In this document: piece by piece, positions 1-64,000 of the stretch
Position numbering within the stretch: the stretch's first letter is position 1
Layout: each line of letters starts with the position of its first letter
Position numbers and translations under genes: made by a program
The notes under the pieces: generated by a model
Told to the model about the DNA's origin: nothing
What the model saw: only the letters and a program-made list of their open reading frames with translations
The model's database searches: none
Assembly (NCBI GenBank): GCA_017474385.1
Contig: JAFVHU010000006.1
Location: 40,967-104,966, forward strand
Direction: 5' to 3'
Length of the DNA stretch: 64,000 bases
Source of the DNA: Afipia sp.
Lineage (GTDB): Bacteria > Pseudomonadota > Alphaproteobacteria > Rhizobiales > Xanthobacteraceae

Positions 1-1
1 C

Positions 2-493
2 TCAGCGGGTTCCGAACAGCGGATGAGCCACGCGGTCACCGGCCTGGATTCCGTATTTCCGGGCCGTCCCGCCAATCACCTCAAGCACGCCCTTTGCCAG
101 CCCGCCCGATGAAATGATCTTCTCGGAGTGAGGCTCGGTGTTTTCCGCGATCCGCAGGATCCGGCCATCGCTCCGGATGAAGATCATGTCGAGCGGAATG
201 AAGGTGTTCTTCATCCACATCGAAACCTGCTGCTCCGGCGAGAAATCGAACAGCATGCCCCGCCCCTCGGCCAGTTCCTTGCGATACATCAGGCCCGTGG
301 CGCGCTCCTGCTCGGTCTTGGCGATTTCCACCGAGAACACATGAACGCCGGACTTCGTGACGATCTCGAGCGGCTGCACTTCGGCGGCGACAACGCTGGT
401 CACTGTCGCCACAAGCAAAGCCGTGACCGCCGTGAGGACGATCCGGATATCTGATCTTAGATTTGAGGATTTCGGCAGACGAGCAAACAGCAT
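2..493 (-). CDS. DUF192 family exported/anchored protein
   Basis: A protein of about 163 residues with an N-terminal hydrophobic segment (signal or anchor, ending near VVAAEV) followed by a DUF192 domain. The typical family signatures are seen: ERATGLMYR, the GMLFDF strand, and MWMKNTFIPLDMIFI. The family function is not established. I chose the ATG at 493 because the longer reading frame (from 547) runs into a hairpin repeat and adds an arginine-rich stretch with no signal-peptide character. The stop lies at the very edge of the window. A paired-hairpin repeat sits immediately upstream. Confidence 0.8.
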   Translation of the reverse strand: MLFARLPKSSNLRSDIRIVLTAVTALLVATVTSVVAAEVQPLEIVTKSGVHVFSVEIAKTEQERATGLMYRKELAEGRGMLFDFSPEQQVSMWMKNTFIPLDMIFIRSDGRILRIAENTEPHSEKIISSGGLAKGVLEVIGGTARKYGIQAGDRVAHPLFGTR

Positions 494-528
494 TCGCAGC
501 AATGTCCTGAACCAACGATGGCGGCACC

Positions 529-605
529 CTAGTGTGGTGGTTCGCAAGTCCGCTAAGCTTTCTCAGCACGTCCATTTGCGGACTTGCGAACCAAAACCAC
601 ACTAG
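529..605. repeat. Hairpin 1 of a paired-hairpin repeat unit
   Basis: Inverted repeat: 10-bp outer arms (ctagtgtggt at 529-538 with its complement at 596-605), a 3-nt insertion (593-595) on the right side only, then a perfect 14-bp inner stem (539-552 with 579-592) and a 26-nt loop. Together with hairpin 2 it forms a unit of 164 bp with an AT-rich centre. A related unit lies at 62349-62511. Confidence 0.9.
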
Positions 606-616
606 AATTATAATTT

Positions 617-692
617 CTAGTGTCCTTATGAATCCGAAGTTCGCTATGGGGAGCGCCGCAAAATGAGGCGAACTTCGGATTCAGGACACTAG
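617..692. repeat. Hairpin 2 of a paired-hairpin repeat unit
   Basis: Inverted repeat: outer arms ctagtgtcct (617-626) with its complement (683-692), a 3-nt insertion on the left side (627-629), a perfect 15-bp stem (630-644 with 668-682) and a 23-nt loop. The insertion is on the opposite side from hairpin 1, so the two hairpins are mirror images around the AT-rich spacer at 606-616. Confidence 0.9.
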
Positions 693-767
693 CCCGCCAA
701 TCATGGCAAAGGCCAGACGCAGGGTCCGGCCTTCGTTCAAGATCACGCGGATGTGGTCGAAGTCAGA

Positions 768-1427
768 TCAGTGCGAGGACAGTCCGGACGCACCGGTCTC
801 GGGCTGGATCTCGGCCGCCATCATGCCCTTGGAACCGGGCCCGAAGCGGACCAGCACATACTGTCCGGGACGAAGCTCGGTCATGCCATAGCGGCGCAGG
901 GTTTCCATGTGAACGAAGATGTCCGGCGTGCCTTCGCCGCAGGTCAGGAAACCGAAGCCGCGAAGACGGTTGAACCATTTGACCTGCGCCCGCTCCAGTC
1001 CGCTGGTCGGAGTCACGCTGACGTGAGTCCGCGCCGGAAGCATCTGCGCCGGATGGATCGCCGTCGACTCGTCCATGGAGACGATGCGGAAGGCCTGATA
1101 ACCCTTCTGGCGCTGCACGCATTCGCAAACCAGCCGCGCCCCTTCATAGGCCGTCTGGTAGCCATCGCGCCGCAGAACGGTGACGTGCAGCAGCACATCA
1201 GGCCAGCCATTGTCCGGGACAATGAAGCCGTAGCCCTTGGAGGCATCGAACCATTTGATGACGCCGGAAATCTCGACAAGGTTGACGGCCGCACCATCTG
1301 CGGCCGCGAAGGAGTCGGCGGCCAAATTCCGCTCGGCATTGGCAGCCAGTTCGCTCGGAGCGAATCTGTCGGGTCCCCCAATCGGTTGACCACCTGCCTT
1401 CTTGGACTCAAATCCGTCCGAACCCAT
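768..1427 (-). CDS. Double cold-shock-domain protein
   Basis: 219 residues with two cold-shock (OB-fold) domains separated by a linker. The first has GVIKWFDASKGYGFI and DVLLHV (RNP1- and RNP2-like motifs). The second has AQVKWFNRLRGFGFL and DIFVHM. The N-terminal 50 residues are low-complexity. Two-domain CSD proteins of this size are common in rhizobia and relatives and are expected to bind single-stranded nucleic acid in the cytoplasm as RNA chaperones or antiterminators; the specific role is unknown. The 210 bp between this gene's start and the sirtuin stop show no supported feature. Confidence 0.9.
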   Translation of the reverse strand: MGSDGFESKKAGGQPIGGPDRFAPSELAANAERNLAADSFAAADGAAVNLVEISGVIKWFDASKGYGFIVPDNGWPDVLLHVTVLRRDGYQTAYEGARLVCECVQRQKGYQAFRIVSMDESTAIHPAQMLPARTHVSVTPTSGLERAQVKWFNRLRGFGFLTCGEGTPDIFVHMETLRRYGMTELRPGQYVLVRFGPGSKGMMAAEIQPETGASGLSSH

Positions 1428-1637
1428 GACCCCCGGACCTCAAACAAATCTGCAGCCAGTCAATGACCACATACGTTATGCAACGACCCCGTTCGCGCTT
1501 CTCATCGTGACGAATCAAAATGAACCAAGGCGAATCCTTGATTTAACGATAACACTCCGGAACAGGGCTGAAAGACAAAAAAGAAATCAGCAGCGACCTA
1601 TGAACAGCCTTGATGGGCTGCGAATCAACTGAGGAGG

Positions 1638-2399
1638 TCAGTTGCCGACAAACGGGCCGAGCGTTTCGCCGATGTCGTGGCGGATCACAAGGTCAGCGAC
1701 ATCATCTTGATCCGTCGGCTCATTGTTGATGATCACGAGCTTCGCCCCGCAATTGCGGGCCATCAGTGGAAAACCGGCCGCGGGCCACACCACAAGCGAT
1801 GATCCAATCGCCAGAAAGAGATCGCAGTACTGCGCAAGCTCCGTCGCGCGGCGCATTTCATCTTCCGGCATCGACTGGCCGAACGAAATCGTCGCCGACT
1901 TCACCGGTTCGCCGCAGGTGGTGCATGAAGGCGCAATGCCGGTCTCGTCGAAACGTCCCTTTACCCACGCAATCTCGTAGCGTTGTCCACATCCGATGCA
2001 GCGCGCGTAGGTGGTGTTGCCGTGCAGCTCGACGACATGCTCGGCGGAAAATCCCGACGCCTGATGCAGATTGTCGATGTTCTGTGTCACGATCGCCGGA
2101 ATCTTCCCGGCCTTGTACAGCGAAGCGAGCGCCCGGTGCCCGCGGCTGGGCCGGGCCGCCGCAAAGCTCGGCTCCATCGCGAAGCGGCGGCGCCAAGCTT
2201 CGTCCCTCGCCTCCTGGCTGGCGACGAACTCGCCGAACGGGATCGGACGATTGCGAGTCCACAGTCCGCCGGGCGAGCGGAAATCAGGAATGCCGCTTTC
2301 GGTGGAAATGCCCGCGCCGGTGAACGGCACAATGGTCCGGGCCTCGGCGATCATATCGCCGAGCATATCGATTCCACTGCGAAGATCGGCTGCAATCAT
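1638..2399 (-). CDS. cobB: NAD-dependent protein deacylase, Sir2 family
   Basis: 253 residues. Sirtuin motifs in order: NAD-binding GAGISTESGIPDFRSPGG, QNIDNLHQ, catalytic His in VVELHGNT, two zinc-binding Cys pairs (CIGC and CTTC), GSSLVVWPAAG, and IINNEPT. It removes acyl groups from lysines using NAD and makes nicotinamide plus O-acyl-ADP-ribose. The ATG at 2399 is preferred over the upstream ATG at 2453, which would place a terminator hairpin inside the coding sequence. It is transcribed away from the small SyrB-like gene behind that terminator, so it probably has its own promoter. Confidence 0.9.
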   Translation of the reverse strand: MIAADLRSGIDMLGDMIAEARTIVPFTGAGISTESGIPDFRSPGGLWTRNRPIPFGEFVASQEARDEAWRRRFAMEPSFAAARPSRGHRALASLYKAGKIPAIVTQNIDNLHQASGFSAEHVVELHGNTTYARCIGCGQRYEIAWVKGRFDETGIAPSCTTCGEPVKSATISFGQSMPEDEMRRATELAQYCDLFLAIGSSLVVWPAAGFPLMARNCGAKLVIINNEPTDQDDVADLVIRHDIGETLGPFVGN

Positions 2400-2417
2400 C
2401 GTGTCAGTATAACCCAA

Positions 2418-2450
2418 CAAAAATGGGGGCGCGAAGCCCCCATTCTTTTT
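2418..2450 (-). terminator. Rho-independent terminator, possibly bidirectional
   Basis: Perfect 8-bp stem atgggggc (2423-2430) with gcccccat (2436-2443) and a 5-nt loop. On the minus strand it is followed by a run of five T, placing it directly after the 89-residue gene at 2467-2736. A T-rich run also follows on the plus strand. Confidence 0.8.
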
Positions 2451-2466
2451 CAAACGATCGCTAAAC

Positions 2467-2736
2467 TCAGGCTGCCTTGTCTGCCTTGGGCGCCTGCGGT
2501 TTCGGCGCTTCCTGAGGCTTGGAAGCTTCCTGAGGCTTCAGGGCTTCCTTGATCTCCCGCATATCCTTCTTGGGCGCGCTGACCTTGGCTGTCTTGCCCA
2601 AAGCGGCGAGCTTTTCCATTTCCGCGGCGAGTTCGCGCTGTCGTGCGGCGATCTTGTCGGCAAGCTTCTCGCTCGCCTGATCGCGCAGCTTCGCCAGATC
2701 GTCGATTGACATCGAATCCAAATCTACCTTTTGCAT
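2467..2736 (-). CDS. Small SyrB/H-NS-like coiled-coil protein
   Basis: 89 residues. The N-terminal half (about residues 10-48) is a charged amphipathic helix rich in Lys, Glu and Ala that should form a coiled coil, like the oligomerisation region of SyrB-like and H-NS-like proteins of rhizobia. The C-terminal half is a Lys/Pro/Gln/Glu-rich tail with repeated KPQEA. The AWRG-type DNA-binding motif of true H-NS proteins is absent. A strong terminator follows the stop. A nucleoid-associated or regulatory role is only suggested by similarity. Confidence 0.7.
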   Translation of the reverse strand: MQKVDLDSMSIDDLAKLRDQASEKLADKIAARQRELAAEMEKLAALGKTAKVSAPKKDMREIKEALKPQEASKPQEAPKPQAPKADKAA

Positions 2737-2850
2737 GGTCTTCCCCGTTTGACTGGGTCACGGAGGTACCAAGAAGGCCTGCGCCTCGCCAGACGACACG
2801 GTTTCTTATCCACTGTCATACGGCAGCGGACCGCAGCGAGACGCCAACAC

Positions 2851-3063
2851 TCAGCAACCGGTAAATTTTGCGGAAGGTCCTTCGAGGCGATTGCGAAGAA
2901 ATGTCAGGCCGCACACCGTCAGACGTTGCGGATCGGTCTCGCCGGCGGAAGAAAGGGTTTCGATATATGTGTCGACGCTTTCGCGAGCTTCCTTGAGTTC
3001 TTCTTCGTCCAGGTTACGCATCATCCCGAACGTATGAATAATCCGATCGACCACTTCTTCCAA
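2851..3063 (-). CDS. Small hypothetical protein
   Basis: 70 residues, acidic, starting with TTG. The start is supported by a strong AAGGAGG Shine-Dalgarno five bases upstream. The N-terminal two thirds look helical (EEVVDRIIHTFGMMRNLDEEELKEAR). The C-terminal part LTVCGLTFLRNRLEG is probably also helical. No family recognised and no function proposed. Confidence 0.6.
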   Translation of the reverse strand: MEEVVDRIIHTFGMMRNLDEEELKEARESVDTYIETLSSAGETDPQRLTVCGLTFLRNRLEGPSAKFTGC

Positions 3064-3216
3064 AAGCGCCTCCTTATCCTCATCAACTCTATGAGATAAC
3101 GGCGGCGCAGCAAAAAGGTTCCCCCAACAACACCTGCCCTTCAGGCCAATTTGCTGCTATTTGATCGACGCGATTTTTAACGGCACTCCGGCGATGTCCG
3201 AAGAAGGATAAGAAAC

Positions 3217-3666
3217 ATGCGTTATCTGCACACCATGCTGCGCGTCCGTAACCTCGATGTCGCTCTCAAGTTCTACAGCGACGCGCTGGGGTTGAAGGAA
3301 GTCCGCCGGACGGAAAGCGAGAAAGGCCGATTTACGCTGGTGTTTCTGTGCGCGAGCGAAGACGAGAGCCTGCTCAAGCAGGTCAACGGACGCGGCGCGC
3401 CGCTGGTCGAACTCACATACAACTGGGATGAAGAGACCTATGGCGAGGATCGCTACTTCGGCCATCTCGCCTACGAGGTCGACGATATCTACGCGACCTG
3501 CGACCGGCTGATGAAGCTCGGCATCACCATCAACCGTCCGCCGCGCGACGGTCAGATGGCTTTCATCCGCTCACCCGATCTGCATTCCATCGAACTCTTG
3601 CAGAAGGGCGACGCCCTCGCGCCGAAGGAGCCGTGGAGTTCGATGCCGAACACCGGACACTGGTGA
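3217..3666 (+). CDS. gloA: Lactoylglutathione lyase (glyoxalase I)
   Basis: 149 residues, the usual size for bacterial glyoxalase I of the VOC fold. It begins [20 protein letters not shown] with the metal-binding His near the N-terminus. Further family marks are [21 protein letters not shown] (second metal His), [13 protein letters not shown] (C-terminal metal Glu), and typical glutathione-binding arginines. It isomerises the methylglyoxal-glutathione hemithioacetal to S-lactoylglutathione. It stands alone, followed by a tiny membrane-protein gene. Confidence 0.92.
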
Positions 3667-3769
3667 TTTTTGCAGCGCGATTGCGATCCAATCGATTCTT
3701 ATTTTCGGAACAAGAGCATCGCCGCCACGTTCTCCATGACATTGTGATTAATGCATGGAGGCAAAAAAA

Positions 3770-3850
3770 ATGGGACGCGGAATCTTGTTGTGGCTGCTGG
3801 GCGTGCCGATCCCTGTGATCATCCTGCTCTGGCTTTTCTTCGGCCGCTAA
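3770..3850 (+). CDS. 26-residue single-pass membrane peptide
   Basis: A very short frame reading MGRGILLWLLGVPIPVIILL followed by WLFFGR, almost entirely one hydrophobic helix. It has a perfect GGAGG (3757-3761) eight bases before the ATG. The codons are typical of the genome. Small peptides of this kind (arginine-glycine start, one helix, FGR end) recur in Bradyrhizobium-like genomes, from memory. Function unknown; an inner-membrane location is predicted. Confidence 0.7.
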   Translation: MGRGILLWLLGVPIPVIILLWLFFGR

Positions 3851-3920
3851 AACTCGTCTGGTTTCGACAGAAAGTCCCTGTGCAAGGCAGGGCTTTCACG
3901 CCGAGAACTGCGCATGCAGT

Positions 3921-4244
3921 TCAGGGTTTTCTGCAATCGGCCGTCGCTTCCACAAGCTTGACGAGCTTGTTGCCCGCAGCTTTCAGAATACACATTTCGA
4001 TTTGTTTGCCGGCAGGGACCGGCTTTACACAAATGATCTGCGGATTGTCGTCATACACGGCCGTCGAGAATTTGCAGTTCGCCTGACACGACGCGGTGTA
4101 ATTGAAGGGGTTGGTCAGCAACACGCTGGCCGACTGCTCGCCCGGCAGGATCGTGCAGACGATGGGGACAGGCTCGGCATGGAGCGCTGACGACAGGCTT
4201 CCCGCCAGAACTGTAATAAAAATCAGGATACTTCTGCGCAGCAT
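3921..4244 (-). CDS. Small exported protein, unknown function
   Basis: 107 residues with a clear signal peptide (MLRRSILIFITVLAGSLSSA, cleavage after the LHA region). The mature part has five or more cysteines (VCTIL, SCQANCKF, IICVK, MCILKA, DCRKP), suggesting disulfide bonds in the periplasm. No family is recognised. It is convergent with the small membrane peptide gene and divergent from the MarC-type gene. Confidence 0.7.
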   Translation of the reverse strand: MLRRSILIFITVLAGSLSSALHAEPVPIVCTILPGEQSASVLLTNPFNYTASCQANCKFSTAVYDDNPQIICVKPVPAGKQIEMCILKAAGNKLVKLVEATADCRKP

Positions 4245-4413
4245 GACTCAGCCGTGGTTGCTTCCGGCAATACGGTAGCAAGACCGGATGCCCGAGACGA
4301 GGATTTCATGGCAACGGCCCAATCCGGCGTCCATTCGGCCTCTTCTTGAGTTGCAAGAATCCGCGATCTCTGTTCGAAATCGTTGACCGGGTGAGTACCG
4401 TCAGGCGGTCATC

Positions 4414-5064
4414 TTGCAAAACGTGGTCAACGCATTCCTGCTGGTCTATGCCGCGCTGTTTCCGATCGTCAATCCGGTCGGCAGCGCGCCCCTGTTCCTG
4501 CGCATGACCCGCGGGCGCACCACGGCCGAGCGCAGCGTTCTTGCGTTGAACGTGGCGCGAAACAGTTTCTTCCTCTTGCTTGGATCGCTGTTCATCGGCT
4601 CGCATGTTCTCGAATTCTTCGGGATCACCTTGCCCGTGGTCCGCGTGGCCGGTGGGCTCGTGGTGGCGGCGTTCGGGTGGCAGATGTTGCACGCGCCGGA
4701 AGATGCCGATCCGGATCGCGCAAAGGTCGATACCGGCCCCGCGATCGACGCGTTCTATCCGCTGACCATGCCGCTGACCGTCGGCCCCGGATCGATCTCC
4801 GTTGCGGTCACGCTCGGAAGCCAGCGTCCGACACCGACGGCGGATTTCACCCAACTGGCGATTCTCGGCGGCGCTGCCGTGGCGGGTCTTGCCGCCATCG
4901 CCCTCACGATCTTTGTTTGCTACCGCTTTGCCGATCGCATCATCATGTTTCTGGGTACGCGCGGCACGAACGTCGTGATGCGTCTTTCGGCTTTCATCCT
5001 GCTCTGCATCGGCATTCAGATCATCTGGAATGGATGCAGCGCGTTGCTCGGCAAGGCCGTTTGA
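4414..5064 (+). CDS. MarC family integral membrane protein
   Basis: 216 residues with six hydrophobic segments. MarC/YchE family features are visible: an early FPIVNPVGSAPLF, GRTTAER, and the second-half FYPLTMPLTVGPGSISV, which mirrors the first as in the family's internal repeat. The annotated family name (MarC, NAAT transporter) does not imply a proven substrate, and the old link to multiple antibiotic resistance was not upheld. The start is a TTG; no better-placed ATG is available without losing the first helix. Confidence 0.85.
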   Translation: MQNVVNAFLLVYAALFPIVNPVGSAPLFLRMTRGRTTAERSVLALNVARNSFFLLLGSLFIGSHVLEFFGITLPVVRVAGGLVVAAFGWQMLHAPEDADPDRAKVDTGPAIDAFYPLTMPLTVGPGSISVAVTLGSQRPTPTADFTQLAILGGAAVAGLAAIALTIFVCYRFADRIIMFLGTRGTNVVMRLSAFILLCIGIQIIWNGCSALLGKAV

Positions 5065-5274
5065 CCTGCGCCCTACGTTGCCCGTCCCTGCGCCTCACGA
5101 ATTTGCGCATCGCAACAAATCAGGTATGGCGGTTCAGGAGGCCAATTTCGCGAGGGATTTCAATTAAGCATGAGTTCCCTCCCTCCGAACGGCGCATTGA
5201 ATATGACGGTAATTTTCGCTAGGTCTTGAGTGATGCAGGCCCTCGGATGGCCGCCACGCCAGGGTCTGTCATTG

Positions 5275-6144
5275 ATGCCTCGCTTTGCTCACGGTCGTAA
5301 AACCGCTTCAACAATCGCGGCGATGGTCAGCGCGTTTGCGCTTGGCCTGTCTGCTCTTGCGATGAGCCCGGTCGCAACTCACGCCGAACAGGCAACGTCC
5401 GGCGCCAGCGTGCCCGTCTCCGACGATCTCAACAGCGTCTTCAAGACCCAGCCCTGCGTGCAATCCAAATCGCTTGCACAGCTCGACGCACCGATCACTC
5501 GTCTCGCGAAGAAGCTCGATGCCCACGAGCCTGTGACCATTGTCGCCGTCGGCTCGTCATCGACCGGTGGTGCGGGCGCAAGTTCACCGGCGTTTTCATA
5601 TCCCAGCCGCCTTGAGCGCGAACTGCGCCAGAGGTTTCCGGAGACACCGATCACCGTGATCAATCGCGGCATCAACGGCGAAGACGCCGCCGCCATGATG
5701 GAGCGGATGGACGCGGTTCTCGAGCCCAAGCCCGATCTGGTGATCTGGCAGCTCGGCACCAACACGGTGCTTCGCGACGGCAACATCCCCGAAACCGCCA
5801 ACCTGATGCAGGCCGGAATTGCGCGCATCAGGAAAACCGGTGCGGATGTGCTGCTGATCGATCCGCAATTCGCGCCGCGCGTCAACGCCAAGGCCGGCGC
5901 CAGCGAGATGGTCGGACTTATCGCCTATGTCGCCAAGCAGGCGCACGTTCCTTTATTCAGGCGTTTCGTGGCGATGCGGCACTGGCATGAAGATCAGGCC
6001 ATTGCATTCGACCGGTTCATTTCCGCAGACGGCTTGCATATGAACGATTGGGGCTATTCCTGCCTCGCCCGTCTGCTTGCAGAGAACATCACGGCCACGG
6101 TTGCGCGGTCGCGTTCCGTCGCCGGCGTAAGGCCGTTTCTGTAA
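5275..6144 (+). CDS. SGNH/GDSL-family hydrolase, exported
   Basis: About 289 residues from the ATG at 5275 (GTG 5230 and ATG 5233 are alternatives). An N-terminal signal peptide (MVSAFALGLSALAMSPVATHA) is followed by an SGNH-hydrolase domain. The block I serine lies in VAVGSSSTGG, block II is NRGINGEDA, block III is WQLGTNT with its Asn, and the block V Asp-His pair is DGLHMNDWGY. Such enzymes hydrolyse esters, often on cell-wall or extracellular polysaccharides. The substrate here is unknown. Confidence 0.82.
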   Translation: MPRFAHGRKTASTIAAMVSAFALGLSALAMSPVATHAEQATSGASVPVSDDLNSVFKTQPCVQSKSLAQLDAPITRLAKKLDAHEPVTIVAVGSSSTGGAGASSPAFSYPSRLERELRQRFPETPITVINRGINGEDAAAMMERMDAVLEPKPDLVIWQLGTNTVLRDGNIPETANLMQAGIARIRKTGADVLLIDPQFAPRVNAKAGASEMVGLIAYVAKQAHVPLFRRFVAMRHWHEDQAIAFDRFISADGLHMNDWGYSCLARLLAENITATVARSRSVAGVRPFL

Positions 6145-6211
6145 CGGCTGACCATCACCTCATAATTTTTCAAAATGTGATAGTATCCGGTTTCCGGATG
6201 ACGCATATCGC

Positions 6212-7243
6212 ATGCAGCAACTGAACCCCGACACAAAACATTGGGGGTTCGGCCTGTATGAGAACCGCATGACGCATTCGCACGATACTGCTCACGACCA
6301 TGCTGATCATCAGCATCAGGGGCATGACCATGGACATGGTCACGGACATGCCGGGCACGTTCATGCGCCTGCGAATTTCGGCCCGGCCTTTGCGATCGGA
6401 ATTGCGCTCAACACAACCTTCGTCATCGTCGAAGCGATCTACGGCTACACCAGCAACTCGACGGCGTTGATCGCCGATGCCGGGCACAACCTGTCCGATG
6501 TTCTGGGGCTGGTGGTCGCGTGGATCGCAGTTGTCCTCTCCAAGCGTCCACCCTCTGCGCGCTACACCTATGGCCTGCGCGGCTCATCCATCCTGGCGGC
6601 GCTGTTCAATGCGGTCTTCCTGCTGATTGCCGTGGGCGCGATCGGCTGGCAGGCCGTGCTGCGATTGTTCAATCCCGAGCCCGTGGGCGAGATGACCGTG
6701 ATGATCGTCGCGGCCATCGGAATCGGCATCAACGGATTCACCGCATTGTTGTTCGCGTCCGGCCGCAAGAGCGATCTCAATATCCGGGGCGCCTATCTGC
6801 ACATGGCCGCGGACGCGGCCGTATCAGCCGGTGTCGTCATCGCCGCGCTGATCATCATGTTCACGGGCTGGGTACGGCTGGATGCGATCACGAGCCTTGC
6901 GATCGTTGCGATCATCGTCTGGGGCACATGGGGCCTTCTGCGCGACAGCACGGCGATGTCGCTTGGCGCGGTTCCGTCAGACATCGATCCCGTTGCGGTT
7001 CGTGAGTACCTCGAGCAGCGTCCCGGCGTGAGCCAGGTTTGCGACCTGCACATCTGGCCGATGAGCACGACCGAGTCCGCGTTGACCTGTCATCTGGTGA
7101 TGCCCGCAGGCCATCCGGACGACGCCTTCCTGGTTCAGGCAACGTCACATCTGAAAGAAACCTTCGGTATCCAGCACACCACGATCCAGATCGTGACCAG
7201 CGCGGTCACGGCATGCGCGCTCGCCCCGAAAGGCGCCGTTTAA
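6212..7243 (+). CDS. czcD: Cation diffusion facilitator (CzcD-type zinc/cobalt/cadmium exporter)
   Basis: 343 residues, six transmembrane helices. The N-terminus is extremely His/Asp-rich (about 16 His within residues 22-50), a metal-binding tail typical of CzcD/ZitB proteins. The helix-II motif TALIADAGHNLSD and the helix-V HMAADAAVSAG carry the transport-site His/Asp residues. A C-terminal cytoplasmic domain (HIWPMS...) follows. It exports divalent metals in exchange for protons. A later ATG at 6269 would also keep the His-rich tail. Confidence 0.92.
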   Translation: MQQLNPDTKHWGFGLYENRMTHSHDTAHDHADHQHQGHDHGHGHGHAGHVHAPANFGPAFAIGIALNTTFVIVEAIYGYTSNSTALIADAGHNLSDVLGLVVAWIAVVLSKRPPSARYTYGLRGSSILAALFNAVFLLIAVGAIGWQAVLRLFNPEPVGEMTVMIVAAIGIGINGFTALLFASGRKSDLNIRGAYLHMAADAAVSAGVVIAALIIMFTGWVRLDAITSLAIVAIIVWGTWGLLRDSTAMSLGAVPSDIDPVAVREYLEQRPGVSQVCDLHIWPMSTTESALTCHLVMPAGHPDDAFLVQATSHLKETFGIQHTTIQIVTSAVTACALAPKGAV

Positions 7244-7288
7244 AGCGAGTTGTTCGTGATTGTGAACCGTTGCGCGGCTGATATCGGC

Positions 7289-7993
7289 TCAGGCAGCGCC
7301 CAGATACGCGGCTTTCACCTTCGGGTCCGACAGCAGCGTCGCGCCGTCGCCCTCCAGCGCGACCTTGCCGGTCTCCAGTACGTAGCCGCGGTCGGCGATC
7401 TCGAGCGCAGCGCTGGCGTTCTGCTCAACGAGCAGAACGGTCACGCCTTCCTTTCGTAGAGACACAATCGCAGCGAGGATCTGATCGACGAGGGTCGGCG
7501 ACAATCCGAGCGAAGGTTCATCCAGCAGCAGCAGCTTCGGCTTGCCCATCAATGCGCGCCCGATCGCCAGCATTTGTTGCTGACCGCCGGACAATCCTCC
7601 GGCAAGCTGACGGCGCTTCTCGGCAAGGATCGGAAACATCCCGAACACGCGGTCGCGGTCGTTCTCGATCTCGTTGTCCCGGCGCATGTAAGCGCCAAGG
7701 CGCAGATTGTCCTCGACACTCAGCGGCCCGAAAATCTGGCGGCCTTCGGGCGACTGCGTCATGCCGAGCTGCACTCGCCGGTGCGGCTTGAGGCGGTCGA
7801 TACGCTCTCCCAGAAAGCGGATTTCACCCGCCGTGACCGGCTGAACGCCAGACAACGCCCTGAGCAGTGTCGTTTTCCCGGCGCCGTTGGAGCCGATCAG
7901 TGCGACGACCTCACCCGCCCGCACGGCAAGGTTCACGCCGTGCAGCACTTCGATCCGGCCATAGGCGCTGCGGAGGTTGGCAACTTCAAGCAC
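7289..7993 (-). CDS. livF: Branched-chain-type ABC transporter ATP-binding protein, LivF-like
   Basis: 234 residues from a GTG at 7993 that overlaps the livG stop by 8 bases, indicating translational coupling. Walker A is GSNGAGKTT, signature is LSGGQQQ, Walker B is LLLLDEPSLGLSP, with a switch His replaced by Gln (LLVEQN), as is usual in LivF. It is the last gene of the leftward livK-H-M-G-F set. The position directly opposite paaG suggests uptake of phenylacetate or a related aromatic acid rather than amino acids; this is inferred from context. Confidence 0.9.
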   Translation of the reverse strand: MLEVANLRSAYGRIEVLHGVNLAVRAGEVVALIGSNGAGKTTLLRALSGVQPVTAGEIRFLGERIDRLKPHRRVQLGMTQSPEGRQIFGPLSVEDNLRLGAYMRRDNEIENDRDRVFGMFPILAEKRRQLAGGLSGGQQQMLAIGRALMGKPKLLLLDEPSLGLSPTLVDQILAAIVSLRKEGVTVLLVEQNASAALEIADRGYVLETGKVALEGDGATLLSDPKVKAAYLGAA

Positions 7994-8768
7994 GCGCAGC
8001 CTCCCTCGCTCCGTGTTTGCCGAGATAGGCTTCAAGGACCGCCGGATTGTCACGCACCTCGTGCGGCTTGCCATCGGCGATAGGTTTGCCACGGTTCAAA
8101 ACAAGGATGTGGTCGGAAATTTTCATCACAAGCTTCATGTCGTGCTCGACAAGAACGACCGCTATGCCCTTGGCGGCGACGCGCCGGATAAGCTCTTCGA
8201 TCTCTTCGGTCTCGACCGCGTTGCAGCCTGCGGCCGGTTCATCGAGCAGCAGCACGCGAGGTTCGGAGGCCAGCGCGCGCGCGATTTCGAGGCGTTTGCA
8301 CGCGCCGTAGGACAACGACCCCGCCGCGACATCTGCGCTGGTTCTCAACCCAACGTCGTTGAGAAAGGTCAGCGCGGCATCACGCGTCTGCGCATTTTGC
8401 CGCGTCACCGACGGCAGCCGGAACAGATCCGCGAGCAGATTGCAGCGCTCCCGCAGATGACGGCCGACCATGACGTTCTCGGCAGCCGTCATGCGCTGGA
8501 ATATCTGGAGGTTCTGGAAAGTCCGCGACATGCCGCGCGTGGCGAGCTTGTCCGGCGTCAAACCTGTGACGTCCTCGCCCGACAGTTCGACCTGTCCTTG
8601 ATCGCGCTCATAAACGCCGGAGACGATATTGAACAGCGTGGTCTTGCCCGCGCCATTCGGTCCGATGATCGACAAAATCTGCCCCGGACTGACAGCAAAG
8701 CTGACACCGTCGATGGCTTTGACGCCGCCGAACGAGATTCCGATATCTTTCGCTGCGAGGATCGTCAT
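7986..8768 (-). CDS. livG: Branched-chain-type ABC transporter ATP-binding protein, LivG-like
   Basis: 260 residues. Walker A GPNGAGKTT, the LivG-type NVMVGRH motif after the Q-loop, a non-canonical signature LSYGACKR in place of LSGG, Walker B VLLLDEPAAG, and switch LVEHDM. It pairs with LivF as the second ATPase of a high-affinity importer. The start overlaps the livM stop by 4 bases (ATGA). Confidence 0.9.
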   Translation of the reverse strand: MTILAAKDIGISFGGVKAIDGVSFAVSPGQILSIIGPNGAGKTTLFNIVSGVYERDQGQVELSGEDVTGLTPDKLATRGMSRTFQNLQIFQRMTAAENVMVGRHLRERCNLLADLFRLPSVTRQNAQTRDAALTFLNDVGLRTSADVAAGSLSYGACKRLEIARALASEPRVLLLDEPAAGCNAVETEEIEELIRRVAAKGIAVVLVEHDMKLVMKISDHILVLNRGKPIADGKPHEVRDNPAVLEAYLGKHGAREAARA

Positions 8769-9712
8769 GCCTTCGTCCTCTTTGCGAGCACACGGGACAG
8801 CGTCGGGACAATGCCGTCGCGCATGAAGATCATCGAGACAATGATGATGAAGCCGAGCAGCAGGTGCTCATATTCCTGAAATACTGTCAGCACCTGCGGC
8901 AAGGTGATGAGCACCGCAGCGCCGACAATGCTGCCGACGACCGAGCCGAGCCCGCCCAGCACAACCATCGTCACCATTTCCACGGAATGGAGAAACCCGG
9001 CCTGATCGGGATTGATGAAGCCATTCATGAGCGCAAGGACAGAGCCTGCGACCGACGCGTAAGCGGCCGCAATGACGAAAGCCTGCAACTTGAAACGCGC
9101 GACATCGATGCCGGCCACGCGTGCTGCGACCTCGCTGTCATGCAGCGCACGGAAGGCGCGTCCGGTCGGCGTGTCGTTCAGGTTGAGAGCGATCCATGTT
9201 CCGATAATCAGAAGCCCGCCCGAAACCCAGTACCAGGTGTCCGAGCCACTGACTCGCCACCCGAACAGCACCAGCTTCGCCACCGGCATGCCATCCGGAC
9301 CGCCGGTCCAGCGGCTCTCCGTGGTGATCACAAGCGCCACGAGCACGCCGAGGCCCAGCGTTGCAATGGCGAGGTAGTGCCCTTTCAGTTTCAGAATGGG
9401 GCGGCCGACGAGATAGGCCAATACCGAAGAAATGAAGCAGCCGAGCAAAAGCGCTGCCCATGGCGGTATTCCGAAGTGCGCAGGACCGATGGCGACCGCA
9501 TAGGCCCCGATCCCGAAAAATCCCGCATGACCGAGGCTGACCTGCCCGGCCGATCCCATCAGGACGTTAAGACCGATCGCCGCGAGCGCTGATACCCACA
9601 CCAGCGACGCCACGCGAAAATAATAGCTCGATGGAAATATCAGCGGCAGTACCGCGACGATGACCGCGAGCACGATCAGGATCAGATAGCGATGGCCAAT
9701 CTTCTGCAACAC
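8765..9712 (-). CDS. livM: Branched-chain-type ABC transporter permease, LivM-like
   Basis: 315 residues with about nine hydrophobic segments. LivM signatures: the first-half motif VLMGSAGQVSLGHAGFFGIGAY and the second-half HSVEMVTMVVLGGLGSVVGSIVGA loop that contacts the ATPase. It lies between livG (4-base overlap) and livH (three-base gap). Confidence 0.9.
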   Translation of the reverse strand: MLQKIGHRYLILIVLAVIVAVLPLIFPSSYYFRVASLVWVSALAAIGLNVLMGSAGQVSLGHAGFFGIGAYAVAIGPAHFGIPPWAALLLGCFISSVLAYLVGRPILKLKGHYLAIATLGLGVLVALVITTESRWTGGPDGMPVAKLVLFGWRVSGSDTWYWVSGGLLIIGTWIALNLNDTPTGRAFRALHDSEVAARVAGIDVARFKLQAFVIAAAYASVAGSVLALMNGFINPDQAGFLHSVEMVTMVVLGGLGSVVGSIVGAAVLITLPQVLTVFQEYEHLLLGFIIIVSMIFMRDGIVPTLSRVLAKRTKA

Positions 9713-9715
9713 CGC

Positions 9716-10588
9716 TCAGACCCTTTCCACGGTGCGCCGGCCGAACAGGCCTTGCGGCATGGCGAACAGTACGAGGAGAATAACGATGAAGGCGAAGGCG
9801 TCCTTGTAGGTCGAACTGATGTAACCGACCCCGAAAGCCTCCAGCAGACCGAGCAATAGCCCACCTGCGACCGCACCGAGCGGATTACCCATGCCCCCTA
9901 ACATCGCCGCCGCAAATCCCTTCAGCGCGAGCATCGTGCCGACGTCGTAGCTCGTGAGTGTGATCGGTGTGATGAGAATACCGGCGATCGCTCCGATCGC
10001 CGCCGATCCGCCGAACGCCAGCGCCATCACGGTTGCGGTGTTGATGCCGACAAGCCGCGCAGCCAGACGGTTCGCAGCGGTCGCGAGCACAGCCTTTCCG
10101 AGGACGGTCCGCTCCAGAAATACATAAAGCAGAAGTACGATCACGGCCGTGCCGCCTAGCACCCAGAAGCTCTGCGGCTGAACCGTCGCACCGAGGAGAT
10201 GGATCGGCGTATCGCCCGAGATGCTGGGGAGTTTGTGAAACTGCTTGTCGAACAGGATTTGCGCCGCGCCGCGCAACAGGATCGATGCGCCGATGGTGAT
10301 GATGATCAGCGTAACCGGCGATGCATCGCGCGCGGGTTCAATGGCAAGCCAATAGAGCAAGAGCCCGACAATCACAGACACACAGACCGCCAGAACCGCA
10401 GCGAGCGGAAGTGGAACCCCGGCGGCCGTGGCGAATACCGTCACCATTCCTCCCAGCATGACGAACTCACCCTGGGCGAAATTGACGACGTCGGAAGCGT
10501 TGTAGACCAGCGTGAATCCGAGAGCGACGAGAGCGTAGACCGCGCCCACGGTCAGTCCGGAAATAAGAAATTGGACAAACTCCGGCAT
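9716..10588 (-). CDS. livH: Branched-chain-type ABC transporter permease, LivH-like
   Basis: 290 residues, about eight transmembrane helices. Typical LivH marks are LVYNASDVVNFAQGEFVMLG near the N-terminus and the ATPase-contact loop LKGFAAAMLGGMGNPLGAVAGG. It forms the membrane pore with LivM. A stem-loop lies between it and the upstream substrate-binding gene. Confidence 0.9.
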   Translation of the reverse strand: MPEFVQFLISGLTVGAVYALVALGFTLVYNASDVVNFAQGEFVMLGGMVTVFATAAGVPLPLAAVLAVCVSVIVGLLLYWLAIEPARDASPVTLIIITIGASILLRGAAQILFDKQFHKLPSISGDTPIHLLGATVQPQSFWVLGGTAVIVLLLYVFLERTVLGKAVLATAANRLAARLVGINTATVMALAFGGSAAIGAIAGILITPITLTSYDVGTMLALKGFAAAMLGGMGNPLGAVAGGLLLGLLEAFGVGYISSTYKDAFAFIVILLVLFAMPQGLFGRRTVERV

Positions 10589-10664
10589 ACCGGCTCCACG
10601 AACGATGATGGCAGCCGATGGCTGCCGTTCCCGGCGAAACGAATGAATTCAGGCAGAAATGCTG

Positions 10665-10696
10665 CGCTCCCGGACGGATCAAACTGTCCGGGAGCG
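10665..10696 (-). promoter_or_regulatory. Stem-loop in the livK-livH intergenic mRNA
   Basis: Perfect 11-bp stem (10665-10675 with 10686-10696) and 10-nt loop just after the substrate-binding gene. No T-run follows on the minus strand, so it looks like an mRNA-stabilising or attenuating element that would let the binding protein be made in excess over the membrane parts, a common arrangement in binding-protein transporters. Confidence 0.6.
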
Positions 10697-10711
10697 TCTT
10701 GATCGGCTTGC

Positions 10712-11878
10712 TTACGCGCCGGGCTTGATCAAGGTCCAGTCGCCGCCCTTGATTTCCAGCATACGGAAAGCTGAGAGATCGAGGCCGAGATGATCTGTCG
10801 GCGTCATGTTCACAATGCCGCCGGTGCCGACGAAACCCTTGGTCTTTTCGATTTCATCGCGGATCTTCTTCGGATCGTTTGAACCCGCGCGCTTCATGGC
10901 TTCGACGAGAATATACAGGCCGTCATAGGCGTGGCCGCCGAAGGTGGAGACCGGGCTCTTCGCGGTGTCCTCATAAGTCTTCTTGTAATCGACAACGACC
11001 TTCTTCTGCGGATCGTTATCGGGCAGCTTGTCGCCGACCAGCAGCGCCGCTGCCGGCAAGCGAATGCCATCAGCCGCAGCGCCCGCGAGTTCGATGAAGC
11101 TCTTGGAAGCTACGCCATGGCTCTGGTAGAGCGGCGTCGCGGTCATGCCGAGCTGCGCGTAGTTACGGGTCACGATCGCCGGTCCCTGCCCGAAGCCAGG
11201 ATTGACGATGGCCTGAACGCCGGGGGTGTTCTTGATCTTCGTCAACTGGCCGGTCATGTCGCTGTCACGCGGACCGTAGCTTTCCTCGGTGACGATCTTG
11301 ATGTCGTAGTTAGGCGCAACCTTGGTGCACTGCGCCTTCATCGACGCGCCGAAGCCGTCGGTGCCCGAGATCATCGCAATGTTCGTAAGCTTGCGCTGCT
11401 TCAGGTTCTCGAAAATCTTCTCGCACGCCATCTTGTCGGTGTGCGGCGTCTTGAAGACGTACTTGCGGATCGGATCGATGATTTCGACTGCGCCGCCAAA
11501 TGAGATGAATGGAACCTGGGCTTCCTCGAACACGGGGATCATCGCCATGGTCGTGCCGGTTGTCGAACCACCCGCCATCGCGACCACCTTGTCGTCCTCA
11601 ATCAGACGGGTTGCGAAGGTGCGCGCCTTGTTAGCATCGCCGCCGTCATCATAGACGATGAGTTCGACCTTCTTGCCGTTGATGCCGCCGGCCGCGTTGA
11701 TCTTGTCAACGTACATCCGCAGCGTCTTGTCCTCAGGCTCTCCGAGAAACGCCGCCGGGCCCGTGATCGACAGGACGGAACCGATCTTCACGGTCTGCTG
11801 CGCTTGCGCGGCACCGCTGAACGTCAGACCGGCAACGCCGGCCGCCAACAGAAATCCCAATGCTGATGCTGGTTTCAC
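10712..11878 (-). CDS. livK: ABC transporter periplasmic substrate-binding protein, LivK-like
   Basis: 388 residues from the GTG at 11878, chosen because GGGAGG lies just upstream and the next residues form a signal peptide (PASALGFLLAAGVAGLTFSGAAQA). The mature protein has the type I periplasmic-binding fold: VKIGSVLSITGPAAFLGEPE, the INGKKVELIVYDD block, AMAGGSTTGTTMAM and a C-terminal GGDWTLIKPG. It sits at the head of the transporter operon and is divergent from paaG across a region with two inverted repeats. Aromatic-acid binding is suggested by context only. Confidence 0.88.
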   Translation of the reverse strand: MKPASALGFLLAAGVAGLTFSGAAQAQQTVKIGSVLSITGPAAFLGEPEDKTLRMYVDKINAAGGINGKKVELIVYDDGGDANKARTFATRLIEDDKVVAMAGGSTTGTTMAMIPVFEEAQVPFISFGGAVEIIDPIRKYVFKTPHTDKMACEKIFENLKQRKLTNIAMISGTDGFGASMKAQCTKVAPNYDIKIVTEESYGPRDSDMTGQLTKIKNTPGVQAIVNPGFGQGPAIVTRNYAQLGMTATPLYQSHGVASKSFIELAGAAADGIRLPAAALLVGDKLPDNDPQKKVVVDYKKTYEDTAKSPVSTFGGHAYDGLYILVEAMKRAGSNDPKKIRDEIEKTKGFVGTGGIVNMTPTDHLGLDLSAFRMLEIKGGDWTLIKPGA

Positions 11879-11943
11879 AGTTCCCTCCCTGGTGATGGGC
11901 GCCCGATTTTTTGAGAGCTTGCCCGGCATGTTTCCAACCACAG

Positions 11944-11977
11944 AGCGACGATAGTTTCAAGTGCAACTATTGTCGCT
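11944..11977. promoter_or_regulatory. Inverted repeat in the livK-paaG intergenic region
   Basis: 13-bp arms (agcgacgatagtt and aactattgtcgct) separated by 8 bp, with one G/T-type mismatch. It is located between the divergent livK and paaG genes, closer to livK. It could be an operator for the livK side or a transcript hairpin. Confidence 0.5.
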
Positions 11978-11993
11978 TCTAGCCATCAATATA

Positions 11994-12015
11994 ATTGACC
12001 GAACGGTTGGTCAAT
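11994..12015. promoter_or_regulatory. Candidate TetR-type (PaaR) operator upstream of paaG
   Basis: A 22-bp near-perfect palindrome with arms attgacc and ggtcaat around the core gaacggtt. Its reverse complement differs at only two positions. It lies 49 bases before the paaG start. TetR-family PaaR regulators are known to bind short palindromes of the ACCGAACGGT kind, and a tetR gene is the fourth gene of this operon. The assignment is by pattern and context. Confidence 0.6.
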
Positions 12016-12063
12016 AGTAATCTGCCTTCCAATGGCTGACCAAGAAGCCAACGGGAGGACTGT

Positions 12064-12855
12064 GTGGATAAAGATCTGGTCTTGACCGAAATCCGTGACG
12101 GATACCGCGTCATCACGCTCAACAGGCCCGACAGCCTCAACTCGTTCAATCGAAGTGTACACACCGCACTGAACGCGGCGTTGGACGATGCGGAGGCTGA
12201 TACGAAATGTCGCGCGTTGATCCTCACCGGTGCGGGACGCGGATTTTGCGCAGGGCAGGATTTGTCCGAGGTTGAATTCACACCCGGACAGAAGCCGGAT
12301 CTCACCGTCACCCTCGAGAAGAACTACAATCCCCTCATCCGCAGATTGCGAAAGTTGCCGTTGCCGATTATCTGCGCAGTCAACGGCGTCGCCGCGGGCG
12401 GTGGGGCCAACATTGCCTTTGCCTGCGACATCGTTCTGGCGGCGCGCTCCGCAAAATTCATTCAGGCGTTCTCAAAGATCGCGCTGGTGCCGGATTGCGG
12501 CGGCACGTGGTTCCTGCCGCGCCTTGCAGGCAACGCGCGCGCGCGGGCGCTGGCGATGCTGGCCGAACCGGTATCGGCCGAACAGGCTGAAGCCTGGGGC
12601 ATGATCTGGAAGACCGTCGACGATGCCAACCTGATGACAGAGGCGCACCGCCTCGCAGCCCATCTCGCCAAGCAGCCGACAGGCGCCCTCGCCCTGACCA
12701 AACAGGCACTGGACGCATCGGAAACCAACACGCTCGCTCAGCAATTGGACCTCGAACGCGATCTCCAGGGTCAGGCCGGACGCGGATCGGATTTCGCGGA
12801 GGGCGTGACCGCGTTTCTGGACAAGCGCACGCCAAACTTCACGGGGAGCCTGTGA
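12064..12855 (+). CDS. paaG: 1,2-epoxyphenylacetyl-CoA isomerase (enoyl-CoA hydratase family)
   Basis: 263 residues with a GTG start preceded by GGGAGG. Crotonase-fold marks: ALILTGAGRGFCAGQDLSEV (oxyanion loop), AVNGVAAGGGANIAFACDIV (second oxyanion Gly), and IALVPDCGGTWFLPRL with the catalytic Asp position of the PaaG type. In the phenylacetate pathway it isomerises the ring epoxide to the oxepin. First gene of the rightward paaG-I-K-R-Z operon. PaaG and PaaB crotonase paralogs are hard to separate by eye. Confidence 0.88.
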   Translation: MDKDLVLTEIRDGYRVITLNRPDSLNSFNRSVHTALNAALDDAEADTKCRALILTGAGRGFCAGQDLSEVEFTPGQKPDLTVTLEKNYNPLIRRLRKLPLPIICAVNGVAAGGGANIAFACDIVLAARSAKFIQAFSKIALVPDCGGTWFLPRLAGNARARALAMLAEPVSAEQAEAWGMIWKTVDDANLMTEAHRLAAHLAKQPTGALALTKQALDASETNTLAQQLDLERDLQGQAGRGSDFAEGVTAFLDKRTPNFTGSL

Positions 12856-13328
12856 TGGATGCAAGCGTTCCCGGCGACAAAAATGCCCATGCGGTGGCTG
12901 AAGCCTGCGCCAAGGCGATGTGGCTCGACGATCACGCGAGCAAGGGCCTGGGCATGAGTCTTCAGCGAATCGCGCCTGGCGAAGCCGTTCTCTCCATGAC
13001 GGTTCGCAAGGACATGACGAACGGTCACGGGATTTGCCACGGCGGCTTCATTTTCACGCTGGCGGATTCGACCTTTGCTTTCGCCTGCAACACCTATGAC
13101 CAGCGCACGGTCGCGCAGCAATGCGCGGTGACGTTCCTTGAGCCGGTGCGCGAGGGCGAGACGCTGACGGCGCACGCGGTCGAGCGCACCCGCGCCGGTC
13201 GCAGCGGCATCTACGACGTGACGGTACGCGACAGCAGTAACACGGTCGTCGCAGAGTTTCGCGGACATTCACGAACGATTTCAGGCCGCCTGCTGGAGCC
13301 GGGCGACCATCAACAAAACAACAAGTAG
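12855..13328 (+). CDS. paaI: Hydroxyphenylacetyl-CoA thioesterase
   Basis: 157 residues, hotdog fold. The family motif is HGICHGGFIFTLADSTFAFACNT with the active-site Asp in LADS. It hydrolyses CoA esters that would otherwise trap CoA when the phenylacetate pathway stalls. The ATG at 12855 overlaps the last base of the paaG stop codon (TGATGG), showing tight coupling. Confidence 0.9.
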   Translation: MDASVPGDKNAHAVAEACAKAMWLDDHASKGLGMSLQRIAPGEAVLSMTVRKDMTNGHGICHGGFIFTLADSTFAFACNTYDQRTVAQQCAVTFLEPVREGETLTAHAVERTRAGRSGIYDVTVRDSSNTVVAEFRGHSRTISGRLLEPGDHQQNNK

Positions 13329-13340
13329 AATTGGGAGGGA

Positions 13341-14675
13341 ATGTTGATTCAGATTCCGTTGCGTAAGCTCGATCGGCTGACACCCGAACCCACCGCGCTT
13401 GATCCTCATGAAGTCGCGTCCCGCGAGGAGATCCGCGCGCTTCAGCGCGAGCGTCTGGCATGGTCGTTGCGGCATGCCTACGAGAATGTGCCGCACTATC
13501 GCGCCAAGTTCGACGCTGCGGGGGTCCGGCCGGACTCGTTCAAGAACCTTGAGGATCTCGCGAAGTTTCCGTTCACGATCAAGACGGACCTGCGCGACAA
13601 CTACCCCTTCGGCATGTTCGCCGTTCCTGAATCCAAAGTCGCGCGCATTCACGCCTCTTCCGGCACGACCGGCAAGCCGACCGTTGTGGGCTACACCAAA
13701 CGCGACATCGAGACATGGAGCGACGTTGTCGCGCGTTCGATCCGCGCTGCGGGCGGCCGCCCTGGCATGAAGGTCCACATCGCATATGGATACGGACTGT
13801 TCACCGGCGGTCTCGGTGCGCATTACGGCGCGGAGCGCCTCGGCTGCACGGTCATTCCGATCTCCGGCGGCATGACCGAGCGTCAGGTTCAGCTCATCAC
13901 CGATTTCAAGCCTGAAGTCATCATGGTGACGCCCTCCTACATGCTGGCGATCCTCGATGAATTCAGGAAACAAGGTCTCGACCCGCGCAAGTCATCGCTG
14001 CGCATCGGAATCTTCGGCGCCGAGCCATGGACCAATGCGATGCGCGAGGAAATCGAGGAAGCGTTCGATCTTCACGCCGTCGACATCTATGGACTGTCCG
14101 AGGTGATGGGCCCCGGCGTTGCCAGCGAATGCGTCGAGACGAAGGACGGCCTCCACATCTGGGAAGATCATTTCTATCCAGAAGTGATCAATCCAGTCAC
14201 CGGCGAAGTGTTGCCGGACGGCGAAAAGGGCGAACTGGTCTTCACCTCGCTGACCAAGGAAGCCATGCCCGTGATCCGCTACCGGACCCGCGACCTGACG
14301 CGATTGCTGCCGGGAACGGCGCGCTCGCTGCGGCGCATGGAGAAAGTCACCGGCCGCTCCGACGACATGATGATCGTTCGCGGCGTCAACGTGTTCCCCA
14401 CCCAGATCGAGGAAAAGCTGCTGGCGATTCACGATCTGTCGCTTCACTACCAACTCATCCTCACCCGCGACGGCCGCATGGACAATATGGAAATCCAGGT
14501 CGAGGCGCGGCCGGAGGCAAGCTTTCCCGCACGCGAAGCGGCGACGAAGCAACTGGCTTTGTCGGTCAAGGACACCATCGGCATCACTGCGCGCGTCACC
14601 GTGCTCGATCCCGGAAGTATCGAGCGTTCGGTGGGTAAGGCCAAGCGCGTCATCGACAAAAGACCAAAGGAATAA
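13341..14675 (+). CDS. paaK: Phenylacetate-CoA ligase
   Basis: 444 residues, usual length. Adenylate-forming motifs: ASSGTTGKPTVVGYT (phosphate loop), AYGYGLFTGGLGAHYGAE, IFGAEPWTNAMR, YGLSEVMGPGVASEC, and RYRTRDLT; the C-terminal lysine region is SVGKAKRVID. It activates phenylacetate to phenylacetyl-CoA with ATP, the entry step of the pathway. GGGAGG lies just before the ATG. Confidence 0.95.
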   Translation: MLIQIPLRKLDRLTPEPTALDPHEVASREEIRALQRERLAWSLRHAYENVPHYRAKFDAAGVRPDSFKNLEDLAKFPFTIKTDLRDNYPFGMFAVPESKVARIHASSGTTGKPTVVGYTKRDIETWSDVVARSIRAAGGRPGMKVHIAYGYGLFTGGLGAHYGAERLGCTVIPISGGMTERQVQLITDFKPEVIMVTPSYMLAILDEFRKQGLDPRKSSLRIGIFGAEPWTNAMREEIEEAFDLHAVDIYGLSEVMGPGVASECVETKDGLHIWEDHFYPEVINPVTGEVLPDGEKGELVFTSLTKEAMPVIRYRTRDLTRLLPGTARSLRRMEKVTGRSDDMMIVRGVNVFPTQIEEKLLAIHDLSLHYQLILTRDGRMDNMEIQVEARPEASFPAREAATKQLALSVKDTIGITARVTVLDPGSIERSVGKAKRVIDKRPKE

Positions 14676-14683
14676 GACGTCTC

Positions 14684-15319
14684 ATGGCCCGCAGCCGCGC
14701 CAACGACTACGACGACAAACGACAGGCGATCCTCGATCGCTCCGCGAAGCTTTTCTCGGCGCACGGTTACGACCGCGCGTCGATGAACAAGATCGCGGAA
14801 TCCTGCGGCGTGTCCAAGGCCAACCTCTATCATTACTACAAGGATAAAGAGGGCCTTCTGTTCGACGTCATCCGCTTCCATCTCGAGGAACTGCTGGAAG
14901 TCGTCGAGACCGCGGATGATCCCGGTGCTGCGCCGGAGGCGAGATTGCGCGGCCTGATTGCCGCGCTGCTGGAAGCCTACCGGGACGCCGATTCACAGCA
15001 CAACGTTCAGATCAGCAGCATGCGGTTTCTGCCCGCGCAGCGTCAGGCAGAACTCAAAGGCATGGAGCGCGACCTGGTTCGAATCTTTTCGGCGGCGGTG
15101 GCCGGCGTCGCGCCTCACCTCAAGGGCACGAAGATGCTCACGCCCGTCACGATGTCGCTGTTCGGCATGGTGAACTGGCACTACCTCTGGTTCAAAAGCA
15201 CGGGATCGGTCAGCCGCGACGAATATGCAGAGATTGTCACCAGGCTGATTTCCGACGGAGCGCGGAGCCTGCTCAAGCCCTCTCCCAAGACATCGAAGCG
15301 CACTGCTGCCGCCGAATAA
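14684..15319 (+). CDS. paaR: TetR-family transcriptional regulator of the phenylacetate genes
   Basis: 211 residues. The N-terminal TetR helix-turn-helix is SMNKIAESCGVSKANLYHYYKDKEGL; the C-terminal part should bind a ligand, probably phenylacetyl-CoA. It starts 8 bases after paaK. A palindrome at 11994-12015 in front of paaG fits a TetR operator. With paaX apparently broken in this sequence, this could be the remaining local regulator. Confidence 0.82.
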   Translation: MARSRANDYDDKRQAILDRSAKLFSAHGYDRASMNKIAESCGVSKANLYHYYKDKEGLLFDVIRFHLEELLEVVETADDPGAAPEARLRGLIAALLEAYRDADSQHNVQISSMRFLPAQRQAELKGMERDLVRIFSAAVAGVAPHLKGTKMLTPVTMSLFGMVNWHYLWFKSTGSVSRDEYAEIVTRLISDGARSLLKPSPKTSKRTAAAE

Positions 15320-15361
15320 GTGTTCATCGGTGCCTGACGCACCCAACCACGAAGTGATCGC

Positions 15362-17395
15362 ATGAAACTGGAAAGCTACATCAACGGACAATGGGCCGCG
15401 CCGGGCCGCGATCTCATCGAGGTGCGCAGCGCTTTCAGCGGCGATGTCGTTGCCGAGGCAACCAGCGGCGGACTGGATATGCGCGGCATTCTTGCTCACG
15501 CACGTAGTACCGGCGGCAAGAATCTCCGGCGGCTGACATTCCATCAGCGTGCCGACATGCTGAAGAAACTCGCGCAGTATCTCACCGAGCGCAAGGACCA
15601 GCTTTACAAGCTGTCGTTCCAGACCGGAGCCACGCGGACGGATAACTTGATCGATGTCGACGGCGGCATCGGGACGCTGTTCGTCTACGCGGGCAAGGGA
15701 CGCCGCGAACTGCCGAATTCGACATTCCTGCTGGATGGCACTGTCGAGCCGATGGGCAAAGGCGGCACGTTCGCCGGCCAGCATATCGTGACGTCGCTGC
15801 ACGGCGTCGCAGTCCACATCAATGCCTTCAATTTTCCCTGCTGGGGCATGCTCGAAAAGCTGGCGCCTGCGCTGCTTGCGGGCGTCCCCGTCGTGTCGAA
15901 ACCGGCAACGGTCACGTCCTATGTGGCGCACGCGCTCGCGCGCATGATCGTGGAATCCGGCATTCTCCCTGAAGGCGCATTTCAGTTCATTGTCGGCAGC
16001 ACCGGCGACCTGTTCGACCACCTCACCTGTCAGGATGTGGTCTCGTTCACCGGCTCTGCCGATACGTCGGAGAAGCTGCAACGTCATCCGGTGATCGCCA
16101 GGGAAGCCGTGCGCTTCATTGCGGAGCGGGATTCCCTCAATGCGGCTATTCTCGCGCCGGATGCGAAACCCGGCACGCCGGAATTCGATCTCTTTGTCAA
16201 GGAAGTTGCCAAGGAGATGACGGTCAAGGCGGGGCAGAAATGCACCGCGATCCGTCGCGCGCTGGCGCCAGCCGAAAGTGTAGAGGCCGTGATCGAGGCC
16301 CTGCGGGAGCGGCTTGCAAAGGTTGCGATCGGCAACCCGGAACTGGAGACGGTGCGTATGGGACCGGTGGTCGGCCTCGATCAGCGACGCGACGTGCTCG
16401 CCCACGTCAAGACACTACGCACCGAGGCTCAGCTCGTCGCAGGCGATCCCGACAATTTCGATGTTCAGGGAGCCGATGTCACGCGCGGTGCATTCCTTCC
16501 GCCGCTGCTGCTGCATTGCGCCGATCCCATTCGCGCAACGAAAGTTCATTCGGTCGAAGCGTTCGGCCCGGTCAGCACCGTGATGGGCTACAGCGACCTC
16601 GAAGAAGCCGTTATGCTGACCAATCGCGGCGGCGGAAGTCTGGTGGCGTCGGTCTACACTCACGATCCAAAGGCTGCGTCCGATCTCGTGTTCGGCATTG
16701 GCAGCTTCCACGGACGTCTGGTGATGATCGATCGGGACTGCGCCAAGGAGCAGACCGGCCACGGCTCACCGATGCCGCAGATGGTGCACGGCGGTCCCGG
16801 CCGCGCCGGCGGCGGCGAGGAACTGGGCGGCGTGCGCAGTGTGCATCACTACATGCAGCGCACCGCGCTTCAGGGCTCCCCGGCGATGCTGACGGGCATC
16901 ACCGGTAGCTGGATGAAGGGCACCCCCGTCATCGAGAAGGACCGGCATCCATTCCGCTTCCACTTTGAGGATCTGGACGTTGGACAGACCTTCTATTCGA
17001 AGGAACGCACGATCACGCTGGAGGATATCGAGCACTTCGCCCACTTCACCGGCGATACGTTCTATGCGCACATGGACGAAGAAGCGACGAAGGGCCATCC
17101 ATTCTTCCCCGGCCGCGTGGCGCATGGCTATCTGCTGCTGTCGTTCGCCGCGGGATTGTTCGTCGATCCCGATCCGGGCCCGGTGCTGGCCAATTACGGG
17201 CTCGATTCACTGCGCTTCATCAAACCGATCCAGCCGGGTGAGACCATCAAGGTGCGGCTCACCGCGAAAGAGAAGTCGCCGCGCAACAAGCAATATGGCG
17301 AAGTGCGCTGGGATGTTGAAATTCTAACCGACAAAAACGAGTCTGCCGCAACTTACGAACTGCTGACGATGAACGCTGTTCGTCCTCAAGCCTGA
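15362..17395 (+). CDS. paaZ: Bifunctional oxepin-CoA hydrolase / 3-oxo-5,6-dehydrosuberyl-CoA semialdehyde dehydrogenase
   Basis: 677 residues, full length for PaaZ. Residues 1 to about 520 form an aldehyde dehydrogenase, with NAFNFPCWG, the [15 protein letters not shown]-binding region, and catalytic Cys in [12 protein letters not shown]. Residues about 535-677 form a MaoC-like (R)-specific hydratase with [15 protein letters not shown] and [14 protein letters not shown], which hydrolyses the oxepin ring. The product enters the beta-oxidation-like steps of phenylacetate breakdown. Confidence 0.94.
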
Positions 17396-17419
17396 TAAAA
17401 ACAACGAAAGGGAGTGACC

Positions 17420-17725
17420 ATGATCCTTGTGACAGTGATGTATCCGGTCGGCGAAGCATTCGACATCGACTATTATCTCAAGACGCACATGCCGCTGGTG
17501 AAAGACCGCTGGGGTCCGCTTGGGCTCAAGAGCGCGCAGGCGATCAAGGGCGTGGCGAAGCCGGACGGCAGCGCGCCCGATTATCAGATGACCGCGCTGC
17601 TGACCTTCGGATCGATGGACGACTTCAAGGCTGCCGGAAAAGCTCACGGCAAGGAAATCTTCGCCGACATTCCGAATTTCACCAAGGCGCAGGCCGTGGT
17701 GCAGATCAACGACGTCGTTTTCTAA
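17420..17725 (+). CDS. EthD family protein
   Basis: 101 residues from the ATG at 17420 (GGAG six bases upstream). The EthD/ferredoxin-like dimer fold is suggested by MYPVGEAFDIDYYLKTHMPLV with its conserved His-Met-Pro, and by TFGSMDDFKAA and FTKAQAVVQIN. EthD proteins are often found beside cytochrome P450 genes (EthD with EthB in ether degradation), and here too the next gene is a P450. The biochemical role is unknown. Confidence 0.82.
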   Translation: MILVTVMYPVGEAFDIDYYLKTHMPLVKDRWGPLGLKSAQAIKGVAKPDGSAPDYQMTALLTFGSMDDFKAAGKAHGKEIFADIPNFTKAQAVVQINDVVF

Positions 17726-17741
17726 ACCTCAGGCTTGTCAC

Positions 17742-19016
17742 TTGTCATCGACGGATCAATCACGCACTGATCCACAAAGCGCGCCTCGCCCGGTTTCGAG
17801 CGAGGACGCAGCGATTGCGCGCGGCTTCTCGCTGAAAGACCTTCCTGAGTCATTCTATGACGACCCCTATCCGACCTATCGCGCGCTGCAATCCGCCGAC
17901 CCGATCCATCGGATGCCGGACGGGTCGCTGTTCCTGACGCGTCACCGCGACCTCGAAGCGATCTAAAAGGATACGACGCGCTTCAGCTCCGACAAGAAAG
18001 TCGAGTTCGCGCCGAAATACGGCGACGGCTCGCTGCTGTTTCAGCATCACACCACGAGCCTCGTGTTCAACGATCCGCCGTTGCACACGCGCGTGCGCCG
18101 CCTGATCGCCGGGGCGCTCAATCCGCGCGCCATCGCCGAGATGGAGCCGGGGCTGATCGCCCTCGTCGACCGGCTGCTGGACGACATGCAGGCGCGCGGC
18201 AAAACCGATATCATCGAGGACTTCGCGTCCGCAATTCCGGTTGAGGTGATCGGCAATCTGCTCGCCATTCCCCACGAAGACCGCGCGCCGCTGCGTGGCT
18301 GGTCGCTGGCAATCCTCGGCGCGCTGGAGCCGTTCCTTTCGGAGGATGTGCAGATGCGCGGCGAACGCGCGGTCGGCGAGTTTCTCGATTATCTCCGCCA
18401 ATTGATCGCCGACAGGCGCGCGCGGCCCGGCGACGCAGAGCGCGACGTCCTGACCCGCCTGATTGAAGGCGAAGCCAGCGGCGAGCGTCTCAGCGAGATC
18501 GAGCTGTTACAGAACTGCATCTTCATTCTCAACGCGGGCCATGAGACGACCACCAACCTGATTGGGAACGGTTTGGAGTTGCTGCTGCGCTTCCCGGAGC
18601 AACGGCAGCGCCTGATCGACGAGCCAGCACTGATCAAGCCCGCGGTCGAGGAATTCCTGCGCTACGAGAGTTCAAACCAGCTCGGGAACCGCCGTGTCAC
18701 TCAGGACACTGAGATCGACGGTGTGGCAATTCCTGAAGGCGCCCTGATCACGCTCTGCATCGGTGCGGCGAACCGGGATCCTGACGTATTTGTAGAGCCG
18801 GAACGTCTCGACATCGGACGTTCGCCCAACCGTCATCTCGCTTTCGCGTCCGGCGCGCACGCCTGCGTAGGACTGACCCTCGCGCGCCTCGAAGGCCGGA
18901 TTGCCATCGGACGATTTCTCGCCCGCTTCCCCAACTTCGCGGCGAGCGGTCCCGCCCATCGCGCAAGGCGCGTGCGCTTTCGCGGCTTCACATCCCTTCC
19001 CGCGACACTCGCATAA
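17742..19016 (+). pseudogene. Cytochrome P450 interrupted by one in-frame TAA
   Basis: A single reading frame of 425 codons with one TAA at 17967-17969. The frame is identical before (75 codons) and after, and the sequence across the break reads LEAI-stop-KDTTRFSS, where a Tyr (TAT/TAC) would be expected. All key P450 parts follow: NAGHETTTN (I-helix oxygen site), EFLRYE (ExxR), and FASGAHACVG (heme-thiolate loop with Cys). The defect is thus a point mutation, a sequencing error or a read-through site. The start is a TTG. The gene sits after EthD in the paa operon. Confidence 0.85.
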
Positions 19017-19038
19017 GCATTCAGATCAGGAAATTTGC

Positions 19039-19464
19039 ATGACGACGTTCGACAAGACCGCCGCCTCCGAGCTTTTGAAATCGGCTCCTGCGCCATGGGT
19101 GCAGGATCTGGACCTGTCCGTCGAAAGCCTCACCGCTGACGGAGCTGTTCTGAGAATGCGTTTCTCGGAGAAGCTGTGCCGCGACAATGGTGTGGTTTGC
19201 GGGCAAGCGCTGATGAGTTTTGCGGATACCGCGATGATCATCGCCGTCGCGTCGGCCGCCGGCGGCTATTTCCCGATGACGACAGTGGATCAGACCATCC
19301 ACTTCATGCGTCCCGCCATGCGCGCGGATGTTCTGGCGGAAGCGCGGGTCGTGCGGATGGGAAAGACCATGGCGTACGGCAGCATATCGCTCCGGACGGA
19401 CAACGACGAACGTCCCGTCGCGATGGCGCAGACGGCCTATGCCCTGCTTCGCGACGCCAAGTAG
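19039..19464 (+). CDS. PaaI-like hotdog thioesterase
   Basis: 141 residues from the ATG at 19039. A hotdog thioesterase with GVVCGQALMSFADTAMIIAVASAAGG and FMRPAMRADVLAEARVVRMG. It is distinct from the paaI at 12855 and probably acts on an acyl-CoA of the same region. It ends one base before the stop of the convergent paaE. Confidence 0.82.
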   Translation: MTTFDKTAASELLKSAPAPWVQDLDLSVESLTADGAVLRMRFSEKLCRDNGVVCGQALMSFADTAMIIAVASAAGGYFPMTTVDQTIHFMRPAMRADVLAEARVVRMGKTMAYGSISLRTDNDERPVAMAQTAYALLRDAK

Positions 19465-20544
19465 TTACATCTGGTCGTAGTCGACGACGACGCGGCTTGA
19501 GACGGGGTGCGCCTGGCAGGTCAGCACGAACCCTGCCTCGATCTCCCACGGCTCCAGCGAGTAGTTCACGTCCATCTTCGTCTCGCCTTCGACGATCTTG
19601 GCGCGGCAAGTGCTGCACATGCCGCCCTTGCAGGCATAGGGCAGATCCATGCCGGCGCGCAGCGCAGCGTCGAGAATGACCTCGCCGTCGGCAATCGGCA
19701 CATCCTTGCGCTTGCCGTCCACGATCAGCGATGCCATTGCCTTGGGGGGCGCTTCGGGCGCGACCTGAACCTTTGGACGCGGCTTGCCGCCGAATTCCGA
19801 GACAAAGCGCTCGACATGGACGTGATCTTTGGGAATGCCGAGATCTATGCAGGTCGCCTCGATCTCTTCACTCATCGCGACCGGGCCGCAGACGAACACA
19901 TGGTCGACCGCAGCCGCCGGCACCATTGAACGCAGCAGCACCTCGACCTTCTGACGGTCGAGACGGCCGTACAGGATCGGCAAATCCTGCTCCTCCTGCG
20001 ACAGCACATGGAACACCGACAGGCGGCCCATGAATCGATCCTTGAGTTCTTCCAGCGCTTCGCGGAACAAAATGCCGTTGGTCGCGCGGTTGCCGTAAAA
20101 CAGGAAGAAGCGGCTGTTGGGCTCGCGCGCGAGAATGCCGCGTACGATGGACATGATCGGCGTGATCCCGGAGCCAGCGGCGAAGCCGACATGGATGCGC
20201 GCCAGGTCGGGCGCATGCGCCACCCCGAAACGGCCGGTGGGCGTCATGACGTCAAGCTCATCGCCTGATTTCAGCTCATCCAATGCCCAGCTAGAGAACG
20301 CACCGCCGTCGACTTTCTTGACCGCGATGCGTAGCTCGTGATCGTCGGGGCTTGAGCAGATCGAATAAGAGCGCCGCACCTCCTCACCGTCCATGGTCGT
20401 GCGTAGCGTCAGGTACTGGCCGGGTGCGAAGGCGTAATCCTCAGCCAGCTCGCCCGGAATGGCGAACGTCATCGACACTGCATCGGAGGTCTCGCGGCGC
20501 AGATCGTCAATGGCAAGACGGTGAAATTTTGGAACGTGCGACAT
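19465..20544 (-). CDS. paaE: Phenylacetyl-CoA epoxidase reductase subunit
   Basis: 359 residues. N-terminal FAD-binding domain (RSYSICSSPDD), NAD-binding region (GFAAGSGITPIMSI), and C-terminal plant-type 2Fe-2S domain with CKGGMCSTC and a last Cys in VLTCQAHP. It passes electrons from NADPH to the PaaA di-iron centre. Last gene of the leftward paaABCDE operon. Confidence 0.95.
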   Translation of the reverse strand: MSHVPKFHRLAIDDLRRETSDAVSMTFAIPGELAEDYAFAPGQYLTLRTTMDGEEVRRSYSICSSPDDHELRIAVKKVDGGAFSSWALDELKSGDELDVMTPTGRFGVAHAPDLARIHVGFAAGSGITPIMSIVRGILAREPNSRFFLFYGNRATNGILFREALEELKDRFMGRLSVFHVLSQEEQDLPILYGRLDRQKVEVLLRSMVPAAAVDHVFVCGPVAMSEEIEATCIDLGIPKDHVHVERFVSEFGGKPRPKVQVAPEAPPKAMASLIVDGKRKDVPIADGEVILDAALRAGMDLPYACKGGMCSTCRAKIVEGETKMDVNYSLEPWEIEAGFVLTCQAHPVSSRVVVDYDQM

Positions 20545-20555
20545 GAGTTATGGCT

Positions 20556-21059
20556 CTAGTGGCATTTAAAATAGTCGAACGGCTCACGGCAGGCCTTGCA
20601 GCGCCATAGCGCCTTGCAGGACGTCGAGCCGAATTCGGATAGAACTTCCGTGTTCACCGATCCGCATTGCGGACAGGCGACTTCCTGCTCGCCGAACAGC
20701 GCCCGCCGCCTACTGCCCGCCTGCGGCGGCGCGATGCCGTACTCTTTCAGCTTCTGGCGGCCCTGCTCGCTCATCCAGTCCGTGGTCCAGGCCGGCGACA
20801 GCACCGTGCGCACCTTGGGATTGCGGATGCCTTCACGCTCGAGCGCTAGTTCGATTTCCAGCGCGATCATGTTCATCGCCGGACAGCCGGAATAGGTCGG
20901 CGTGATCGCGACTTCCACCGCGCCGTCGGTCACGGTCACGTCGCGCAGCACACCGAGATCGGCGATGGTCAGCACCGGAATTTCCGGGTCGACCACCTGC
21001 GCCGCCGCGTTCCAGGCGGTCTGGCGAAGATCATGCGTGCTGTTGCTGCCGGTTACCAT
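20556..21059 (-). CDS. paaD: Phenylacetyl-CoA epoxidase maturation protein PaaD
   Basis: 167 residues. N-terminal DUF59/MIP18-type domain (VVDPEIPVLTIADLGVLRDV, YSGCPAMNMI) and C-terminal zinc-ribbon-like four-cysteine region (CPQCGS ... CKACREPF). Needed for assembly of the epoxidase, probably in iron-centre delivery. The start overlaps the paaC stop by 7 bases. Confidence 0.92.
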   Translation of the reverse strand: MVTGSNSTHDLRQTAWNAAAQVVDPEIPVLTIADLGVLRDVTVTDGAVEVAITPTYSGCPAMNMIALEIELALEREGIRNPKVRTVLSPAWTTDWMSEQGRQKLKEYGIAPPQAGSRRRALFGEQEVACPQCGSVNTEVLSEFGSTSCKALWRCKACREPFDYFKCH

Positions 21060-21829
21060 GTCGCGTTCGGAAAGGTTCGCTGCATCGATTGCAGTTCGCT
21101 GAGCAGATGTCCGAGATGTTCGGTGTGATTGCCGGTGCGGCCGCCCTTCTGCATCCAGTCGCTGGCCGGACGCTTCAGCGTCGCCACGCTCAGGACGTTA
21201 GAGACGGTGTCCATCCAGAGTCCGCGCAGGCCTTCCGGATCAATTGCAACGCCGGAGGAAATCAACGCCGCATCGCTTTCATCAGCATGAAACAGCTCCC
21301 CGGTGAAGGCCCAGAGATCATCGATCGCGGTCTGCGCGCGCCGATGGCTTTCTTCCGTGCCGTCGCCGAGCCGGATCATCCATTCCGAGGTGTGCCGCAG
21401 GTGATAGGCGCTTTCCTTCTCCGATTTCGCGGCAATCGCCGCCAGCGTCGCGTCCTTGGATTTCATCATCGCGCGCCAGTAAGGATCGGAGAACGCTGAA
21501 TAAAAGAACTGCCGCACAATGGTGCGCGCAAAGTCGCCGTTCGGCTGCTCGACCAGCAGCAGGTTGCGATACTGGCGGACGTCGCGCAGATACGCGTATT
21601 TGTCTTCGTCATTGCCCGCGCCTTCGACCTTGGCGGCATATGTGTAGAGCTCGCGCGCCTGCCCGATCAGGTCGAGGCCCATATTGGCGAGCGCCATGTC
21701 CTCTTCCATCATCGGGGCATGACCGCACCATTCAGACACACGGTGCCCGAGGATCAGCGCATCGTCGGCCCGGCGCAGCGCGTAAAGCACGAGCGGGCTC
21801 TCGGAAATATTGATAGAAGGCGTTGCCAT
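21053..21829 (-). CDS. paaC: Phenylacetyl-CoA epoxidase structural subunit PaaC
   Basis: 258 residues from the ATG at 21829; the longer open frame upstream runs through a palindromic repeat and is not real. Ferritin-like helical protein: LGHRVSEWCGHAPMMEEDMALANMGLDLIGQAR, KYAYLRDVRQYRNLLL, and ESAYHLRHTSEWMIRLGDGT. It partners PaaA in the heterotetramer but lacks a full di-iron site. A palindromic repeat separates it from paaB. Confidence 0.94.
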   Translation of the reverse strand: MATPSINISESPLVLYALRRADDALILGHRVSEWCGHAPMMEEDMALANMGLDLIGQARELYTYAAKVEGAGNDEDKYAYLRDVRQYRNLLLVEQPNGDFARTIVRQFFYSAFSDPYWRAMMKSKDATLAAIAAKSEKESAYHLRHTSEWMIRLGDGTEESHRRAQTAIDDLWAFTGELFHADESDAALISSGVAIDPEGLRGLWMDTVSNVLSVATLKRPASDWMQKGGRTGNHTEHLGHLLSELQSMQRTFPNATW

Positions 21830-21845
21830 GTCCAATACTCGCGAT

Positions 21846-21944
21846 GTCATTCCGGGATGCGCCGCTTGGCGCAGACCCGGAATCCAGGTCCAACAATAAC
21901 TATGGATTCCGGGGTCGCTCGTTTCACTCGCGCCCCGGAATGAC
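21846..21944. repeat. Palindromic repeat inside the paa operon
   Basis: Outer arms gtcattccgg and ccggaatgac, with inner inverted repeats gcgccgcttggcgc and ggaatcc/ggattcc. A second copy of the same family is at 63780-63888. These are the REP-like repeats common in Bradyrhizobium-type genomes. This copy lies between paaB and paaC, so it is transcribed within the operon. Confidence 0.85.
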
Positions 21945-21957
21945 GAGTGGATGCAAA

Positions 21958-22245
21958 TCACATATGGCCGACTTCGTCGGGCACGTCGTAGAAGGTCGGA
22001 TGGCGATAGATCTTCGACATCGCCGGCTCGAACATCATGCCCTTTTCGGACGGATCCGATGCTATGATCGCATTCGACGGCACGATCCAGATCGACAGTC
22101 CTTCGCCGCGGCGCGTGTAGACGTCGCGCGCGGCCTGAAGCGCCAGCGTCGCGTCCGCCGCGTGCAGCGAGCCGACATGCTTGTGCGCAAGGCCGTTCCG
22201 GCTGCGGATGAAAACTTCCCAAAGCTGCGTGTTCTGAGTGGTCAT
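21958..22245 (-). CDS. paaB: Phenylacetyl-CoA epoxidase subunit PaaB
   Basis: 95 residues, the usual size. LWEVFIRSRNGLAHKHVGSLHAADA and ALQAARDVYTRRGEGLSIWIV are diagnostic for PaaB, the bridging subunit of the PaaACB complex. Nine bases separate its start from the paaA stop. Confidence 0.95.
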   Translation of the reverse strand: MTTQNTQLWEVFIRSRNGLAHKHVGSLHAADATLALQAARDVYTRRGEGLSIWIVPSNAIIASDPSEKGMMFEPAMSKIYRHPTFYDVPDEVGHM

Positions 22246-22254
22246 GACAGCCTC

Positions 22255-23247
22255 CTACGCTGCAACCGCGGTGCGGCGCGCCTGTTGTTTCTCCGCATAC
22301 GCGGCCGCCGCTTCACGCACCCAGGCGCCCTCCTCATGGGCCTTGCGGCGTGCGGTGATGCGATCACGGTTGCACGGGCCGTTGCCCGAAAGCACCTGCT
22401 TGAATTCATTCCAGTCGATCGCGCCGTAGTCCCAATGGCCGGTCGCCTCGTTCCACTTCAGATCGGCGTCCGGAATCGTGAGGCCCAGATAGTGAGCCTG
22501 CGGCACCGTCGCATCGATGAACTTCTGACGCAGATCGTCATTGGAGAAGCGCTTGATCTTCCACGCCGTCGACTGGTCGCTGTGCTGGCTGAGCTGGTCC
22601 GGCGGCCCGAACATCATCAGGCACGGCCACCACCAGCGGTCCAGCGCGTTCTGAGCCATCGCCTTCTGCTCTTCGGTGCCGCGCGACAGCGTCAGCATGA
22701 TCTCGTAGCCCTGGCGCTGATGGAACGACTCTTCCTTGCAGACGCGGATCATCGCGCGCGCATAGGGGCCGTAAGAACACCGGCACAGCGGGATCTGGTT
22801 CATGATGGCCGCGCCATCGACCAGCCACCCGATGGCGCCGATGTCGGCCCAGGTCGGCGTCGGATAATTGAAGATCGAGGAATACTTCGCCTTGCCGCTC
22901 AGCATCGCATCGACAAGCTCCTCGCGCGACGAACCGAGCGTTTCAGCCGCCGCGTAGAGATAAAGCCCGTGACCGCATTCGTCCTGCACCTTCGCCAGCA
23001 GCGCGGCCTTGCGGCGCAGCGTCGGCGCGCGGGTGATCCAGTTGCCTTCCGGCAGCATGCCGACGATTTCCGAATGGGCGTGCTGGGAAATCTGGCGCGT
23101 CAGCGTCTTGCGATACGCGGCAGGCATCCAGTCATTCGCCTCGATGCGATCGTCGGCATCGAGGCGCGCCTGGAAATGCGCGGCGCGTTCCGCGTCCTCG
23201 ACGTGAACAACTTCAGCTTCCGATGCGTTGAGCGCTTGCGTGTACAT
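22255..23247 (-). CDS. paaA: Phenylacetyl-CoA epoxidase catalytic subunit PaaA
   Basis: 330 residues from the ATG at 23247, preceded by GGGAGGAA. Di-iron ligands are visible in [13 protein letters not shown] (ExxH) and [12 protein letters not shown] (ExxH). [19 protein letters not shown] is the family's N-terminal block. It epoxidises the aromatic ring of phenylacetyl-CoA with O2. First gene of paaABCDE. Confidence 0.96.
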
Positions 23248-23275
23248 CGCCGTTTCCTCCCAGGAGACACCAATC

Positions 23276-23320
23276 AATGTATAACAAAAAATACTAGACG
23301 CAAGTTATTTTTGTAACATA
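23276..23320 (-). promoter_or_regulatory. Imperfect inverted repeat upstream of paaA
   Basis: AT-rich arms reading roughly atgtataacaaaaaatac and, on the other strand, tatgttacaaaaataac, located about 30-75 bases before the paaA ATG and overlapping the 3' end of paaX. It is AT-rich against a GC-rich background. It is a candidate promoter/operator for the paaABCDE operon; which regulator (PaaX or PaaR) would bind is not shown. Confidence 0.5.
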
Positions 23321-24198
23321 TTGCGCTGCACGTCCGAGAACCGGCGCCCGAGTTCCGGCCCCGGGGAACGCAAGGAACCGGTCACGCTCTCTCCGAATTC
23401 GTCCAGCCAGGATTCGGAAGCCGGCAGAAGGGCTTGATAAAGCCGGGCACAAAACTCGCGCGCTTCGAGGGCCGGCCATGCCGGCGGCAGCAACCCCGCC
23501 GGGAGCAACGGATCGCGGAGGATCACCCGCCGGTAGTGATGGATCAGAAGTATGCGCGCGAGGATGGCGTCCGCGGGAGATACCTTATCAGTGCCTCCGG
23601 CCCAGTCTTCGAGCGGCGCAAAGGTCTTGATGAACTCGCGATACGATTCTGCGGTCCGTTCCAGCGATCAGCTCGCGGCCGCCAGTTGCCGCCCCATGGC
23701 ATCATCGGCCGATACTTCCAGCCGGATCGCACCTTCGGCAATCGACGGCACGGGGACATTCGACGGCGCCACCCACACGCCCGGCATCGGGTTTCCGAAA
23801 CCGGCTTCGGTCAACGCCGCCCGCGACGCCTCGCGGTCCGCGCCATTTCCTATCAGCAGTAGCTCGAAGCGCCCTGCCCAATTCGACGGATGCGGATTGT
23901 AGACATGCTCGACCGCCGTCTCGAAACGCTCGCGGCCACTCTTTGCAAGCTTATAGAAACTCTTCCGTCCCGCCTTGTCTCGGTCCAGCCAGCCGTCGGC
24001 GGCGAGGCGGGATACGGCCGTGCGAACCACGCCGCCGTCGGTCCCCAGCATGTCCAGAAACTGGAGCAGCGTTCCAAGCCACACCGACCCGCCACGCGGC
24101 AGGATGGCATCGCCATAGAACGTGATGATGAGCGAGCCGGTGCGTGAAGGCTCACGTTTGAATCGGCTGACGATACGGGAAAGCGAAGGGTGACTCAT
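23305..24198 (-). pseudogene. paaX: PaaX-family repressor interrupted by one in-frame TGA
   Basis: One reading frame of 298 codons, the normal PaaX length, with a TGA at 23670-23668. Before it: an N-terminal winged helix (TFYGDAILPRGGSVWLGTLLQFLDML, VRTAVSRLAADGWL) and the central domain. After it, in the same frame: SLERTAESYREFI and HHYRRVILRDPLLPAGLLPPAWP, the conserved PaaX C-terminus. The stop stands where a Trp (TGG) would fit. If real, the product is truncated at 176 residues and repression of the paa genes could be lost. Sequencing error is the main alternative. Confidence 0.85.
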
Positions 24199-24411
24199 GG
24201 AGGCGCAGCATAGTGCATTCCGCTGCCGGGGCGAGCCCTAGAAGCTGCACGCTCGCGCCCTGCATCGAAAGAACAGGCTTAAAAAGACTTATGAATCATC
24301 TCCGATATAATGGATGAGTTAGCTCATCTAAAATCTGAACTAAGACACGAGTTTAAACTCGCCTTCGGCGCGAGACGCCAGATCGGTTCAGGCCCCCGAT
24401 GTCCAAACGGG

Positions 24412-24561
24412 TCAGATATTGAGTTGCCAAACCAACAGAACGACGCCCAACACCGCAGCGCAGCTCAATGCCCAGCCGGCAACGTAGGCGGCCTCTTCGA
24501 GGCCGGGTGTGCCTATATGGTCGTCGGGACTTACGTGGATGTGTTGCAAGCGGTCAGCCAT
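24412..24561 (-). CDS. Small membrane protein of 49 residues
   Basis: Reads MADRLQHIHVSPDDHIGTPG, then a Leu/Val/Ala-rich helix (YVAGWALSCAAVLGVVLLVWQ) and a short tail LNI. GGAGG lies directly upstream of the ATG. One transmembrane segment is predicted. Function unknown. The 213 bp to its left and the 304 bp to its right (24562-24865) hold no other supported gene. Confidence 0.6.
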   Translation of the reverse strand: MADRLQHIHVSPDDHIGTPGLEEAAYVAGWALSCAAVLGVVLLVWQLNI

Positions 24562-24865
24562 TGCAGCCTCCAATGACGCCTCCCTGAACGAGACAATGGC
24601 GAATTTGGCCGGGAGTTCCGCGGCGGGCCTTAAATTCTCCTTCCGGCGCGGCGATCAACGGTCGTCGTACCTGCCGCAGCCCTCAAAGGCTCTTGGCAAC
24701 ACCCCGGCATTCCCGTCTCTCCATAGGTTCGCTGCCCCGAAAATGGGCGCACTCATCTGTGTTCTTGCGAACTATTGCAGCGCACCACGCAAACAAGTCA
24801 TTGTTCCGTATGACGGAACCCGTTATGCAATAGGGACTGGTGTCCATCGTCCATTTCATAGCATT

Positions 24866-25210
24866 ATGCCAATTATCCGTTTCGTTATTGGTTTTCCGCT
24901 GCTGGCGCTCGGCACCTTGGGCGCAATGCTCTGCGTTGGCGCCATCAAGATCATGGGTGCCAGTGCCGGAAACTATTTCCCGAGCTTCTCCCCAAAAGCG
25001 CAACCCAAACACCTCGTCGAAGCGAGCGCGCTCGAGCCAGGCAATGTGATTGTCGTCGAAGCCGCACTTGATGTTTCCGACGTGCGCTTCGGTCAAAGCC
25101 TGATCGGAGAAAATGGCTTAAAGACAGCGGCGGCTCTTGAAGTCACGATCGCTCCCAAAACGATCTTCATTCAACCGCAACAGTTGGTTGCGACACGGCC
25201 ACCCCAGTAA
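24866..25210 (+). CDS. Hypothetical membrane-anchored protein
   Basis: 114 residues from the ATG at 24866. A hydrophobic N-terminus (FVIGFPLLALGTLGAMLCVGAI) is followed by a soluble region with SAGNYFPSFSPKAQPKH and a hydrophobic/acidic pattern (NVIVVEAALDVSDVRFG). A longer frame extends upstream but lacks coding character. The acyltransferase gene begins five bases after its stop, so they may be co-transcribed. No family recognised. Confidence 0.5.
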   Translation: MPIIRFVIGFPLLALGTLGAMLCVGAIKIMGASAGNYFPSFSPKAQPKHLVEASALEPGNVIVVEAALDVSDVRFGQSLIGENGLKTAAALEVTIAPKTIFIQPQQLVATRPPQ

Positions 25211-25215
25211 CGCCC

Positions 25216-26310
25216 GTGAAGGCCGATAAAATCGTCAGCAAGATCTCTGACATTCAGGTGCTGCGGGCTTTTGCGGTCTTGATCGTGATGATCAATCACA
25301 TGGCCTACGGCGGGCACAGTCGCATTTTTCCTAAACTACTTCAGTACGGCAGCACAGGCGTCGACCTGTTCTTCGTCATTTCCGGATTCGTCATAACGCG
25401 AAGCGCGCTGCCGATGATCGAACGCCTTCCTTGGCGATCTTTCCTCTACGAATTTGTGGTCAAGCGAGCGTTCAAGATTGTTCCGGTCGCATTGGCTTGG
25501 GTCGCCATTCTTTGCGTGTCATTCGGTATCGTCGCGGCTCTTGGCGACTTTCGCTTCCCGCCAAACATTAAGAAAGAGGTGCCCTGGATTCTAACTCTCA
25601 CCTACAACTACATGGCACCGGGACAACCAGCCCTCGCCTTCGGCCACTACTGGACGCTGATGGTCGAAGAGCATTTCTACATCGTGTTCGCACTTCTATT
25701 TCCGTTTCTAATCAAGAGACGGATGCTGGTGCCGGTTTCCATCATCGCGATTGTCGCCCTTTGGCTCTGGCTGCGACCATACTCGTCCAACCAGCAATTC
25801 ACTCATGCTCGGTTTGACGGGCTGCTGATCGGAGTGCTGATTGCCTACCTGATCCCGAATGGGATCACGCTTCCCCGCCCGGTCGCCATCGTCGCAAACC
25901 TGATGCTTATGTTCGCGATCTGGACGTGTTTCGCTTTCCCGATCCCCCACGCCTATTCGGTTGTAGCGATCATGGCCGGGCTTCTCGTTTCAATCGCAGC
26001 AGCTGACATCAACTCTGTGATCCCGACCGACCGTTACCTGAGGCCAGTAATGCTGTGGATCGGAGAGCGCAGCTATTCCCTGTACCTGTCGCATCCACTC
26101 GTCATGTACGGCGAGCGGTTCGCGTTCGAGATGATGTCACAACACGGGCTGCATCTGTCCATGCAGATTAGAGCCGTCCTTCTCACCGCAGCCATTATGC
26201 TTGTTGGTGCCGCTTCGTATTCATTGATCGAGCGGCCCAGTGTTGCCGCGGGGCGCAGATTTCTTAATGCTCGCCCTATGCAACAACTAAAGCCAGCCCC
26301 TGCCGAATGA
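25216..26310 (+). CDS. Acyltransferase family 3 (OafA/YrhL-type) membrane protein
   Basis: 364 residues with about ten hydrophobic segments and a GTG start. The family signature is near the start (LRAFAVLIVMINHMAYGG with the catalytic His), followed by GSTGVDLFFVISGFVI and GHYWTLMVEEHFYIVFALLFPF. The C-terminal part has GERSYSLYLSHPLVMY. It probably transfers acetyl or similar groups to a surface or secreted polysaccharide or lipid. Base composition is lower in GC than the surrounding genes, which suggests acquisition. It is the last gene before the left island boundary. Confidence 0.87.
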   Translation: MKADKIVSKISDIQVLRAFAVLIVMINHMAYGGHSRIFPKLLQYGSTGVDLFFVISGFVITRSALPMIERLPWRSFLYEFVVKRAFKIVPVALAWVAILCVSFGIVAALGDFRFPPNIKKEVPWILTLTYNYMAPGQPALAFGHYWTLMVEEHFYIVFALLFPFLIKRRMLVPVSIIAIVALWLWLRPYSSNQQFTHARFDGLLIGVLIAYLIPNGITLPRPVAIVANLMLMFAIWTCFAFPIPHAYSVVAIMAGLLVSIAAADINSVIPTDRYLRPVMLWIGERSYSLYLSHPLVMYGERFAFEMMSQHGLHLSMQIRAVLLTAAIMLVGAASYSLIERPSVAAGRRFLNARPMQQLKPAPAE

Positions 26311-26492
26311 CCCAGTGTTGCGATCGGCACGCTGGGAGTGATCCGACGGTTGTCGTTCCGGTCTGGATGCAATTGTTTTGCGTTACGCCGCCTCGGGAAT
26401 GGCGAAGCTCAAATGACGAACAGGTCCTGTCCCACCTTTAAGTCAGGTGGCGCCGTTTGGCGAAAAATACGAAAACAATACAATTTTGGAAG

Positions 26493-26567
26493 TGGCGCTC
26501 CCTAGCGGAATCGAACCGCTCTCTCCACCGTGAAAGGGTGGCGTCCTAACCGATAGACGAAGGGAGG
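26493..26567 (-). tRNA. tRNA-Glu (UUC), left copy, with a disrupted first base pair
   Basis: 75 bases with encoded CCA. Anticodon loop CTTTCAC gives anticodon TTC. The D-, anticodon- and T-arms are identical to the right copy, but the 5' base is C instead of G, so it cannot pair with C72 at the top of the acceptor stem. This may impair processing or charging. It marks the left end of the island. Confidence 0.85.
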
Positions 26568-26606
26568 GAAAAGGCTGCAAACGCTCTGCGCCGATTCTGC
26601 GTCGAC
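26493..26606. repeat. Left direct repeat of the island (attachment site)
   Basis: 114 bp matching 55358-55471 with two differences (26567 and near 26591). It covers the whole tRNA-Glu and 39 bp beyond the tRNA 5' end. The remaining bases to 26861 (about 255 bp) show no supported gene. Confidence 0.85.
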
Positions 26607-26861
26607 GATAGCATCGAGGCACAGCCGGAGATCTACATGGAGGCTGGCGATCACGAGACGCTGCTTCATCTGAGTCACGCGCAGTTTGCGCGCCCGACCG
26701 CCGGCGCAATGCATGGGCGCTTTAGCGCGCACGACTGAGGATTTGTCGGTCATATCTGCCACTGGGCAGACTGGTCGGACAATCCGCGGCGTCGCGGTCC
26801 GAAATGGGAAGATCATGCTGCTGCTTAACTGTTCATGCGGCGTGCGACGCCTCTTTATGTC

Positions 26862-27650
26862 TCATGCATCGAAATCGTCTTCGAAACGCAAGTGCTTAAC
26901 GCTGCGGCCACGGCGCCGCACAAGCCTCAGGGCCTCTATCCCGATCTTGATATGCCTTTCGACATAGTTCGCGGTCACCACCTGATCCGACGCTTCGGTC
27001 TTCACACCCTCGGGGATCATTGGCTGATCGGACACGAGAAGCAGTGCGCCGGTCGAAATGTGGTTGGCAAACCCAGCAGCAAAGATTGTAGCAGTCTCCA
27101 TGTCGATCGCCATACTTCGTGTACGACGCAACAAATCCCTGAAGCGGTCATCGTGTTCCCAGACACGACGATTGGTCGTGTACACAGTACCTGTCCAATA
27201 GTCGTGACCGAGATCGCGGATCATCGTTGACACCGCGCGTTGCAACTGGAACGCGGGCAGCGCGGGGACCTCCGGTGGCAGGTAATCATTCGAGGTACCT
27301 TCGCCCCGAATAGCCGCAATCGGTAGAATCAGGTCGCCAATATGATTCTTGCGTTTCAACCCGCCACATTTGCCAAGAAACAATACGGCTTTCGGCGCAA
27401 TGGCGCTTAACAGATCCATCACGGTCGCGGCATTCGGGCTTCCCATGCCGAAATTAATCAGAGTGATTCCATCGGCAGTCACGTTAGGCATCGGTCGATC
27501 TACGCCCCTTACCAAACCGCCATGCAGCGTGGCGAACCATTCGACGTAATTGTCGAAGTTGGTCAGAAGAATATACTCTCCGAATTCGGCGAGCGGCGTG
27601 CCGGTGTAACGCGGCAGCCAGTTTTCTACGATGTCCTTTTTCTCTTTCAT
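26862..27650 (-). CDS. amn: AMP nucleosidase, short form
   Basis: 262 residues from the ATG at 27650 (AAAGGGA just upstream). It belongs to the phosphorylase/nucleosidase fold: the N-terminal EYILLTNFDNYVEWFA is characteristic of the short AMP nucleosidase type; then LINFGMGSPNAATVMDLL, FLGKCGG, SMAIDMETATIFAAGF (the ribose-binding Met-Glu) and LLLVSDQPMIPEG with the catalytic Asp. It cleaves AMP to adenine and ribose 5-phosphate. It is the first gene inside the island and points toward the left boundary. Confidence 0.85.
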   Translation of the reverse strand: MKEKKDIVENWLPRYTGTPLAEFGEYILLTNFDNYVEWFATLHGGLVRGVDRPMPNVTADGITLINFGMGSPNAATVMDLLSAIAPKAVLFLGKCGGLKRKNHIGDLILPIAAIRGEGTSNDYLPPEVPALPAFQLQRAVSTMIRDLGHDYWTGTVYTTNRRVWEHDDRFRDLLRRTRSMAIDMETATIFAAGFANHISTGALLLVSDQPMIPEGVKTEASDQVVTANYVERHIKIGIEALRLVRRRGRSVKHLRFEDDFDA

Positions 27651-27696
27651 TCCCTTTGATCTCATCTGGAGGTGCGCAACACCGCAGCCTATCAGG

Positions 27697-27757
27697 CTAG
27701 TGGATGGAACCGTTCCCTGTCCAATGTGACACGCCCAGATTCGCAGGATTCCACTAG
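27697..27757. repeat. Short inverted repeat with ctag ends
   Basis: Eight-base ends ctagtgga and tccactag, 45 bp apart, in the 433-bp gap between the AMP nucleosidase and the CBS-domain gene. The ends resemble those of the paired hairpins at 529-692 and 62349-62511, but the interior does not pair well. It may be a degenerate relative. The rest of the gap shows no supported gene. Confidence 0.35.
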
Positions 27758-28083
27758 TCCGTTTGCAACCCGATTCCGGACGCGGAAGTCATCGCGCTGA
27801 CGCCTTACACAGGCTTTGGGGAAACCTGACATAGGCAGCTTCGGCTTCGCCGTCGGATGCGCGCGGCCTATTGCCTTTGCGATGTTGGGCGGGAATCCCG
27901 GCCGCGAAGTCGCTGTCACTTATTCAGGAGGGTGGCAGCGACAGCACTTGTCTGGTCCGATCGCGTAGGAATGATGCTTTCTTCTGACCTCGCACGCAAT
28001 CGGTTGTATAGTTGAGAAAAAGGGGGCCGTGCTGCATTGCATCAAGTGCACCTGAAACCGAGTGATAGTGATGGAGGCTCGCC

Positions 28084-28503
28084 ATGAAAGTCAAAGACAT
28101 GATGCACAAGGGTGTCGACTGGGTCAGCCCCAACACCCCTGTCACCGAGCTCGCGAAATTGATGCGAGGGCATGACATCGGCTGCATTCCGATTGGGGAG
28201 GACGACCGACTGATCGGGATCGTGACCGATCGCGACATCGTCTGCAAAGGGCTCGCGAGCAACACCTTCGATGCTGGCCGCGCGACGGCGCGCGATGTGA
28301 TGACCGAAGGCATCCATTGTTGCCGGGAGGACGATGATCTCGCAAGGGCGGTGCATCACATGGAGAAGCTGCAGGTCCGTAGGCTGCCGGTGATCAACAA
28401 GAGCAAGCGGATGGTCGGTATCATCAGTCTGGGTGACGTCAGCCATTCTGCGTCCGGTGATTTGCTATCCGAGTGCGTCAAGAGCGTTTCGGCCCATCAC
28501 TGA
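28084..28503 (+). CDS. Two-CBS-domain protein
   Basis: 139 residues, just two CBS domains: residues about 4-62 (MKVKDMMHKGVDWVSPNTPV, GCIPIGEDDRLIGIVTDRDIV) and about 73-130 (ARDVMTEGIHCCREDDDL, LQVRRLPVINKSKRMVGIISLGDVS). Such stand-alone pairs bind adenine nucleotides and act as energy sensors. GGAGG precedes the ATG. It lies before NAD-glutamate dehydrogenase; about 290 bp separate them with no other supported gene. Confidence 0.9.
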   Translation: MKVKDMMHKGVDWVSPNTPVTELAKLMRGHDIGCIPIGEDDRLIGIVTDRDIVCKGLASNTFDAGRATARDVMTEGIHCCREDDDLARAVHHMEKLQVRRLPVINKSKRMVGIISLGDVSHSASGDLLSECVKSVSAHH

Positions 28504-28792
28504 AACGCGATAGCCGCTCGATCAGACGTTGAGACGAAGCCGGGCAATACTTTTATCATGGCAGGGTCAGCTGCATCATCTGCTGCTGTCCCACTCTACG
28601 ACATGCACTCAATCACACATGAAGTTCTTCGATCGGTCACCTGCCACCAAGACAAGCCCTCTCGATGCGACGAGAATGGTTGCAACCTCCCAATGGAAGC
28701 ATATTTCTGGAATGGAATGACATTGTCATCAAGAGCCACGGAGGCTCCGACGCTGAGGGTTTTCGCAGACGCTATCAGTCTCGTTTAGGACA

Positions 28793-31700
28793 ATGGCGCT
28801 CCGAGAATTGCCCTCCAAAATCAAGCAGACAATAGCGTTTGCGGTCAGACGGGCGCGGCCACAAACGGAGGACGTTATGGCGTGGCGCGACGACAAGGCT
28901 CGGGCAACCCTGATCCGCGAGGCAGCGGGAAACATGCGGCCGGGCAAGACGCCCCGGACCTTTGTCGAGCTTCTGTTCGACCACACCAATATCGAGGACC
29001 TCGCCAACTACGATGCCGCCTCCTTGGCCTTCCTGGCAGAACAAGCCTGGGAACATGTGCAGCGACGCACCGCAGGCCGTGCAGATATCCGCGTGATCAA
29101 TCCGATGATGCCGGACGGGCGCGAGATTTCCGTGCTCGAAGTTCTCAACGACAACATGCCCTTCCTGTTCGATTCCACCATGGCGGAGCTCGCCGAACAG
29201 GGCATCGAAGTCACCCTGGTCGCCCACCCGATCATCGCCGTGGAGCGGGATGAGCAAGGCAAGCTCCTGCGTTTCTACGGCGAAACGTTGACAGCGGGGG
29301 CAAAGGGCGAGCGCGAAAGCCTGATCCATTTCCACATCACCCGTCTTGACGCCGATGCCGATCGCCAGAGGCTGATCGAGGGCCTTACCAAGACGCTCAA
29401 CGACGTGCGCGCCTGCGTTACCGACTGGCGGGCCATGCGCGCCCGTGTCGAACAGGCGATCAAGGCCTTCAACTCCAATCCGCCGCCGCTGCCAATTGAC
29501 GAGATCGCCGAAGCCACCCAATTCCTGCAATGGCTGTGCGCCGACAATTTCACCTTCCTTGGCCTGCGCGAGTATCGCTTCTCGTCCGACACCGATGCGT
29601 CGGGTGAAATCAGCACGGGCGAAGGCCTCGGCATCCTGCACGATCCCGATGTGAAGGTCCTGCGCCGCGGCACCGAAATGGTGGTGATGACGTCGGAAAT
29701 CCGCGAATTCATGCGCGAGCCGACCGTCCTCATCGTCATCAAGGCCAATGTAAGCAGCCGCGTTCATCGCCGCATCCGCATGGACTATGTCGGCATCAAG
29801 CTCTATACGCCCGACGGTCGGCTAGAGGGCGAATTGCGCCTCGTCGGCCTGTTCACCTCAGGTGCCTATACCCGCTCGGTGCGACAGATCCCCTACGTCC
29901 GACACAAGGTGGTGCAGGTGCTCGAGCGCGCCGGCTTCGACCCGGACAGCCACTCAGGCAAGGCTGTCCAGCATATCCTCGAAGAATATCCGCGCGACGA
30001 ACTCTTTCAGGTTGATGCCGAGACGCTCTACAATTTCGTCATGGAAATCCTGATGCTCTATGAGCGCCCCCGCGTGCGGGCGCTGGCACGGGCCGACAAA
30101 TTCGACCGCTTCGTCTCCATCCTCGTCTTCATTCCGCGCGAGAAATATGACACCGATGTGCGTACGCGCATCGCGGCTTTCCTGGCGCAGGTCTATAAAG
30201 GGACCTTGGCAACCTCCTACGTCTCCTTCCCCGAAGGGTCGCTTACCCGCGTCCACTACATCATCGGGCGCTATGAAGGCGAAACGCCTGTCATCGAGCC
30301 CGCCACGCTAGAAGCCGAGATCAGCACCATCGCCGCGACCTGGGGCGACAAGCTGAAAGCCGCGCTCACCACCTCTACCGACGGCATGCGGGCCCGCATG
30401 CTCGCCAACCGTTATGCCCAAGCCTTCACCGGCGGCTATACTGAAGCCTTCGGCACGTCACAGGCCATTGCCGATATCGCCACCATCGAAAAGCTCACCT
30501 CGGCTCGTCCTGTGGCAATTTCGGTCTACCGCAGCGAGGGCGAAGACGATCCAACGCGCTTCGGCCTCAAAGTCTTCTCGCATGGCGCGCCCCTGTCGCT
30601 GTCCTACCGGGTTCCGGTGATCGAAAATCACGGCCTATGCGTCGTCAACGAACGCACCTATCAGATCCTGCCCAGCGCCACGCCGGCACCCGCGCCGGTA
30701 TGGCTGCACGATATGACGATCAAAGCCAATGACAGCAAGCCGATCGTTATCGGCACGGAATTCAAACATCGTCTGGAAGCCTCGATAATGGCTGTACTGG
30801 GCGATCGCGCCGAATCGGACGGCTATAACGCCCTTATCCTGCGTACAACCCTGGGCTGGCGCGAGATTTCGACCGTCCGGGCCCTCTCCCGCTACCTGCG
30901 CCAAATCCGCGCGCCATTCAGTCAGGACTATATGTGGGAGACTTTGCGCAACAACACCGCGATCACCGCCAACATTGCCGCTCTGTTCCGAGCCCGCTTC
31001 GATCCGCACCTCGTTGCCACCGACGCCGAACGCTCGACACGCGAGACGACCCTCCTCGCCGAGATCGAGGAGCAGCTCAAATCCGTCGCCTCGCTCGACG
31101 AAGACCGCATCCTGCGCCGTTTCACCAATCTGGTGCAGGCAACCATCCGCACCAATCTGTGGCAGATCGGCCAGAACGGGCATCCGCGTCCGGTGATCTC
31201 CTTCAAATTCGAAGCGCGCAAGATCGAAGACCTGCCGGCGCCGCGGCCACTTTACGAAATTTTCGTCTATTCACCGCGTGTCGAGGGCATTCATCTGCGC
31301 TTCGGCAAGGTAGCGCGCGGCGGCCTGCGGTGGTCCGACCGGCCGCAGGATTTCCGCACCGAGATCCTCGGCCTGGTCAAGGCACAGCAGGTCAAGAACG
31401 CCGTCATCGTGCCGGTCGGCGCCAAAGGCGGATTCGTGCCCAAACGCCTGCCGCCGCCCTCCAATCGCGATGCCTGGATGGCGGAAGGCACCGAAACCTA
31501 CCGCATATTCATTCGCTCGCTGCTCGAACTCACCGATAATCTCGATGGCGACACGATCGTGCCGCCCGACAATACCGTGCGCCACGATCGCGATGACCCC
31601 TATCTCGTCGTCGCCGCCGACAAGGGCACCGCCACCTTTTCCGACATCGCCAACACGATCTCGACCGAGAAGGGCCATTGGCTTGGCGATGCTTTCGCCT

Positions 31701-33697
31701 CCGGCGGCAGCCGGGGCTATGACCACAAGAAGATGGGCATCACCGCGCGCGGTGCGTGGGAAGCGGTCAAACGCCATTTCCGCGAACTCGGCGCCGATAT
31801 CCAGACTATGCCCTTCACCGCTGCCGGCGTGGGCGACATGTCCGGTGACGTCTTCGGCAATGGCATGCTGCTCTCGCCGGCGACCAAGCTCGTTGCGGCT
31901 TTCGATCACCGCGACATCTTCATCGATCCATCGCCCGATCCGGCCATCAGCCACGCCGAGCGCCTGCGCATATTCAATCTGCCGCGGTCGAACTGGCAGG
32001 ACTACAACAAGTCGCTGATCTCGCAGGGCGGCGGCGTGTTCTCGCGTTCGCTCAAGGCAATCCCGCTCGCGCCGGAAGTGCGGGCCCTGCTTGATCTCGA
32101 CAAGCCGCAAGCCACGCCCTTCGAGGTGATCACGGCGATCCTCAAGGCACGCGTTGACCTGCTCTGGTTTGGCGGCATCGGCACCTATATCCGCGCTTTG
32201 GGGGAAAGCGACGATCAGGTTGGCGATCGCGCCAATGATCCGATCCGTGTCACGGGCGCTGATATCCGCGCCCGGGTGATTGGCGAAGGCGCCAATCTCG
32301 GCGTGACCCAGCGCGGCCGCGTCGAAGCGGCGCAGAAAGGCATCAAGCTCAACACCGACGCAATCGACAATTCGGCCGGGGTCAACACCTCCGACGTCGA
32401 GGTCAATATCAAGATCGCGCTCGCGCGCCCCGAACGCGATGGGCGCCTTAGCCAGAACGACCGCAACAGCCTGCTTGCCGCGATGACCGACGAGGTCGGC
32501 ATGCTGGTGCTGCGGAACAATTATCTGCAGACGCTGGCGCTTTCGCTGACCGAACGCAAGGGCGTGGCCGAGACCGGCTTCCTCACCCGCCTGATGCAAT
32601 CACTCGAGCAGCGCGGCCTCCTTGACCGCGGCGTGGAGTTCCTGCCGGACGATGTGGCAATCACCGAGCGCACGAGGCGCGGCCAACCCTTTACCCGGCC
32701 GGAACTTGCAGTGTTACTCGCTTACGCCAAGCTGACGCTTTACGATGATCTGCTCGTCACCAGTGTGCCGGACGATCCTTATCTCGCCCGCGAACTGTCC
32801 CAGTACTTCCCGCCCGAGGTTCAGGATAAATTCCCCGATTCGGTGCAATTCCATCGCCTTCGGCGCGAGATCATCTCGACCAATCTCGCCAATGCCGTGA
32901 TCAATCGCGGCGGCCCGGCTTGCATCGTGCGCCTGATCGACGAGACGGGTGCCGATGTGCCCACCATCGCCATGGCCTTCGTGGCGGTGGATGAATCCTA
33001 CGGCCTCAAGCGGTTGAACGACGCAATTGACGGGCTCGACACCAAGATCGAGGGTCAATTGCAGCTCGGTCTCTACGCCTCGGTTCAGGATCTCCTGCTC
33101 TCCCGCGTGGCCTGGTCTGTACGCAATATCGATTTCAGCGCCGGTCTGGAAGCGGTGATCTCGCGCTTCGGCTCCGGCATCGGTGAGATCGCAGCCGGGC
33201 TCGACAATACCCTGCCCCAGGACATGCAGGCCGGGCGCAGCAGGCGTCGGCAGGACCTGACCGATGGCGGCGTCCCGGCAGAACTTGCCGGCGAACTCGC
33301 CGATCTCGACACCTTGGTCTCCGCACCCGATATCGTGACGGTCGCGAGGCGCACCAACCGCGCTATCGGCGATACGGCCACGACCTTCTTCGCCGCCGAA
33401 GCCAATTTCCGTCTCGACCGCATCATCGCCGCTGCACGCGGCGTGCCGGCGAACGATTTTTTCGAACGTCTCGCCATCGATCGCGCCGTTGATCAGATCG
33501 CAGGCGCCGAAAGAAGACTAGTTGCCGATATGCTGGCAACCGGCCAGTCCGGCCAGCAGGCCGCCGAGACATGGCTCGCGGCCCATCCTGAAGCGACGCG
33601 CATCCGCCGTTCGGTCGAGGAGATCGCCGCCGGTGGCCTGACGCTCGCCAAGCTGACGGTGGCGGCGAACTTGCTGGGTGATTTGGTAAAGGGTTGA
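28793..33697 (+). CDS. gdhB: NAD-specific glutamate dehydrogenase, large (180-kDa) type
   Basis: 1634 residues, the length of the large alphaproteobacterial NAD-GDH. The N-terminal half carries ACT-like regulatory domains. The catalytic core is near residues 835-1210: RGGLRWSDRPQDFRTEILGL, VPVGAKGGFV (substrate Lys), DKGTATFSDIAN, FTAAGVGDMSGDVFGNGML, and GEGANLGVTQRGR. It deaminates glutamate to 2-oxoglutarate with NAD, linking amino-acid use to the TCA cycle. The exact start is uncertain; an ATG at 28877 is possible. It is an unusually large, central-metabolism cargo for an island. Confidence 0.92.
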   Translation: MALRELPSKIKQTIAFAVRRARPQTEDVMAWRDDKARATLIREAAGNMRPGKTPRTFVELLFDHTNIEDLANYDAASLAFLAEQAWEHVQRRTAGRADIRVINPMMPDGREISVLEVLNDNMPFLFDSTMAELAEQGIEVTLVAHPIIAVERDEQGKLLRFYGETLTAGAKGERESLIHFHITRLDADADRQRLIEGLTKTLNDVRACVTDWRAMRARVEQAIKAFNSNPPPLPIDEIAEATQFLQWLCADNFTFLGLREYRFSSDTDASGEISTGEGLGILHDPDVKVLRRGTEMVVMTSEIREFMREPTVLIVIKANVSSRVHRRIRMDYVGIKLYTPDGRLEGELRLVGLFTSGAYTRSVRQIPYVRHKVVQVLERAGFDPDSHSGKAVQHILEEYPRDELFQVDAETLYNFVMEILMLYERPRVRALARADKFDRFVSILVFIPREKYDTDVRTRIAAFLAQVYKGTLATSYVSFPEGSLTRVHYIIGRYEGETPVIEPATLEAEISTIAATWGDKLKAALTTSTDGMRARMLANRYAQAFTGGYTEAFGTSQAIADIATIEKLTSARPVAISVYRSEGEDDPTRFGLKVFSHGAPLSLSYRVPVIENHGLCVVNERTYQILPSATPAPAPVWLHDMTIKANDSKPIVIGTEFKHRLEASIMAVLGDRAESDGYNALILRTTLGWREISTVRALSRYLRQIRAPFSQDYMWETLRNNTAITANIAALFRARFDPHLVATDAERSTRETTLLAEIEEQLKSVASLDEDRILRRFTNLVQATIRTNLWQIGQNGHPRPVISFKFEARKIEDLPAPRPLYEIFVYSPRVEGIHLRFGKVARGGLRWSDRPQDFRTEILGLVKAQQVKNAVIVPVGAKGGFVPKRLPPPSNRDAWMAEGTETYRIFIRSLLELTDNLDGDTIVPPDNTVRHDRDDPYLVVAADKGTATFSDIANTISTEKGHWLGDAFASGGSRGYDHKKMGITARGAWEAVKRHFRELGADIQTMPFTAAGVGDMSGDVFGNGMLLSPATKLVAAFDHRDIFIDPSPDPAISHAERLRIFNLPRSNWQDYNKSLISQGGGVFSRSLKAIPLAPEVRALLDLDKPQATPFEVITAILKARVDLLWFGGIGTYIRALGESDDQVGDRANDPIRVTGADIRARVIGEGANLGVTQRGRVEAAQKGIKLNTDAIDNSAGVNTSDVEVNIKIALARPERDGRLSQNDRNSLLAAMTDEVGMLVLRNNYLQTLALSLTERKGVAETGFLTRLMQSLEQRGLLDRGVEFLPDDVAITERTRRGQPFTRPELAVLLAYAKLTLYDDLLVTSVPDDPYLARELSQYFPPEVQDKFPDSVQFHRLRREIISTNLANAVINRGGPACIVRLIDETGADVPTIAMAFVAVDESYGLKRLNDAIDGLDTKIEGQLQLGLYASVQDLLLSRVAWSVRNIDFSAGLEAVISRFGSGIGEIAAGLDNTLPQDMQAGRSRRRQDLTDGGVPAELAGELADLDTLVSAPDIVTVARRTNRAIGDTATTFFAAEANFRLDRIIAAARGVPANDFFERLAIDRAVDQIAGAERRLVADMLATGQSGQQAAETWLAAHPEATRIRRSVEEIAAGGLTLAKLTVAANLLGDLVKG

Positions 33698-33814
33698 GAG
33701 GGCACGCTCACGACAAGCGATTTGGAGTGTGCGCAGATGGACCGGTGGCAGGCAAGATATCCAGAATCTCTTGCGCCGCAGCGCCATTGGGATAACGGCA
33801 GACCACTCGTTCTA

Positions 33815-34063
33815 TCACGGTGAGCGCGTCATCGGGGATCTGGTCTGCCAAGCGTCTTTCTGTGGCCCATCGTCACTCACATCAGTCTTGAACCTTCGGT
33901 CACGACCAATCGTCGCGCTACGCGAAATACCAAGCCGTTGCCCTATCTCAGCGAAGGACGCACCAGCCTCTTTTGCCTTCAATAACCTTCTGTCGAGATT
34001 CGCATTCCAGATATCTGGCATTTCCGAATCTCCAGTGGAGATTCCCCTCCTTCTGATTTGCAA
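33815..34063 (-). CDS. Small helix-turn-helix protein, GcrA-like
   Basis: About 82 residues. The central part WNANLDRRLLKAKEAGASFA followed by EIGQRLGISRSATIGRDRRF is a helix-turn-helix of the GcrA/Hin type, with the ISRSA recognition helix. The shorter start at residue 15 (MPDIWNANL) is also possible. It is the only regulator-like gene seen inside the island. Target unknown. Confidence 0.6.
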   Translation of the reverse strand: MQIRRRGISTGDSEMPDIWNANLDRRLLKAKEAGASFAEIGQRLGISRSATIGRDRRFKTDVSDDGPQKDAWQTRSPMTRSP

Positions 34064-34090
34064 ACTTTCGGCAACTAAATGTGGTGGTCA

Positions 34091-34408
34091 TTAACAGTCG
34101 AATTCGCAGGGCCGGATCACCCTCGTAGATCCCTCATCCGGCTGCATTATCAGCACGACGCTTTCGGGGTCCATCCAGTTCATGGACATTGCGATCTCGG
34201 CGAAATGGTTTTCCGGGAAATCGTTGTAGCCACAGCAAAACATGCACATCTCAGGGTGCTTGGTGCCACCAGAATGCTGCGCCACATCCACAAGTTCACC
34301 GAAGCCGCGGTGCTTCAGCCACGAGTTAAGTTCGTGGACGTTGGATGATTCCGCTGGATCGCCGTCCATGAGAGAGCAAACCAGCACAAGGCCTGTCACG
34401 CCACTCAT
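34091..34408 (-). CDS. Hypothetical protein
   Basis: 105 residues from the ATG at 34408 (a GTG at 34435 is the alternative). Acidic, with several Cys (VLVCSLMDGD, EMCMFCCGYND, RPCEFDC). The CMFCC run might bind metal or form disulfides; no signal peptide is seen. It neighbours dodecin and the small HTH gene on the same strand. No family recognised. Confidence 0.6.
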   Translation of the reverse strand: MSGVTGLVLVCSLMDGDPAESSNVHELNSWLKHRGFGELVDVAQHSGGTKHPEMCMFCCGYNDFPENHFAEIAMSMNWMDPESVVLIMQPDEGSTRVIRPCEFDC

Positions 34409-34499
34409 TTCGAAGTCTCTCGCCTTGGCTAACACAGCCTACATCAGACCGGAGCCAATTTCGACAGTTGCGTTCGCGCGCGGTGAATCCGCTGCAGCT

Positions 34500-34712
34500 T
34501 CAACTGCTTTCCAGTGTAAAACCCACTTTGAGCGTTACCTGGTAGTGATCAACGATTCCATTCTCGATGTGGCCTCTCGTCTGAACGACTTCAAACCACC
34601 TCATATCTCGGATAGTCGTCTTGGCCCGTGCGATGGCATTCTGAATTGCGTCCTCGATACTTTGATCAGATGATCCCGCGAGTTCCAAAATCTTATAGAC
34701 ATGATCCTTCAT
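34500..34712 (-). CDS. Dodecin family flavin-binding protein
   Basis: 70 residues, the classic dodecin length. [20 protein letters not shown], the [20 protein letters not shown] helix-strand with the flavin-stacking Trp, and the end [19 protein letters not shown] precedes the ATG at 34712. Dodecins form 12-mers that store riboflavin or FMN. The 308 bp to the TonB receptor stop (34713-35020) are A-rich and show no supported gene. Confidence 0.9.
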
Positions 34713-35020
34713 TTGGCGCTCCTTCCGGCTCAATGTCAGCCGAGACCCCGGCGTTGCCGAGCTTTGCCCTCATCTCCTAAATACTTCTTACGTTGAAGCG
34801 AGAACGAAGAAATGCATTAACAGGCTAAGCACCGCCCAAAGAAATTTAGCGAGAAAAGAAAAAAGGCAGACTTAAAAAAATGGCAGACTTGAAGACTAAG
34901 GAACTCCGCAATCCCGGCGCTGCATTGCAAAAATCTAGGAACTCCCGCCCCTATCAAAGATAAATCATGTCGCGGTTTGGTCATCTGGCTCCGGACCGCC
35001 CCAACCACCTCCGCCCGGAT

Positions 35021-37363
35021 TCAGAAAATTGCTCTCAGGCCCGCGTAAAAGGCTCGCGGGCGCGCCGGACTGAGCGAGCGTGGATCTGTAAATGCCGCTC
35101 CGCCATTGGCGAAGTTGGGGACAGCCTCGGTGTTGAAGAAGGTGCCGTGGGTAGAATACCGGTGATCAAAGACATTGTCCGCCCGGGCGTAGACCTGGAA
35201 TGTCTTGTTGATCTGATAGGAACCGTGAAGGTTGAAGACCGCGTAGGAAGGCAACTTCGGCGCCTGATTGGAGTCGTCACCCACGAAGTACTGGCTACCG
35301 ACGAACAGCATATCGGCACCGACCTTGAACGCATCGGTCACCGAAAAATCCACGCGCGCCTTGAAGCGGTGCTGGGGCACTGCAGGTATCCGATCGCCCG
35401 GCAACACCTGGACATTACCGTCGGCATCAGCGAAGGGGCTGTTGGAGCCAAGCGTCAAAGCGTCGCGGAATCGCGCATCGACAAAGGCATAGCTGGCATA
35501 AAGCTCGAAGGGGCCGGACTTGAGATTGGCCTCAGCCTCGACGCCTTGGCGTCGCGTCGAACCGACGTTCTGGAAATAGCCGAACCCTTGCAAAGCAGGA
35601 CTCGGGATCGCGAGGATGTCATCAGTATTGTCTGTGCGAAAAACGCCAAGCTTCCATCCGAGCGTGCCGATACCCCCGCCGAAGTCGTGCGTGCCGCGCA
35701 ACCCAGCCTCGACGGTGTGGGACACAATCTGTTTCAGCGGAGGATCTGAGACGAGGAACGTGGCGATGATGCAGGGACGTGCCGGATCGGCACAGCCGAG
35801 TTCGAGCGGGGTTGGTGCCCGATTGGCTTCCGAATAACCGGCATAAGCCGTGATGCCGGGAGTGATTTTGTAAGTGCCCCCGATGATCGGATTGAACCGG
35901 CTGTAGGTGGCGTTGCCGTTCAGTGCACTGCCGATCTGGTCCTCCAGCCTTATGTTAGCGACATTGAACCGCCCGCCGCCCGTCATTGCGAAGTCCTTTG
36001 TGACATCAAACGTGTCGAGAGCGTAGAGTCCCGTATATTGATTGGTAGTATGGAGACCGACTGGTCCGATCGACACCGGACTGCCGGAAGATCCGAGAAA
36101 AATACCGGATCCGCGGACCACGAAGTTGGGACTAATCGTTCCAAGTTCCGCACTGGCCGAGAAATTGGTAACGCCGTAGTCGAGACTGCCACCAACAACG
36201 ACGCGATTGTTGTGTCCGAACAACTGGTCGGTGTTGGTTGCCTGCACTGTTAAGCCCGTCGTCGTCGAACGCGTTGTCGTTCGATCGATTTCTCCGAGCA
36301 CGGCACCTGGAGCAAAAGGATTAGCGAGCTGCGCGCCATTCAGGCCATTCGCCGGGGTGCTCCCGTCGCCAAAGCAGAGCCGAGCCGGAGGATTGATTGT
36401 GCAGGGCTGAGCGCCAGTCGGATTCCCATCCTGAGTTCTCTGGTTGAACGCTCGCACATGCGCTGCCCCCTCGATCGTCCAGGTCGGTGAAGCTTCGACC
36501 TTGCCGGTGAGATTGAGATAACCAACCTGGTTCGTCGAGATTTGCGGCGTGGTGTAGACCGCGCCATAGAATTGCTGGAGCAGTTCGATCGGTACGGTCG
36601 CAGCCGCACCAAATTTATTATCCGCCGTGCCCATGTTCAGATGGAATTCGCTGCTGTCGCTCTTGTAGCCAATGTCGCCGTAGAACCGGCGCACGTTTGA
36701 CGCTGAAAAATTGCGAAATCCATCGTCATGCAGACCTTCAAGCGCTCCATAGACCGCGAACTTTTCGACCTGCTTCCCCCATTGCGCGGAACTCTGGATT
36801 CGTCCAAAGGAACCGCCCATCGTGTTGATTTCAGCACCTTGGTAATGGAAGCCGTCTTTCATCTGAATGTTCAGCGCGCCACCCAGAGCGTTAAGGCCGA
36901 ATGCGGGGTTGTTGGTGACCACGCCGACCGACTGGATCGCCGTAGTCGGAATCAGATTCCAATTCACTGTATCGCCGAACGCTTCGTTGATGCGCACGCC
37001 GTTCTGATAAACAGCGAGCCCCTGTGGCGTGCCGGCCACCGGAGACGCGACGAAGCCACGAAACTGCACGTCCGGCTGGAATGGATTGCCCGCGACCTCG
37101 GTGACGATCATCCCCGGAACCCATTGCTGCAGTGCATCAGTGACATTTAATGACTGCGCGCGCTGAATCCGCGTCGAGCCGACGACTGTGACGTTCGCCG
37201 GCACCTTTTCAACATCAATGACGGAACCAGCGAGCGGCGTCGGCGCGAAAACGTCAATCGTCGGCAGGGTTTGGCTTGGCCCCGCTGGCTGACTTTGCGC
37301 GCTTGCACCATTGACGACGAGCAGCATCAGCACCAGTCGAACCGCCGCAAACCGAGCAATCAT
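35021..37363 (-). CDS. TonB-dependent outer-membrane receptor
   Basis: 780 residues from the ATG at 37363, chosen for GGGAGG upstream and the signal peptide (MIARFAAVRLVLMLLVVNGA). A plug domain follows (VEKVPANVTVVGSTRIQRAQ, QFRGFVASPVAGTPQGLAVY, NNPAFGLNALGGALNI), then a 22-strand-type barrel ending in Phe (YAGLRAIF). It imports a metal chelate or similar solute using TonB energy. It is divergent from the methanol/formaldehyde genes, as are TonB receptors (such as LutH) in lanthanide-use loci of methylotrophs, so a lanthanophore is a candidate ligand. This is inferred from position. Confidence 0.9.
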   Translation of the reverse strand: MIARFAAVRLVLMLLVVNGASAQSQPAGPSQTLPTIDVFAPTPLAGSVIDVEKVPANVTVVGSTRIQRAQSLNVTDALQQWVPGMIVTEVAGNPFQPDVQFRGFVASPVAGTPQGLAVYQNGVRINEAFGDTVNWNLIPTTAIQSVGVVTNNPAFGLNALGGALNIQMKDGFHYQGAEINTMGGSFGRIQSSAQWGKQVEKFAVYGALEGLHDDGFRNFSASNVRRFYGDIGYKSDSSEFHLNMGTADNKFGAAATVPIELLQQFYGAVYTTPQISTNQVGYLNLTGKVEASPTWTIEGAAHVRAFNQRTQDGNPTGAQPCTINPPARLCFGDGSTPANGLNGAQLANPFAPGAVLGEIDRTTTRSTTTGLTVQATNTDQLFGHNNRVVVGGSLDYGVTNFSASAELGTISPNFVVRGSGIFLGSSGSPVSIGPVGLHTTNQYTGLYALDTFDVTKDFAMTGGGRFNVANIRLEDQIGSALNGNATYSRFNPIIGGTYKITPGITAYAGYSEANRAPTPLELGCADPARPCIIATFLVSDPPLKQIVSHTVEAGLRGTHDFGGGIGTLGWKLGVFRTDNTDDILAIPSPALQGFGYFQNVGSTRRQGVEAEANLKSGPFELYASYAFVDARFRDALTLGSNSPFADADGNVQVLPGDRIPAVPQHRFKARVDFSVTDAFKVGADMLFVGSQYFVGDDSNQAPKLPSYAVFNLHGSYQINKTFQVYARADNVFDHRYSTHGTFFNTEAVPNFANGGAAFTDPRSLSPARPRAFYAGLRAIF

Positions 37364-37930
37364 TTTGCCTCCCGCTCCTGGGCGGCGGGTTTTAGTTCCA
37401 CTGCCGGGGGCAGACTGAGCGACAAACCAGAGCCTCCCAAACCTTTTTTTCTTAGCCGAATTGTACGTCACGGCGCGGCAATCCGGCATACTTTGTCTCC
37501 GCTGCCGTTTTGACCACTGCGCCATGTGTTTCACCTACTTAGTCTAGTCGGTCAAAAGGCGGTCCCCTAACGAGAATTTCGCTCGATCGACGCAGTGTCT
37601 CAGCTTGCAATTCACCGGCCTTGACGTTCTGCGTGAGCGTGCAATGCTTCCGTATATCTTGGAAGGAAACTCTTCCGGCTTTGCTGAAGTGTTTTCGAAT
37701 TTTGCATCGCCACAACATGCTTTCTGATGGTCTAAGGTGCGCGGACGCCATACTATCAAACGATCGTTGGAACGACGCTCCTTCATCAGCAACAGGTCAC
37801 TGAAACAAATTGACCTGCTCGGGAAGAACCTCAACAGGCAGCCCATTTACACCAGCGCGGTACCAGACGGAGTCATCGAAAATTTGGAAGTCTAGGCTCA
37901 AGCACAAGTGTTTGGGAGGAGACAACACAA
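37364..37930. promoter_or_regulatory. Divergent promoter region, TonB receptor / flhA
   Basis: 567 bp between two divergent start codons with no convincing gene; short open frames here have poor codon use. Both promoters must lie in it. No palindromic operator was recognised by eye. Its GC content is lower than that of the flanking genes. Confidence 0.5.
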
Positions 37931-39040
37931 ATGAAGACACGCGCCGCTGTCGCTTTCGAAGCAAAGAGTCCGCTTAAGATCGTTGAACTCGACCTAGAGG
38001 GCCCCAAGCCCGGCGAAGTGCTTGTCGAAATTATGGCGACAGGCATCTGCCACACTGATGCCTATACGCTTGACGGGTTCGACAGCGAGGGGATTTTTCC
38101 CTCGATCCTCGGCCATGAGGGCGCGGGCGTCGTCCGGGAGGTCGGACCCGGCGTCACCTCCGTGAAAGCTGGCGACCATGTGATCCCGCTTTACACGCCC
38201 GAATGCCGCCAATGCAAAAGCTGTCTCAGCCGCAAGACTAACCTGTGCACCGCAATCCGCGCGACGCAGGGCAAGGGCTTGATGCCCGATGGCACGACGC
38301 GCTTTAGCTATCAGGGCAAGCCAATCTTCCACTACATGGGCTGCTCGACCTTCTCGAACTTTACCGTACTACCCGAGATCGCCATCGCGAAGATCCGCGA
38401 GGATGCGCCGTTCAAATCTGCTTGCTATGTCGGCTGCGGCGTGACGACAGGCGTGGGCGCGGTGATCAACACCGCCGGGGTCGAAGCGGGCGCGAACGTG
38501 GTTGTTTTCGGCCTCGGCGGTATCGGCCTCAACGTCATCCAAGGTGCCAGGATGGTGGGCGCCGGCAAGATCATCGGCGTCGACATCAACGATGCCAAGG
38601 AGGAATGGGGCCGTCGCTTCGGCATGACGCATTTCGTCAACCCGTCGAAGATCGACGGCGATATCGTCCAGCATCTCGTCGCGCTGACAGACGGCGGTGC
38701 GGACTATACCTTCGACTGCACTGGCAATACCAACGTGATGCGTCAGGCGCTTGAGGCCTGTCATCGCGGTTGGGGCGTTTCGGTGGTGATCGGGGTGGCC
38801 GAGGCTGGCAAGGAAATTTCCACCCGGCCGTTCCAGCTTGTTACGGGCCGCGTCTGGAAAGGCACCGCCTTCGGCGGCGCGCGCGGCCGCACCGACGTGC
38901 CGACGATCGTCGACTGGTACATGAACGGCAAGATCGAAATCGATCCTATGATCACCCATGTCCTCAAGCTGGAGGAGATCAACAAGGGCTTCGAACTGAT
39001 GCACGAGGGCAAATCTATCCGTTCGGTCGTCGTGTTCTGA
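37931..39040 (+). CDS. flhA: S-(hydroxymethyl)glutathione dehydrogenase (class III alcohol dehydrogenase)
   Basis: 369 residues. Zinc-dependent ADH: catalytic-zinc [10 protein letters not shown] and GHEGAGVV, structural zinc [15 protein letters not shown], and NAD-binding [13 protein letters not shown]. It oxidises S-hydroxymethylglutathione to S-formylglutathione. GGAGG precedes the ATG. First of three rightward genes (flhA, gfa, fghA) that turn formaldehyde from methanol oxidation into formate in the cytoplasm. Confidence 0.95.
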
Positions 39041-39079
39041 AACAAGAATCAATAAGTCAAACGTAAGGAGGATGATCCC

Positions 39080-39643
39080 ATGGCTGTTCAGATACACCCA
39101 TCGGTTGACAATGGTGTTCGCAAAGGCTCCGGCACCTTCGCCGGCGGAACGCTGGTCTGCAAATGCAAGGACAAGCCGGTCAAGGTTGGCATCAAAGGCG
39201 ACGTCGCCCACAACCACGCCTGCGGCTGCAGTAAATGCTGGAAGCCTGAGGGCGCGACTTTTGCTGTCATTGCCGTCGTGCCACGCGAGAATGTGACGGT
39301 GCGGGAGAATGGCGACAAGCTCAAAATCGTAGACACATCGGCCACGATCCAGCGGCATGCCTGCCAAGTTTGCGGCACGCACATGTTCGGACGCATTGAG
39401 AATAAATCGCATCCCTTCTATGGCCTGGACTTTATTCATCCTGAATTGTTCGAGGAAGAGGGCTCGGCCGCGCCGACATTTGCCGCGTTCGTGTCCTCTG
39501 TCATTGAGTCTGGCGTCGATCCTTCGGAGATGCCCGGAATCAGGGCGCGCCTCAAGGAACTCGGACTTGAACCATATGATTGTCTGTCGCCCGTCCTGAT
39601 GGACGCGATGGCCACGCACGTAGCAAAATCAAAAGCGGCGTAA
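39080..39643 (+). CDS. gfa: Glutathione-dependent formaldehyde-activating enzyme
   Basis: 187 residues. Gfa family with zinc Cys motifs: [25 protein letters not shown], and [14 protein letters not shown]. It speeds addition of formaldehyde to glutathione, giving the substrate of FlhA. A perfect TAAGGAGG precedes the ATG. Confidence 0.95.
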
Positions 39644-39741
39644 TCCGGGACGGCCGGTGACGTGACAGGCAACACCGGCGCCGGAACGCAGCCTGATCCG
39701 TTCCAATCCAGCCGCTGTCGATCGGCCGGAGGGCTGGAATA

Positions 39742-40587
39742 ATGACGATCGAAACCGTTTCGCTCAATCGATCGCATGGTGGATCGCAGGGCGTCTACAA
39801 ACATATGAGCCGCGAGACCGGAACCGACATGACCTTTTCGGTCTTCGTTCCACCGCATCAAGGCGATACGACGCTGCCGGTGGTCTGGTATTTGTCCGGC
39901 CTCACCTGCACTCATGCCAACGTCACCGAAAAGGGTGAGTATCGTCATGCCTGCGCCGAACTTGGCCTGATTTTCGTTGCACCGGATACCAGTCCGCGTG
40001 GCGACGACGTGCCTGGCGATCCCGCGGGAACATATGATTTCGGGCTCGGCGCGGGCTTTTACGTGGACGCAACGCTAGAGCCGTTCTCACGGCACTATCG
40101 TATGTGGAGCTATGTGACAGAGGAACTGCCTGGATTGATCGCAGAGCATTTTCCCGCTGACCCGGCTCGTCAATCGGTCCTCGGTCATTCGATGGGTGGG
40201 CACGGGGCGCTGACGATGGCTCTGCGTCGTCCCAATCACTATCGCGCCGCGAGCGCCTTTTCGCCGATCGTTGCGCCATCACAAGTACCTTGGGGCATCA
40301 AGGCGCTCGGCGGCTATCTCGGCGACTACCCTGAAGCATGGCGCAAGTATGATGCGGTTGCGCTGATCGAGGATGGTGCACGGTTTTCCGACTTTCTTGT
40401 CGATTATGGTGACGCCGATCAATTCCTGAGCGAACAACTTCGCCCCGACCTGCTGGAGCGCGCATGTTTGCAGGCGCGGATCCCGCTGACCCTTCATCGC
40501 CAAACTGGCTATGATCACAGCTACTATTTCGTGTCGACGTTCATGGAAGATCACATGCGCTGGCATGCGGAGCGGTTGAAGGCATAA
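39742..40587 (+). CDS. fghA: S-formylglutathione hydrolase
   Basis: 281 residues, alpha/beta hydrolase of the esterase-D type. Nucleophile Ser in GHSMGGHGAL, Asp in the DADQFL region, catalytic His in GYDHSYYFV, and CTHANVTEKGEYRHACAELG near the N-terminus. It releases formate and glutathione, closing the formaldehyde pathway. GGAGG precedes the ATG. Confidence 0.95.
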   Translation: MTIETVSLNRSHGGSQGVYKHMSRETGTDMTFSVFVPPHQGDTTLPVVWYLSGLTCTHANVTEKGEYRHACAELGLIFVAPDTSPRGDDVPGDPAGTYDFGLGAGFYVDATLEPFSRHYRMWSYVTEELPGLIAEHFPADPARQSVLGHSMGGHGALTMALRRPNHYRAASAFSPIVAPSQVPWGIKALGGYLGDYPEAWRKYDAVALIEDGARFSDFLVDYGDADQFLSEQLRPDLLERACLQARIPLTLHRQTGYDHSYYFVSTFMEDHMRWHAERLKA

Positions 40588-40605
40588 CGTCTGCCAGCAA
40601 CGGCT

Positions 40606-41118
40606 CTATTGCGGCGCCCCGTAGTTGGGCGCAAGCAACCGATTACGCAGGAGATAGCTCATGGCGCGCGACCACGACTCGTCAGTGTTGCCGCGGAAGT
40701 CCACGCTCATAATGGCAACAAGGTTGCCGGTGTGAGCGTCGCGCACGTAGACGTTCATGCTGAGGATAAGGTTCGAAACCTTCTGCACCACGCCCGTGAT
40801 AGCGAGATCGGCTCCGAGTTGCTTGGCGAACTTCACGTCACAACCTCCGCACGCCTGAAGGTTGCTGCCCTGCGCCTCGGATTTGAGCGGCGTGATGTCA
40901 ACGATGAGAAACTTGCCGGAGTCCGCAAGACCCTTGCGCAGTTGGTCGCCGGCACGCAGGAGCCGGCCTTGTTCATCGGCCCGCGGCCCGTTCTTTTCGC
41001 CCTCCAGACTGGTGTCGAAGAGTTCGAAATCGAACACAGCGGCCTTGAGTGTACTGGCCCGGACTGGCGTTGCAAAGGCAAGCATCAATGCGATGGCGAA
41101 CGACAGGATCCGCATCAT
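40606..41118 (-). CDS. Exported DUF3280-like protein of methylotrophy clusters
   Basis: 170 residues with a signal peptide (ILSFAIALMLAFATPVRA). The mature part AAVFDFELFDTSLEGEKNG, LRKGLADSGKFLIVDITP, CGGCDVKFAKQLGADLAITG, and NVYVRDAHTGNLV resembles the DUF3280/DUF2380 group, proteins often found next to PQQ-dehydrogenase ABC genes. Three cysteines are near the centre. It is convergent with fghA and divergent from the ABC substrate-binding gene. Function unknown. Confidence 0.72.
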   Translation of the reverse strand: MMRILSFAIALMLAFATPVRASTLKAAVFDFELFDTSLEGEKNGPRADEQGRLLRAGDQLRKGLADSGKFLIVDITPLKSEAQGSNLQACGGCDVKFAKQLGADLAITGVVQKVSNLILSMNVYVRDAHTGNLVAIMSVDFRGNTDESWSRAMSYLLRNRLLAPNYGAPQ

Positions 41119-41255
41119 CGATCACCTCCCACATTCGCACCGCACGCGGCGGCACATATCATACGCGCTGCAGCGCAAAACAAATCGACCATGCCTTAAG
41201 CGGAAAATCCCTCTAAAATGGATCTCTCCGGAGAGGCTCGTCATTGGAGGAGCCG

Positions 41256-42449
41256 TTGAACCGATTTGCGGTCGGCGCAATCGCCATGAGCGCTTTCGTT
41301 TCGGTCGTCTCGGCTTCCTATGCGGCCGATCCGATCGAGATCAAGATCGGCTATCTCCGCCGCGACGGCGTTAAATCAATGTTGTCACTGATCGACCAGC
41401 CAACCAGGGACGACGGCGTGGCGGGTGCCCGCCTGGCGATCGAGGATAATAACACCACCGGCCAGTTCCTGAACCAACGCTTCACGCTGGAAGAGGTTCG
41501 GCTCAAAGACGGCGAAGGCCCCGCGGCGGCAGCGACCGCACTCGCCGACCGCAACACCATGTTCATCATTGCCGACCTTCCGGCGGAAGCGCTTGTGAAA
41601 GCCGCTGATGCGACCCGTGATCGCGGGCTCATGTTCTTGAACGCGGGCGCGATTGACGACCGGCTTCGGGAGGAGGACTGCCGGGATAACGTGATCCACA
41701 CTTCACCTACGCGCTCGATGTTGGCGGATGGCCTTGCTCAATATCTTGCATGGAAGCAATGGAACCGTTGGCTCCTGGTGGTTGGTTCGCATCCAGAAGA
41801 CAAGCTCTATGCGGACGCGCTGCGGCGCGCCGCCGCGCGCTTCGGCGCAAAGATCGTGCAGGAGCGCGTGTTCGAGGATACAGGCGGCGCACGCCGCACC
41901 GACAGCGGCGTCACGTTAATCCAGCGTCAGATGCCGGTGTTCACTCAGCACGCACCGGCCTACGATGTCCTGGTCGCGGCGGACGAGAGCGAGGTGTTCG
42001 CGTCCTACCTGCCGTACCGAACGTGGGACCCGAGGCCCGTTGCCGGGTCGGCTGGCCTCGTGCCGAAAAGCTGGGACGCTGCTCACGACCAATGGGGCGC
42101 GGTGCAGATGCAGAGCCGATTCCTGAAGCTTAACTCACGGCGCATGACAGCGCTCGACATGCAGGCTTGGACCGCCGCCCGCATGATCGGCGAAGCAGCC
42201 TCGCACATAAAATCCGCAGATCCCAAGACCGTGCTGGATTTCCTCAAGGGACCATATTTTTCGCTCGCAGCGTTCAAGGGCCAGCGGCTCACACTGCGGG
42301 ACTGGAATCTTCAGCTCCGCCAGCCCATCCTGCTGACGGATGGACGCAAGGTGGTTTCGGTCTCGCCGCAGGAAGGCTTCCTGCACCAGGTCTCGGAACT
42401 CGACACGCTCGGCGTGGATCGGCCCGAGACCAGGTGCAAGCTGAACTGA
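41256..42449 (+). CDS. PQQ-dehydrogenase-associated ABC transporter, substrate-binding protein
   Basis: 397 residues from a TTG at 41256 with GGAGGAG directly upstream; an earlier TTG at 41244 overlaps that Shine-Dalgarno. Signal peptide RFAVGAIAMSAFVSVVSASYA. A type I periplasmic-binding fold follows: IEIKIGYLRRDG, GARLAIEDNNTTGQFL, RGLMFLNAGAIDDRLR, and the C-terminal LRDWNLQLRQPILL. This protein type always accompanies the YVTN, ATPase and permease genes seen next. Relatives are part of ped and lut loci linked to lanthanide-dependent alcohol oxidation. Confidence 0.88.
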   Translation: MNRFAVGAIAMSAFVSVVSASYAADPIEIKIGYLRRDGVKSMLSLIDQPTRDDGVAGARLAIEDNNTTGQFLNQRFTLEEVRLKDGEGPAAAATALADRNTMFIIADLPAEALVKAADATRDRGLMFLNAGAIDDRLREEDCRDNVIHTSPTRSMLADGLAQYLAWKQWNRWLLVVGSHPEDKLYADALRRAAARFGAKIVQERVFEDTGGARRTDSGVTLIQRQMPVFTQHAPAYDVLVAADESEVFASYLPYRTWDPRPVAGSAGLVPKSWDAAHDQWGAVQMQSRFLKLNSRRMTALDMQAWTAARMIGEAASHIKSADPKTVLDFLKGPYFSLAAFKGQRLTLRDWNLQLRQPILLTDGRKVVSVSPQEGFLHQVSELDTLGVDRPETRCKLN

Positions 42450-42468
42450 CAAGATGGAGGTTTCGCAC

Positions 42469-43440
42469 ATGCGGCGACGTTGCCTTCTTCTCGGAACCGT
42501 CGTCTGGCTTGCAGCTGCCATGCCAGCCAACGCCTTCCTGGCTTATGTGTCGAACGAGAAGAGCAACACGGTTTCCGTGATCGATACCGACAAATGGGTT
42601 GTCACAAAGACCATCAAGGTCGGACAGCGCCCGCGCGGCATCGAGTTCACCAAAGACGGAAAATTCGTCCTGGTGGCGGTCGGCGATGATGACACAATCC
42701 AGATGATTGATACCGCGATCCAGAAGGTGGTCGACACCCTGCCCTCCGGCCCCGATCCCGAGTTGTTCGTGCAGGATGCGGCCGGCAAGTTTCTCTACGT
42801 GGCCAACGAGAACGACAACACGGTGACGATCATCGACATCGAAAAGCGCTCTCGTATAGGCGACGTGCAGGTGGGCGTCGAACCCGAGGGGATGGCAATC
42901 AGCCCGGACGGCAGGATTCTCATCAACACATCTGAGACCACCAATATGGCGCATTTCATCGACACCCGAACGCGCCAGATCGTGGCGAACGTGCTGGTCG
43001 ATGCACGTCCGCGTTTCGCCGAATTCAAGCGCGACGGTTCCGAGCTCTGGGTTTCCTCGGAGATTGGGGGCACCGTCGCAGTGATCGATCCGTCCAAACA
43101 GACGATCACGAAAAAGATTGCGTTCAACATTCCCGGCATGCGAAGTGAGGCGATACAGCCAGTCGGCATCAGCATCACCAGGGATGGCAAGACCGCCTTT
43201 GTCGCCCTCGGCCCTGCCAACCGCATCGCCGTCGTCGATGGCGCGAGCCATCAGGTCACCAAGTACCTGCTGGTCGGTCAGCGGGTGTGGCACACGGCGT
43301 TCACGCCGGACGAAAAATACCTGCTAACCACGAACGGCGTGTCGAACGACGTCTCCATCATCGACGTCGCCGCGCTCAAAGTGATCAAGACCATCCAGGT
43401 CGGCGAGCTGCCCTGGGGCGTCACGATCTCACGGCAATGA
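42469..43440 (+). CDS. PQQ-dependent-dehydrogenase-associated YVTN beta-propeller protein
   Basis: 323 residues from the ATG at 42469 (GGAGG nine bases upstream, signal peptide MRRRCLLLGTVVWLAAAMPA). It is built of repeated blades such as AYVSNEKSNTVSVIDTD, LYVANENDNTVTIIDIE, LWVSSEIGGTVAVIDPS and LLTTNGVSNDVSIIDVA, about seven in all. It is periplasmic. Role with the ABC transporter is unknown; binding of a cofactor or protein partner is plausible. Overlaps the next gene by 4 bases. Confidence 0.9.
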   Translation: MRRRCLLLGTVVWLAAAMPANAFLAYVSNEKSNTVSVIDTDKWVVTKTIKVGQRPRGIEFTKDGKFVLVAVGDDDTIQMIDTAIQKVVDTLPSGPDPELFVQDAAGKFLYVANENDNTVTIIDIEKRSRIGDVQVGVEPEGMAISPDGRILINTSETTNMAHFIDTRTRQIVANVLVDARPRFAEFKRDGSELWVSSEIGGTVAVIDPSKQTITKKIAFNIPGMRSEAIQPVGISITRDGKTAFVALGPANRIAVVDGASHQVTKYLLVGQRVWHTAFTPDEKYLLTTNGVSNDVSIIDVAALKVIKTIQVGELPWGVTISRQ

Positions 43441-44258
43441 GGGAGACCGACACGCCCATCAACCAATCCGCAACATCGGATAGTCACCACCGAACCCAGC
43501 CGGTAGAAACGGTAGCCCTTTCGATCGAAGGCGTGAGCCATTTCTATGGTAGCCGCCAGGCGCTCGAAGATGTGAGCTTCACGGTCGCACCGGCAACCTT
43601 CACAGCGCTGCTTGGGCTTAACGGCGCCGGCAAAAGCTCCCTTTTCTCGCTCGTCACGCGATTGTTTGATGTCCAGACGGGGAACATTCGCATCTTCGGT
43701 CACGACATTCGGCGCGATCCGGGGGAAGCTCTGCGCGTGCTCGGCGTGGTGTTCCAGCCGCGCACTCTCGATCTCGATCTCTCGGTCACGCAAAATCTCG
43801 TGTACCACGCGGCCCTGCATGGCATCGGTAAACGCGAGGCGCTCTCCCGCGCCGGCGAGGAGCTGACCCGCATCGGTCTTGCTGACCGCGCTGGGGACAA
43901 GGTGCGCAACCTCTCGGGAGGTCAGATGCGGCGCCTTGAGATTGCGCGCGCCCTGTTGCATCGGCCGTGCCTGCTCCTGCTTGACGAGGCAACCGTCGGC
44001 CTCGACGTCAAGGCGCGCGCCGACATCCTGAGCTATGTGCGGCGCTTGGTAGCGGACGAAGGCATCAGCGTGCTGTGGGCAACACACCTGTTCGACGAGA
44101 TCACGCTCGGCGACGATCTGGTCGTTCTGCACCGCGGCCGGGTGCTTGCGCACGGCTCGGCCGCGCGCATCGTCGCGGAAATCGGGACGCGTGACCTGCA
44201 TTCGGCGTTCATGCGTCTGATCGGAACTCCTTCGGAAACCGTGAGACTCTTGCCATGA
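43437..44258 (+). CDS. PQQ-dependent-dehydrogenase-associated ABC transporter ATPase
   Basis: 273 residues from the ATG that overlaps the previous stop (ATGA). Walker A GLNGAGKSS, signature LSGGQMRR, Walker B LLLLDEATVGLD, switch WATHLFDE. The ABC-2 type architecture suggests export rather than import. It overlaps the permease gene by 4 bases. Confidence 0.92.
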   Translation: MRETDTPINQSATSDSHHRTQPVETVALSIEGVSHFYGSRQALEDVSFTVAPATFTALLGLNGAGKSSLFSLVTRLFDVQTGNIRIFGHDIRRDPGEALRVLGVVFQPRTLDLDLSVTQNLVYHAALHGIGKREALSRAGEELTRIGLADRAGDKVRNLSGGQMRRLEIARALLHRPCLLLLDEATVGLDVKARADILSYVRRLVADEGISVLWATHLFDEITLGDDLVVLHRGRVLAHGSAARIVAEIGTRDLHSAFMRLIGTPSETVRLLP

Positions 44259-45103
44259 CCTCCTCCATCATCAGGAGCCGGCCGTTGGGATTTTCGCTCG
44301 CGCAGTATGCAATTTGCCTGAAAGGCATCGTATGGCGCGAAGGCTTGCGCTTCCTGCATCAACGCGGGCGCTTTGTGTCGGCTCTGGTCCGCCCGCTCGT
44401 GTGGCTGTTCATTTTCGCCGCCGGGTTTCGCCAGATTCTCGGCGTTTCCATCATTCCACCATACGAGACCTACATTCTCTATGAGGTCTACATCACGCCC
44501 GGGCTGATAGCGATGATCCAGCTCTTCAACGGTATGCAGTCGTCGCTCTCGATGGTCTACGACCGCGAGATGGGCAATATGCGCACCCTGCTGGTGAGTC
44601 CGCTGCCGCGCTGGTACCTACTGTTCTGCAAGCTGCTCGCCGGAACCGCGGTCTCCGTGCTGCAGGTCTATGCATTTCTCCTGATCGCCTGGTTCTGGGA
44701 TATCGAGCCGCCGCTCATCGGCTATCTCACAGTCCTGCCGGCGCTCGTCGTATCCGGGCTGATGCTGGGCGCGCTCGGCATGCTGATCTCGTCGGGCATC
44801 AAGCAGCTCGAGAATTTCGCCGGTATCATGAATTTCGTGATCTTTCCTATGTTCTTCGCTTCGTCGGCCCTCTACCCGCTCTGGCGGGTGCGTGAGGGAA
44901 GCCCGATGCTCTACGACGTGTGTCAGTTCAATCCGTTCACCCATGCGGTGGAACTAATCCGGTTCGCGCTCTACGGCCAGGTGAATTGGATGTCGTTGGC
45001 TGTGGTCGGCGGCTGCACCGCGATGTTCATGATCGGTGCCGCCCTCGCCTATGATCCGTCGCGCGGCTTTGCCCGCCGTGGACCCGCAGGAGGCGAGACA
45101 TGA
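44255..45103 (+). CDS. ABC-2 type permease of the PQQ-associated transporter (PedC-like)
   Basis: 282 residues, six transmembrane helices. ABC-2 features: VRPLVWLFIFAAGFRQILG, YEVYITPGLIAMIQLFNGMQ, DREMGNMRTLLVSPLPRWYL, and FPMFFASSALYPLWRV. It forms the membrane channel with the ATPase upstream. Overlaps the next gene by 4 bases. Confidence 0.92.
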   Translation: MTSSIIRSRPLGFSLAQYAICLKGIVWREGLRFLHQRGRFVSALVRPLVWLFIFAAGFRQILGVSIIPPYETYILYEVYITPGLIAMIQLFNGMQSSLSMVYDREMGNMRTLLVSPLPRWYLLFCKLLAGTAVSVLQVYAFLLIAWFWDIEPPLIGYLTVLPALVVSGLMLGALGMLISSGIKQLENFAGIMNFVIFPMFFASSALYPLWRVREGSPMLYDVCQFNPFTHAVELIRFALYGQVNWMSLAVVGGCTAMFMIGAALAYDPSRGFARRGPAGGET

Positions 45104-45714
45104 GATGCTGGCTCGTCCTGTATGCTCTCCTTTCAGTTATTGCCTCGGCCGATCTCTCCTTCGCAGTTGATCCTCGCTACCCGGACTGGCCATGCACCCA
45201 AGCCAAGGTACCGGAGGTCTCGCTTGCCGCCGTCTGGGCCGGGCCAGCGCTAGATGATGTCGTTGGCAAATGGAAAGACGACGGCAAGATAAGCACGTTG
45301 GTCGAGCGGCTCGCCGCTCGGCGCACGCCTCTCGATGAAGCGCAGAAACTCGTCGCTGAATTTCTCTCCGAGTCGGCAGCCGAAAAGACAAAAATGGGCA
45401 AGCTGCTGTTCGCCGGCTTGTACGATGCACTCAACGCGCAGCGTTCATCGGTATTGAACGGGCTTGAGCGGATCACCCGCAAGCAACGAGACGCCGCGGA
45501 GAAGATCCGCGCCGATACGCTCGTGCTTCACGAACTACAGGACGCGCCCGCGCCCGATCAAACCAGGATCGATCAGCTTGCCAACCAGTTGACCTGGGAG
45601 ACGCGCATCTTCGAGGACCGGAACAAGGTCATTCGCTTCGCCTGCGAAGTGCCGACCGCAATTGATCAGCGCTTGTTCGCGCTCGGACGCACCGTTCAGC
45701 AGGAGATGGAGTAG
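45100..45714 (+). CDS. Exported protein of unknown function, last gene of the ABC operon
   Basis: 204 residues with a signal peptide (MRCWLVLYALLSVIASADLSFA). The mature N-terminus DPRYPDWPCTQAKVPEVSLAAVW is conserved in relatives from methanol loci, from memory. The rest is helical and charged (AARRTPLDEAQKLVAEFL, RKQRDAAEKIRADTLVLHEL), with coiled-coil potential. The start is coupled to the permease by an ATGA overlap, so it is part of the same machine. Convergent with xoxJ. Confidence 0.8.
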   Translation: MRCWLVLYALLSVIASADLSFAVDPRYPDWPCTQAKVPEVSLAAVWAGPALDDVVGKWKDDGKISTLVERLAARRTPLDEAQKLVAEFLSESAAEKTKMGKLLFAGLYDALNAQRSSVLNGLERITRKQRDAAEKIRADTLVLHELQDAPAPDQTRIDQLANQLTWETRIFEDRNKVIRFACEVPTAIDQRLFALGRTVQQEME

Positions 45715-45908
45715 CCGGCAGCCGACTCGCGCGGAAGATGGATTACTCGATCGCCCGGCCTCTGGCGTGCTTCCGCAACCAGAAAATCCGGCCGCTGCCA
45801 GCCACCTCATTCCGCGACACCCCGCTCGGCCTGCGAGCCATCCCCCTCCGCGAGCGCGGACGCGCAGGCGAACGCCAGCGGCTACGATAATCGCTCAGAC
45901 CGGCAGAA

Positions 45909-46799
45909 TCATCGCTGCTTCGTCATCGTCTCAGCGGTGATCGGCTGGTCGTTTTCATCGAGCAGCGGCACGCCGAAATCGAGCAGGAGCTGGTTGATCG
46001 CGGGCTGGTTCTCCTGGATGAAGCGGTTGAGCAACCGCTTCCAGTTCTGGTCGGCCGCGCGCACGCCCATGCCGATGCGATAGACGAGGCGCGGCCCGGC
46101 CGTCTCCCTGATCAGCGGCACGACCCGCAGCGGCGGGTTAGCCTTCTTTGCGTAATAGCCGGCCATCGGCCCCCACAGGATGCCGGCGTCGATCTCCCCC
46201 AATGTCACATCCTTGATCATCGCCTCGGCCGAGGAATCGATGCGCGTGTCGATCATAAGCGGATAGGATTTTGCGCTTCCCATAAGGCCATTGACCGCCA
46301 TGTTGGTCCCGGGCGGCGTGCCTGCCACGATACCGATGCGTTTGCCTTTGAGACGCTCATCGCCGAGCGTCGCGACGTCGTTGAGGCTACTGCCGCGCTT
46401 GGCGACGAGCGCGTAGGCCGTGCGGTAGTAAGGGTTGGTGCCTTGGGCGAGGTCGTCCCCTTGCGGGAAGCCCACAATCACGTCGCAGCGGTGAGAGCCA
46501 AGCGTCATCCGCACGAAGCCGGTCGCCTGCGGAAAGAACGCGTAGGCAAGCTTCTTGCCCAACTTCTGTGCAAGCAGTTCAGCGAGCTTGTTCTCGAAGC
46601 CCTCGCCCTTGTCGTTGGAAAAAGGAAGATTGTGCGGGTCCGCGCAAACTCTCAGCACCTTCGGATCGACGAGTTCAATCGAAAGATCCGTGCCTTCAGG
46701 ACGCGCCTGCGCCAGAGCCAGCCCGTGATCGAGCTGCACAATCAAGACCGCGCAAAACATCGAGAACGCCCACGCTCCGCGCGATGCGGCTATCGCCAT
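45909..46799 (-). CDS. xoxJ: XoxJ/MxaJ-like periplasmic binding protein
   Basis: 296 residues from the ATG at 46799 (AAGGAG upstream; signal peptide AIAASRGAWAFSMFCAVLIV). Type II binding-protein fold: LRVCADPHNLPFSNDKGEGFE, DVIVGFPQGDDLAQGTNPYYR, IGIVAGTPPGTNMAV, and GEIDAGILWGPMAGYYAKKA. XoxJ is needed for XoxF function, possibly in activation or partner docking. Third gene of the leftward xoxF-G-J set. Confidence 0.92.
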   Translation of the reverse strand: MAIAASRGAWAFSMFCAVLIVQLDHGLALAQARPEGTDLSIELVDPKVLRVCADPHNLPFSNDKGEGFENKLAELLAQKLGKKLAYAFFPQATGFVRMTLGSHRCDVIVGFPQGDDLAQGTNPYYRTAYALVAKRGSSLNDVATLGDERLKGKRIGIVAGTPPGTNMAVNGLMGSAKSYPLMIDTRIDSSAEAMIKDVTLGEIDAGILWGPMAGYYAKKANPPLRVVPLIRETAGPRLVYRIGMGVRAADQNWKRLLNRFIQENQPAINQLLLDFGVPLLDENDQPITAETMTKQR

Positions 46800-46857
46800 C
46801 GCGGTCTCCTTGTCGATTATCGCCAGCGCGCTGCGCCATTCGCCCTTGCTCAGCCGG

Positions 46858-47373
46858 TCAGTTCTTGCCGATACAGGAATCCTCCCATTGCCTAGCGGCT
46901 TCCGGCTTGGCTTCGTGCTTGGAAGGCCGCACGCGACCAACCGCTTCGTTCGCGCGCGCCCGCAGATAGACGAAGAGATCGTCCATGTAGCAGGCGACGT
47001 TCGGATTTTCGCCGAGAGCCGGCATCACGCTTTCCCGCGACGACGTGATGTTCTTACGTCCAACGGCGACCACGCTGAGAAACTCTCCATAGTCCATGGT
47101 CTTGAGCGTGTCCTTGAGCCCCGGCGCATAAGTCGATCCTTCGCCGTCGGGGCCATGGCAGACGTGGCACTCCGAATGATACCGGCGATAGCCGGAATAC
47201 GTGTACCAATCGACCGTTCCGTCGGGCGTAACCTTGTAGGTCGGGTTGCCGTCCTTATCCAGGTATCGGCCGTTCTCGTTCTTGACGGCGGCAGGATCGC
47301 CGCTTCCGTCCGCGAACGCCACGCCTCCCAGCGCGACAGCCAGTACCGCTACGGCAATGATACCGATGTACAC
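46858..47373 (-). CDS. xoxG: XoxG cytochrome c, electron acceptor of XoxF
   Basis: About 171 residues from a GTG at 47373 (GAGG upstream). The longer ORF from 47466 would run over a strong hairpin and is unlikely. One CXXCH-type heme site, SECHVCHGPDGEGSTYAPGL, is visible with the distal Met in ESVMPALGENPNV. An N-terminal hydrophobic leader (VYIGIIAVAVLAVALGG) precedes it. It takes electrons from the PQQ of XoxF to the respiratory chain. Confidence 0.9.
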   Translation of the reverse strand: MYIGIIAVAVLAVALGGVAFADGSGDPAAVKNENGRYLDKDGNPTYKVTPDGTVDWYTYSGYRRYHSECHVCHGPDGEGSTYAPGLKDTLKTMDYGEFLSVVAVGRKNITSSRESVMPALGENPNVACYMDDLFVYLRARANEAVGRVRPSKHEAKPEAARQWEDSCIGKN

Positions 47374-47419
47374 GAGCGCGCCTCGAAATGTGAATGTCGG
47401 ATGCAGGAAATAAAATGAC

Positions 47420-47448
47420 CCGGCGCGTGAAAATGTTCCACGCGCCGG
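47420..47448 (-). promoter_or_regulatory. Hairpin between xoxF and xoxG
   Basis: Perfect 10-bp GC-rich stem, ccggcgcgtg (47420-47429) with cacgcgccgg (47439-47448), in the 105 bp after the xoxF stop, followed on the minus strand by a modest T-rich stretch. It looks like a partial terminator or 3'-end stabiliser, giving more xoxF than xoxG mRNA. Confidence 0.7.
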
Positions 47449-47478
47449 AAGCGTTTCGTTGTGCATCTGCGTGCAGCT

Positions 47479-49281
47479 TTACTGCGGCAGTGCAAACACC
47501 GTCAGCGTTCCGCCGAGAGCAGTGTAGTTGCGCAGGCCGGCGTAGCCACCCACGGCACCAAGGCCCGCCGTCGGATCGGTCAACCCGGCCGCAAGACCGA
47601 TGCCCGCCCATCCGCCGACACCTGATAGAATGGCAATGTACTGCTTACCGCCCTGCTCGTAGGTCGTCACGTTGCCGATGATGCCGGACGGGGTTTTGAA
47701 CTTGTAAAGTTCCTTGCCCGTCTTGGCGTCGACAGCCTTGAAATAGCCTTCGAGCGTTCCGTAGAACACCACTCCACCTGCGGTCGCAAGCGCCCCGGAC
47801 CATACCGAGAACTGCTCGTTAACCGACCATACGATCTTGCCGGTCTTGGCATCCCAAGCAATGAAATTGCCCATATGCTTGTCGCCCTCTGGCGGATACA
47901 TGGAGAGCGTCGCCCCGACATAGGGCTGGCCCGCCGTGTAGCGCACGCGGAACGGCTCATAGTCCATGCAGACGTGGTTGGTCGGCACGTAGAACAGGCC
48001 AGTATCGGGCGAGAAGGCAGCTGGCTGCTGGTCCTTTGTGCCGAGCGCGGCCGGGCAGATGCCTTTCGCGTTGACGTCCTCACCGTGCTTGTCGGTCGAA
48101 TACGCATCGACGACTTTCGGACGGCCGTAAGTGGGTGACGACTTGTTCATGTCGACGCCCGTCGTCCAGTTGACCTTCGGATCGTACTTCTCGGCCACCA
48201 GCAATTCGCCGTTGGTACGGTCAAGGGTATATCCCAGCCCGTTGCGGTCGAAGTGCACGAGTATTTTCCGATTCTGGCCGCCGATATTCTGATCGGCCAG
48301 GATCATCTCGTTCACGCCGTCATAGTCCCACTCGTCGTGCGGGGTCATCTGGTAGACCCAGCGTGTCATGCCGGTGTCGACATCACGCGCCCAGATCGCC
48401 ATCGACCAGCGATTGTCTCCCGGACGCTGCTTCGGGTTCCAGGTCGAGGGGTTGCCCGATCCGTAGTACATCAGGTTCAGTTCAGGGTCGTAGGAATACC
48501 AACCCCACGTCGCGCCACCGCCAATCTTCCACTGATCACCCTGCCACGTATTGGTGCCGGAGCTTGGACCCACCGGCTTGCCGAGATGAGTGGTCTTCGC
48601 CGGGTCGATCAGCGTGTCGCTGTCGGGCCCCATCGAATAGCCGCGCCAAACCTGCTTGCCATCCTTGATGTTATAGGCCGTGACGGAGCCGCGAACGCCA
48701 AACTCTCCACCCGAAATACCAATGATGACCTTGTCCTTGAAGATCATCGGCGAAGACGTACCGGTCTCGCCTTTTCCGGGGTCGCCGTTCTTGACCGACC
48801 AGACAACGGCGCCGGTCTTCGCGTCGAGGGCAACCAGCGTGGTATCAGCCTGGTGCAGGAATATCTTGCCGTCGGCGTAAGCGGGGCCGCGGTTGACGGT
48901 GTCGCAGCACATCACAGGAATGACGTTCGGATCCTGCTTCGGCTCATACTTCCAGACGATCTTCTGTTCGTCCTTGAGATTGAGCGCGTAGACGATATTC
49001 GGGAACGGCGTGTGGATGTACATCATGTCGCCGATGATGAGCGGTCCGCCTTCATGGCCACGCAGCACACCGGTCGAGAACGTCCACGCAACCTGCAATT
49101 TGCCGACATTGTCGGACGTGATCTGCTTGAGTTGCGAGAAACGATGATTGGCATAGTTGCCAGTAGGCATGACCCAATCTTTTGGGTTCTGCTGCATTTT
49201 CAGCAACTCGTCGTTAGCGTTCGCGGCGCTCGCAAATGCCGCTAAAGCGCCAAAACACGTCGTGAGTAGAACCTTGCGCAT
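47479..49281 (-). CDS. xoxF: Lanthanide-dependent methanol dehydrogenase XoxF
   Basis: 600 residues from the ATG at 49281 (GGGAGGA upstream; signal peptide [18 protein letters not shown]). An eight-bladed PQQ dehydrogenase. Active-site parts: adjacent cysteines [10 protein letters not shown] (C125-C126), Glu193 in GGEFGVRG, Asn277 in GNPSTWNP, and [11 protein letters not shown] with catalytic Asp319 and the second Asp321 two residues later. That extra Asp, Ala in calcium MxaF, is the mark of lanthanide enzymes. No MxaI-type small subunit is present. It oxidises methanol to formaldehyde in the periplasm. 343 bp upstream (49282-49624) are non-coding leader. Confidence 0.97.
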
Positions 49282-49624
49282 AGCGAATCCTCCCACGTTT
49301 CATTGGGTTCATTTCGTCTCCAACAATGCGTGGGCCCGAATGTACCATGCGCCCAGCGCCAACCATTGCAACGGGATGAATTTCCGACAGTGTAGCTTCG
49401 GCGAGTTACGCTCGCCTCATCGTCCGAAGACATCGGCGATCCCGGTGAACCGAAGTCCAATGGAAGCCGGAAAACTGGCAAATGTTATGCCCGTCATCTG
49501 GAGCGTGCAATAGAAATAGTAATGCTTCGCATCTGCGTGCGTTTTCGGCCTGTCATACTGGCGCAATTAGGTTCCACATTTACCAGTTCGATGCGCGGGT
49601 AACGTCATCGTCCTGACTCGTCTC

Positions 49625-49981
49625 TCAAAAGCACCGCACCTCCGCCTCCGCCTGGGCGCGGCGAAGATCGTTGAGCGCGCTCGTCGCCTGTTCGCTGGAA
49701 CGGAACTGGGTGCCGAGAGTACCTGGCACCTGCGCCATACTGAGCACCGCCTCTGCTGTGACGTAGCGCTCGTAAGGTAGCAGCGTCGCGACCACATCGA
49801 TCGAGCAGGAACATTGATCGAGCGCCTGTCGCGTCTCGCCATTGGCTTTCATGCAGCCGAACACATAATCCGCCCGTGCGGCCGTCGGATAGTCATTGAT
49901 TTCCTGGGCGCGCGACAAAATGACCGTCGCACCGAGCGCGACCTGCGCGCAGACCAAAACACGTATCGACCGGACAAGCAT
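49625..49981 (-). CDS. Small exported protein upstream of xoxF
   Basis: 118 residues from the ATG at 49981. A signal peptide (MLVRSIRVLVCAQVALGATV) is followed by EINDYPTAARADYVFGCMKA, LDQCSCSIDVVATLLPYERY, and VTAEAVLSMAQVPG. Four cysteines (FGC, QCSC, VRC). The upstream extension to 50149 lacks support. It is leftward, in front of xoxF, so may share its promoter. Similar proteins are found by methanol dehydrogenase genes, from memory; role unknown. Confidence 0.7.
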   Translation of the reverse strand: MLVRSIRVLVCAQVALGATVILSRAQEINDYPTAARADYVFGCMKANGETRQALDQCSCSIDVVATLLPYERYVTAEAVLSMAQVPGTLGTQFRSSEQATSALNDLRRAQAEAEVRCF

Positions 49982-50130
49982 CGTCGCGTTCTTCTCACTG
50001 ATGCGGTATGGTCGTATCCGCATATAGCTGAAAAGAGGCTGAACGAGAACCGCCGAGACCATCGTTTGATCGCATATCCCTGGGCGAACCGCGGCATGCT
50101 TCACCGGAATATGCTCCTGGAGGTCCCGCC

Positions 50131-51120
50131 GTGAGTGACATCGTCGCATGCGTCATGCGTTGCTTGCTTGGTGTAGCCATGGCGGGGATCTGGCTGGTCG
50201 CGCCCTCGTCGGCGGCCACCGTCCGCCTCGCAGTGCAGAAGGCCGGGACGGTGGCGTGGGAACTCGCCGTCATCCGCGCTCATGGCCTCGACAAGGAGGC
50301 CGGTCTTACCATCGAGGTCGCGGAACTTGCGAGCCCTGAAGCCGGCAAGGTTGCGCTGCGCGGCGGCTCCGTCGATGTCATCGTTTCCGATTGGCTGTGG
50401 GTCTCGCGCGAGCGGGGGCTAGGCGCAAAGCTCAAGATCTATCCCTATTCGAGCACGGTCGGTGCTGTGATGGTAACGGCCTCCTCGCCCATTCGAACGT
50501 TCGCGGATCTCAAAGGCCGCAAGCTTGCCGTCGCAGGCGGTCCGCTCGACAAGAACTGGCTGCTACTCCAGGCCGCTATGAAGCAGGACGGTATCGATCT
50601 CAAATCCCAGGCGAACATCGTTTATGGCGCGCCGCCTTTGCTCGCCGCCAAGACCGTGAGCGGCGAGATGGACGCGACCCTCAACTACTGGAACTTCTGC
50701 GCTGCTCTCGAGGCGAAAGGTTTCCGGCGCGTCGGCGGGATCGAGGACGTCCTGCCGAAGCTCGGCGCGAAAGGTCGCACCGCCATGCTCGGCTACGTCT
50801 TCGACGAGCGGTGGGCGAACAAGAACCACGAGACGATCGCGCGCTTCGTCGCCATGACGAGAAGCGCGAAGGAGATCCTCGCAGCATCGGACACGGAATG
50901 GGAGAGGATTGCGCCACTCACCGGCGCCGCCGATGCGGCAACACTCCGCGTCTATCGGAATCGCTATCGCGAAGGAATCCCGCGCCGCCCGATCGCCGAC
51001 GAAGAGGCAGACGCGCGCGTTCTCTATCGGGTCCTCGCGAAGATCGGTGGCGTGGAGTTGGTCGGGCCGACGCGGGAACTCGATCCCGGAACATTTTATC
51101 GTGGAATTCCCGGAAGCTGA
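50131..51120 (+). CDS. ABC transporter substrate-binding protein, SsuA/TauA-like
   Basis: 329 residues from a GTG (GGAGG upstream). Signal peptide MRCLLGVAMAGIWLVAPSSAA. NMT1/SsuA-like fold: VRLAVQKAGTVAWELAVIRA, VDVIVSDWLWVSRERG, DLKGRKLAVAGGPLDKNWLL, and DATLNYWNFCAALEAKGF. Family members bind sulfonates, nitrate, thiamine precursors or similar. The solute here is unknown. Divergent from the small exported gene before xoxF (149-bp gap). Confidence 0.87.
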   Translation: MSDIVACVMRCLLGVAMAGIWLVAPSSAATVRLAVQKAGTVAWELAVIRAHGLDKEAGLTIEVAELASPEAGKVALRGGSVDVIVSDWLWVSRERGLGAKLKIYPYSSTVGAVMVTASSPIRTFADLKGRKLAVAGGPLDKNWLLLQAAMKQDGIDLKSQANIVYGAPPLLAAKTVSGEMDATLNYWNFCAALEAKGFRRVGGIEDVLPKLGAKGRTAMLGYVFDERWANKNHETIARFVAMTRSAKEILAASDTEWERIAPLTGAADAATLRVYRNRYREGIPRRPIADEEADARVLYRVLAKIGGVELVGPTRELDPGTFYRGIPGS

Positions 51121-51861
51121 ATGATGCTTAGATTGCTGTCGCTCGCTATCTTCCTGTTCACGTGGTGGGCCGCGTCGCTCATGGCGGGTGAACAGATGTT
51201 GCCCGCGCCCGCGACCGTCCTCAGCACCATCGTGGTAGAAGCCCGCTCTGGCGCGCTGTTTTTTAACCTCGGTGTCACGCTTGCGCGCGTTGCTCTCTCC
51301 TTCGCGCTCGCGATGACGCTTGGCGCAGCCATCGGCTACCTCATGGGCCGCGTGCGGACCGCGGATCGCTTGGGCGACCCGTGGCTGATCCTGCTCCTCA
51401 ACCTGCCGGCGCTGGTCGTGATCGTGCTCGCCTACATCTGGGCAGGGCTTACCGAGGTTGCCGCGATCGCAGCGATTGCCATCAACAAGCTGCCCAACGC
51501 GGTAGTCACGGTGCGCGAAGGCACGCGCGCGCTCGACGCCCGTCTCGACGAGATGGCCTCCGTGTTCGCGATCCCACGCTGGCAGGCTTTCCGTCATGTG
51601 GTGCTGCCGCAACTCGCACCCTATATTGCGGCGGCCGCGCGCTCTGGCCTGTCGCTCGTGTGGAAGATCGTGCTCGTCGCCGAACTCTTGGGGAGACCGA
51701 ATGGCGTCGGCTTCGAGATCGGCACTGCATTCCAGTTGTTCGACATTACACACATCCTCGCCTATGCGTTGGCCTTCGCAGCCGTTGTGCTGACGATCGA
51801 AACATTCCTGGTGCAGCCCTTTGAACGACATGCGTCCCGCTGGCGGCAGCGCGCTGCTTGA
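51121..51861 (+). CDS. ABC transporter permease, SsuC/TauC-like
   Basis: 246 residues, six hydrophobic helices, starting at the base after the previous stop. The ATPase-contact loop is GTRALDARLDEMASVFAIPRWQAFRHVVLP, followed by LAPYIAAAARSGLSLVWKIVL, typical of the nitrate/sulfonate/taurine permeases. Overlaps the ATPase gene by 32 bases. Confidence 0.9.
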   Translation: MMLRLLSLAIFLFTWWAASLMAGEQMLPAPATVLSTIVVEARSGALFFNLGVTLARVALSFALAMTLGAAIGYLMGRVRTADRLGDPWLILLLNLPALVVIVLAYIWAGLTEVAAIAAIAINKLPNAVVTVREGTRALDARLDEMASVFAIPRWQAFRHVVLPQLAPYIAAAARSGLSLVWKIVLVAELLGRPNGVGFEIGTAFQLFDITHILAYALAFAAVVLTIETFLVQPFERHASRWRQRAA

Positions 51862-52585
51862 TGTCGAGATCAAGCAGAAGACCTTCGTAACTGCCGCCGG
51901 CGAGCGGCTGGAGGTGCTGCGCGACATCGGCTTCGTGCTCGGCCGTGGCGAGGTGGCCGTGTTCGTCGGTCCGTCTGGCTGCGGTAAGACCACGATGCTC
52001 CGGATTATCGCCGGCCTCGACCGCGATTATCGCGGCCGCGTTGTGCGCCCGCCCGGCGCTCGCGTCGGAATGGTGTTCGAGGAGCCGCGACTTCTTCCCT
52101 GGCGTTCGGTCGAAGACAATGTACGGCTTGCTGCGCCGAATGCCGACGGGGCAAGGCTGGCGGCTCTGTTCGCCATTCTGGAATTGACCCAACACCGTAC
52201 GCACTATCCCGGCGAATTGTCGCTGGGCCTCGCCCGACGCGTGGCGCTCGCACGGGCATTCGCCATCGACCCTGATGTCCTCATCCTCGACGAGCCGCTG
52301 GTGTCGCTGGACGACGTCCTTGCCGCTCACCTGCGCGACGAACTCATGGCGCTGGTCGATAGCAGGCCGGTGACGACACTCCTGGTCACTCACGATGTCA
52401 ACGACGCGGTGCGGCTCGGCGATCGCATCTTCCTCATGTCGTCGCGACCGGCGCATGTTGAAGCAGAGGTGCCAATCGCCACGCCGCGCATGGCGCGTGG
52501 CGAGAACGAGATCGCGGCGATCAAGGCTATGATCGCGCGACGGACCAGTGGCAATCGCACTGCCACCACGCGAGATGCTTCATAG
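51830..52585 (+). CDS. ABC transporter ATPase, SsuB/TauB-like
   Basis: About 251 residues from the ATG at 51830 (a TTG at 51821 is possible). Walker A GPSGCGKTT, Walker B VLILDEPLVSLDD, switch LLVTHDV, FEEPRLLPWRSVEDNV Q-loop. The signature is LSLGLARR instead of LSGGQ, which is non-canonical. It drives the importer at 50131-51861. Overlaps the permease. Confidence 0.88.
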   Translation: MRPAGGSALLDVEIKQKTFVTAAGERLEVLRDIGFVLGRGEVAVFVGPSGCGKTTMLRIIAGLDRDYRGRVVRPPGARVGMVFEEPRLLPWRSVEDNVRLAAPNADGARLAALFAILELTQHRTHYPGELSLGLARRVALARAFAIDPDVLILDEPLVSLDDVLAAHLRDELMALVDSRPVTTLLVTHDVNDAVRLGDRIFLMSSRPAHVEAEVPIATPRMARGENEIAAIKAMIARRTSGNRTATTRDAS

Positions 52586-52631
52586 GCAGCGTTTGGGTCG
52601 TGTGGTAAAACACGTCATCGCGGAGTTGGCG

Positions 52632-53426
52632 ATGGAACGAATGCTCGGAGCTGCTGCACTCGGCTTCAGTCTTCTCGCCGTAACGGCGACGGCGCAAGAT
52701 ATGATGCGTCACGTCGATCTGACGTCGCCCGACATGGTCTCGGCGGAAATGACCCGCGCAGACGTCGAAGCTGCGCTTGCTGCGGCGACCGTCGCCGCAC
52801 CCGCCGATTTCACCGGCAAGAGATTGTCCAGCCTCGACTTGTCCGGGCTCGACCTCTCCGATGCGATCTTTCGCGCGGCACGTCTCAACAAGACGAAGCT
52901 TGTCGGCGCGAAGCTTGATCGTGCGATCCTCGACCAGGCCTGGCTGCTCGAAGCAGACCTCACGGGCGCAACCCTGAAAGGCGCGAACCTGTTCGCCTCG
53001 CAGATGCTTCGCGCCCGGCTTGACGGCGCGGATCTCTCGCAGGCGCGCGTTACGGCCGACCTTACAGGTGCGAGCCTTGTCGGAGCCTCGATCGCAGGTG
53101 CTAACCTGAGCGCCGACATGCGCAACCAATCGATGGGCCTCATGCGCGCGGTGCTGAAATCCGCCAACCTGGAAAGGCTGGATGCGCGCGGCGCCGACCT
53201 GTCCCGCGTCGACCTCGAATTCGCTTCTCTGAAGGGCGCCGACCTGACCGACGCATCCCTCAAGGGCGCCCAACTCGGCGGCGCCGACCTGACCGGCGTC
53301 ACTGTTATCGGCACCGATTTCGACGGCGCCGATCTGGCTTCGGCGAAGCTTGGCGCGACGATCGGCCTCGACCAGGCCAAGAACTTCGACAAGGCGAAAA
53401 ATCGCGACCGTCTGATGAGAAAGTGA
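52632..53426 (+). CDS. Exported pentapeptide-repeat protein
   Basis: 264 residues from the ATG at 52632 (GGAG upstream; signal peptide MLGAAALGFSLLAVTATA). From about residue 60 it is made of A(D/N)LXX repeats, e.g. LDLSGLDLSDAIFRAARLNK, ADLTGATLKGANL, ADLSRVDLEFASLKGADL, LGGADLTGVTVIGTDFDGAD. These form a right-handed quadrilateral beta helix. Its export and place after the ABC genes suggest a periplasmic role. Function unknown. Confidence 0.85.
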   Translation: MERMLGAAALGFSLLAVTATAQDMMRHVDLTSPDMVSAEMTRADVEAALAAATVAAPADFTGKRLSSLDLSGLDLSDAIFRAARLNKTKLVGAKLDRAILDQAWLLEADLTGATLKGANLFASQMLRARLDGADLSQARVTADLTGASLVGASIAGANLSADMRNQSMGLMRAVLKSANLERLDARGADLSRVDLEFASLKGADLTDASLKGAQLGGADLTGVTVIGTDFDGADLASAKLGATIGLDQAKNFDKAKNRDRLMRK

Positions 53427-53463
53427 CAGCTCAGCGTTCGGTTGCCCAGAGCGAGGATGCGCA

Positions 53464-53811
53464 ATGATGCGATGGATACTGGCTTTAGCCGCCCTGCTGC
53501 TCGCGGGATCCGCTGAACTCATCGCGCAGGGCAAAGGCATTCGGTTCTGGAATCTGACTACAGCCACGGTCGTCAGTTTCCAGCTGTCGCCGATCGGAAA
53601 GGATGCCTGGGGGACCAATCAGACCCTGAACGACAGGGACAAGGAAGTGGACCATGACGAGCGACTGCGCATCACCGGGATTGAGCCGGGGCACTATGAC
53701 GCCAGGATTGGCTACCGCAACGACCGCACATGCTTCGCCCGCAACATCGAGATCAAAGCCGACGCCGTGTTCTCGATCGCTGACAAGGACCTGAAGGATT
53801 GCGACAAGTGA
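53464..53811 (+). CDS. Small exported protein with an acidic EF-hand-like loop
   Basis: 115 residues with a signal peptide (MMRWILALAALLLAGSA). The mature part has IRFWNLTTATVVSFQLSPIG, then L55-N-D-R-D-K-E-V-D-H-D-E66. Aligned to a 12-residue EF-hand loop, positions 3, 5 and 9 are Asp, 8 is Val and 12 is Glu; position 1 is Leu. Two cysteines (C90, C113) may pair. Family and function not established. Rightward after the pentapeptide gene; both could be one transcript. Confidence 0.75.
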   Translation: MMRWILALAALLLAGSAELIAQGKGIRFWNLTTATVVSFQLSPIGKDAWGTNQTLNDRDKEVDHDERLRITGIEPGHYDARIGYRNDRTCFARNIEIKADAVFSIADKDLKDCDK

Positions 53812-53930
53812 GTTGCGCCGCGTCGCGACGTTCAACTTATAGGGTCCGATGGAGAACGGGACGCCCACGCCTTCACGAGCGCTTATTCAAAATCCCGGCC
53901 GGCTGCGCGCTGAACCTATTCGGGAAGGCG

Positions 53931-54167
53931 TCACGCCACGCGCGCTGGTCCGCGCGCATCGGCCTTGTCCCTTGGGTGTGGATACTCGCAACGCCACCGC
54001 ACGGCGTTCCATTTCGGATGCTCGCCGATCCACTGGGCGATGTAGGGTGGCGCCGCCATCACGCATTGCTGCTGCGAGCCGCTCCACGCGAACTGGAGGT
54101 GAGCCTCTTCGCAAGTCGTCGGCGAGGCGATGGCGCAGACCGTCACAATCAGGTCGATCAGATTCAT
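53931..54167 (-). CDS. Small Cys-containing hypothetical protein
   Basis: 78 residues from the ATG at 54167 (an upstream ATG at 54194 adds nine residues). MNLIDLIVTVCAIASPTTCE is a hydrophobic N-terminus that might be a short signal; then HLQFAWSGSQQQCVMAAPPY, IAQWIGEHPKWNAVRWRCEY with several Cys and Trp. It is convergent with the 115-residue gene. Similar short proteins are widespread in alphaproteobacteria, from memory; role unknown. Confidence 0.65.
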   Translation of the reverse strand: MNLIDLIVTVCAIASPTTCEEAHLQFAWSGSQQQCVMAAPPYIAQWIGEHPKWNAVRWRCEYPHPRDKADARGPARVA

Positions 54168-54321
54168 GGCAGCAGTCCTCGTTTGGGATAGCAATTATAA
54201 TACAAAAAAATACGACCAAAATCAGCGCGGGTTTCAGATAGCGTGAAAATGTCCATTTATGCGATTCCCTTGAGTGCGGAGCAAAACCATAAATCCTCTG
54301 GCCCGGTTCAACGCTGAGATA

Positions 54322-55098
54322 CGGGCACGGCGCATTTCGCTCAGGACCGCCAGGTAGCAGACGCGGTCCGCACGATAGGCGTGACGGAAGTAACGTACCA
54401 TCGGTGGCGTAACGAGTACGGTGGCCTGAAGGGCGATCAGGTCAAGCGGCTGAAGGAATTGGAGATCGAGAACGCTCGGCTCCGGCGAGCGGTGTCGGAT
54501 CTGACGCTGGACAAGCTGATCCTGGCGGAGGCTGCAAAGGGAAACTTCTAAGCCCCTCCCGACGCCGTGCGTGCGTCGATCATGTAACAGCCGAGCTTGG
54601 CGTCTCCGAGAGACGGGCGTGCCGGGCACTCGGTCAACATCGGTCGACGCAGCGCAAGATCCCAACGACACCCGATGACGAGGTAGCATTGACTGCCGAC
54701 ATCATCGAGCTTGCTCGCCAATATGGCCGCTACGGATATCGCCGGATCGCGGCGTCGCTTCGCAGGGCTGGCTGGATGGTGAACAAGAAGCGGGTGGAAC
54801 GGATCTGGCGGTGCGAGGGGCTGAAGGTCCCTGCCAAACAACCTAAACGCGGGCGTCTCTGGCTCAACGACGGCTCATGCATCCGTCTGCGGCCGGAGCG
54901 GCCAAACCATGTCTGGTCCTATGACTTCGTCGCCGACCGCACCCACGATGGCAAGGCGTTCCGGATGTTGTGCATCATCGACGAGTTCAGCCATGAGAGA
55001 GCCTGGCCATCCGTATCGCACGGAAGCTCAAGGCGACCGATGTCATCGAGGCACTTTGCGCGCTGTTCGTCTCGCGGGGCAGGCAAGCCGACCTACCT
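54322..55098 (+). pseudogene. Degenerate IS3-family transposase (OrfA and OrfB remnants)
   Basis: OrfA tail: QVADAVRTIGVTEVTYHRWR and the leucine-zipper LKELEIENARLRRAVSDL, ending at 54551. OrfB: IIELARQYGRYGYRRIAASL, RVERIWRCEGLKVPAKQPKR, NHVWSYDFVADRTHDGKAFR, the DDE-type rve core with its first Asp. A frameshift follows FSHE (55001 region), another after CALFVSR, and the C-terminal half of the catalytic core is missing where the sequence joins the integrase remnant. The OrfA start is also lost. Not functional. Confidence 0.85.
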
Positions 55099-55278
55099 CA
55101 TTGTTCGGCGCATGGCGTCCGAAAAGCGACTGCAACAGCACTCGCCGAAGCAGGGGCAACGCCGCACCAGATCGGGGCGATCACAGGTCATACATCTTTG
55201 AAGGAGATTGAGCGTTACACCAACGCCGCTCAGCGTAGCGGGCTAGCTACAGCGGGCATGGCAAAGCTCAAACAATGA
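55099..55278 (+). pseudogene. C-terminal remnant of a tyrosine recombinase (integrase)
   Basis: Sixty codons beginning HCSAHGVRKATATALAEAG and ending at a stop at 55276-55278. The catalytic box is intact: HxxR in HGVRK, His in GAITGHTS, and Tyr in IERYTN. The N-terminal part is missing and the 5' edge abuts the IS3 fragment. It lies 79 bp from the right tRNA-Glu repeat, where an island integrase is expected. It was probably the enzyme that inserted the island. Confidence 0.85.
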
Positions 55279-55357
55279 ACATCTACAGTCCCACTCAGAG
55301 GGCCGGTGGGTATATCCCGGAAATAACCGCAAAAAAATCAATGGGATTATAGAACAA

Positions 55358-55432
55358 TGGCGCTCCCTAGCGGAATCGAACCGCTCTCTCCACCGTGAAA
55401 GGGTGGCGTCCTAACCGATAGACGAAGGGAGC
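55358..55432 (-). tRNA. tRNA-Glu (UUC), right copy, intact
   Basis: 75 bases with encoded CCA. Acceptor stem GCTCCCT pairs with AGGGAGC; anticodon loop CTTTCAC gives TTC; T-arm GCGGTTCGATTCCGC. It is the intact partner of the left copy and probably the original attachment gene: its 3' end faces the island. Confidence 0.95.
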
Positions 55433-55471
55433 GAAAAGGCTGCAAACGCTCTGCGCAGATTCTGCGTCGAC
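55358..55471. repeat. Right direct repeat of the island (attachment site)
   Basis: 114 bp, the partner of 26493-26606. Includes tRNA-Glu and 39 bp past its 5' end. The 242 bp from here to the cyclase gene show no supported feature. Confidence 0.85.
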
Positions 55472-55713
55472 CGCTGTCTTTTCGCCTTGGATCAAGTCAA
55501 TTTAGTCGCACAAAACCAATACGTTAGCATTGTTTGGAGCGGCGCCGGGCCGCAACCCCGCAAGGTGATTTGGCCGACGCGTGGGAACGTATAAAGGCGT
55601 TTCGCGACTGCGGCAAGCGCCTGATACCCCCCGCTTGAGCGGTGTGCGCAACTTCATGCACACTCGGCCAAAGCCCGCCGCCCGCGCCGGGCCAAGCCGC
55701 CGGAGCCCGATGC

Positions 55714-56487
55714 ATGACCCGCAAGCTGATCGACATTTCCGTCCCCCTGCAAAACGACGTGCCTGCCGATCCTCCGGGCGGTCACCCGACCATCCAGTAC
55801 ATCGACCACCAGCAGGGATTGCCGCGCATGCTGCAATTCTTCGAGGGCCTGAAGAAGGAGGACCTCCCCGACGGCCAGGGCTGGGCTGTCGAACAGGTCA
55901 ACCTCTCGACGCACAACGGCACCCACCTCGACGCGCCCTATCACTTTCATCCCACCATGAACCGCGGCGAGCGCTCATGGACCATCGACGAGGTGCCGCT
56001 GGAATGGTGCTTCCAGCCCGGCGTCAAACTCGACTTCCGGCACCTCCCCGACGGCTATGTCGCCACCGCCACCGATGTCGAAAACGAACTGAAGCGGATC
56101 GGGCATACCCTCAAGCCGCTTGAGATCGTCGTCGTCAACACCAGCGCTGGCATGAAATACGGACAGCAGGATTACGTCACCTCCGGATGCGGAATGGGAT
56201 ATGAGGCGACGATGTACCTGCTGGAACGCGGCGTGCGCCTCACCGGCATCGACGGCTGGAGCTGGGATGCGCCATTCATCTACACCGCAAAGAAATATGC
56301 CGAGACGAAGGATGCGAGCCTGATCTGGGAGGGCCACAAGGCAGGCCGCCACATCGGCTACTGTCACATCGAGAAACTTCACAATTTAGAACAATTGCCA
56401 TCGACGGGGTTCAGCGTGTCCTGCTTCCCGGTGAAGATCGAACGCGCGTCCGCTGGCTGGACCCGAGCTGTGGCCATTCTGGATTGA
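55714..56487 (+). CDS. Cyclase family protein (kynurenine-formamidase-like)
   Basis: 257 residues from the ATG at 55714. The cyclase-family metal site HNGTHLDAPYHFH is clear (HxGTHxDxPxHF). Further marks: LIDISVPLQNDVPADPPGG at the start and GCGMGYEATMYLLERGVRLTGIDGWSWD. Members hydrolyse amides such as N-formylkynurenine or isatin. The substrate is unknown; the length (257) fits the larger subgroup. Confidence 0.88.
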   Translation: MTRKLIDISVPLQNDVPADPPGGHPTIQYIDHQQGLPRMLQFFEGLKKEDLPDGQGWAVEQVNLSTHNGTHLDAPYHFHPTMNRGERSWTIDEVPLEWCFQPGVKLDFRHLPDGYVATATDVENELKRIGHTLKPLEIVVVNTSAGMKYGQQDYVTSGCGMGYEATMYLLERGVRLTGIDGWSWDAPFIYTAKKYAETKDASLIWEGHKAGRHIGYCHIEKLHNLEQLPSTGFSVSCFPVKIERASAGWTRAVAILD

Positions 56488-56576
56488 TTGAAACGAAAGG
56501 CTCTTAACAACCAGCCCACCGCAGGACTAGTCTCTAAGCGAGCCAGCGATGCCGGATCAGGAAATGGAGATCATCG

Positions 56577-57149
56577 ATGACGATGCCTCAGGATGTCGCC
56601 CGGCTCCAAACGCAGATGAGGGAAGCGGTCAAAGCGAACTGGAAAGCCTTCCTGATCGAAGGCATCGTGCTGGTGATTTTGGGAATGGCGGCGATCGCGA
56701 TCCCGCTTCTCGCCAGTATCGCAGTCACGATCTTCCTTGGCTGGCTGTTCCTGATCAGCGGCGCCGTGGGTCTCTACCTGACGTTCACCACGCGCGACAT
56801 GCCCGGTTTCTGGTGGTCGCTGCTCTCCGCGGTCCTCGCGCTTGCCGCAGGCATCATCCTGATCGTTCAGCCCGTCGCGGGAACGCTGACGCTCACCCTC
56901 GTGGTCAGCGCCTATTTCATCGCGGAAGGCATCACCACCATCATGTATGCCCTCGCCCACCGGAAGGAATTGTCCGGGCGCTGGGGATGGCTGCTCGTGT
57001 CAGGCCTCGTCGATCTTGTGGTCGCAGCGCTGATCATCGCCGGACTTCCCGGTTCAGCCGCATGGGCGATCGGATTGCTGGTCGGCATCAATCTAGTCTT
57101 CGGCGGGACCTCCCTGATCGGGATGGCGCTCGCCGCGCGAAATACCTAA
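56577..57149 (+). CDS. HdeD-like membrane protein
   Basis: 190 residues, six hydrophobic helices in three pairs. HdeD/DUF308 features: LIEGIVLVILGMAAIAIPLL, VTIFLGWLFLISGAVGLYLT, and FWWSLLSAVLALAAGIILIV. HdeD is linked to acid resistance in E. coli; the role here is unproved. Confidence 0.88.
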   Translation: MTMPQDVARLQTQMREAVKANWKAFLIEGIVLVILGMAAIAIPLLASIAVTIFLGWLFLISGAVGLYLTFTTRDMPGFWWSLLSAVLALAAGIILIVQPVAGTLTLTLVVSAYFIAEGITTIMYALAHRKELSGRWGWLLVSGLVDLVVAALIIAGLPGSAAWAIGLLVGINLVFGGTSLIGMALAARNT

Positions 57150-57164
57150 TGCTGTGAGCCGCCT

Positions 57165-57422
57165 TTAGCAGCCTCTGCAAATGCTCTTGATCTTGCGATC
57201 CAGCGCCTTGTCTTCGGCCGATTCCGTATAGTTCTTTTCCTGCGTAGACGGCACATCGCTCGCGCGCGGTTGACGATGCCCAACAGGCGCCGGCGGAATG
57301 CTGCCCGAGCTCGTCGTCGCTGAGGGACCAGCGGTGCTGGACGTCCCGCTTTTGCTTTGAGCCCATACACTTGGCGTGCTCAGCAGCAGGGCGATCATGG
57401 CAATTGGGATGGATTTTCTCAT
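57165..57422 (-). CDS. Small exported protein
   Basis: 85 residues with a signal peptide (MRKSIPIAMIALLLSTPSVWAQ), a Ser/Thr/Pro-rich middle, and a conserved end EKNYTESAEDKALDRKIKSI ending CRGC. Unknown function. Convergent with the HdeD-like gene. Confidence 0.7.
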   Translation of the reverse strand: MRKSIPIAMIALLLSTPSVWAQSKSGTSSTAGPSATTSSGSIPPAPVGHRQPRASDVPSTQEKNYTESAEDKALDRKIKSICRGC

Positions 57423-57463
57423 GTCACACCTCCACCAATCCGATTCCTCGGCATGCGAGTAGT

Positions 57464-57661
57464 CTAACGGGAACTGCCCGGAGTTTCTATCGTTCCGCAG
57501 TTACGTCTGCCCTGCGCTGCACAATCCTGTGTCTTGCGAACACCCGCCATCGATCCGAGCAACCAGATACCTGCGGCCACCAGGACAACGAAAAAGCCGA
57601 GCATCACGGCGTTTTCAACGGCGCGATTGCCATCATTTTCGGGAGGTTCGGGCTCGGTCAT
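57464..57661 (-). CDS. Small single-pass membrane protein
   Basis: 65 residues from the ATG at 57661: MTEPEPPENDGNRAVENAVM, one transmembrane helix (LGFFVVLVAAGIWLLGSMAG), and a basic/Cys tail (RKTQDCAAQGRRNCGTIE). It begins 11 bases after the epmB stop and is probably in the same operon. Unknown function. Confidence 0.7.
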   Translation of the reverse strand: MTEPEPPENDGNRAVENAVMLGFFVVLVAAGIWLLGSMAGVRKTQDCAAQGRRNCGTIETPGSSR

Positions 57662-57671
57662 CGCCGGATAT

Positions 57672-58742
57672 CTATTCTCCGGGCGGATAGAGGTGAACGT
57701 CGCCGCAGTAGTCGACGACACGGTACCGCTGGCCGTCCCCGTCTTCACCTGTCCGTGACAGGTATTGCGGCCCTATCGGCGCCTTGCCGTGACCGCCGGG
57801 AATATCGAGCACGTAGTCCGGCTGACATAAGCCTGACACACGCCCTCGCAGCGACAGCATCAGCTTCTGGCCTTCCTCAAGCGTCGTGCGGAGGTGAGCC
57901 GTACCCGGGGCGAGATCACCATGATGCAGGTAGTATGGCTTGATGCGGCATTCGACGAAGCTGCGCATCAGCGCCTCCAGCGTCGCCGCATCGTCGTTCA
58001 CACCGCGCAGCAACACCGACTGACTGACCATCGGAATGCCGGCGTCGATCATGCGCGCGCAGGCGGCGCGCGCATCTGCCGTCAGTTCCCGCGGATGATT
58101 GGCATGCAGCGCCACCCATGTTGTCGCGCCCGTCACTTTCAGCGCAGCAACTGTCTCGTCGGTCACCCTTGCCGGATCGGCGACCGGAACGCGGGTGTGC
58201 ATGCGGATGATCTTGATGTGATCGATGGCAGCGAGATCGGTCATGACCTCCTTGAGCCGCCGCGCCGACAACATCAGCGGATCGCCGCCGGTCAGGATCA
58301 CTTCCCAAATTTCAGGATGGGCACGGATATAATCCAGCGCTTTTGAATAAACTTCATCGGAGAGAGCGGTCTCTTTCCCCGGTCCCACCATTTCGCGGCG
58401 GAAGCAGAACCGGCAATAGACCGCGCAGACATGCACCAGCTTGAACAGCACACGATCCGGATAGCGATGCACGATGCCGCTCACCGGCGAATGCGCGTGA
58501 TCGCCGATCGGATCGGCGTTCTCGCTCGGGTGGGTGACCAGTTCGTCGGCGGATGGTACGTACTGGCGCGCGATGGGATCGTTCGGGTCCAGCATATCGA
58601 TCAACGCGGCGACATCCGGCGTCACCGCCACCGCGTAACGCGCGGCGACTTTTTCCAGCGCGGGCAGATTTTCAGGCGAGGCGAGACCGTGCTCGATCAG
58701 GTCGGCTGCCGTTCGCAATGTTGCAGTGGCGCGGCGTGTCAT
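57672..58742 (-). CDS. epmB: EF-P (R)-beta-lysylation protein EpmB / lysine 2,3-aminomutase family
   Basis: 356 residues. Radical SAM CxxxCxxC in HVCAVYCRFCFRREM, then EVILTGGDPLML, SQSVLLRGVNDD, KPYYLHHGDLAPGTAHLR, and LCQPDYVLDIPGGHGK. It converts L-lysine to beta-lysine for EF-P modification. It overlaps epmA by 4 bases (same operon), which favours EpmB over a free lysine 2,3-aminomutase. Confidence 0.93.
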   Translation of the reverse strand: MTRRATATLRTAADLIEHGLASPENLPALEKVAARYAVAVTPDVAALIDMLDPNDPIARQYVPSADELVTHPSENADPIGDHAHSPVSGIVHRYPDRVLFKLVHVCAVYCRFCFRREMVGPGKETALSDEVYSKALDYIRAHPEIWEVILTGGDPLMLSARRLKEVMTDLAAIDHIKIIRMHTRVPVADPARVTDETVAALKVTGATTWVALHANHPRELTADARAACARMIDAGIPMVSQSVLLRGVNDDAATLEALMRSFVECRIKPYYLHHGDLAPGTAHLRTTLEEGQKLMLSLRGRVSGLCQPDYVLDIPGGHGKAPIGPQYLSRTGEDGDGQRYRVVDYCGDVHLYPPGE

Positions 58743-59791
58743 GCGTCACCTTCCCGCGGCGTCCACACTACCTGATCGATCCGGGTCGCCCCGCTCGCCA
58801 GCATCACAAGCCGGTCGAATCCTAGCGCCACGCCGCAAGCCTCCGGCATCTGTGCCATCGCGGCCAGAAACTCCTCGTCGAGCGGATAGCGTTCGCCGTA
58901 GCGCCGTTCCTTCTCGTCCATCGACGCGGTGAAACGCAGCCGCTGTTCCTGCGCATCGATCAGTTCACCGAAGCCGTTCGCCAGTTCAACACCGCAGGCA
59001 TAGACTTCAAACCGTTCCGCGACGCGCGGATCGGACGGTTTGACGCGCGCCAGCGCTGACTCCGGCGCGGGATACTCATAGAGAATCGTCAAACGGCCCT
59101 GCCCCAGATTTGGTTCGACATGCTCGACCAGAACCTTGCTGAAGATGTCCGACCAGGTGTCGTCATCGGTAACACGGACAGCGCGCGCCGCCGCTGCCGC
59201 CAGCGCCTCGCGGTCCGCTCGCCCATCCGGAATCGTCGCAAGCAGATCGACGGAGGCAAAGCGCGTAAACGCATCGGCGACGGTGAGCAGGTCCGGTTCG
59301 GCAAACGGGTCAGCGACCTTTCCCCTGAACGAGAACGTTCCGATCCCGGTGGTTTGAGCGGCATGCGCGATAACAACCACGGTGTCGGCCATCACCGCCT
59401 CATAGCCTTCATTGGCGCGATACCATTCCAGCATCGTGAACTCCGGCAGATGCAGCGGGCCGCGCTCGCGATCCCGAAACACGCGGGCGAACTCCACGAT
59501 CTGTTTCTCGCCAGCCGCCAGCAACTTCTTGCAGGCGAATTCGGGCGACGTTCGCAGGAAGTATCTCGACTTCTCGCCGGAAGCCGAGGTCAGGTCGGCC
59601 GCCGGGGCATGAAGATGGGTCTCGTTCCCAGGCGATTTTTGCAGGATTCCGGTTTCGACCTCGACGAATCCTTCGTCCTCGAACCAGTCCCGCAAGGCAC
59701 GGGAAATCGCGCTCCGCGCCTGCAAAAACGGCTTGCGATCCACATGGCGGCCGGGCGTCCACCAGGGCGACGATTCCTGGTCTATACTCAT
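58739..59791 (-). CDS. epmA: EF-P lysine lysyltransferase EpmA
   Basis: 350 residues, a class II lysyl-tRNA synthetase paralogue lacking the anticodon domain (PoxA/GenX). FVEVETGILQKSPGNETHLH, RYFLRTSPEFACKKLLAAGE, FRDRERGPLHLPEFTMLEWY (motif 2), and GVALGFDRLVMLASG (motif 3). It attaches beta-lysine to EF-P. Divergent from efp, 138 bp apart. Confidence 0.94.
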   Translation of the reverse strand: MSIDQESSPWWTPGRHVDRKPFLQARSAISRALRDWFEDEGFVEVETGILQKSPGNETHLHAPAADLTSASGEKSRYFLRTSPEFACKKLLAAGEKQIVEFARVFRDRERGPLHLPEFTMLEWYRANEGYEAVMADTVVVIAHAAQTTGIGTFSFRGKVADPFAEPDLLTVADAFTRFASVDLLATIPDGRADREALAAAAARAVRVTDDDTWSDIFSKVLVEHVEPNLGQGRLTILYEYPAPESALARVKPSDPRVAERFEVYACGVELANGFGELIDAQEQRLRFTASMDEKERRYGERYPLDEEFLAAMAQMPEACGVALGFDRLVMLASGATRIDQVVWTPREGDA

Positions 59792-59929
59792 GGGCGAAAA
59801 GCCCGATTCCGCAGCAAAATGCTGGCTTTACCGATCCAAATCGCTATGTTGCGGCCCGAAACTGCCTTGCCGGACCCCGAGGCGCCGTTCCGGCGCCGGA
59901 ACCGGCCCTGAACATTAGGAAACCTATCT

Positions 59930-60496
59930 GTGAAAGTCATCGCCAGTTCGATCCGCAAGGGCAACATCATTGAGCAGGACGGCAAGCTATATGTCGTTCT
60001 GAGCGCGGAGAACATCCATCCCGGCAAGGGAACCCCGGTCAGCCAGATCGAAATGCGCCGAATCAGCGACGGCACCAAGGTCTCCGAGCGCTACAAGACC
60101 ACCGATCAGGTCGAGCGCGCGTTCGTCGAAGACCGCGACTTCAATTACCTCTACGAAGACGGCGACGGCTTCCATTTCATGAACAATGAAAACTACGACC
60201 AATTGCTGGTTTCGAAGGACGTGGTCGGAACGCAGGCTCCTTACCTGCAGGAAAACATGACCGTGAAGCTGTCGATCTTCGAGAACAACGCGGTCGCGAT
60301 CGTATTGCCGCAGCGCGTCACTCTTGAGGTCGTCGAGACCGAGCCAGTGACCAAGGGACAGACCGCGTCCTCCTCCTATAAGCCGGCTATTCTTTCCAAT
60401 GGTATCCGCACGGGCGTTCCGCCTCACATCGGCACGGGAACGCGCATCGTCGTTCTGACGGAAGACGGCTCTTACGTCGAGCGCGCCAAGGACTAA
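59930..60496 (+). CDS. efp: Translation elongation factor P
   Basis: 188 residues, GTG start. KOW-like N-terminal domain with the modified-lysine loop HPGKGTP (Lys33 counting the start Met), then [20 protein letters not shown] and the C-terminal [19 protein letters not shown]. It relieves ribosome stalling at polyproline. EpmA and EpmB are adjacent, so the lysine is very probably beta-lysylated. Confidence 0.97.
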
Positions 60497-60518
60497 GGGC
60501 AGATCTCGCGAGGATGTA

Positions 60519-62231
60519 TTGAGGGCAGCGGGGGCAGCTAACGGCAGAAGGAAGGCATCGGCGAAGCTCTGGTGCTGTTTCCTGTCCGTTGCCTCGCTGT
60601 GCCTCCTCGTTCAACCTGCTCGCGCCGCCGAATTCAAAACACCGGCGATTTCGGTCGTCACGCCAGACTGGCCTGCCGCCGTCAATCAACTCAGGGGCGA
60701 AATCGATTCACAGCCGCTGGCTGTCGATAATTTCAACTTCTCGACCCGAAATCAGCCGTCCCAGTTTAACGCGCAGCGCATTACGGCGATCTCGCAGATC
60801 AATGCGGTGACATCGCCGATTTTCTCCGGGATTGAACTCAGCCCCGTCCCGGCGCTGTTGCCGTTCGATAGCGCCCTGTATCTGACCGATCGCCAAAGCG
60901 GCGCAATCAACCTTCTCATCCCGCGGTATCAGGCGGGATTCCGGGCCGCCAGCATGTTCGAGACCGGGTCAGCCGGCTACGACGCTGTTTTCTTGCTTGA
61001 CCGGGGTTCGGGCGACAACATGCCCTCCCGGGTGTACCTGGAGCCTGTCGAGGTCCAGATCACCGCATCGCTGTTGATCTACGACATCAAGGATCCGCTC
61101 GCTGGAAAGGGCGAACCGGTCAAGGCGCTGGCCACTCAGTATCCGAACCTGCGTCGCGTGATCCGCGAAGGCTATGTGCGCTATGCGTTCACGCGCTTCG
61201 GCGTTCCCTACGTCGTATCCATTCAATGTCTCGACAGCGTCGCGCGAAGCAGGCGCCTCTCCTGCCGTGAGGCCTCGCCGGTCGCCGAACGATTCCTCAA
61301 GGCCTTGCGGGTGGCCGGCGGCACGCCCCGCGATCCGCGCTCGAACATCACCTCATATGCCTCGGAGCGTCCGATCGAGTACTCGGCGGATTTCACCTAT
61401 CGTCCGCCGGGCGAGATCATCGTCAACAGCGGCTATCGCGGACAAGGCGGCCACGAAGACTTGACCGTTTACTCGCAGATCCGCTTTCCGATCGAGAAGG
61501 CACCTGCGTTCGCCAATTCACAGTCCTTCATGAATTGGGGCGACTGCAACCACACGGGACGGGTGTCATTCGCACCGACCAAGGGCGACCCATATCGTTG
61601 CAAGCGCAATGACAAGCAACTCGTGTTCGATGAATCGGCCAGGGAGAACTACAGCTATCCCTGGCAGGATAATTTTTGCGAGACGCGCGACTTCGAAGTC
61701 GGACAGTGCGCCAACGGCATGGGTCATCAGGGACAGGATATCCGCCCCTCATCCTGTCACCTGCGCAACGATGGAGCCGATCGCTGCATCCCCGATACGT
61801 TTGCGACTGTCGCAGTCCGCGACGGCGTGCTGATCAGGTCGCCGAAGCAACAGGCTGCGTTCCTGCTGGTAAACACGCGCAACGAACACATCCGCTTTCG
61901 CTACATGCACATGAACCCGGCCCGCCTCGACGCAGACGGCGTCCTACACGGACGGCGCGTCACCGAAGGCGAAAAGATAGGCACCGTCTCGAACTATCAG
62001 GATCGCCCCGGCGGAACGACAAACCATCTGCATTTCGACGTGCAGGTGTTCACGCGCGACGGCTGGCTCTGGGTCAATCCCTACGTCACGCTGATCTCGT
62101 CTTACGAGCGCCTGATCGGCCGGCGTGGCCGCGAATTCATCCAGCCGCCGCCTGAAGCACCGGCGATGGCGCACGCCCTGCCGCCTGCGGACCTCCCGCC
62201 GGGTACCGCCAAGGAAGGCGACGGCCGGTAG
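60519..62231 (+). CDS. Exported M23 (LytM-like) peptidase-like protein
   Basis: 570 residues from a TTG (GAGGA eight bases upstream). Signal region LWCCFLSVASLCLLVQPARA. The C-terminal third has a LytM-like core: GHQGQDIRPSSC (HxxxD), FRYMHMNP, and NHLHFDVQVF (HxH). Four or more cysteines around the core. The N-terminal 300 residues are of unknown type. The stop is followed by a paired-hairpin repeat. It probably acts on peptidoglycan. Confidence 0.82.
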   Translation: MRAAGAANGRRKASAKLWCCFLSVASLCLLVQPARAAEFKTPAISVVTPDWPAAVNQLRGEIDSQPLAVDNFNFSTRNQPSQFNAQRITAISQINAVTSPIFSGIELSPVPALLPFDSALYLTDRQSGAINLLIPRYQAGFRAASMFETGSAGYDAVFLLDRGSGDNMPSRVYLEPVEVQITASLLIYDIKDPLAGKGEPVKALATQYPNLRRVIREGYVRYAFTRFGVPYVVSIQCLDSVARSRRLSCREASPVAERFLKALRVAGGTPRDPRSNITSYASERPIEYSADFTYRPPGEIIVNSGYRGQGGHEDLTVYSQIRFPIEKAPAFANSQSFMNWGDCNHTGRVSFAPTKGDPYRCKRNDKQLVFDESARENYSYPWQDNFCETRDFEVGQCANGMGHQGQDIRPSSCHLRNDGADRCIPDTFATVAVRDGVLIRSPKQQAAFLLVNTRNEHIRFRYMHMNPARLDADGVLHGRRVTEGEKIGTVSNYQDRPGGTTNHLHFDVQVFTRDGWLWVNPYVTLISSYERLIGRRGREFIQPPPEAPAMAHALPPADLPPGTAKEGDGR

Positions 62232-62348
62232 GCATGATCCCGACCCGAAGGGCCGCGTGAGCGCAAAGTGGGAACCGGTTTTCGGACAAGATCATGCCCG
62301 GACAGAATCCGCCGCAGATTGGCCTTTGGCCGAACCAGACGAGCCGCG

Positions 62349-62423
62349 CTAGTGTCCTGTATCCGACGTTTGCTCCATTTTGCGGCGCACTCATAGCAAA
62401 CGTCGGATACAAAAGGACACTAG
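62349..62423. repeat. Hairpin 3 (first of second paired-hairpin unit)
   Basis: Outer arms ctagtgtcct (62349-62358) with 62414-62423, 3-nt insertion on the right (62411-62413), perfect 15-bp stem (62359-62373 with 62396-62410), 22-nt loop. The stem is like that of hairpin 2 (three differences, each compensated on the other strand) and the loop is its reverse complement. Confidence 0.9.
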
Positions 62424-62435
62424 CAAAATATAATT

Positions 62436-62511
62436 CTAGTGATCCTTTGGTTCTGACATTCGTACAGTGCCTGCGAAGATTCTGATACGAATGTCAGAAC
62501 CGGATCACTAG
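62436..62511. repeat. Hairpin 4 (second of second paired-hairpin unit)
   Basis: Outer arms ctagtgatcc (62436-62445) with 62502-62511, 3-nt insertion on the left (62446-62448), perfect 16-bp stem (62449-62464 with 62486-62501), 21-nt loop. With hairpin 3 and the AT-rich spacer (62424-62435) it forms a unit of 163 bp. Confidence 0.9.
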
Positions 62512-62520
62512 ACTTGCCGC

Positions 62521-63753
62521 ATGACACACAAAGATTCTCCGGACGCCCCCTCCCTCACGCGGCGAACGTTGCTCGGCTCCGCATTTGGCGCCGGTGCACT
62601 GATGGCCAGTCCACTTCGCGCGCTGGCGGCCCCGCCCGGATTCGATCAATGGCGCGAAGGCTTTCGCGCTCGTGCGCTGGCCCGCGGGATTTCAGAGGGC
62701 ACCTACATTCGCGTGCTGAGCCGCATCGAACCGGACATGAGCGTGTTCGAGAAAATGCGCAAGCAGCCCGAGTTCAATGAACAGCTCTGGCAGTACATCA
62801 ACCGTCGCGTCTCCGACTGGCGTTTATCAGCGGGCAAAGTGGCGCTCCAGAAATACAGTTCGCTGTTTGCACGGATCGAAAAGGATTTCGGCGTCGAACG
62901 CGGCACACTGCTGGCGCTGTGGGGCGTCGAGACGGCGTACGGCGATCCGCTGGTGCAGCAAAACCATATGCGCCCGGTGTTTCCGTCACTCGCGGCGCTG
63001 GCGTGGAACGAGCCGCGCCGCAAGGCCTATTGGGAAACCGAACTCATCAACGCGCTGCGCATTGTTGACAAGCACTGGAGCACGCCGGAAGAAATGCGCG
63101 GTTCATGGGCTGGCGCGATGGGTCATACCCAGTGGATGCCGGAAGTCTGGCTCAATGTCGGCTTCGATTATGACGGCGATGGACGCGTGTCCCCGTTCGG
63201 CAAGCCGGACGACGCGCTCGGCTCCAGCGCGCGCTATCTCGTCAACCGCGGCAAGTACCGCCGGGGCGAGCATTGGGGCTACGAGGTGAAGGGTGCAAGC
63301 GGCAGCGGCAACAAGAGTTACGCGCAATGGGCTGCTGCGGGCGTCACCCGCGCCGACGGCCAGCCGTTTCCACGCCCCAACGATATGGCGCAATTGTGGG
63401 TGCCGGTGCAAGGCGGGCCATCATTCCTGCTGGGCCCGAATTTCTACGCCGTGAAGAGCTACAATCCGTCGATGAACTATGCGCTCGCGATCGTGCATCT
63501 CGGCGACCGGATTCTCGGCGCCGGACCGTTCGTGCAGCCCTTCCCCGGCTCGGAGCGCGCGCTGACGCTCGCCGAAGTGCAGGAAGTCCAGACGCGTCTG
63601 ACCAAAGCAGGCTTCGATACCGGCGGCACCGATGGCCGCGTCGGCAACGACACCATGAAAGCGGTGAAGGATTTCCAGACCAAGACAGGCCTGCTGCCAG
63701 CAGACGGCTATGCCGGATTGAAAGTGCTGGCGCGGCTGCGGCAAGGATCGTAG
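62521..63753 (+). CDS. Lytic murein transglycosylase with Tat signal and peptidoglycan-binding domain
   Basis: 410 residues. Twin-arginine signal TRRTLLGSAFGAGALMASPL, then an SltB/MltB-like catalytic domain: LLALWGVETAYGDPL with the catalytic Glu, MRGSWAGAMGHTQWMPEVW, and YDGDGRVSPFGKPDDALGSS. A C-terminal peptidoglycan-binding type 1 domain (EVQEVQTRLTKAGFDTGGTD, GRVGNDTMKAVKDFQTKTG). Cleaves glycan strands to anhydro-muropeptides in the periplasm. Confidence 0.92.
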   Translation: MTHKDSPDAPSLTRRTLLGSAFGAGALMASPLRALAAPPGFDQWREGFRARALARGISEGTYIRVLSRIEPDMSVFEKMRKQPEFNEQLWQYINRRVSDWRLSAGKVALQKYSSLFARIEKDFGVERGTLLALWGVETAYGDPLVQQNHMRPVFPSLAALAWNEPRRKAYWETELINALRIVDKHWSTPEEMRGSWAGAMGHTQWMPEVWLNVGFDYDGDGRVSPFGKPDDALGSSARYLVNRGKYRRGEHWGYEVKGASGSGNKSYAQWAAAGVTRADGQPFPRPNDMAQLWVPVQGGPSFLLGPNFYAVKSYNPSMNYALAIVHLGDRILGAGPFVQPFPGSERALTLAEVQEVQTRLTKAGFDTGGTDGRVGNDTMKAVKDFQTKTGLLPADGYAGLKVLARLRQGS

Positions 63754-63779
63754 CTCCGTCATTGCTTGCAAGTTCAGCC

Positions 63780-63888
63780 GTCATTCCGGGATGCGCCTCT
63801 TGGCGCAGGCCCGGAATCCATGACTGCGAAAATCTCCTGAGTGGCTGTGGATTCCGGGTTCGCGCGAAGACGCGCGCCCCGGAATGAC
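63780..63888. repeat. Palindromic repeat, second copy
   Basis: Outer arms gtcattccgg and ccggaatgac with inner inverted repeats ggaatcc/ggattcc, the same family as 21846-21944. It follows the transglycosylase stop. The last 100 bp of the window show no supported gene. Confidence 0.85.
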
Positions 63889-64000
63889 GGCGGAAAATTT
63901 GCGCGTCGTGGGGATGGAGCAACTTCATCCGGACCGCGCCTCCTGCAACATTTCGTGATGGGGATAGCAATCCCCGTGCTCCGGACCACGCTTAAGTTCG

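What the first reader, a model, noticed from the sequence alone, without database searches (positions are those of the whole stretch)
26493..55471. Methanol oxidation island at tRNA-Glu
Two 114-bp direct repeats containing whole tRNA-Glu genes, 28,865 bp apart, enclose a XoxF methanol system, a formaldehyde pathway, two ABC systems and an integrase remnant. Lanthanide methanol oxidation delivered as one tRNA-bounded cassette is notable because it would give a complete C1 energy pathway by one transfer. The integrase is decayed, so the event is not recent.
Basis: partly seen in the sequence, partly recalled or inferred. Interest (0 to 1): 0.75.

Follow-up and report, generated by a model that had tools for sequence, protein, structure and literature searches.

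The report
Methanol-oxidation genomic island at tRNA-Glu
A block of about 28.8 kilobases with a lanthanide-type methanol-oxidation gene cluster was inserted beside a tRNA-Glu gene in this bacterium, while related species have a single tRNA gene and no such block there; it is a well-documented genomic island of a known kind.

Summary
Observation confirmed: two tRNA-Glu(UUC) genes in 114-bp direct repeats (98%), 28,865 bp apart, enclose xoxF-xoxG-xoxJ, a glutathione-formaldehyde set, two ABC systems and an integrase remnant. XoxF of this type is in 1 of 28 congeners (G384), at another locus. The remnant is the C-terminal end of a tyrosine integrase, 79 bp from the right tRNA; its closest congener homologue has the same layout at a tRNA-Glu, with a 17-bp repeat of the tRNA 3' end. 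IS3-type remnants precede it. Corrections: the block is composite (its glutamate-dehydrogenase part is 94% identical in DNA to a copy elsewhere in G012, whereas shared flanks are 84-85%), and the host has its own glutathione-formaldehyde dehydrogenase, PqqE and formate dehydrogenase, so the dehydrogenase and its partners arrived, not a complete pathway. The left tRNA has a G1-to-C change, and the repeat spans the whole tRNA plus 39 bp, which a plain integrase event does not explain. New member of a known kind.

The parts
26493..26606 (-). left repeat: tRNA-Glu(UUC) with C at base 1, plus 39 bp upstream
26862..27665 (-). AMP nucleosidase
   Evidence: NCBIfam NF005500 over cut-off
28084..28503 (+). 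CBS-domain protein
   Evidence: weak matches to CBS-domain families, none over its cut-off
28673..34045 (+). NAD-glutamate dehydrogenase module, 94.4% identical in DNA to a G012 locus elsewhere in that genome
   Evidence: gene 28793-33697 named by eye
34503..34769 (-). dodecin
   Evidence: PF07311
35021..37534 (-). TonB-dependent receptor; also beside the xox block in G384 and some Bradyrhizobium
37931..40587 (+). adhC, gfa, fghA: glutathione-dependent formaldehyde oxidation
41244..45714 (+). PQQ-linked ABC set: binding protein, beta-propeller, ATPase, permease, and a 204-aa protein
   Evidence: TIGR03863, 03866, 03864, 03861 over cut-off; 204-aa protein without Pfam match
45909..46940 (-). 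xoxJ
   Evidence: TIGR03871 over cut-off
46858..47466 (-). xoxG, cytochrome c
   Evidence: TIGR03874 over cut-off
47479..49296 (-). xoxF, lanthanide-type methanol dehydrogenase
50131..52585 (+). NMT1-type ABC set
   Evidence: PF09084, PF00528, PF00005
52548..53808 (+). pentapeptide-repeat protein and 130-aa protein, right end of the conserved xox block
54318..55198 (+). IS3-type transposase remnants (orfA-like and orfB-like frames)
   Evidence: PF01527, PF13276
54997..55278 (+). frame ending in the C-terminal remnant of a tyrosine integrase (homology from about 55087)
   Evidence: PF00589; homologues; layout
55358..55471 (-). right repeat: normal tRNA-Glu(UUC) with its native upstream region

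Best explanation
A genomic island of about 28.8 kb inserted downstream of tRNA-Glu(UUC) in one lineage of its genus. Shown: insertion relative to 10 congeners, native upstream region at the right tRNA, integrase end beside it. Inferred: a tRNA-Glu-directed tyrosine integrase recombined the element into the tRNA 3' end; an IS3-type element and a deletion later removed most of the integrase and fixed the island. The cargo is composite: a standard xox block from a source in or near the genus, and a glutamate-dehydrogenase module shared with G012. Function (inferred from the families): XoxF with PQQ and a lanthanide oxidises methanol to formaldehyde in the periplasm, XoxG takes the electrons, the glutathione route takes formaldehyde to formate, and the host supplies PQQ and formate dehydrogenase. 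The whole-tRNA repeat suggests that the element had taken up the full tRNA locus of this species or a close one before its last insertion; that step is not shown.
For: Empty site with one tRNA-Glu in 10 of 14 comparable congeners. XoxF of this type in 1 of 28 congeners, elsewhere in that genome. Integrase end at the expected place, DNA alignable with the G013 integrase-tRNA-Glu junction (71% over 345 positions; 79 vs 82 bp between stop codon and tRNA), where a 17-bp tRNA-3'-end copy lies about 6.9 kb away. 37 of 45 homologue loci have a tRNA within about 1.5 kb, 8 of them tRNA-Glu. Same tRNA-Glu has an intact integrase beside it in G008.
Against: The repeat covers the whole tRNA and 39 bp upstream, more than the usual 3'-end block. 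The integrase group uses many tRNAs (Phe, Ser, Arg and others), so tRNA-Glu specificity rests on the two closest congener homologues and six of the other 43 loci. Only the last 60 or so residues of the integrase remain, so it cannot be shown to have moved this cargo. Own genome is an 84% complete assembly in 162 contigs. GC and codon differences are slight.
Confidence: 0.82

Rival explanations
1. The block came in by homologous recombination between tRNA-Glu copies, for instance from a conspecific strain or a circular element carrying tRNA-Glu with its upstream region; the integrase end is left from an older element at this hotspot.
For: 114-bp repeat with upstream region that differs by 1 of 39 bases between the copies but by 7 to 23 (ungapped) from seven congeners; other genes and an integrase occupy the site in other species.
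Against: The integrase end lies inside the repeats and directly at the right tRNA, as expected for the island's own integrase.
Confidence: 0.12
2. The block is ancestral and was lost in the other species by recombination between the two tRNA-Glu genes, which also leaves one tRNA.
For: Such a deletion would give the same empty site; XoxF is widespread in the family (104 of 296 sampled genomes at E up to 1e-200).
Against: It needs loss in each of 10 species while G384, the one other congener with xoxF, has it at another locus; the upstream copy is closer to this species' own than to any congener's.
Confidence: 0.05
3. Assembly artefact: foreign DNA joined at the tRNA-Glu repeat.
For: Fragmented assembly, and joins at a repeat of 114 bp are possible.
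Against: Two wrong joins would be needed; the copies differ at two bases and were kept apart; the right junction aligns with a real integrase junction; GDH and XoxF are closest to congeners G012 and G384.
Confidence: 0.05

Closest known systems
tRNA-integrated genomic islands with tyrosine integrases (general kind)
   Same: insertion at the 3' side of a tRNA gene, integrase beside the tRNA, direct repeats, empty site in relatives
   Different: the repeat contains the whole tRNA plus 39 bp; the integrase is reduced to its end
Alphaproteobacterial XoxF5 clusters (e.g. Paracoccus aminophilus, PMC4543880, passages seen; Bradyrhizobium and family loci)
   Same: xoxF-xoxG-xoxJ clustered with glutathione-formaldehyde genes and the PQQ-linked ABC set, in the order also seen in G481 for the genes present there
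   Different: here inside a tRNA-bounded insertion; lacks genes that G384 has within the block (two ORFs between orf174 and xoxF, and a likely two-component pair)
Methylotrophy islands (PMC4543880, PMC12542740; dcm and mau islands of Methylobacterium, PMC2680597; passages seen)
   Same: C1 genes in islands or varying between strains; the mau island is listed with tRNA marks
   Different: the passages seen describe no xoxF block between two tRNA genes with integrase remnant and empty site

Membership tests
tRNA-integrated genomic island | tRNA gene at the boundary and direct repeats | tested here: met
tRNA-integrated genomic island | empty site in relatives | tested here: met
   10 of 14 comparable congeners
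tRNA-integrated genomic island | integrase gene | tested here: met
   remnant only: C-terminal end; no other piece found in the window
tRNA-integrated genomic island | repeat limited to the tRNA 3' end | tested here: not met
   repeat is the whole tRNA plus 39 bp; usual but not an indispensable feature, so the filing stands
tRNA-integrated genomic island | deviating composition | tested here: inconclusive
   slight differences
tRNA-integrated genomic island | excision or transfer | not testable with these tools
   needs live cells; integrase is broken
XoxF5 methanol-oxidation cluster | XoxF close to solved lanthanide enzymes, Asp in the WDxDG stretch | tested here: met
   6oc5 1035 bits, 6dam 930 bits, Asp aligned; role of that Asp recalled
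XoxF5 methanol-oxidation cluster | xoxG and xoxJ adjacent | tested here: met
   TIGR03874, TIGR03871 over cut-off
XoxF5 methanol-oxidation cluster | PQQ available | tested here: met
   PqqE over cut-off on own contig C66; other pqq genes not searched
XoxF5 methanol-oxidation cluster | methanol oxidation activity | not testable with these tools
   needs culture or expression

The most novel reading that the evidence does not exclude
The element carries a complete tRNA-Glu gene with its own upstream region as attachment site, so that insertion duplicates the whole tRNA instead of rebuilding its 3' end, and the displaced copy (C1:C72) is free to decay or change; as such it would be a tRNA-carrying metabolic island that moves the xox block between species of this genus.
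Probability: 0.2. Interest if true: 0.5.

Novelty: new member of a known kind. Interest (0 to 1): 0.38.

Why it matters
It is a clear natural case of a lanthanide methanol dehydrogenase entering a genus that mostly lacks it, by one insertion, with empty sites in ten species to compare. It shows what such a transfer brought (dehydrogenase, cytochrome, binding protein, transport genes) and what the host already supplied (PqqE, a glutathione-formaldehyde dehydrogenase, formate dehydrogenase).

Tried and rejected
Pre-existing tandem tRNA pair with the island between: it predicts a further copy of the tRNA 3' end beside the left repeat. The best match to the 17-bp end is 11 of 17 in 26607-27100 and 13 of 17 in the whole island, so none.

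xox clusters on tRNA islands as a general habit: an integrase profile from 36 of 45 homologue ORFs (those of 300-480 residues with the expected motif) found an integrase in 0 of 80 named XoxF loci (flanks up to 10 kb, some much shorter) and 0 of 5 family xox loci (G384, G324, G308, G314, G481), at E up to 1e-4. 3 of the 80 have a tRNA, none tRNA-Glu.

Naming the genus: plasmid search gave only partial matches, best rows 72-81%. Genus not identified; a guess of Afipia is recalled only. Rows dropped: 18 Bradyrhizobium loci thinned from the tree (101 to 83 rows); 14 of 29 family loci L177-L205 left out.

In print: searches (open-licence papers only, listings seen) showed no paper describing a xoxF island at a tRNA with integrase remnant.
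Full report
Observation. Two tRNA-Glu(UUC) genes lie on the minus strand (26493-26567, 55358-55432) in a 114-bp, 98% direct repeat, 28,865 bp apart. One edge of the repeat is the tRNA 3' end; the other lies 39 bp upstream of the tRNA. The copies differ at tRNA base 1 (C left, G right), which removes the first acceptor-stem pair in the predicted fold (-27.5 vs -31.9 kcal/mol), and at one upstream base. A DNA search of the own genome found one further tRNA-Glu, CUC.

Contents, left to right: AMP nucleosidase, CBS protein, NAD-glutamate dehydrogenase, an HTH-like frame, dodecin, TonB receptor, adhC, gfa, fghA, a 170-aa protein, PQQ-linked ABC set, a 204-aa protein, xoxJ, xoxG, xoxF, a 174-aa protein, NMT1-type ABC set, pentapeptide protein, a 130-aa protein, IS3-type remnants, integrase end. 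XoxF matches 6oc5 and 6dam best, both named lanthanide-dependent methanol dehydrogenase.

Empty site. 29 genomes of the genus are held, the own one included. The right-flank cyclase is in 14 of the 28 congeners at E up to 1e-100. In 10 of the 14 the paa side of the window (up to about 24.2-24.6 kb, except the shorter match in G013) and the cyclase lie on either side of one tRNA-Glu: G001, G012, G013, G014, G017, G018, G019, G024 and G459, G493. In G013 the tRNA is inverted. In G001, G014 and G493 the left homology ends about 64 bp from the tRNA. The other four: G003 and G384 have one tRNA-Glu next to the cyclase, with genes from further left in the window (up to 3.9 and 6.1 kb) beyond it and no paa block (tRNA inverted in G384); G008 and G010 share only the right side, and in G008 only 2.8 kb precede the tRNA on its contig. 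None shows the island. The 14 congeners without the cyclase gene could not be compared at this site.

XoxF in the genus. 24 congeners were searched: their matches are at most 43% identical. The other four (G384, G459, G493, G527) were drawn, where G384 alone of the congeners matches at E up to 1e-200. In G384 xoxF is at 4.38 Mb and the tRNA-Glu site at 0.46 Mb. In the family sample 104 of 296 genomes match, so the cluster is common outside the genus.

Integrase. Frame 54997-55275 ends in the C-terminal part of a tyrosine recombinase (PF00589, 2.2e-8). A profile made from relatives finds no other piece in the window. The closest congener homologue (G013, 68% over 62 residues, in a 198-aa ORF that is itself too short) stands 82 bp before a tRNA-Glu(CUC), against 79 bp here (stop codon to tRNA), and the DNA aligns through integrase end, spacer and tRNA. 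There a 17-bp copy of the tRNA 3' end lies about 6.9 kb away. The second closest (G018, broken) is also near tRNA-Glu(CUC); the third (G007) is at tRNA-Phe. Of the 45 homologue loci returned besides the own one, 37 have a tRNA within about 1.5 kb, 8 of them tRNA-Glu and more of them tRNA-Phe. So the group uses tRNAs in general, and the two nearest congener copies use tRNA-Glu.

Hotspot. In G008 an intact-looking integrase (arm, central and catalytic domains) stands about 100 bp from the 3' end of the same tRNA-Glu(UUC), reading away from it. Elsewhere the 3' side holds different genes: an aldehyde dehydrogenase in G012, G017 and G459, a long repeat protein in G013, a LysE-like protein in G018 and G024 (named by eye), an acyltransferase (25216-26310, PF01757) outside the left tRNA of the window.

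Origin of the cargo. The segment 28673-34045 is 94.4% identical in DNA to a G012 locus at 0.37 Mb, far from that genome's tRNA-Glu site at 3.74 Mb, while the flanks shared by the two genomes are 84-85%. Of the 24 congeners searched only G012 (94% protein) and G009 (47%) match. The block from TonB receptor to the 130-aa protein is in G384 too, in the same order for the genes found, with two ORFs and a likely two-component pair (by eye) that the window lacks. ORFs on either side of it in G384 had no match among 80 named loci, four family loci and the window; many of these loci have short flanks. In the XoxF tree the window, G384 and G324 form one clade with support 99. G011 has adhC-gfa-fghA (91, 81, 82%) without the other genes in 36 kb.

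Completeness. A second adhC (75%) is on own contig C48, and 27 of 28 congeners have an adhC match at E up to 1e-100. PqqE is over its cut-off in 15 of 29 genomes, the own one included. A formate dehydrogenase alpha subunit is over its cut-off in the own genome. RuBisCO large subunit was not found in this 84% complete genome, and other assimilation routes were not searched, so growth on methanol as carbon source is open. What the island added is XoxF-XoxG-XoxJ and associated transport genes, with a second formaldehyde set.

The odd point. The left copy is a complete tRNA with 39 bp upstream that differ by 1 base from the right copy and by 7 to 23 (ungapped, so inflated by indels) from seven congeners. 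A plain integrase event leaves only the tRNA 3' end, as in G013. The likeliest reason is that the element had taken up the tRNA locus of this species or a close one before its last insertion, by imprecise excision or homologous recombination; this is inference. A pre-existing tandem pair is not supported.

Composition. Island-side genes differ slightly from flank genes (GC 0.598 vs 0.617, p 0.017; GC3 p 0.18; codon score p 0.018), which fits a source inside the family.

Literature (passages seen). PMC4543880: xoxF clustered with glutathione-formaldehyde genes in several Alphaproteobacteria, methanol growth lost in a xoxF mutant, methylotrophy islands. PMC12542740: a 45-kb methylotrophy island with xoxF5. 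PMC2680597: dcm and mau islands. Searches listed no paper on a xoxF island at a tRNA with integrase remnant.

Verdict. A real tRNA-Glu island bearing a standard xox block, now without a working integrase gene; well supported and ordinary in kind, with one unexplained detail, the whole-tRNA repeat.

Noticed in passing
window 26493-26567: Left tRNA-Glu has C at base 1, giving a C1:C72 mismatch in an otherwise identical tRNA.
   Followed up: partly
L058 15401-15594 (G013) and L240+L237 near 34634-34708 (G384): The tRNA-Glu with its upstream stretch is inverted relative to the cyclase in two congeners.
   Followed up: no
L064 1456-2724 (G008): Intact-looking tyrosine integrase beside the same tRNA-Glu(UUC), reading away from it.
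   Followed up: partly
L250 14757-17404 (G011): adhC-gfa-fghA of the xox type without xoxF in 36 kb.
   Followed up: partly
L054 7251-12624 (G012): NAD-glutamate dehydrogenase module 94.4% identical in DNA to the window, at an unrelated locus.
   Followed up: partly
window 21846-21886 and 63780-63820: 41-bp interspersed repeat, 95% alike, with matches in congener loci.
   Followed up: no
window 25216-26310: Acyltransferase just outside the left tRNA; not matched by DNA in the congener sites, some of which have an aldehyde dehydrogenase there.
   Followed up: no
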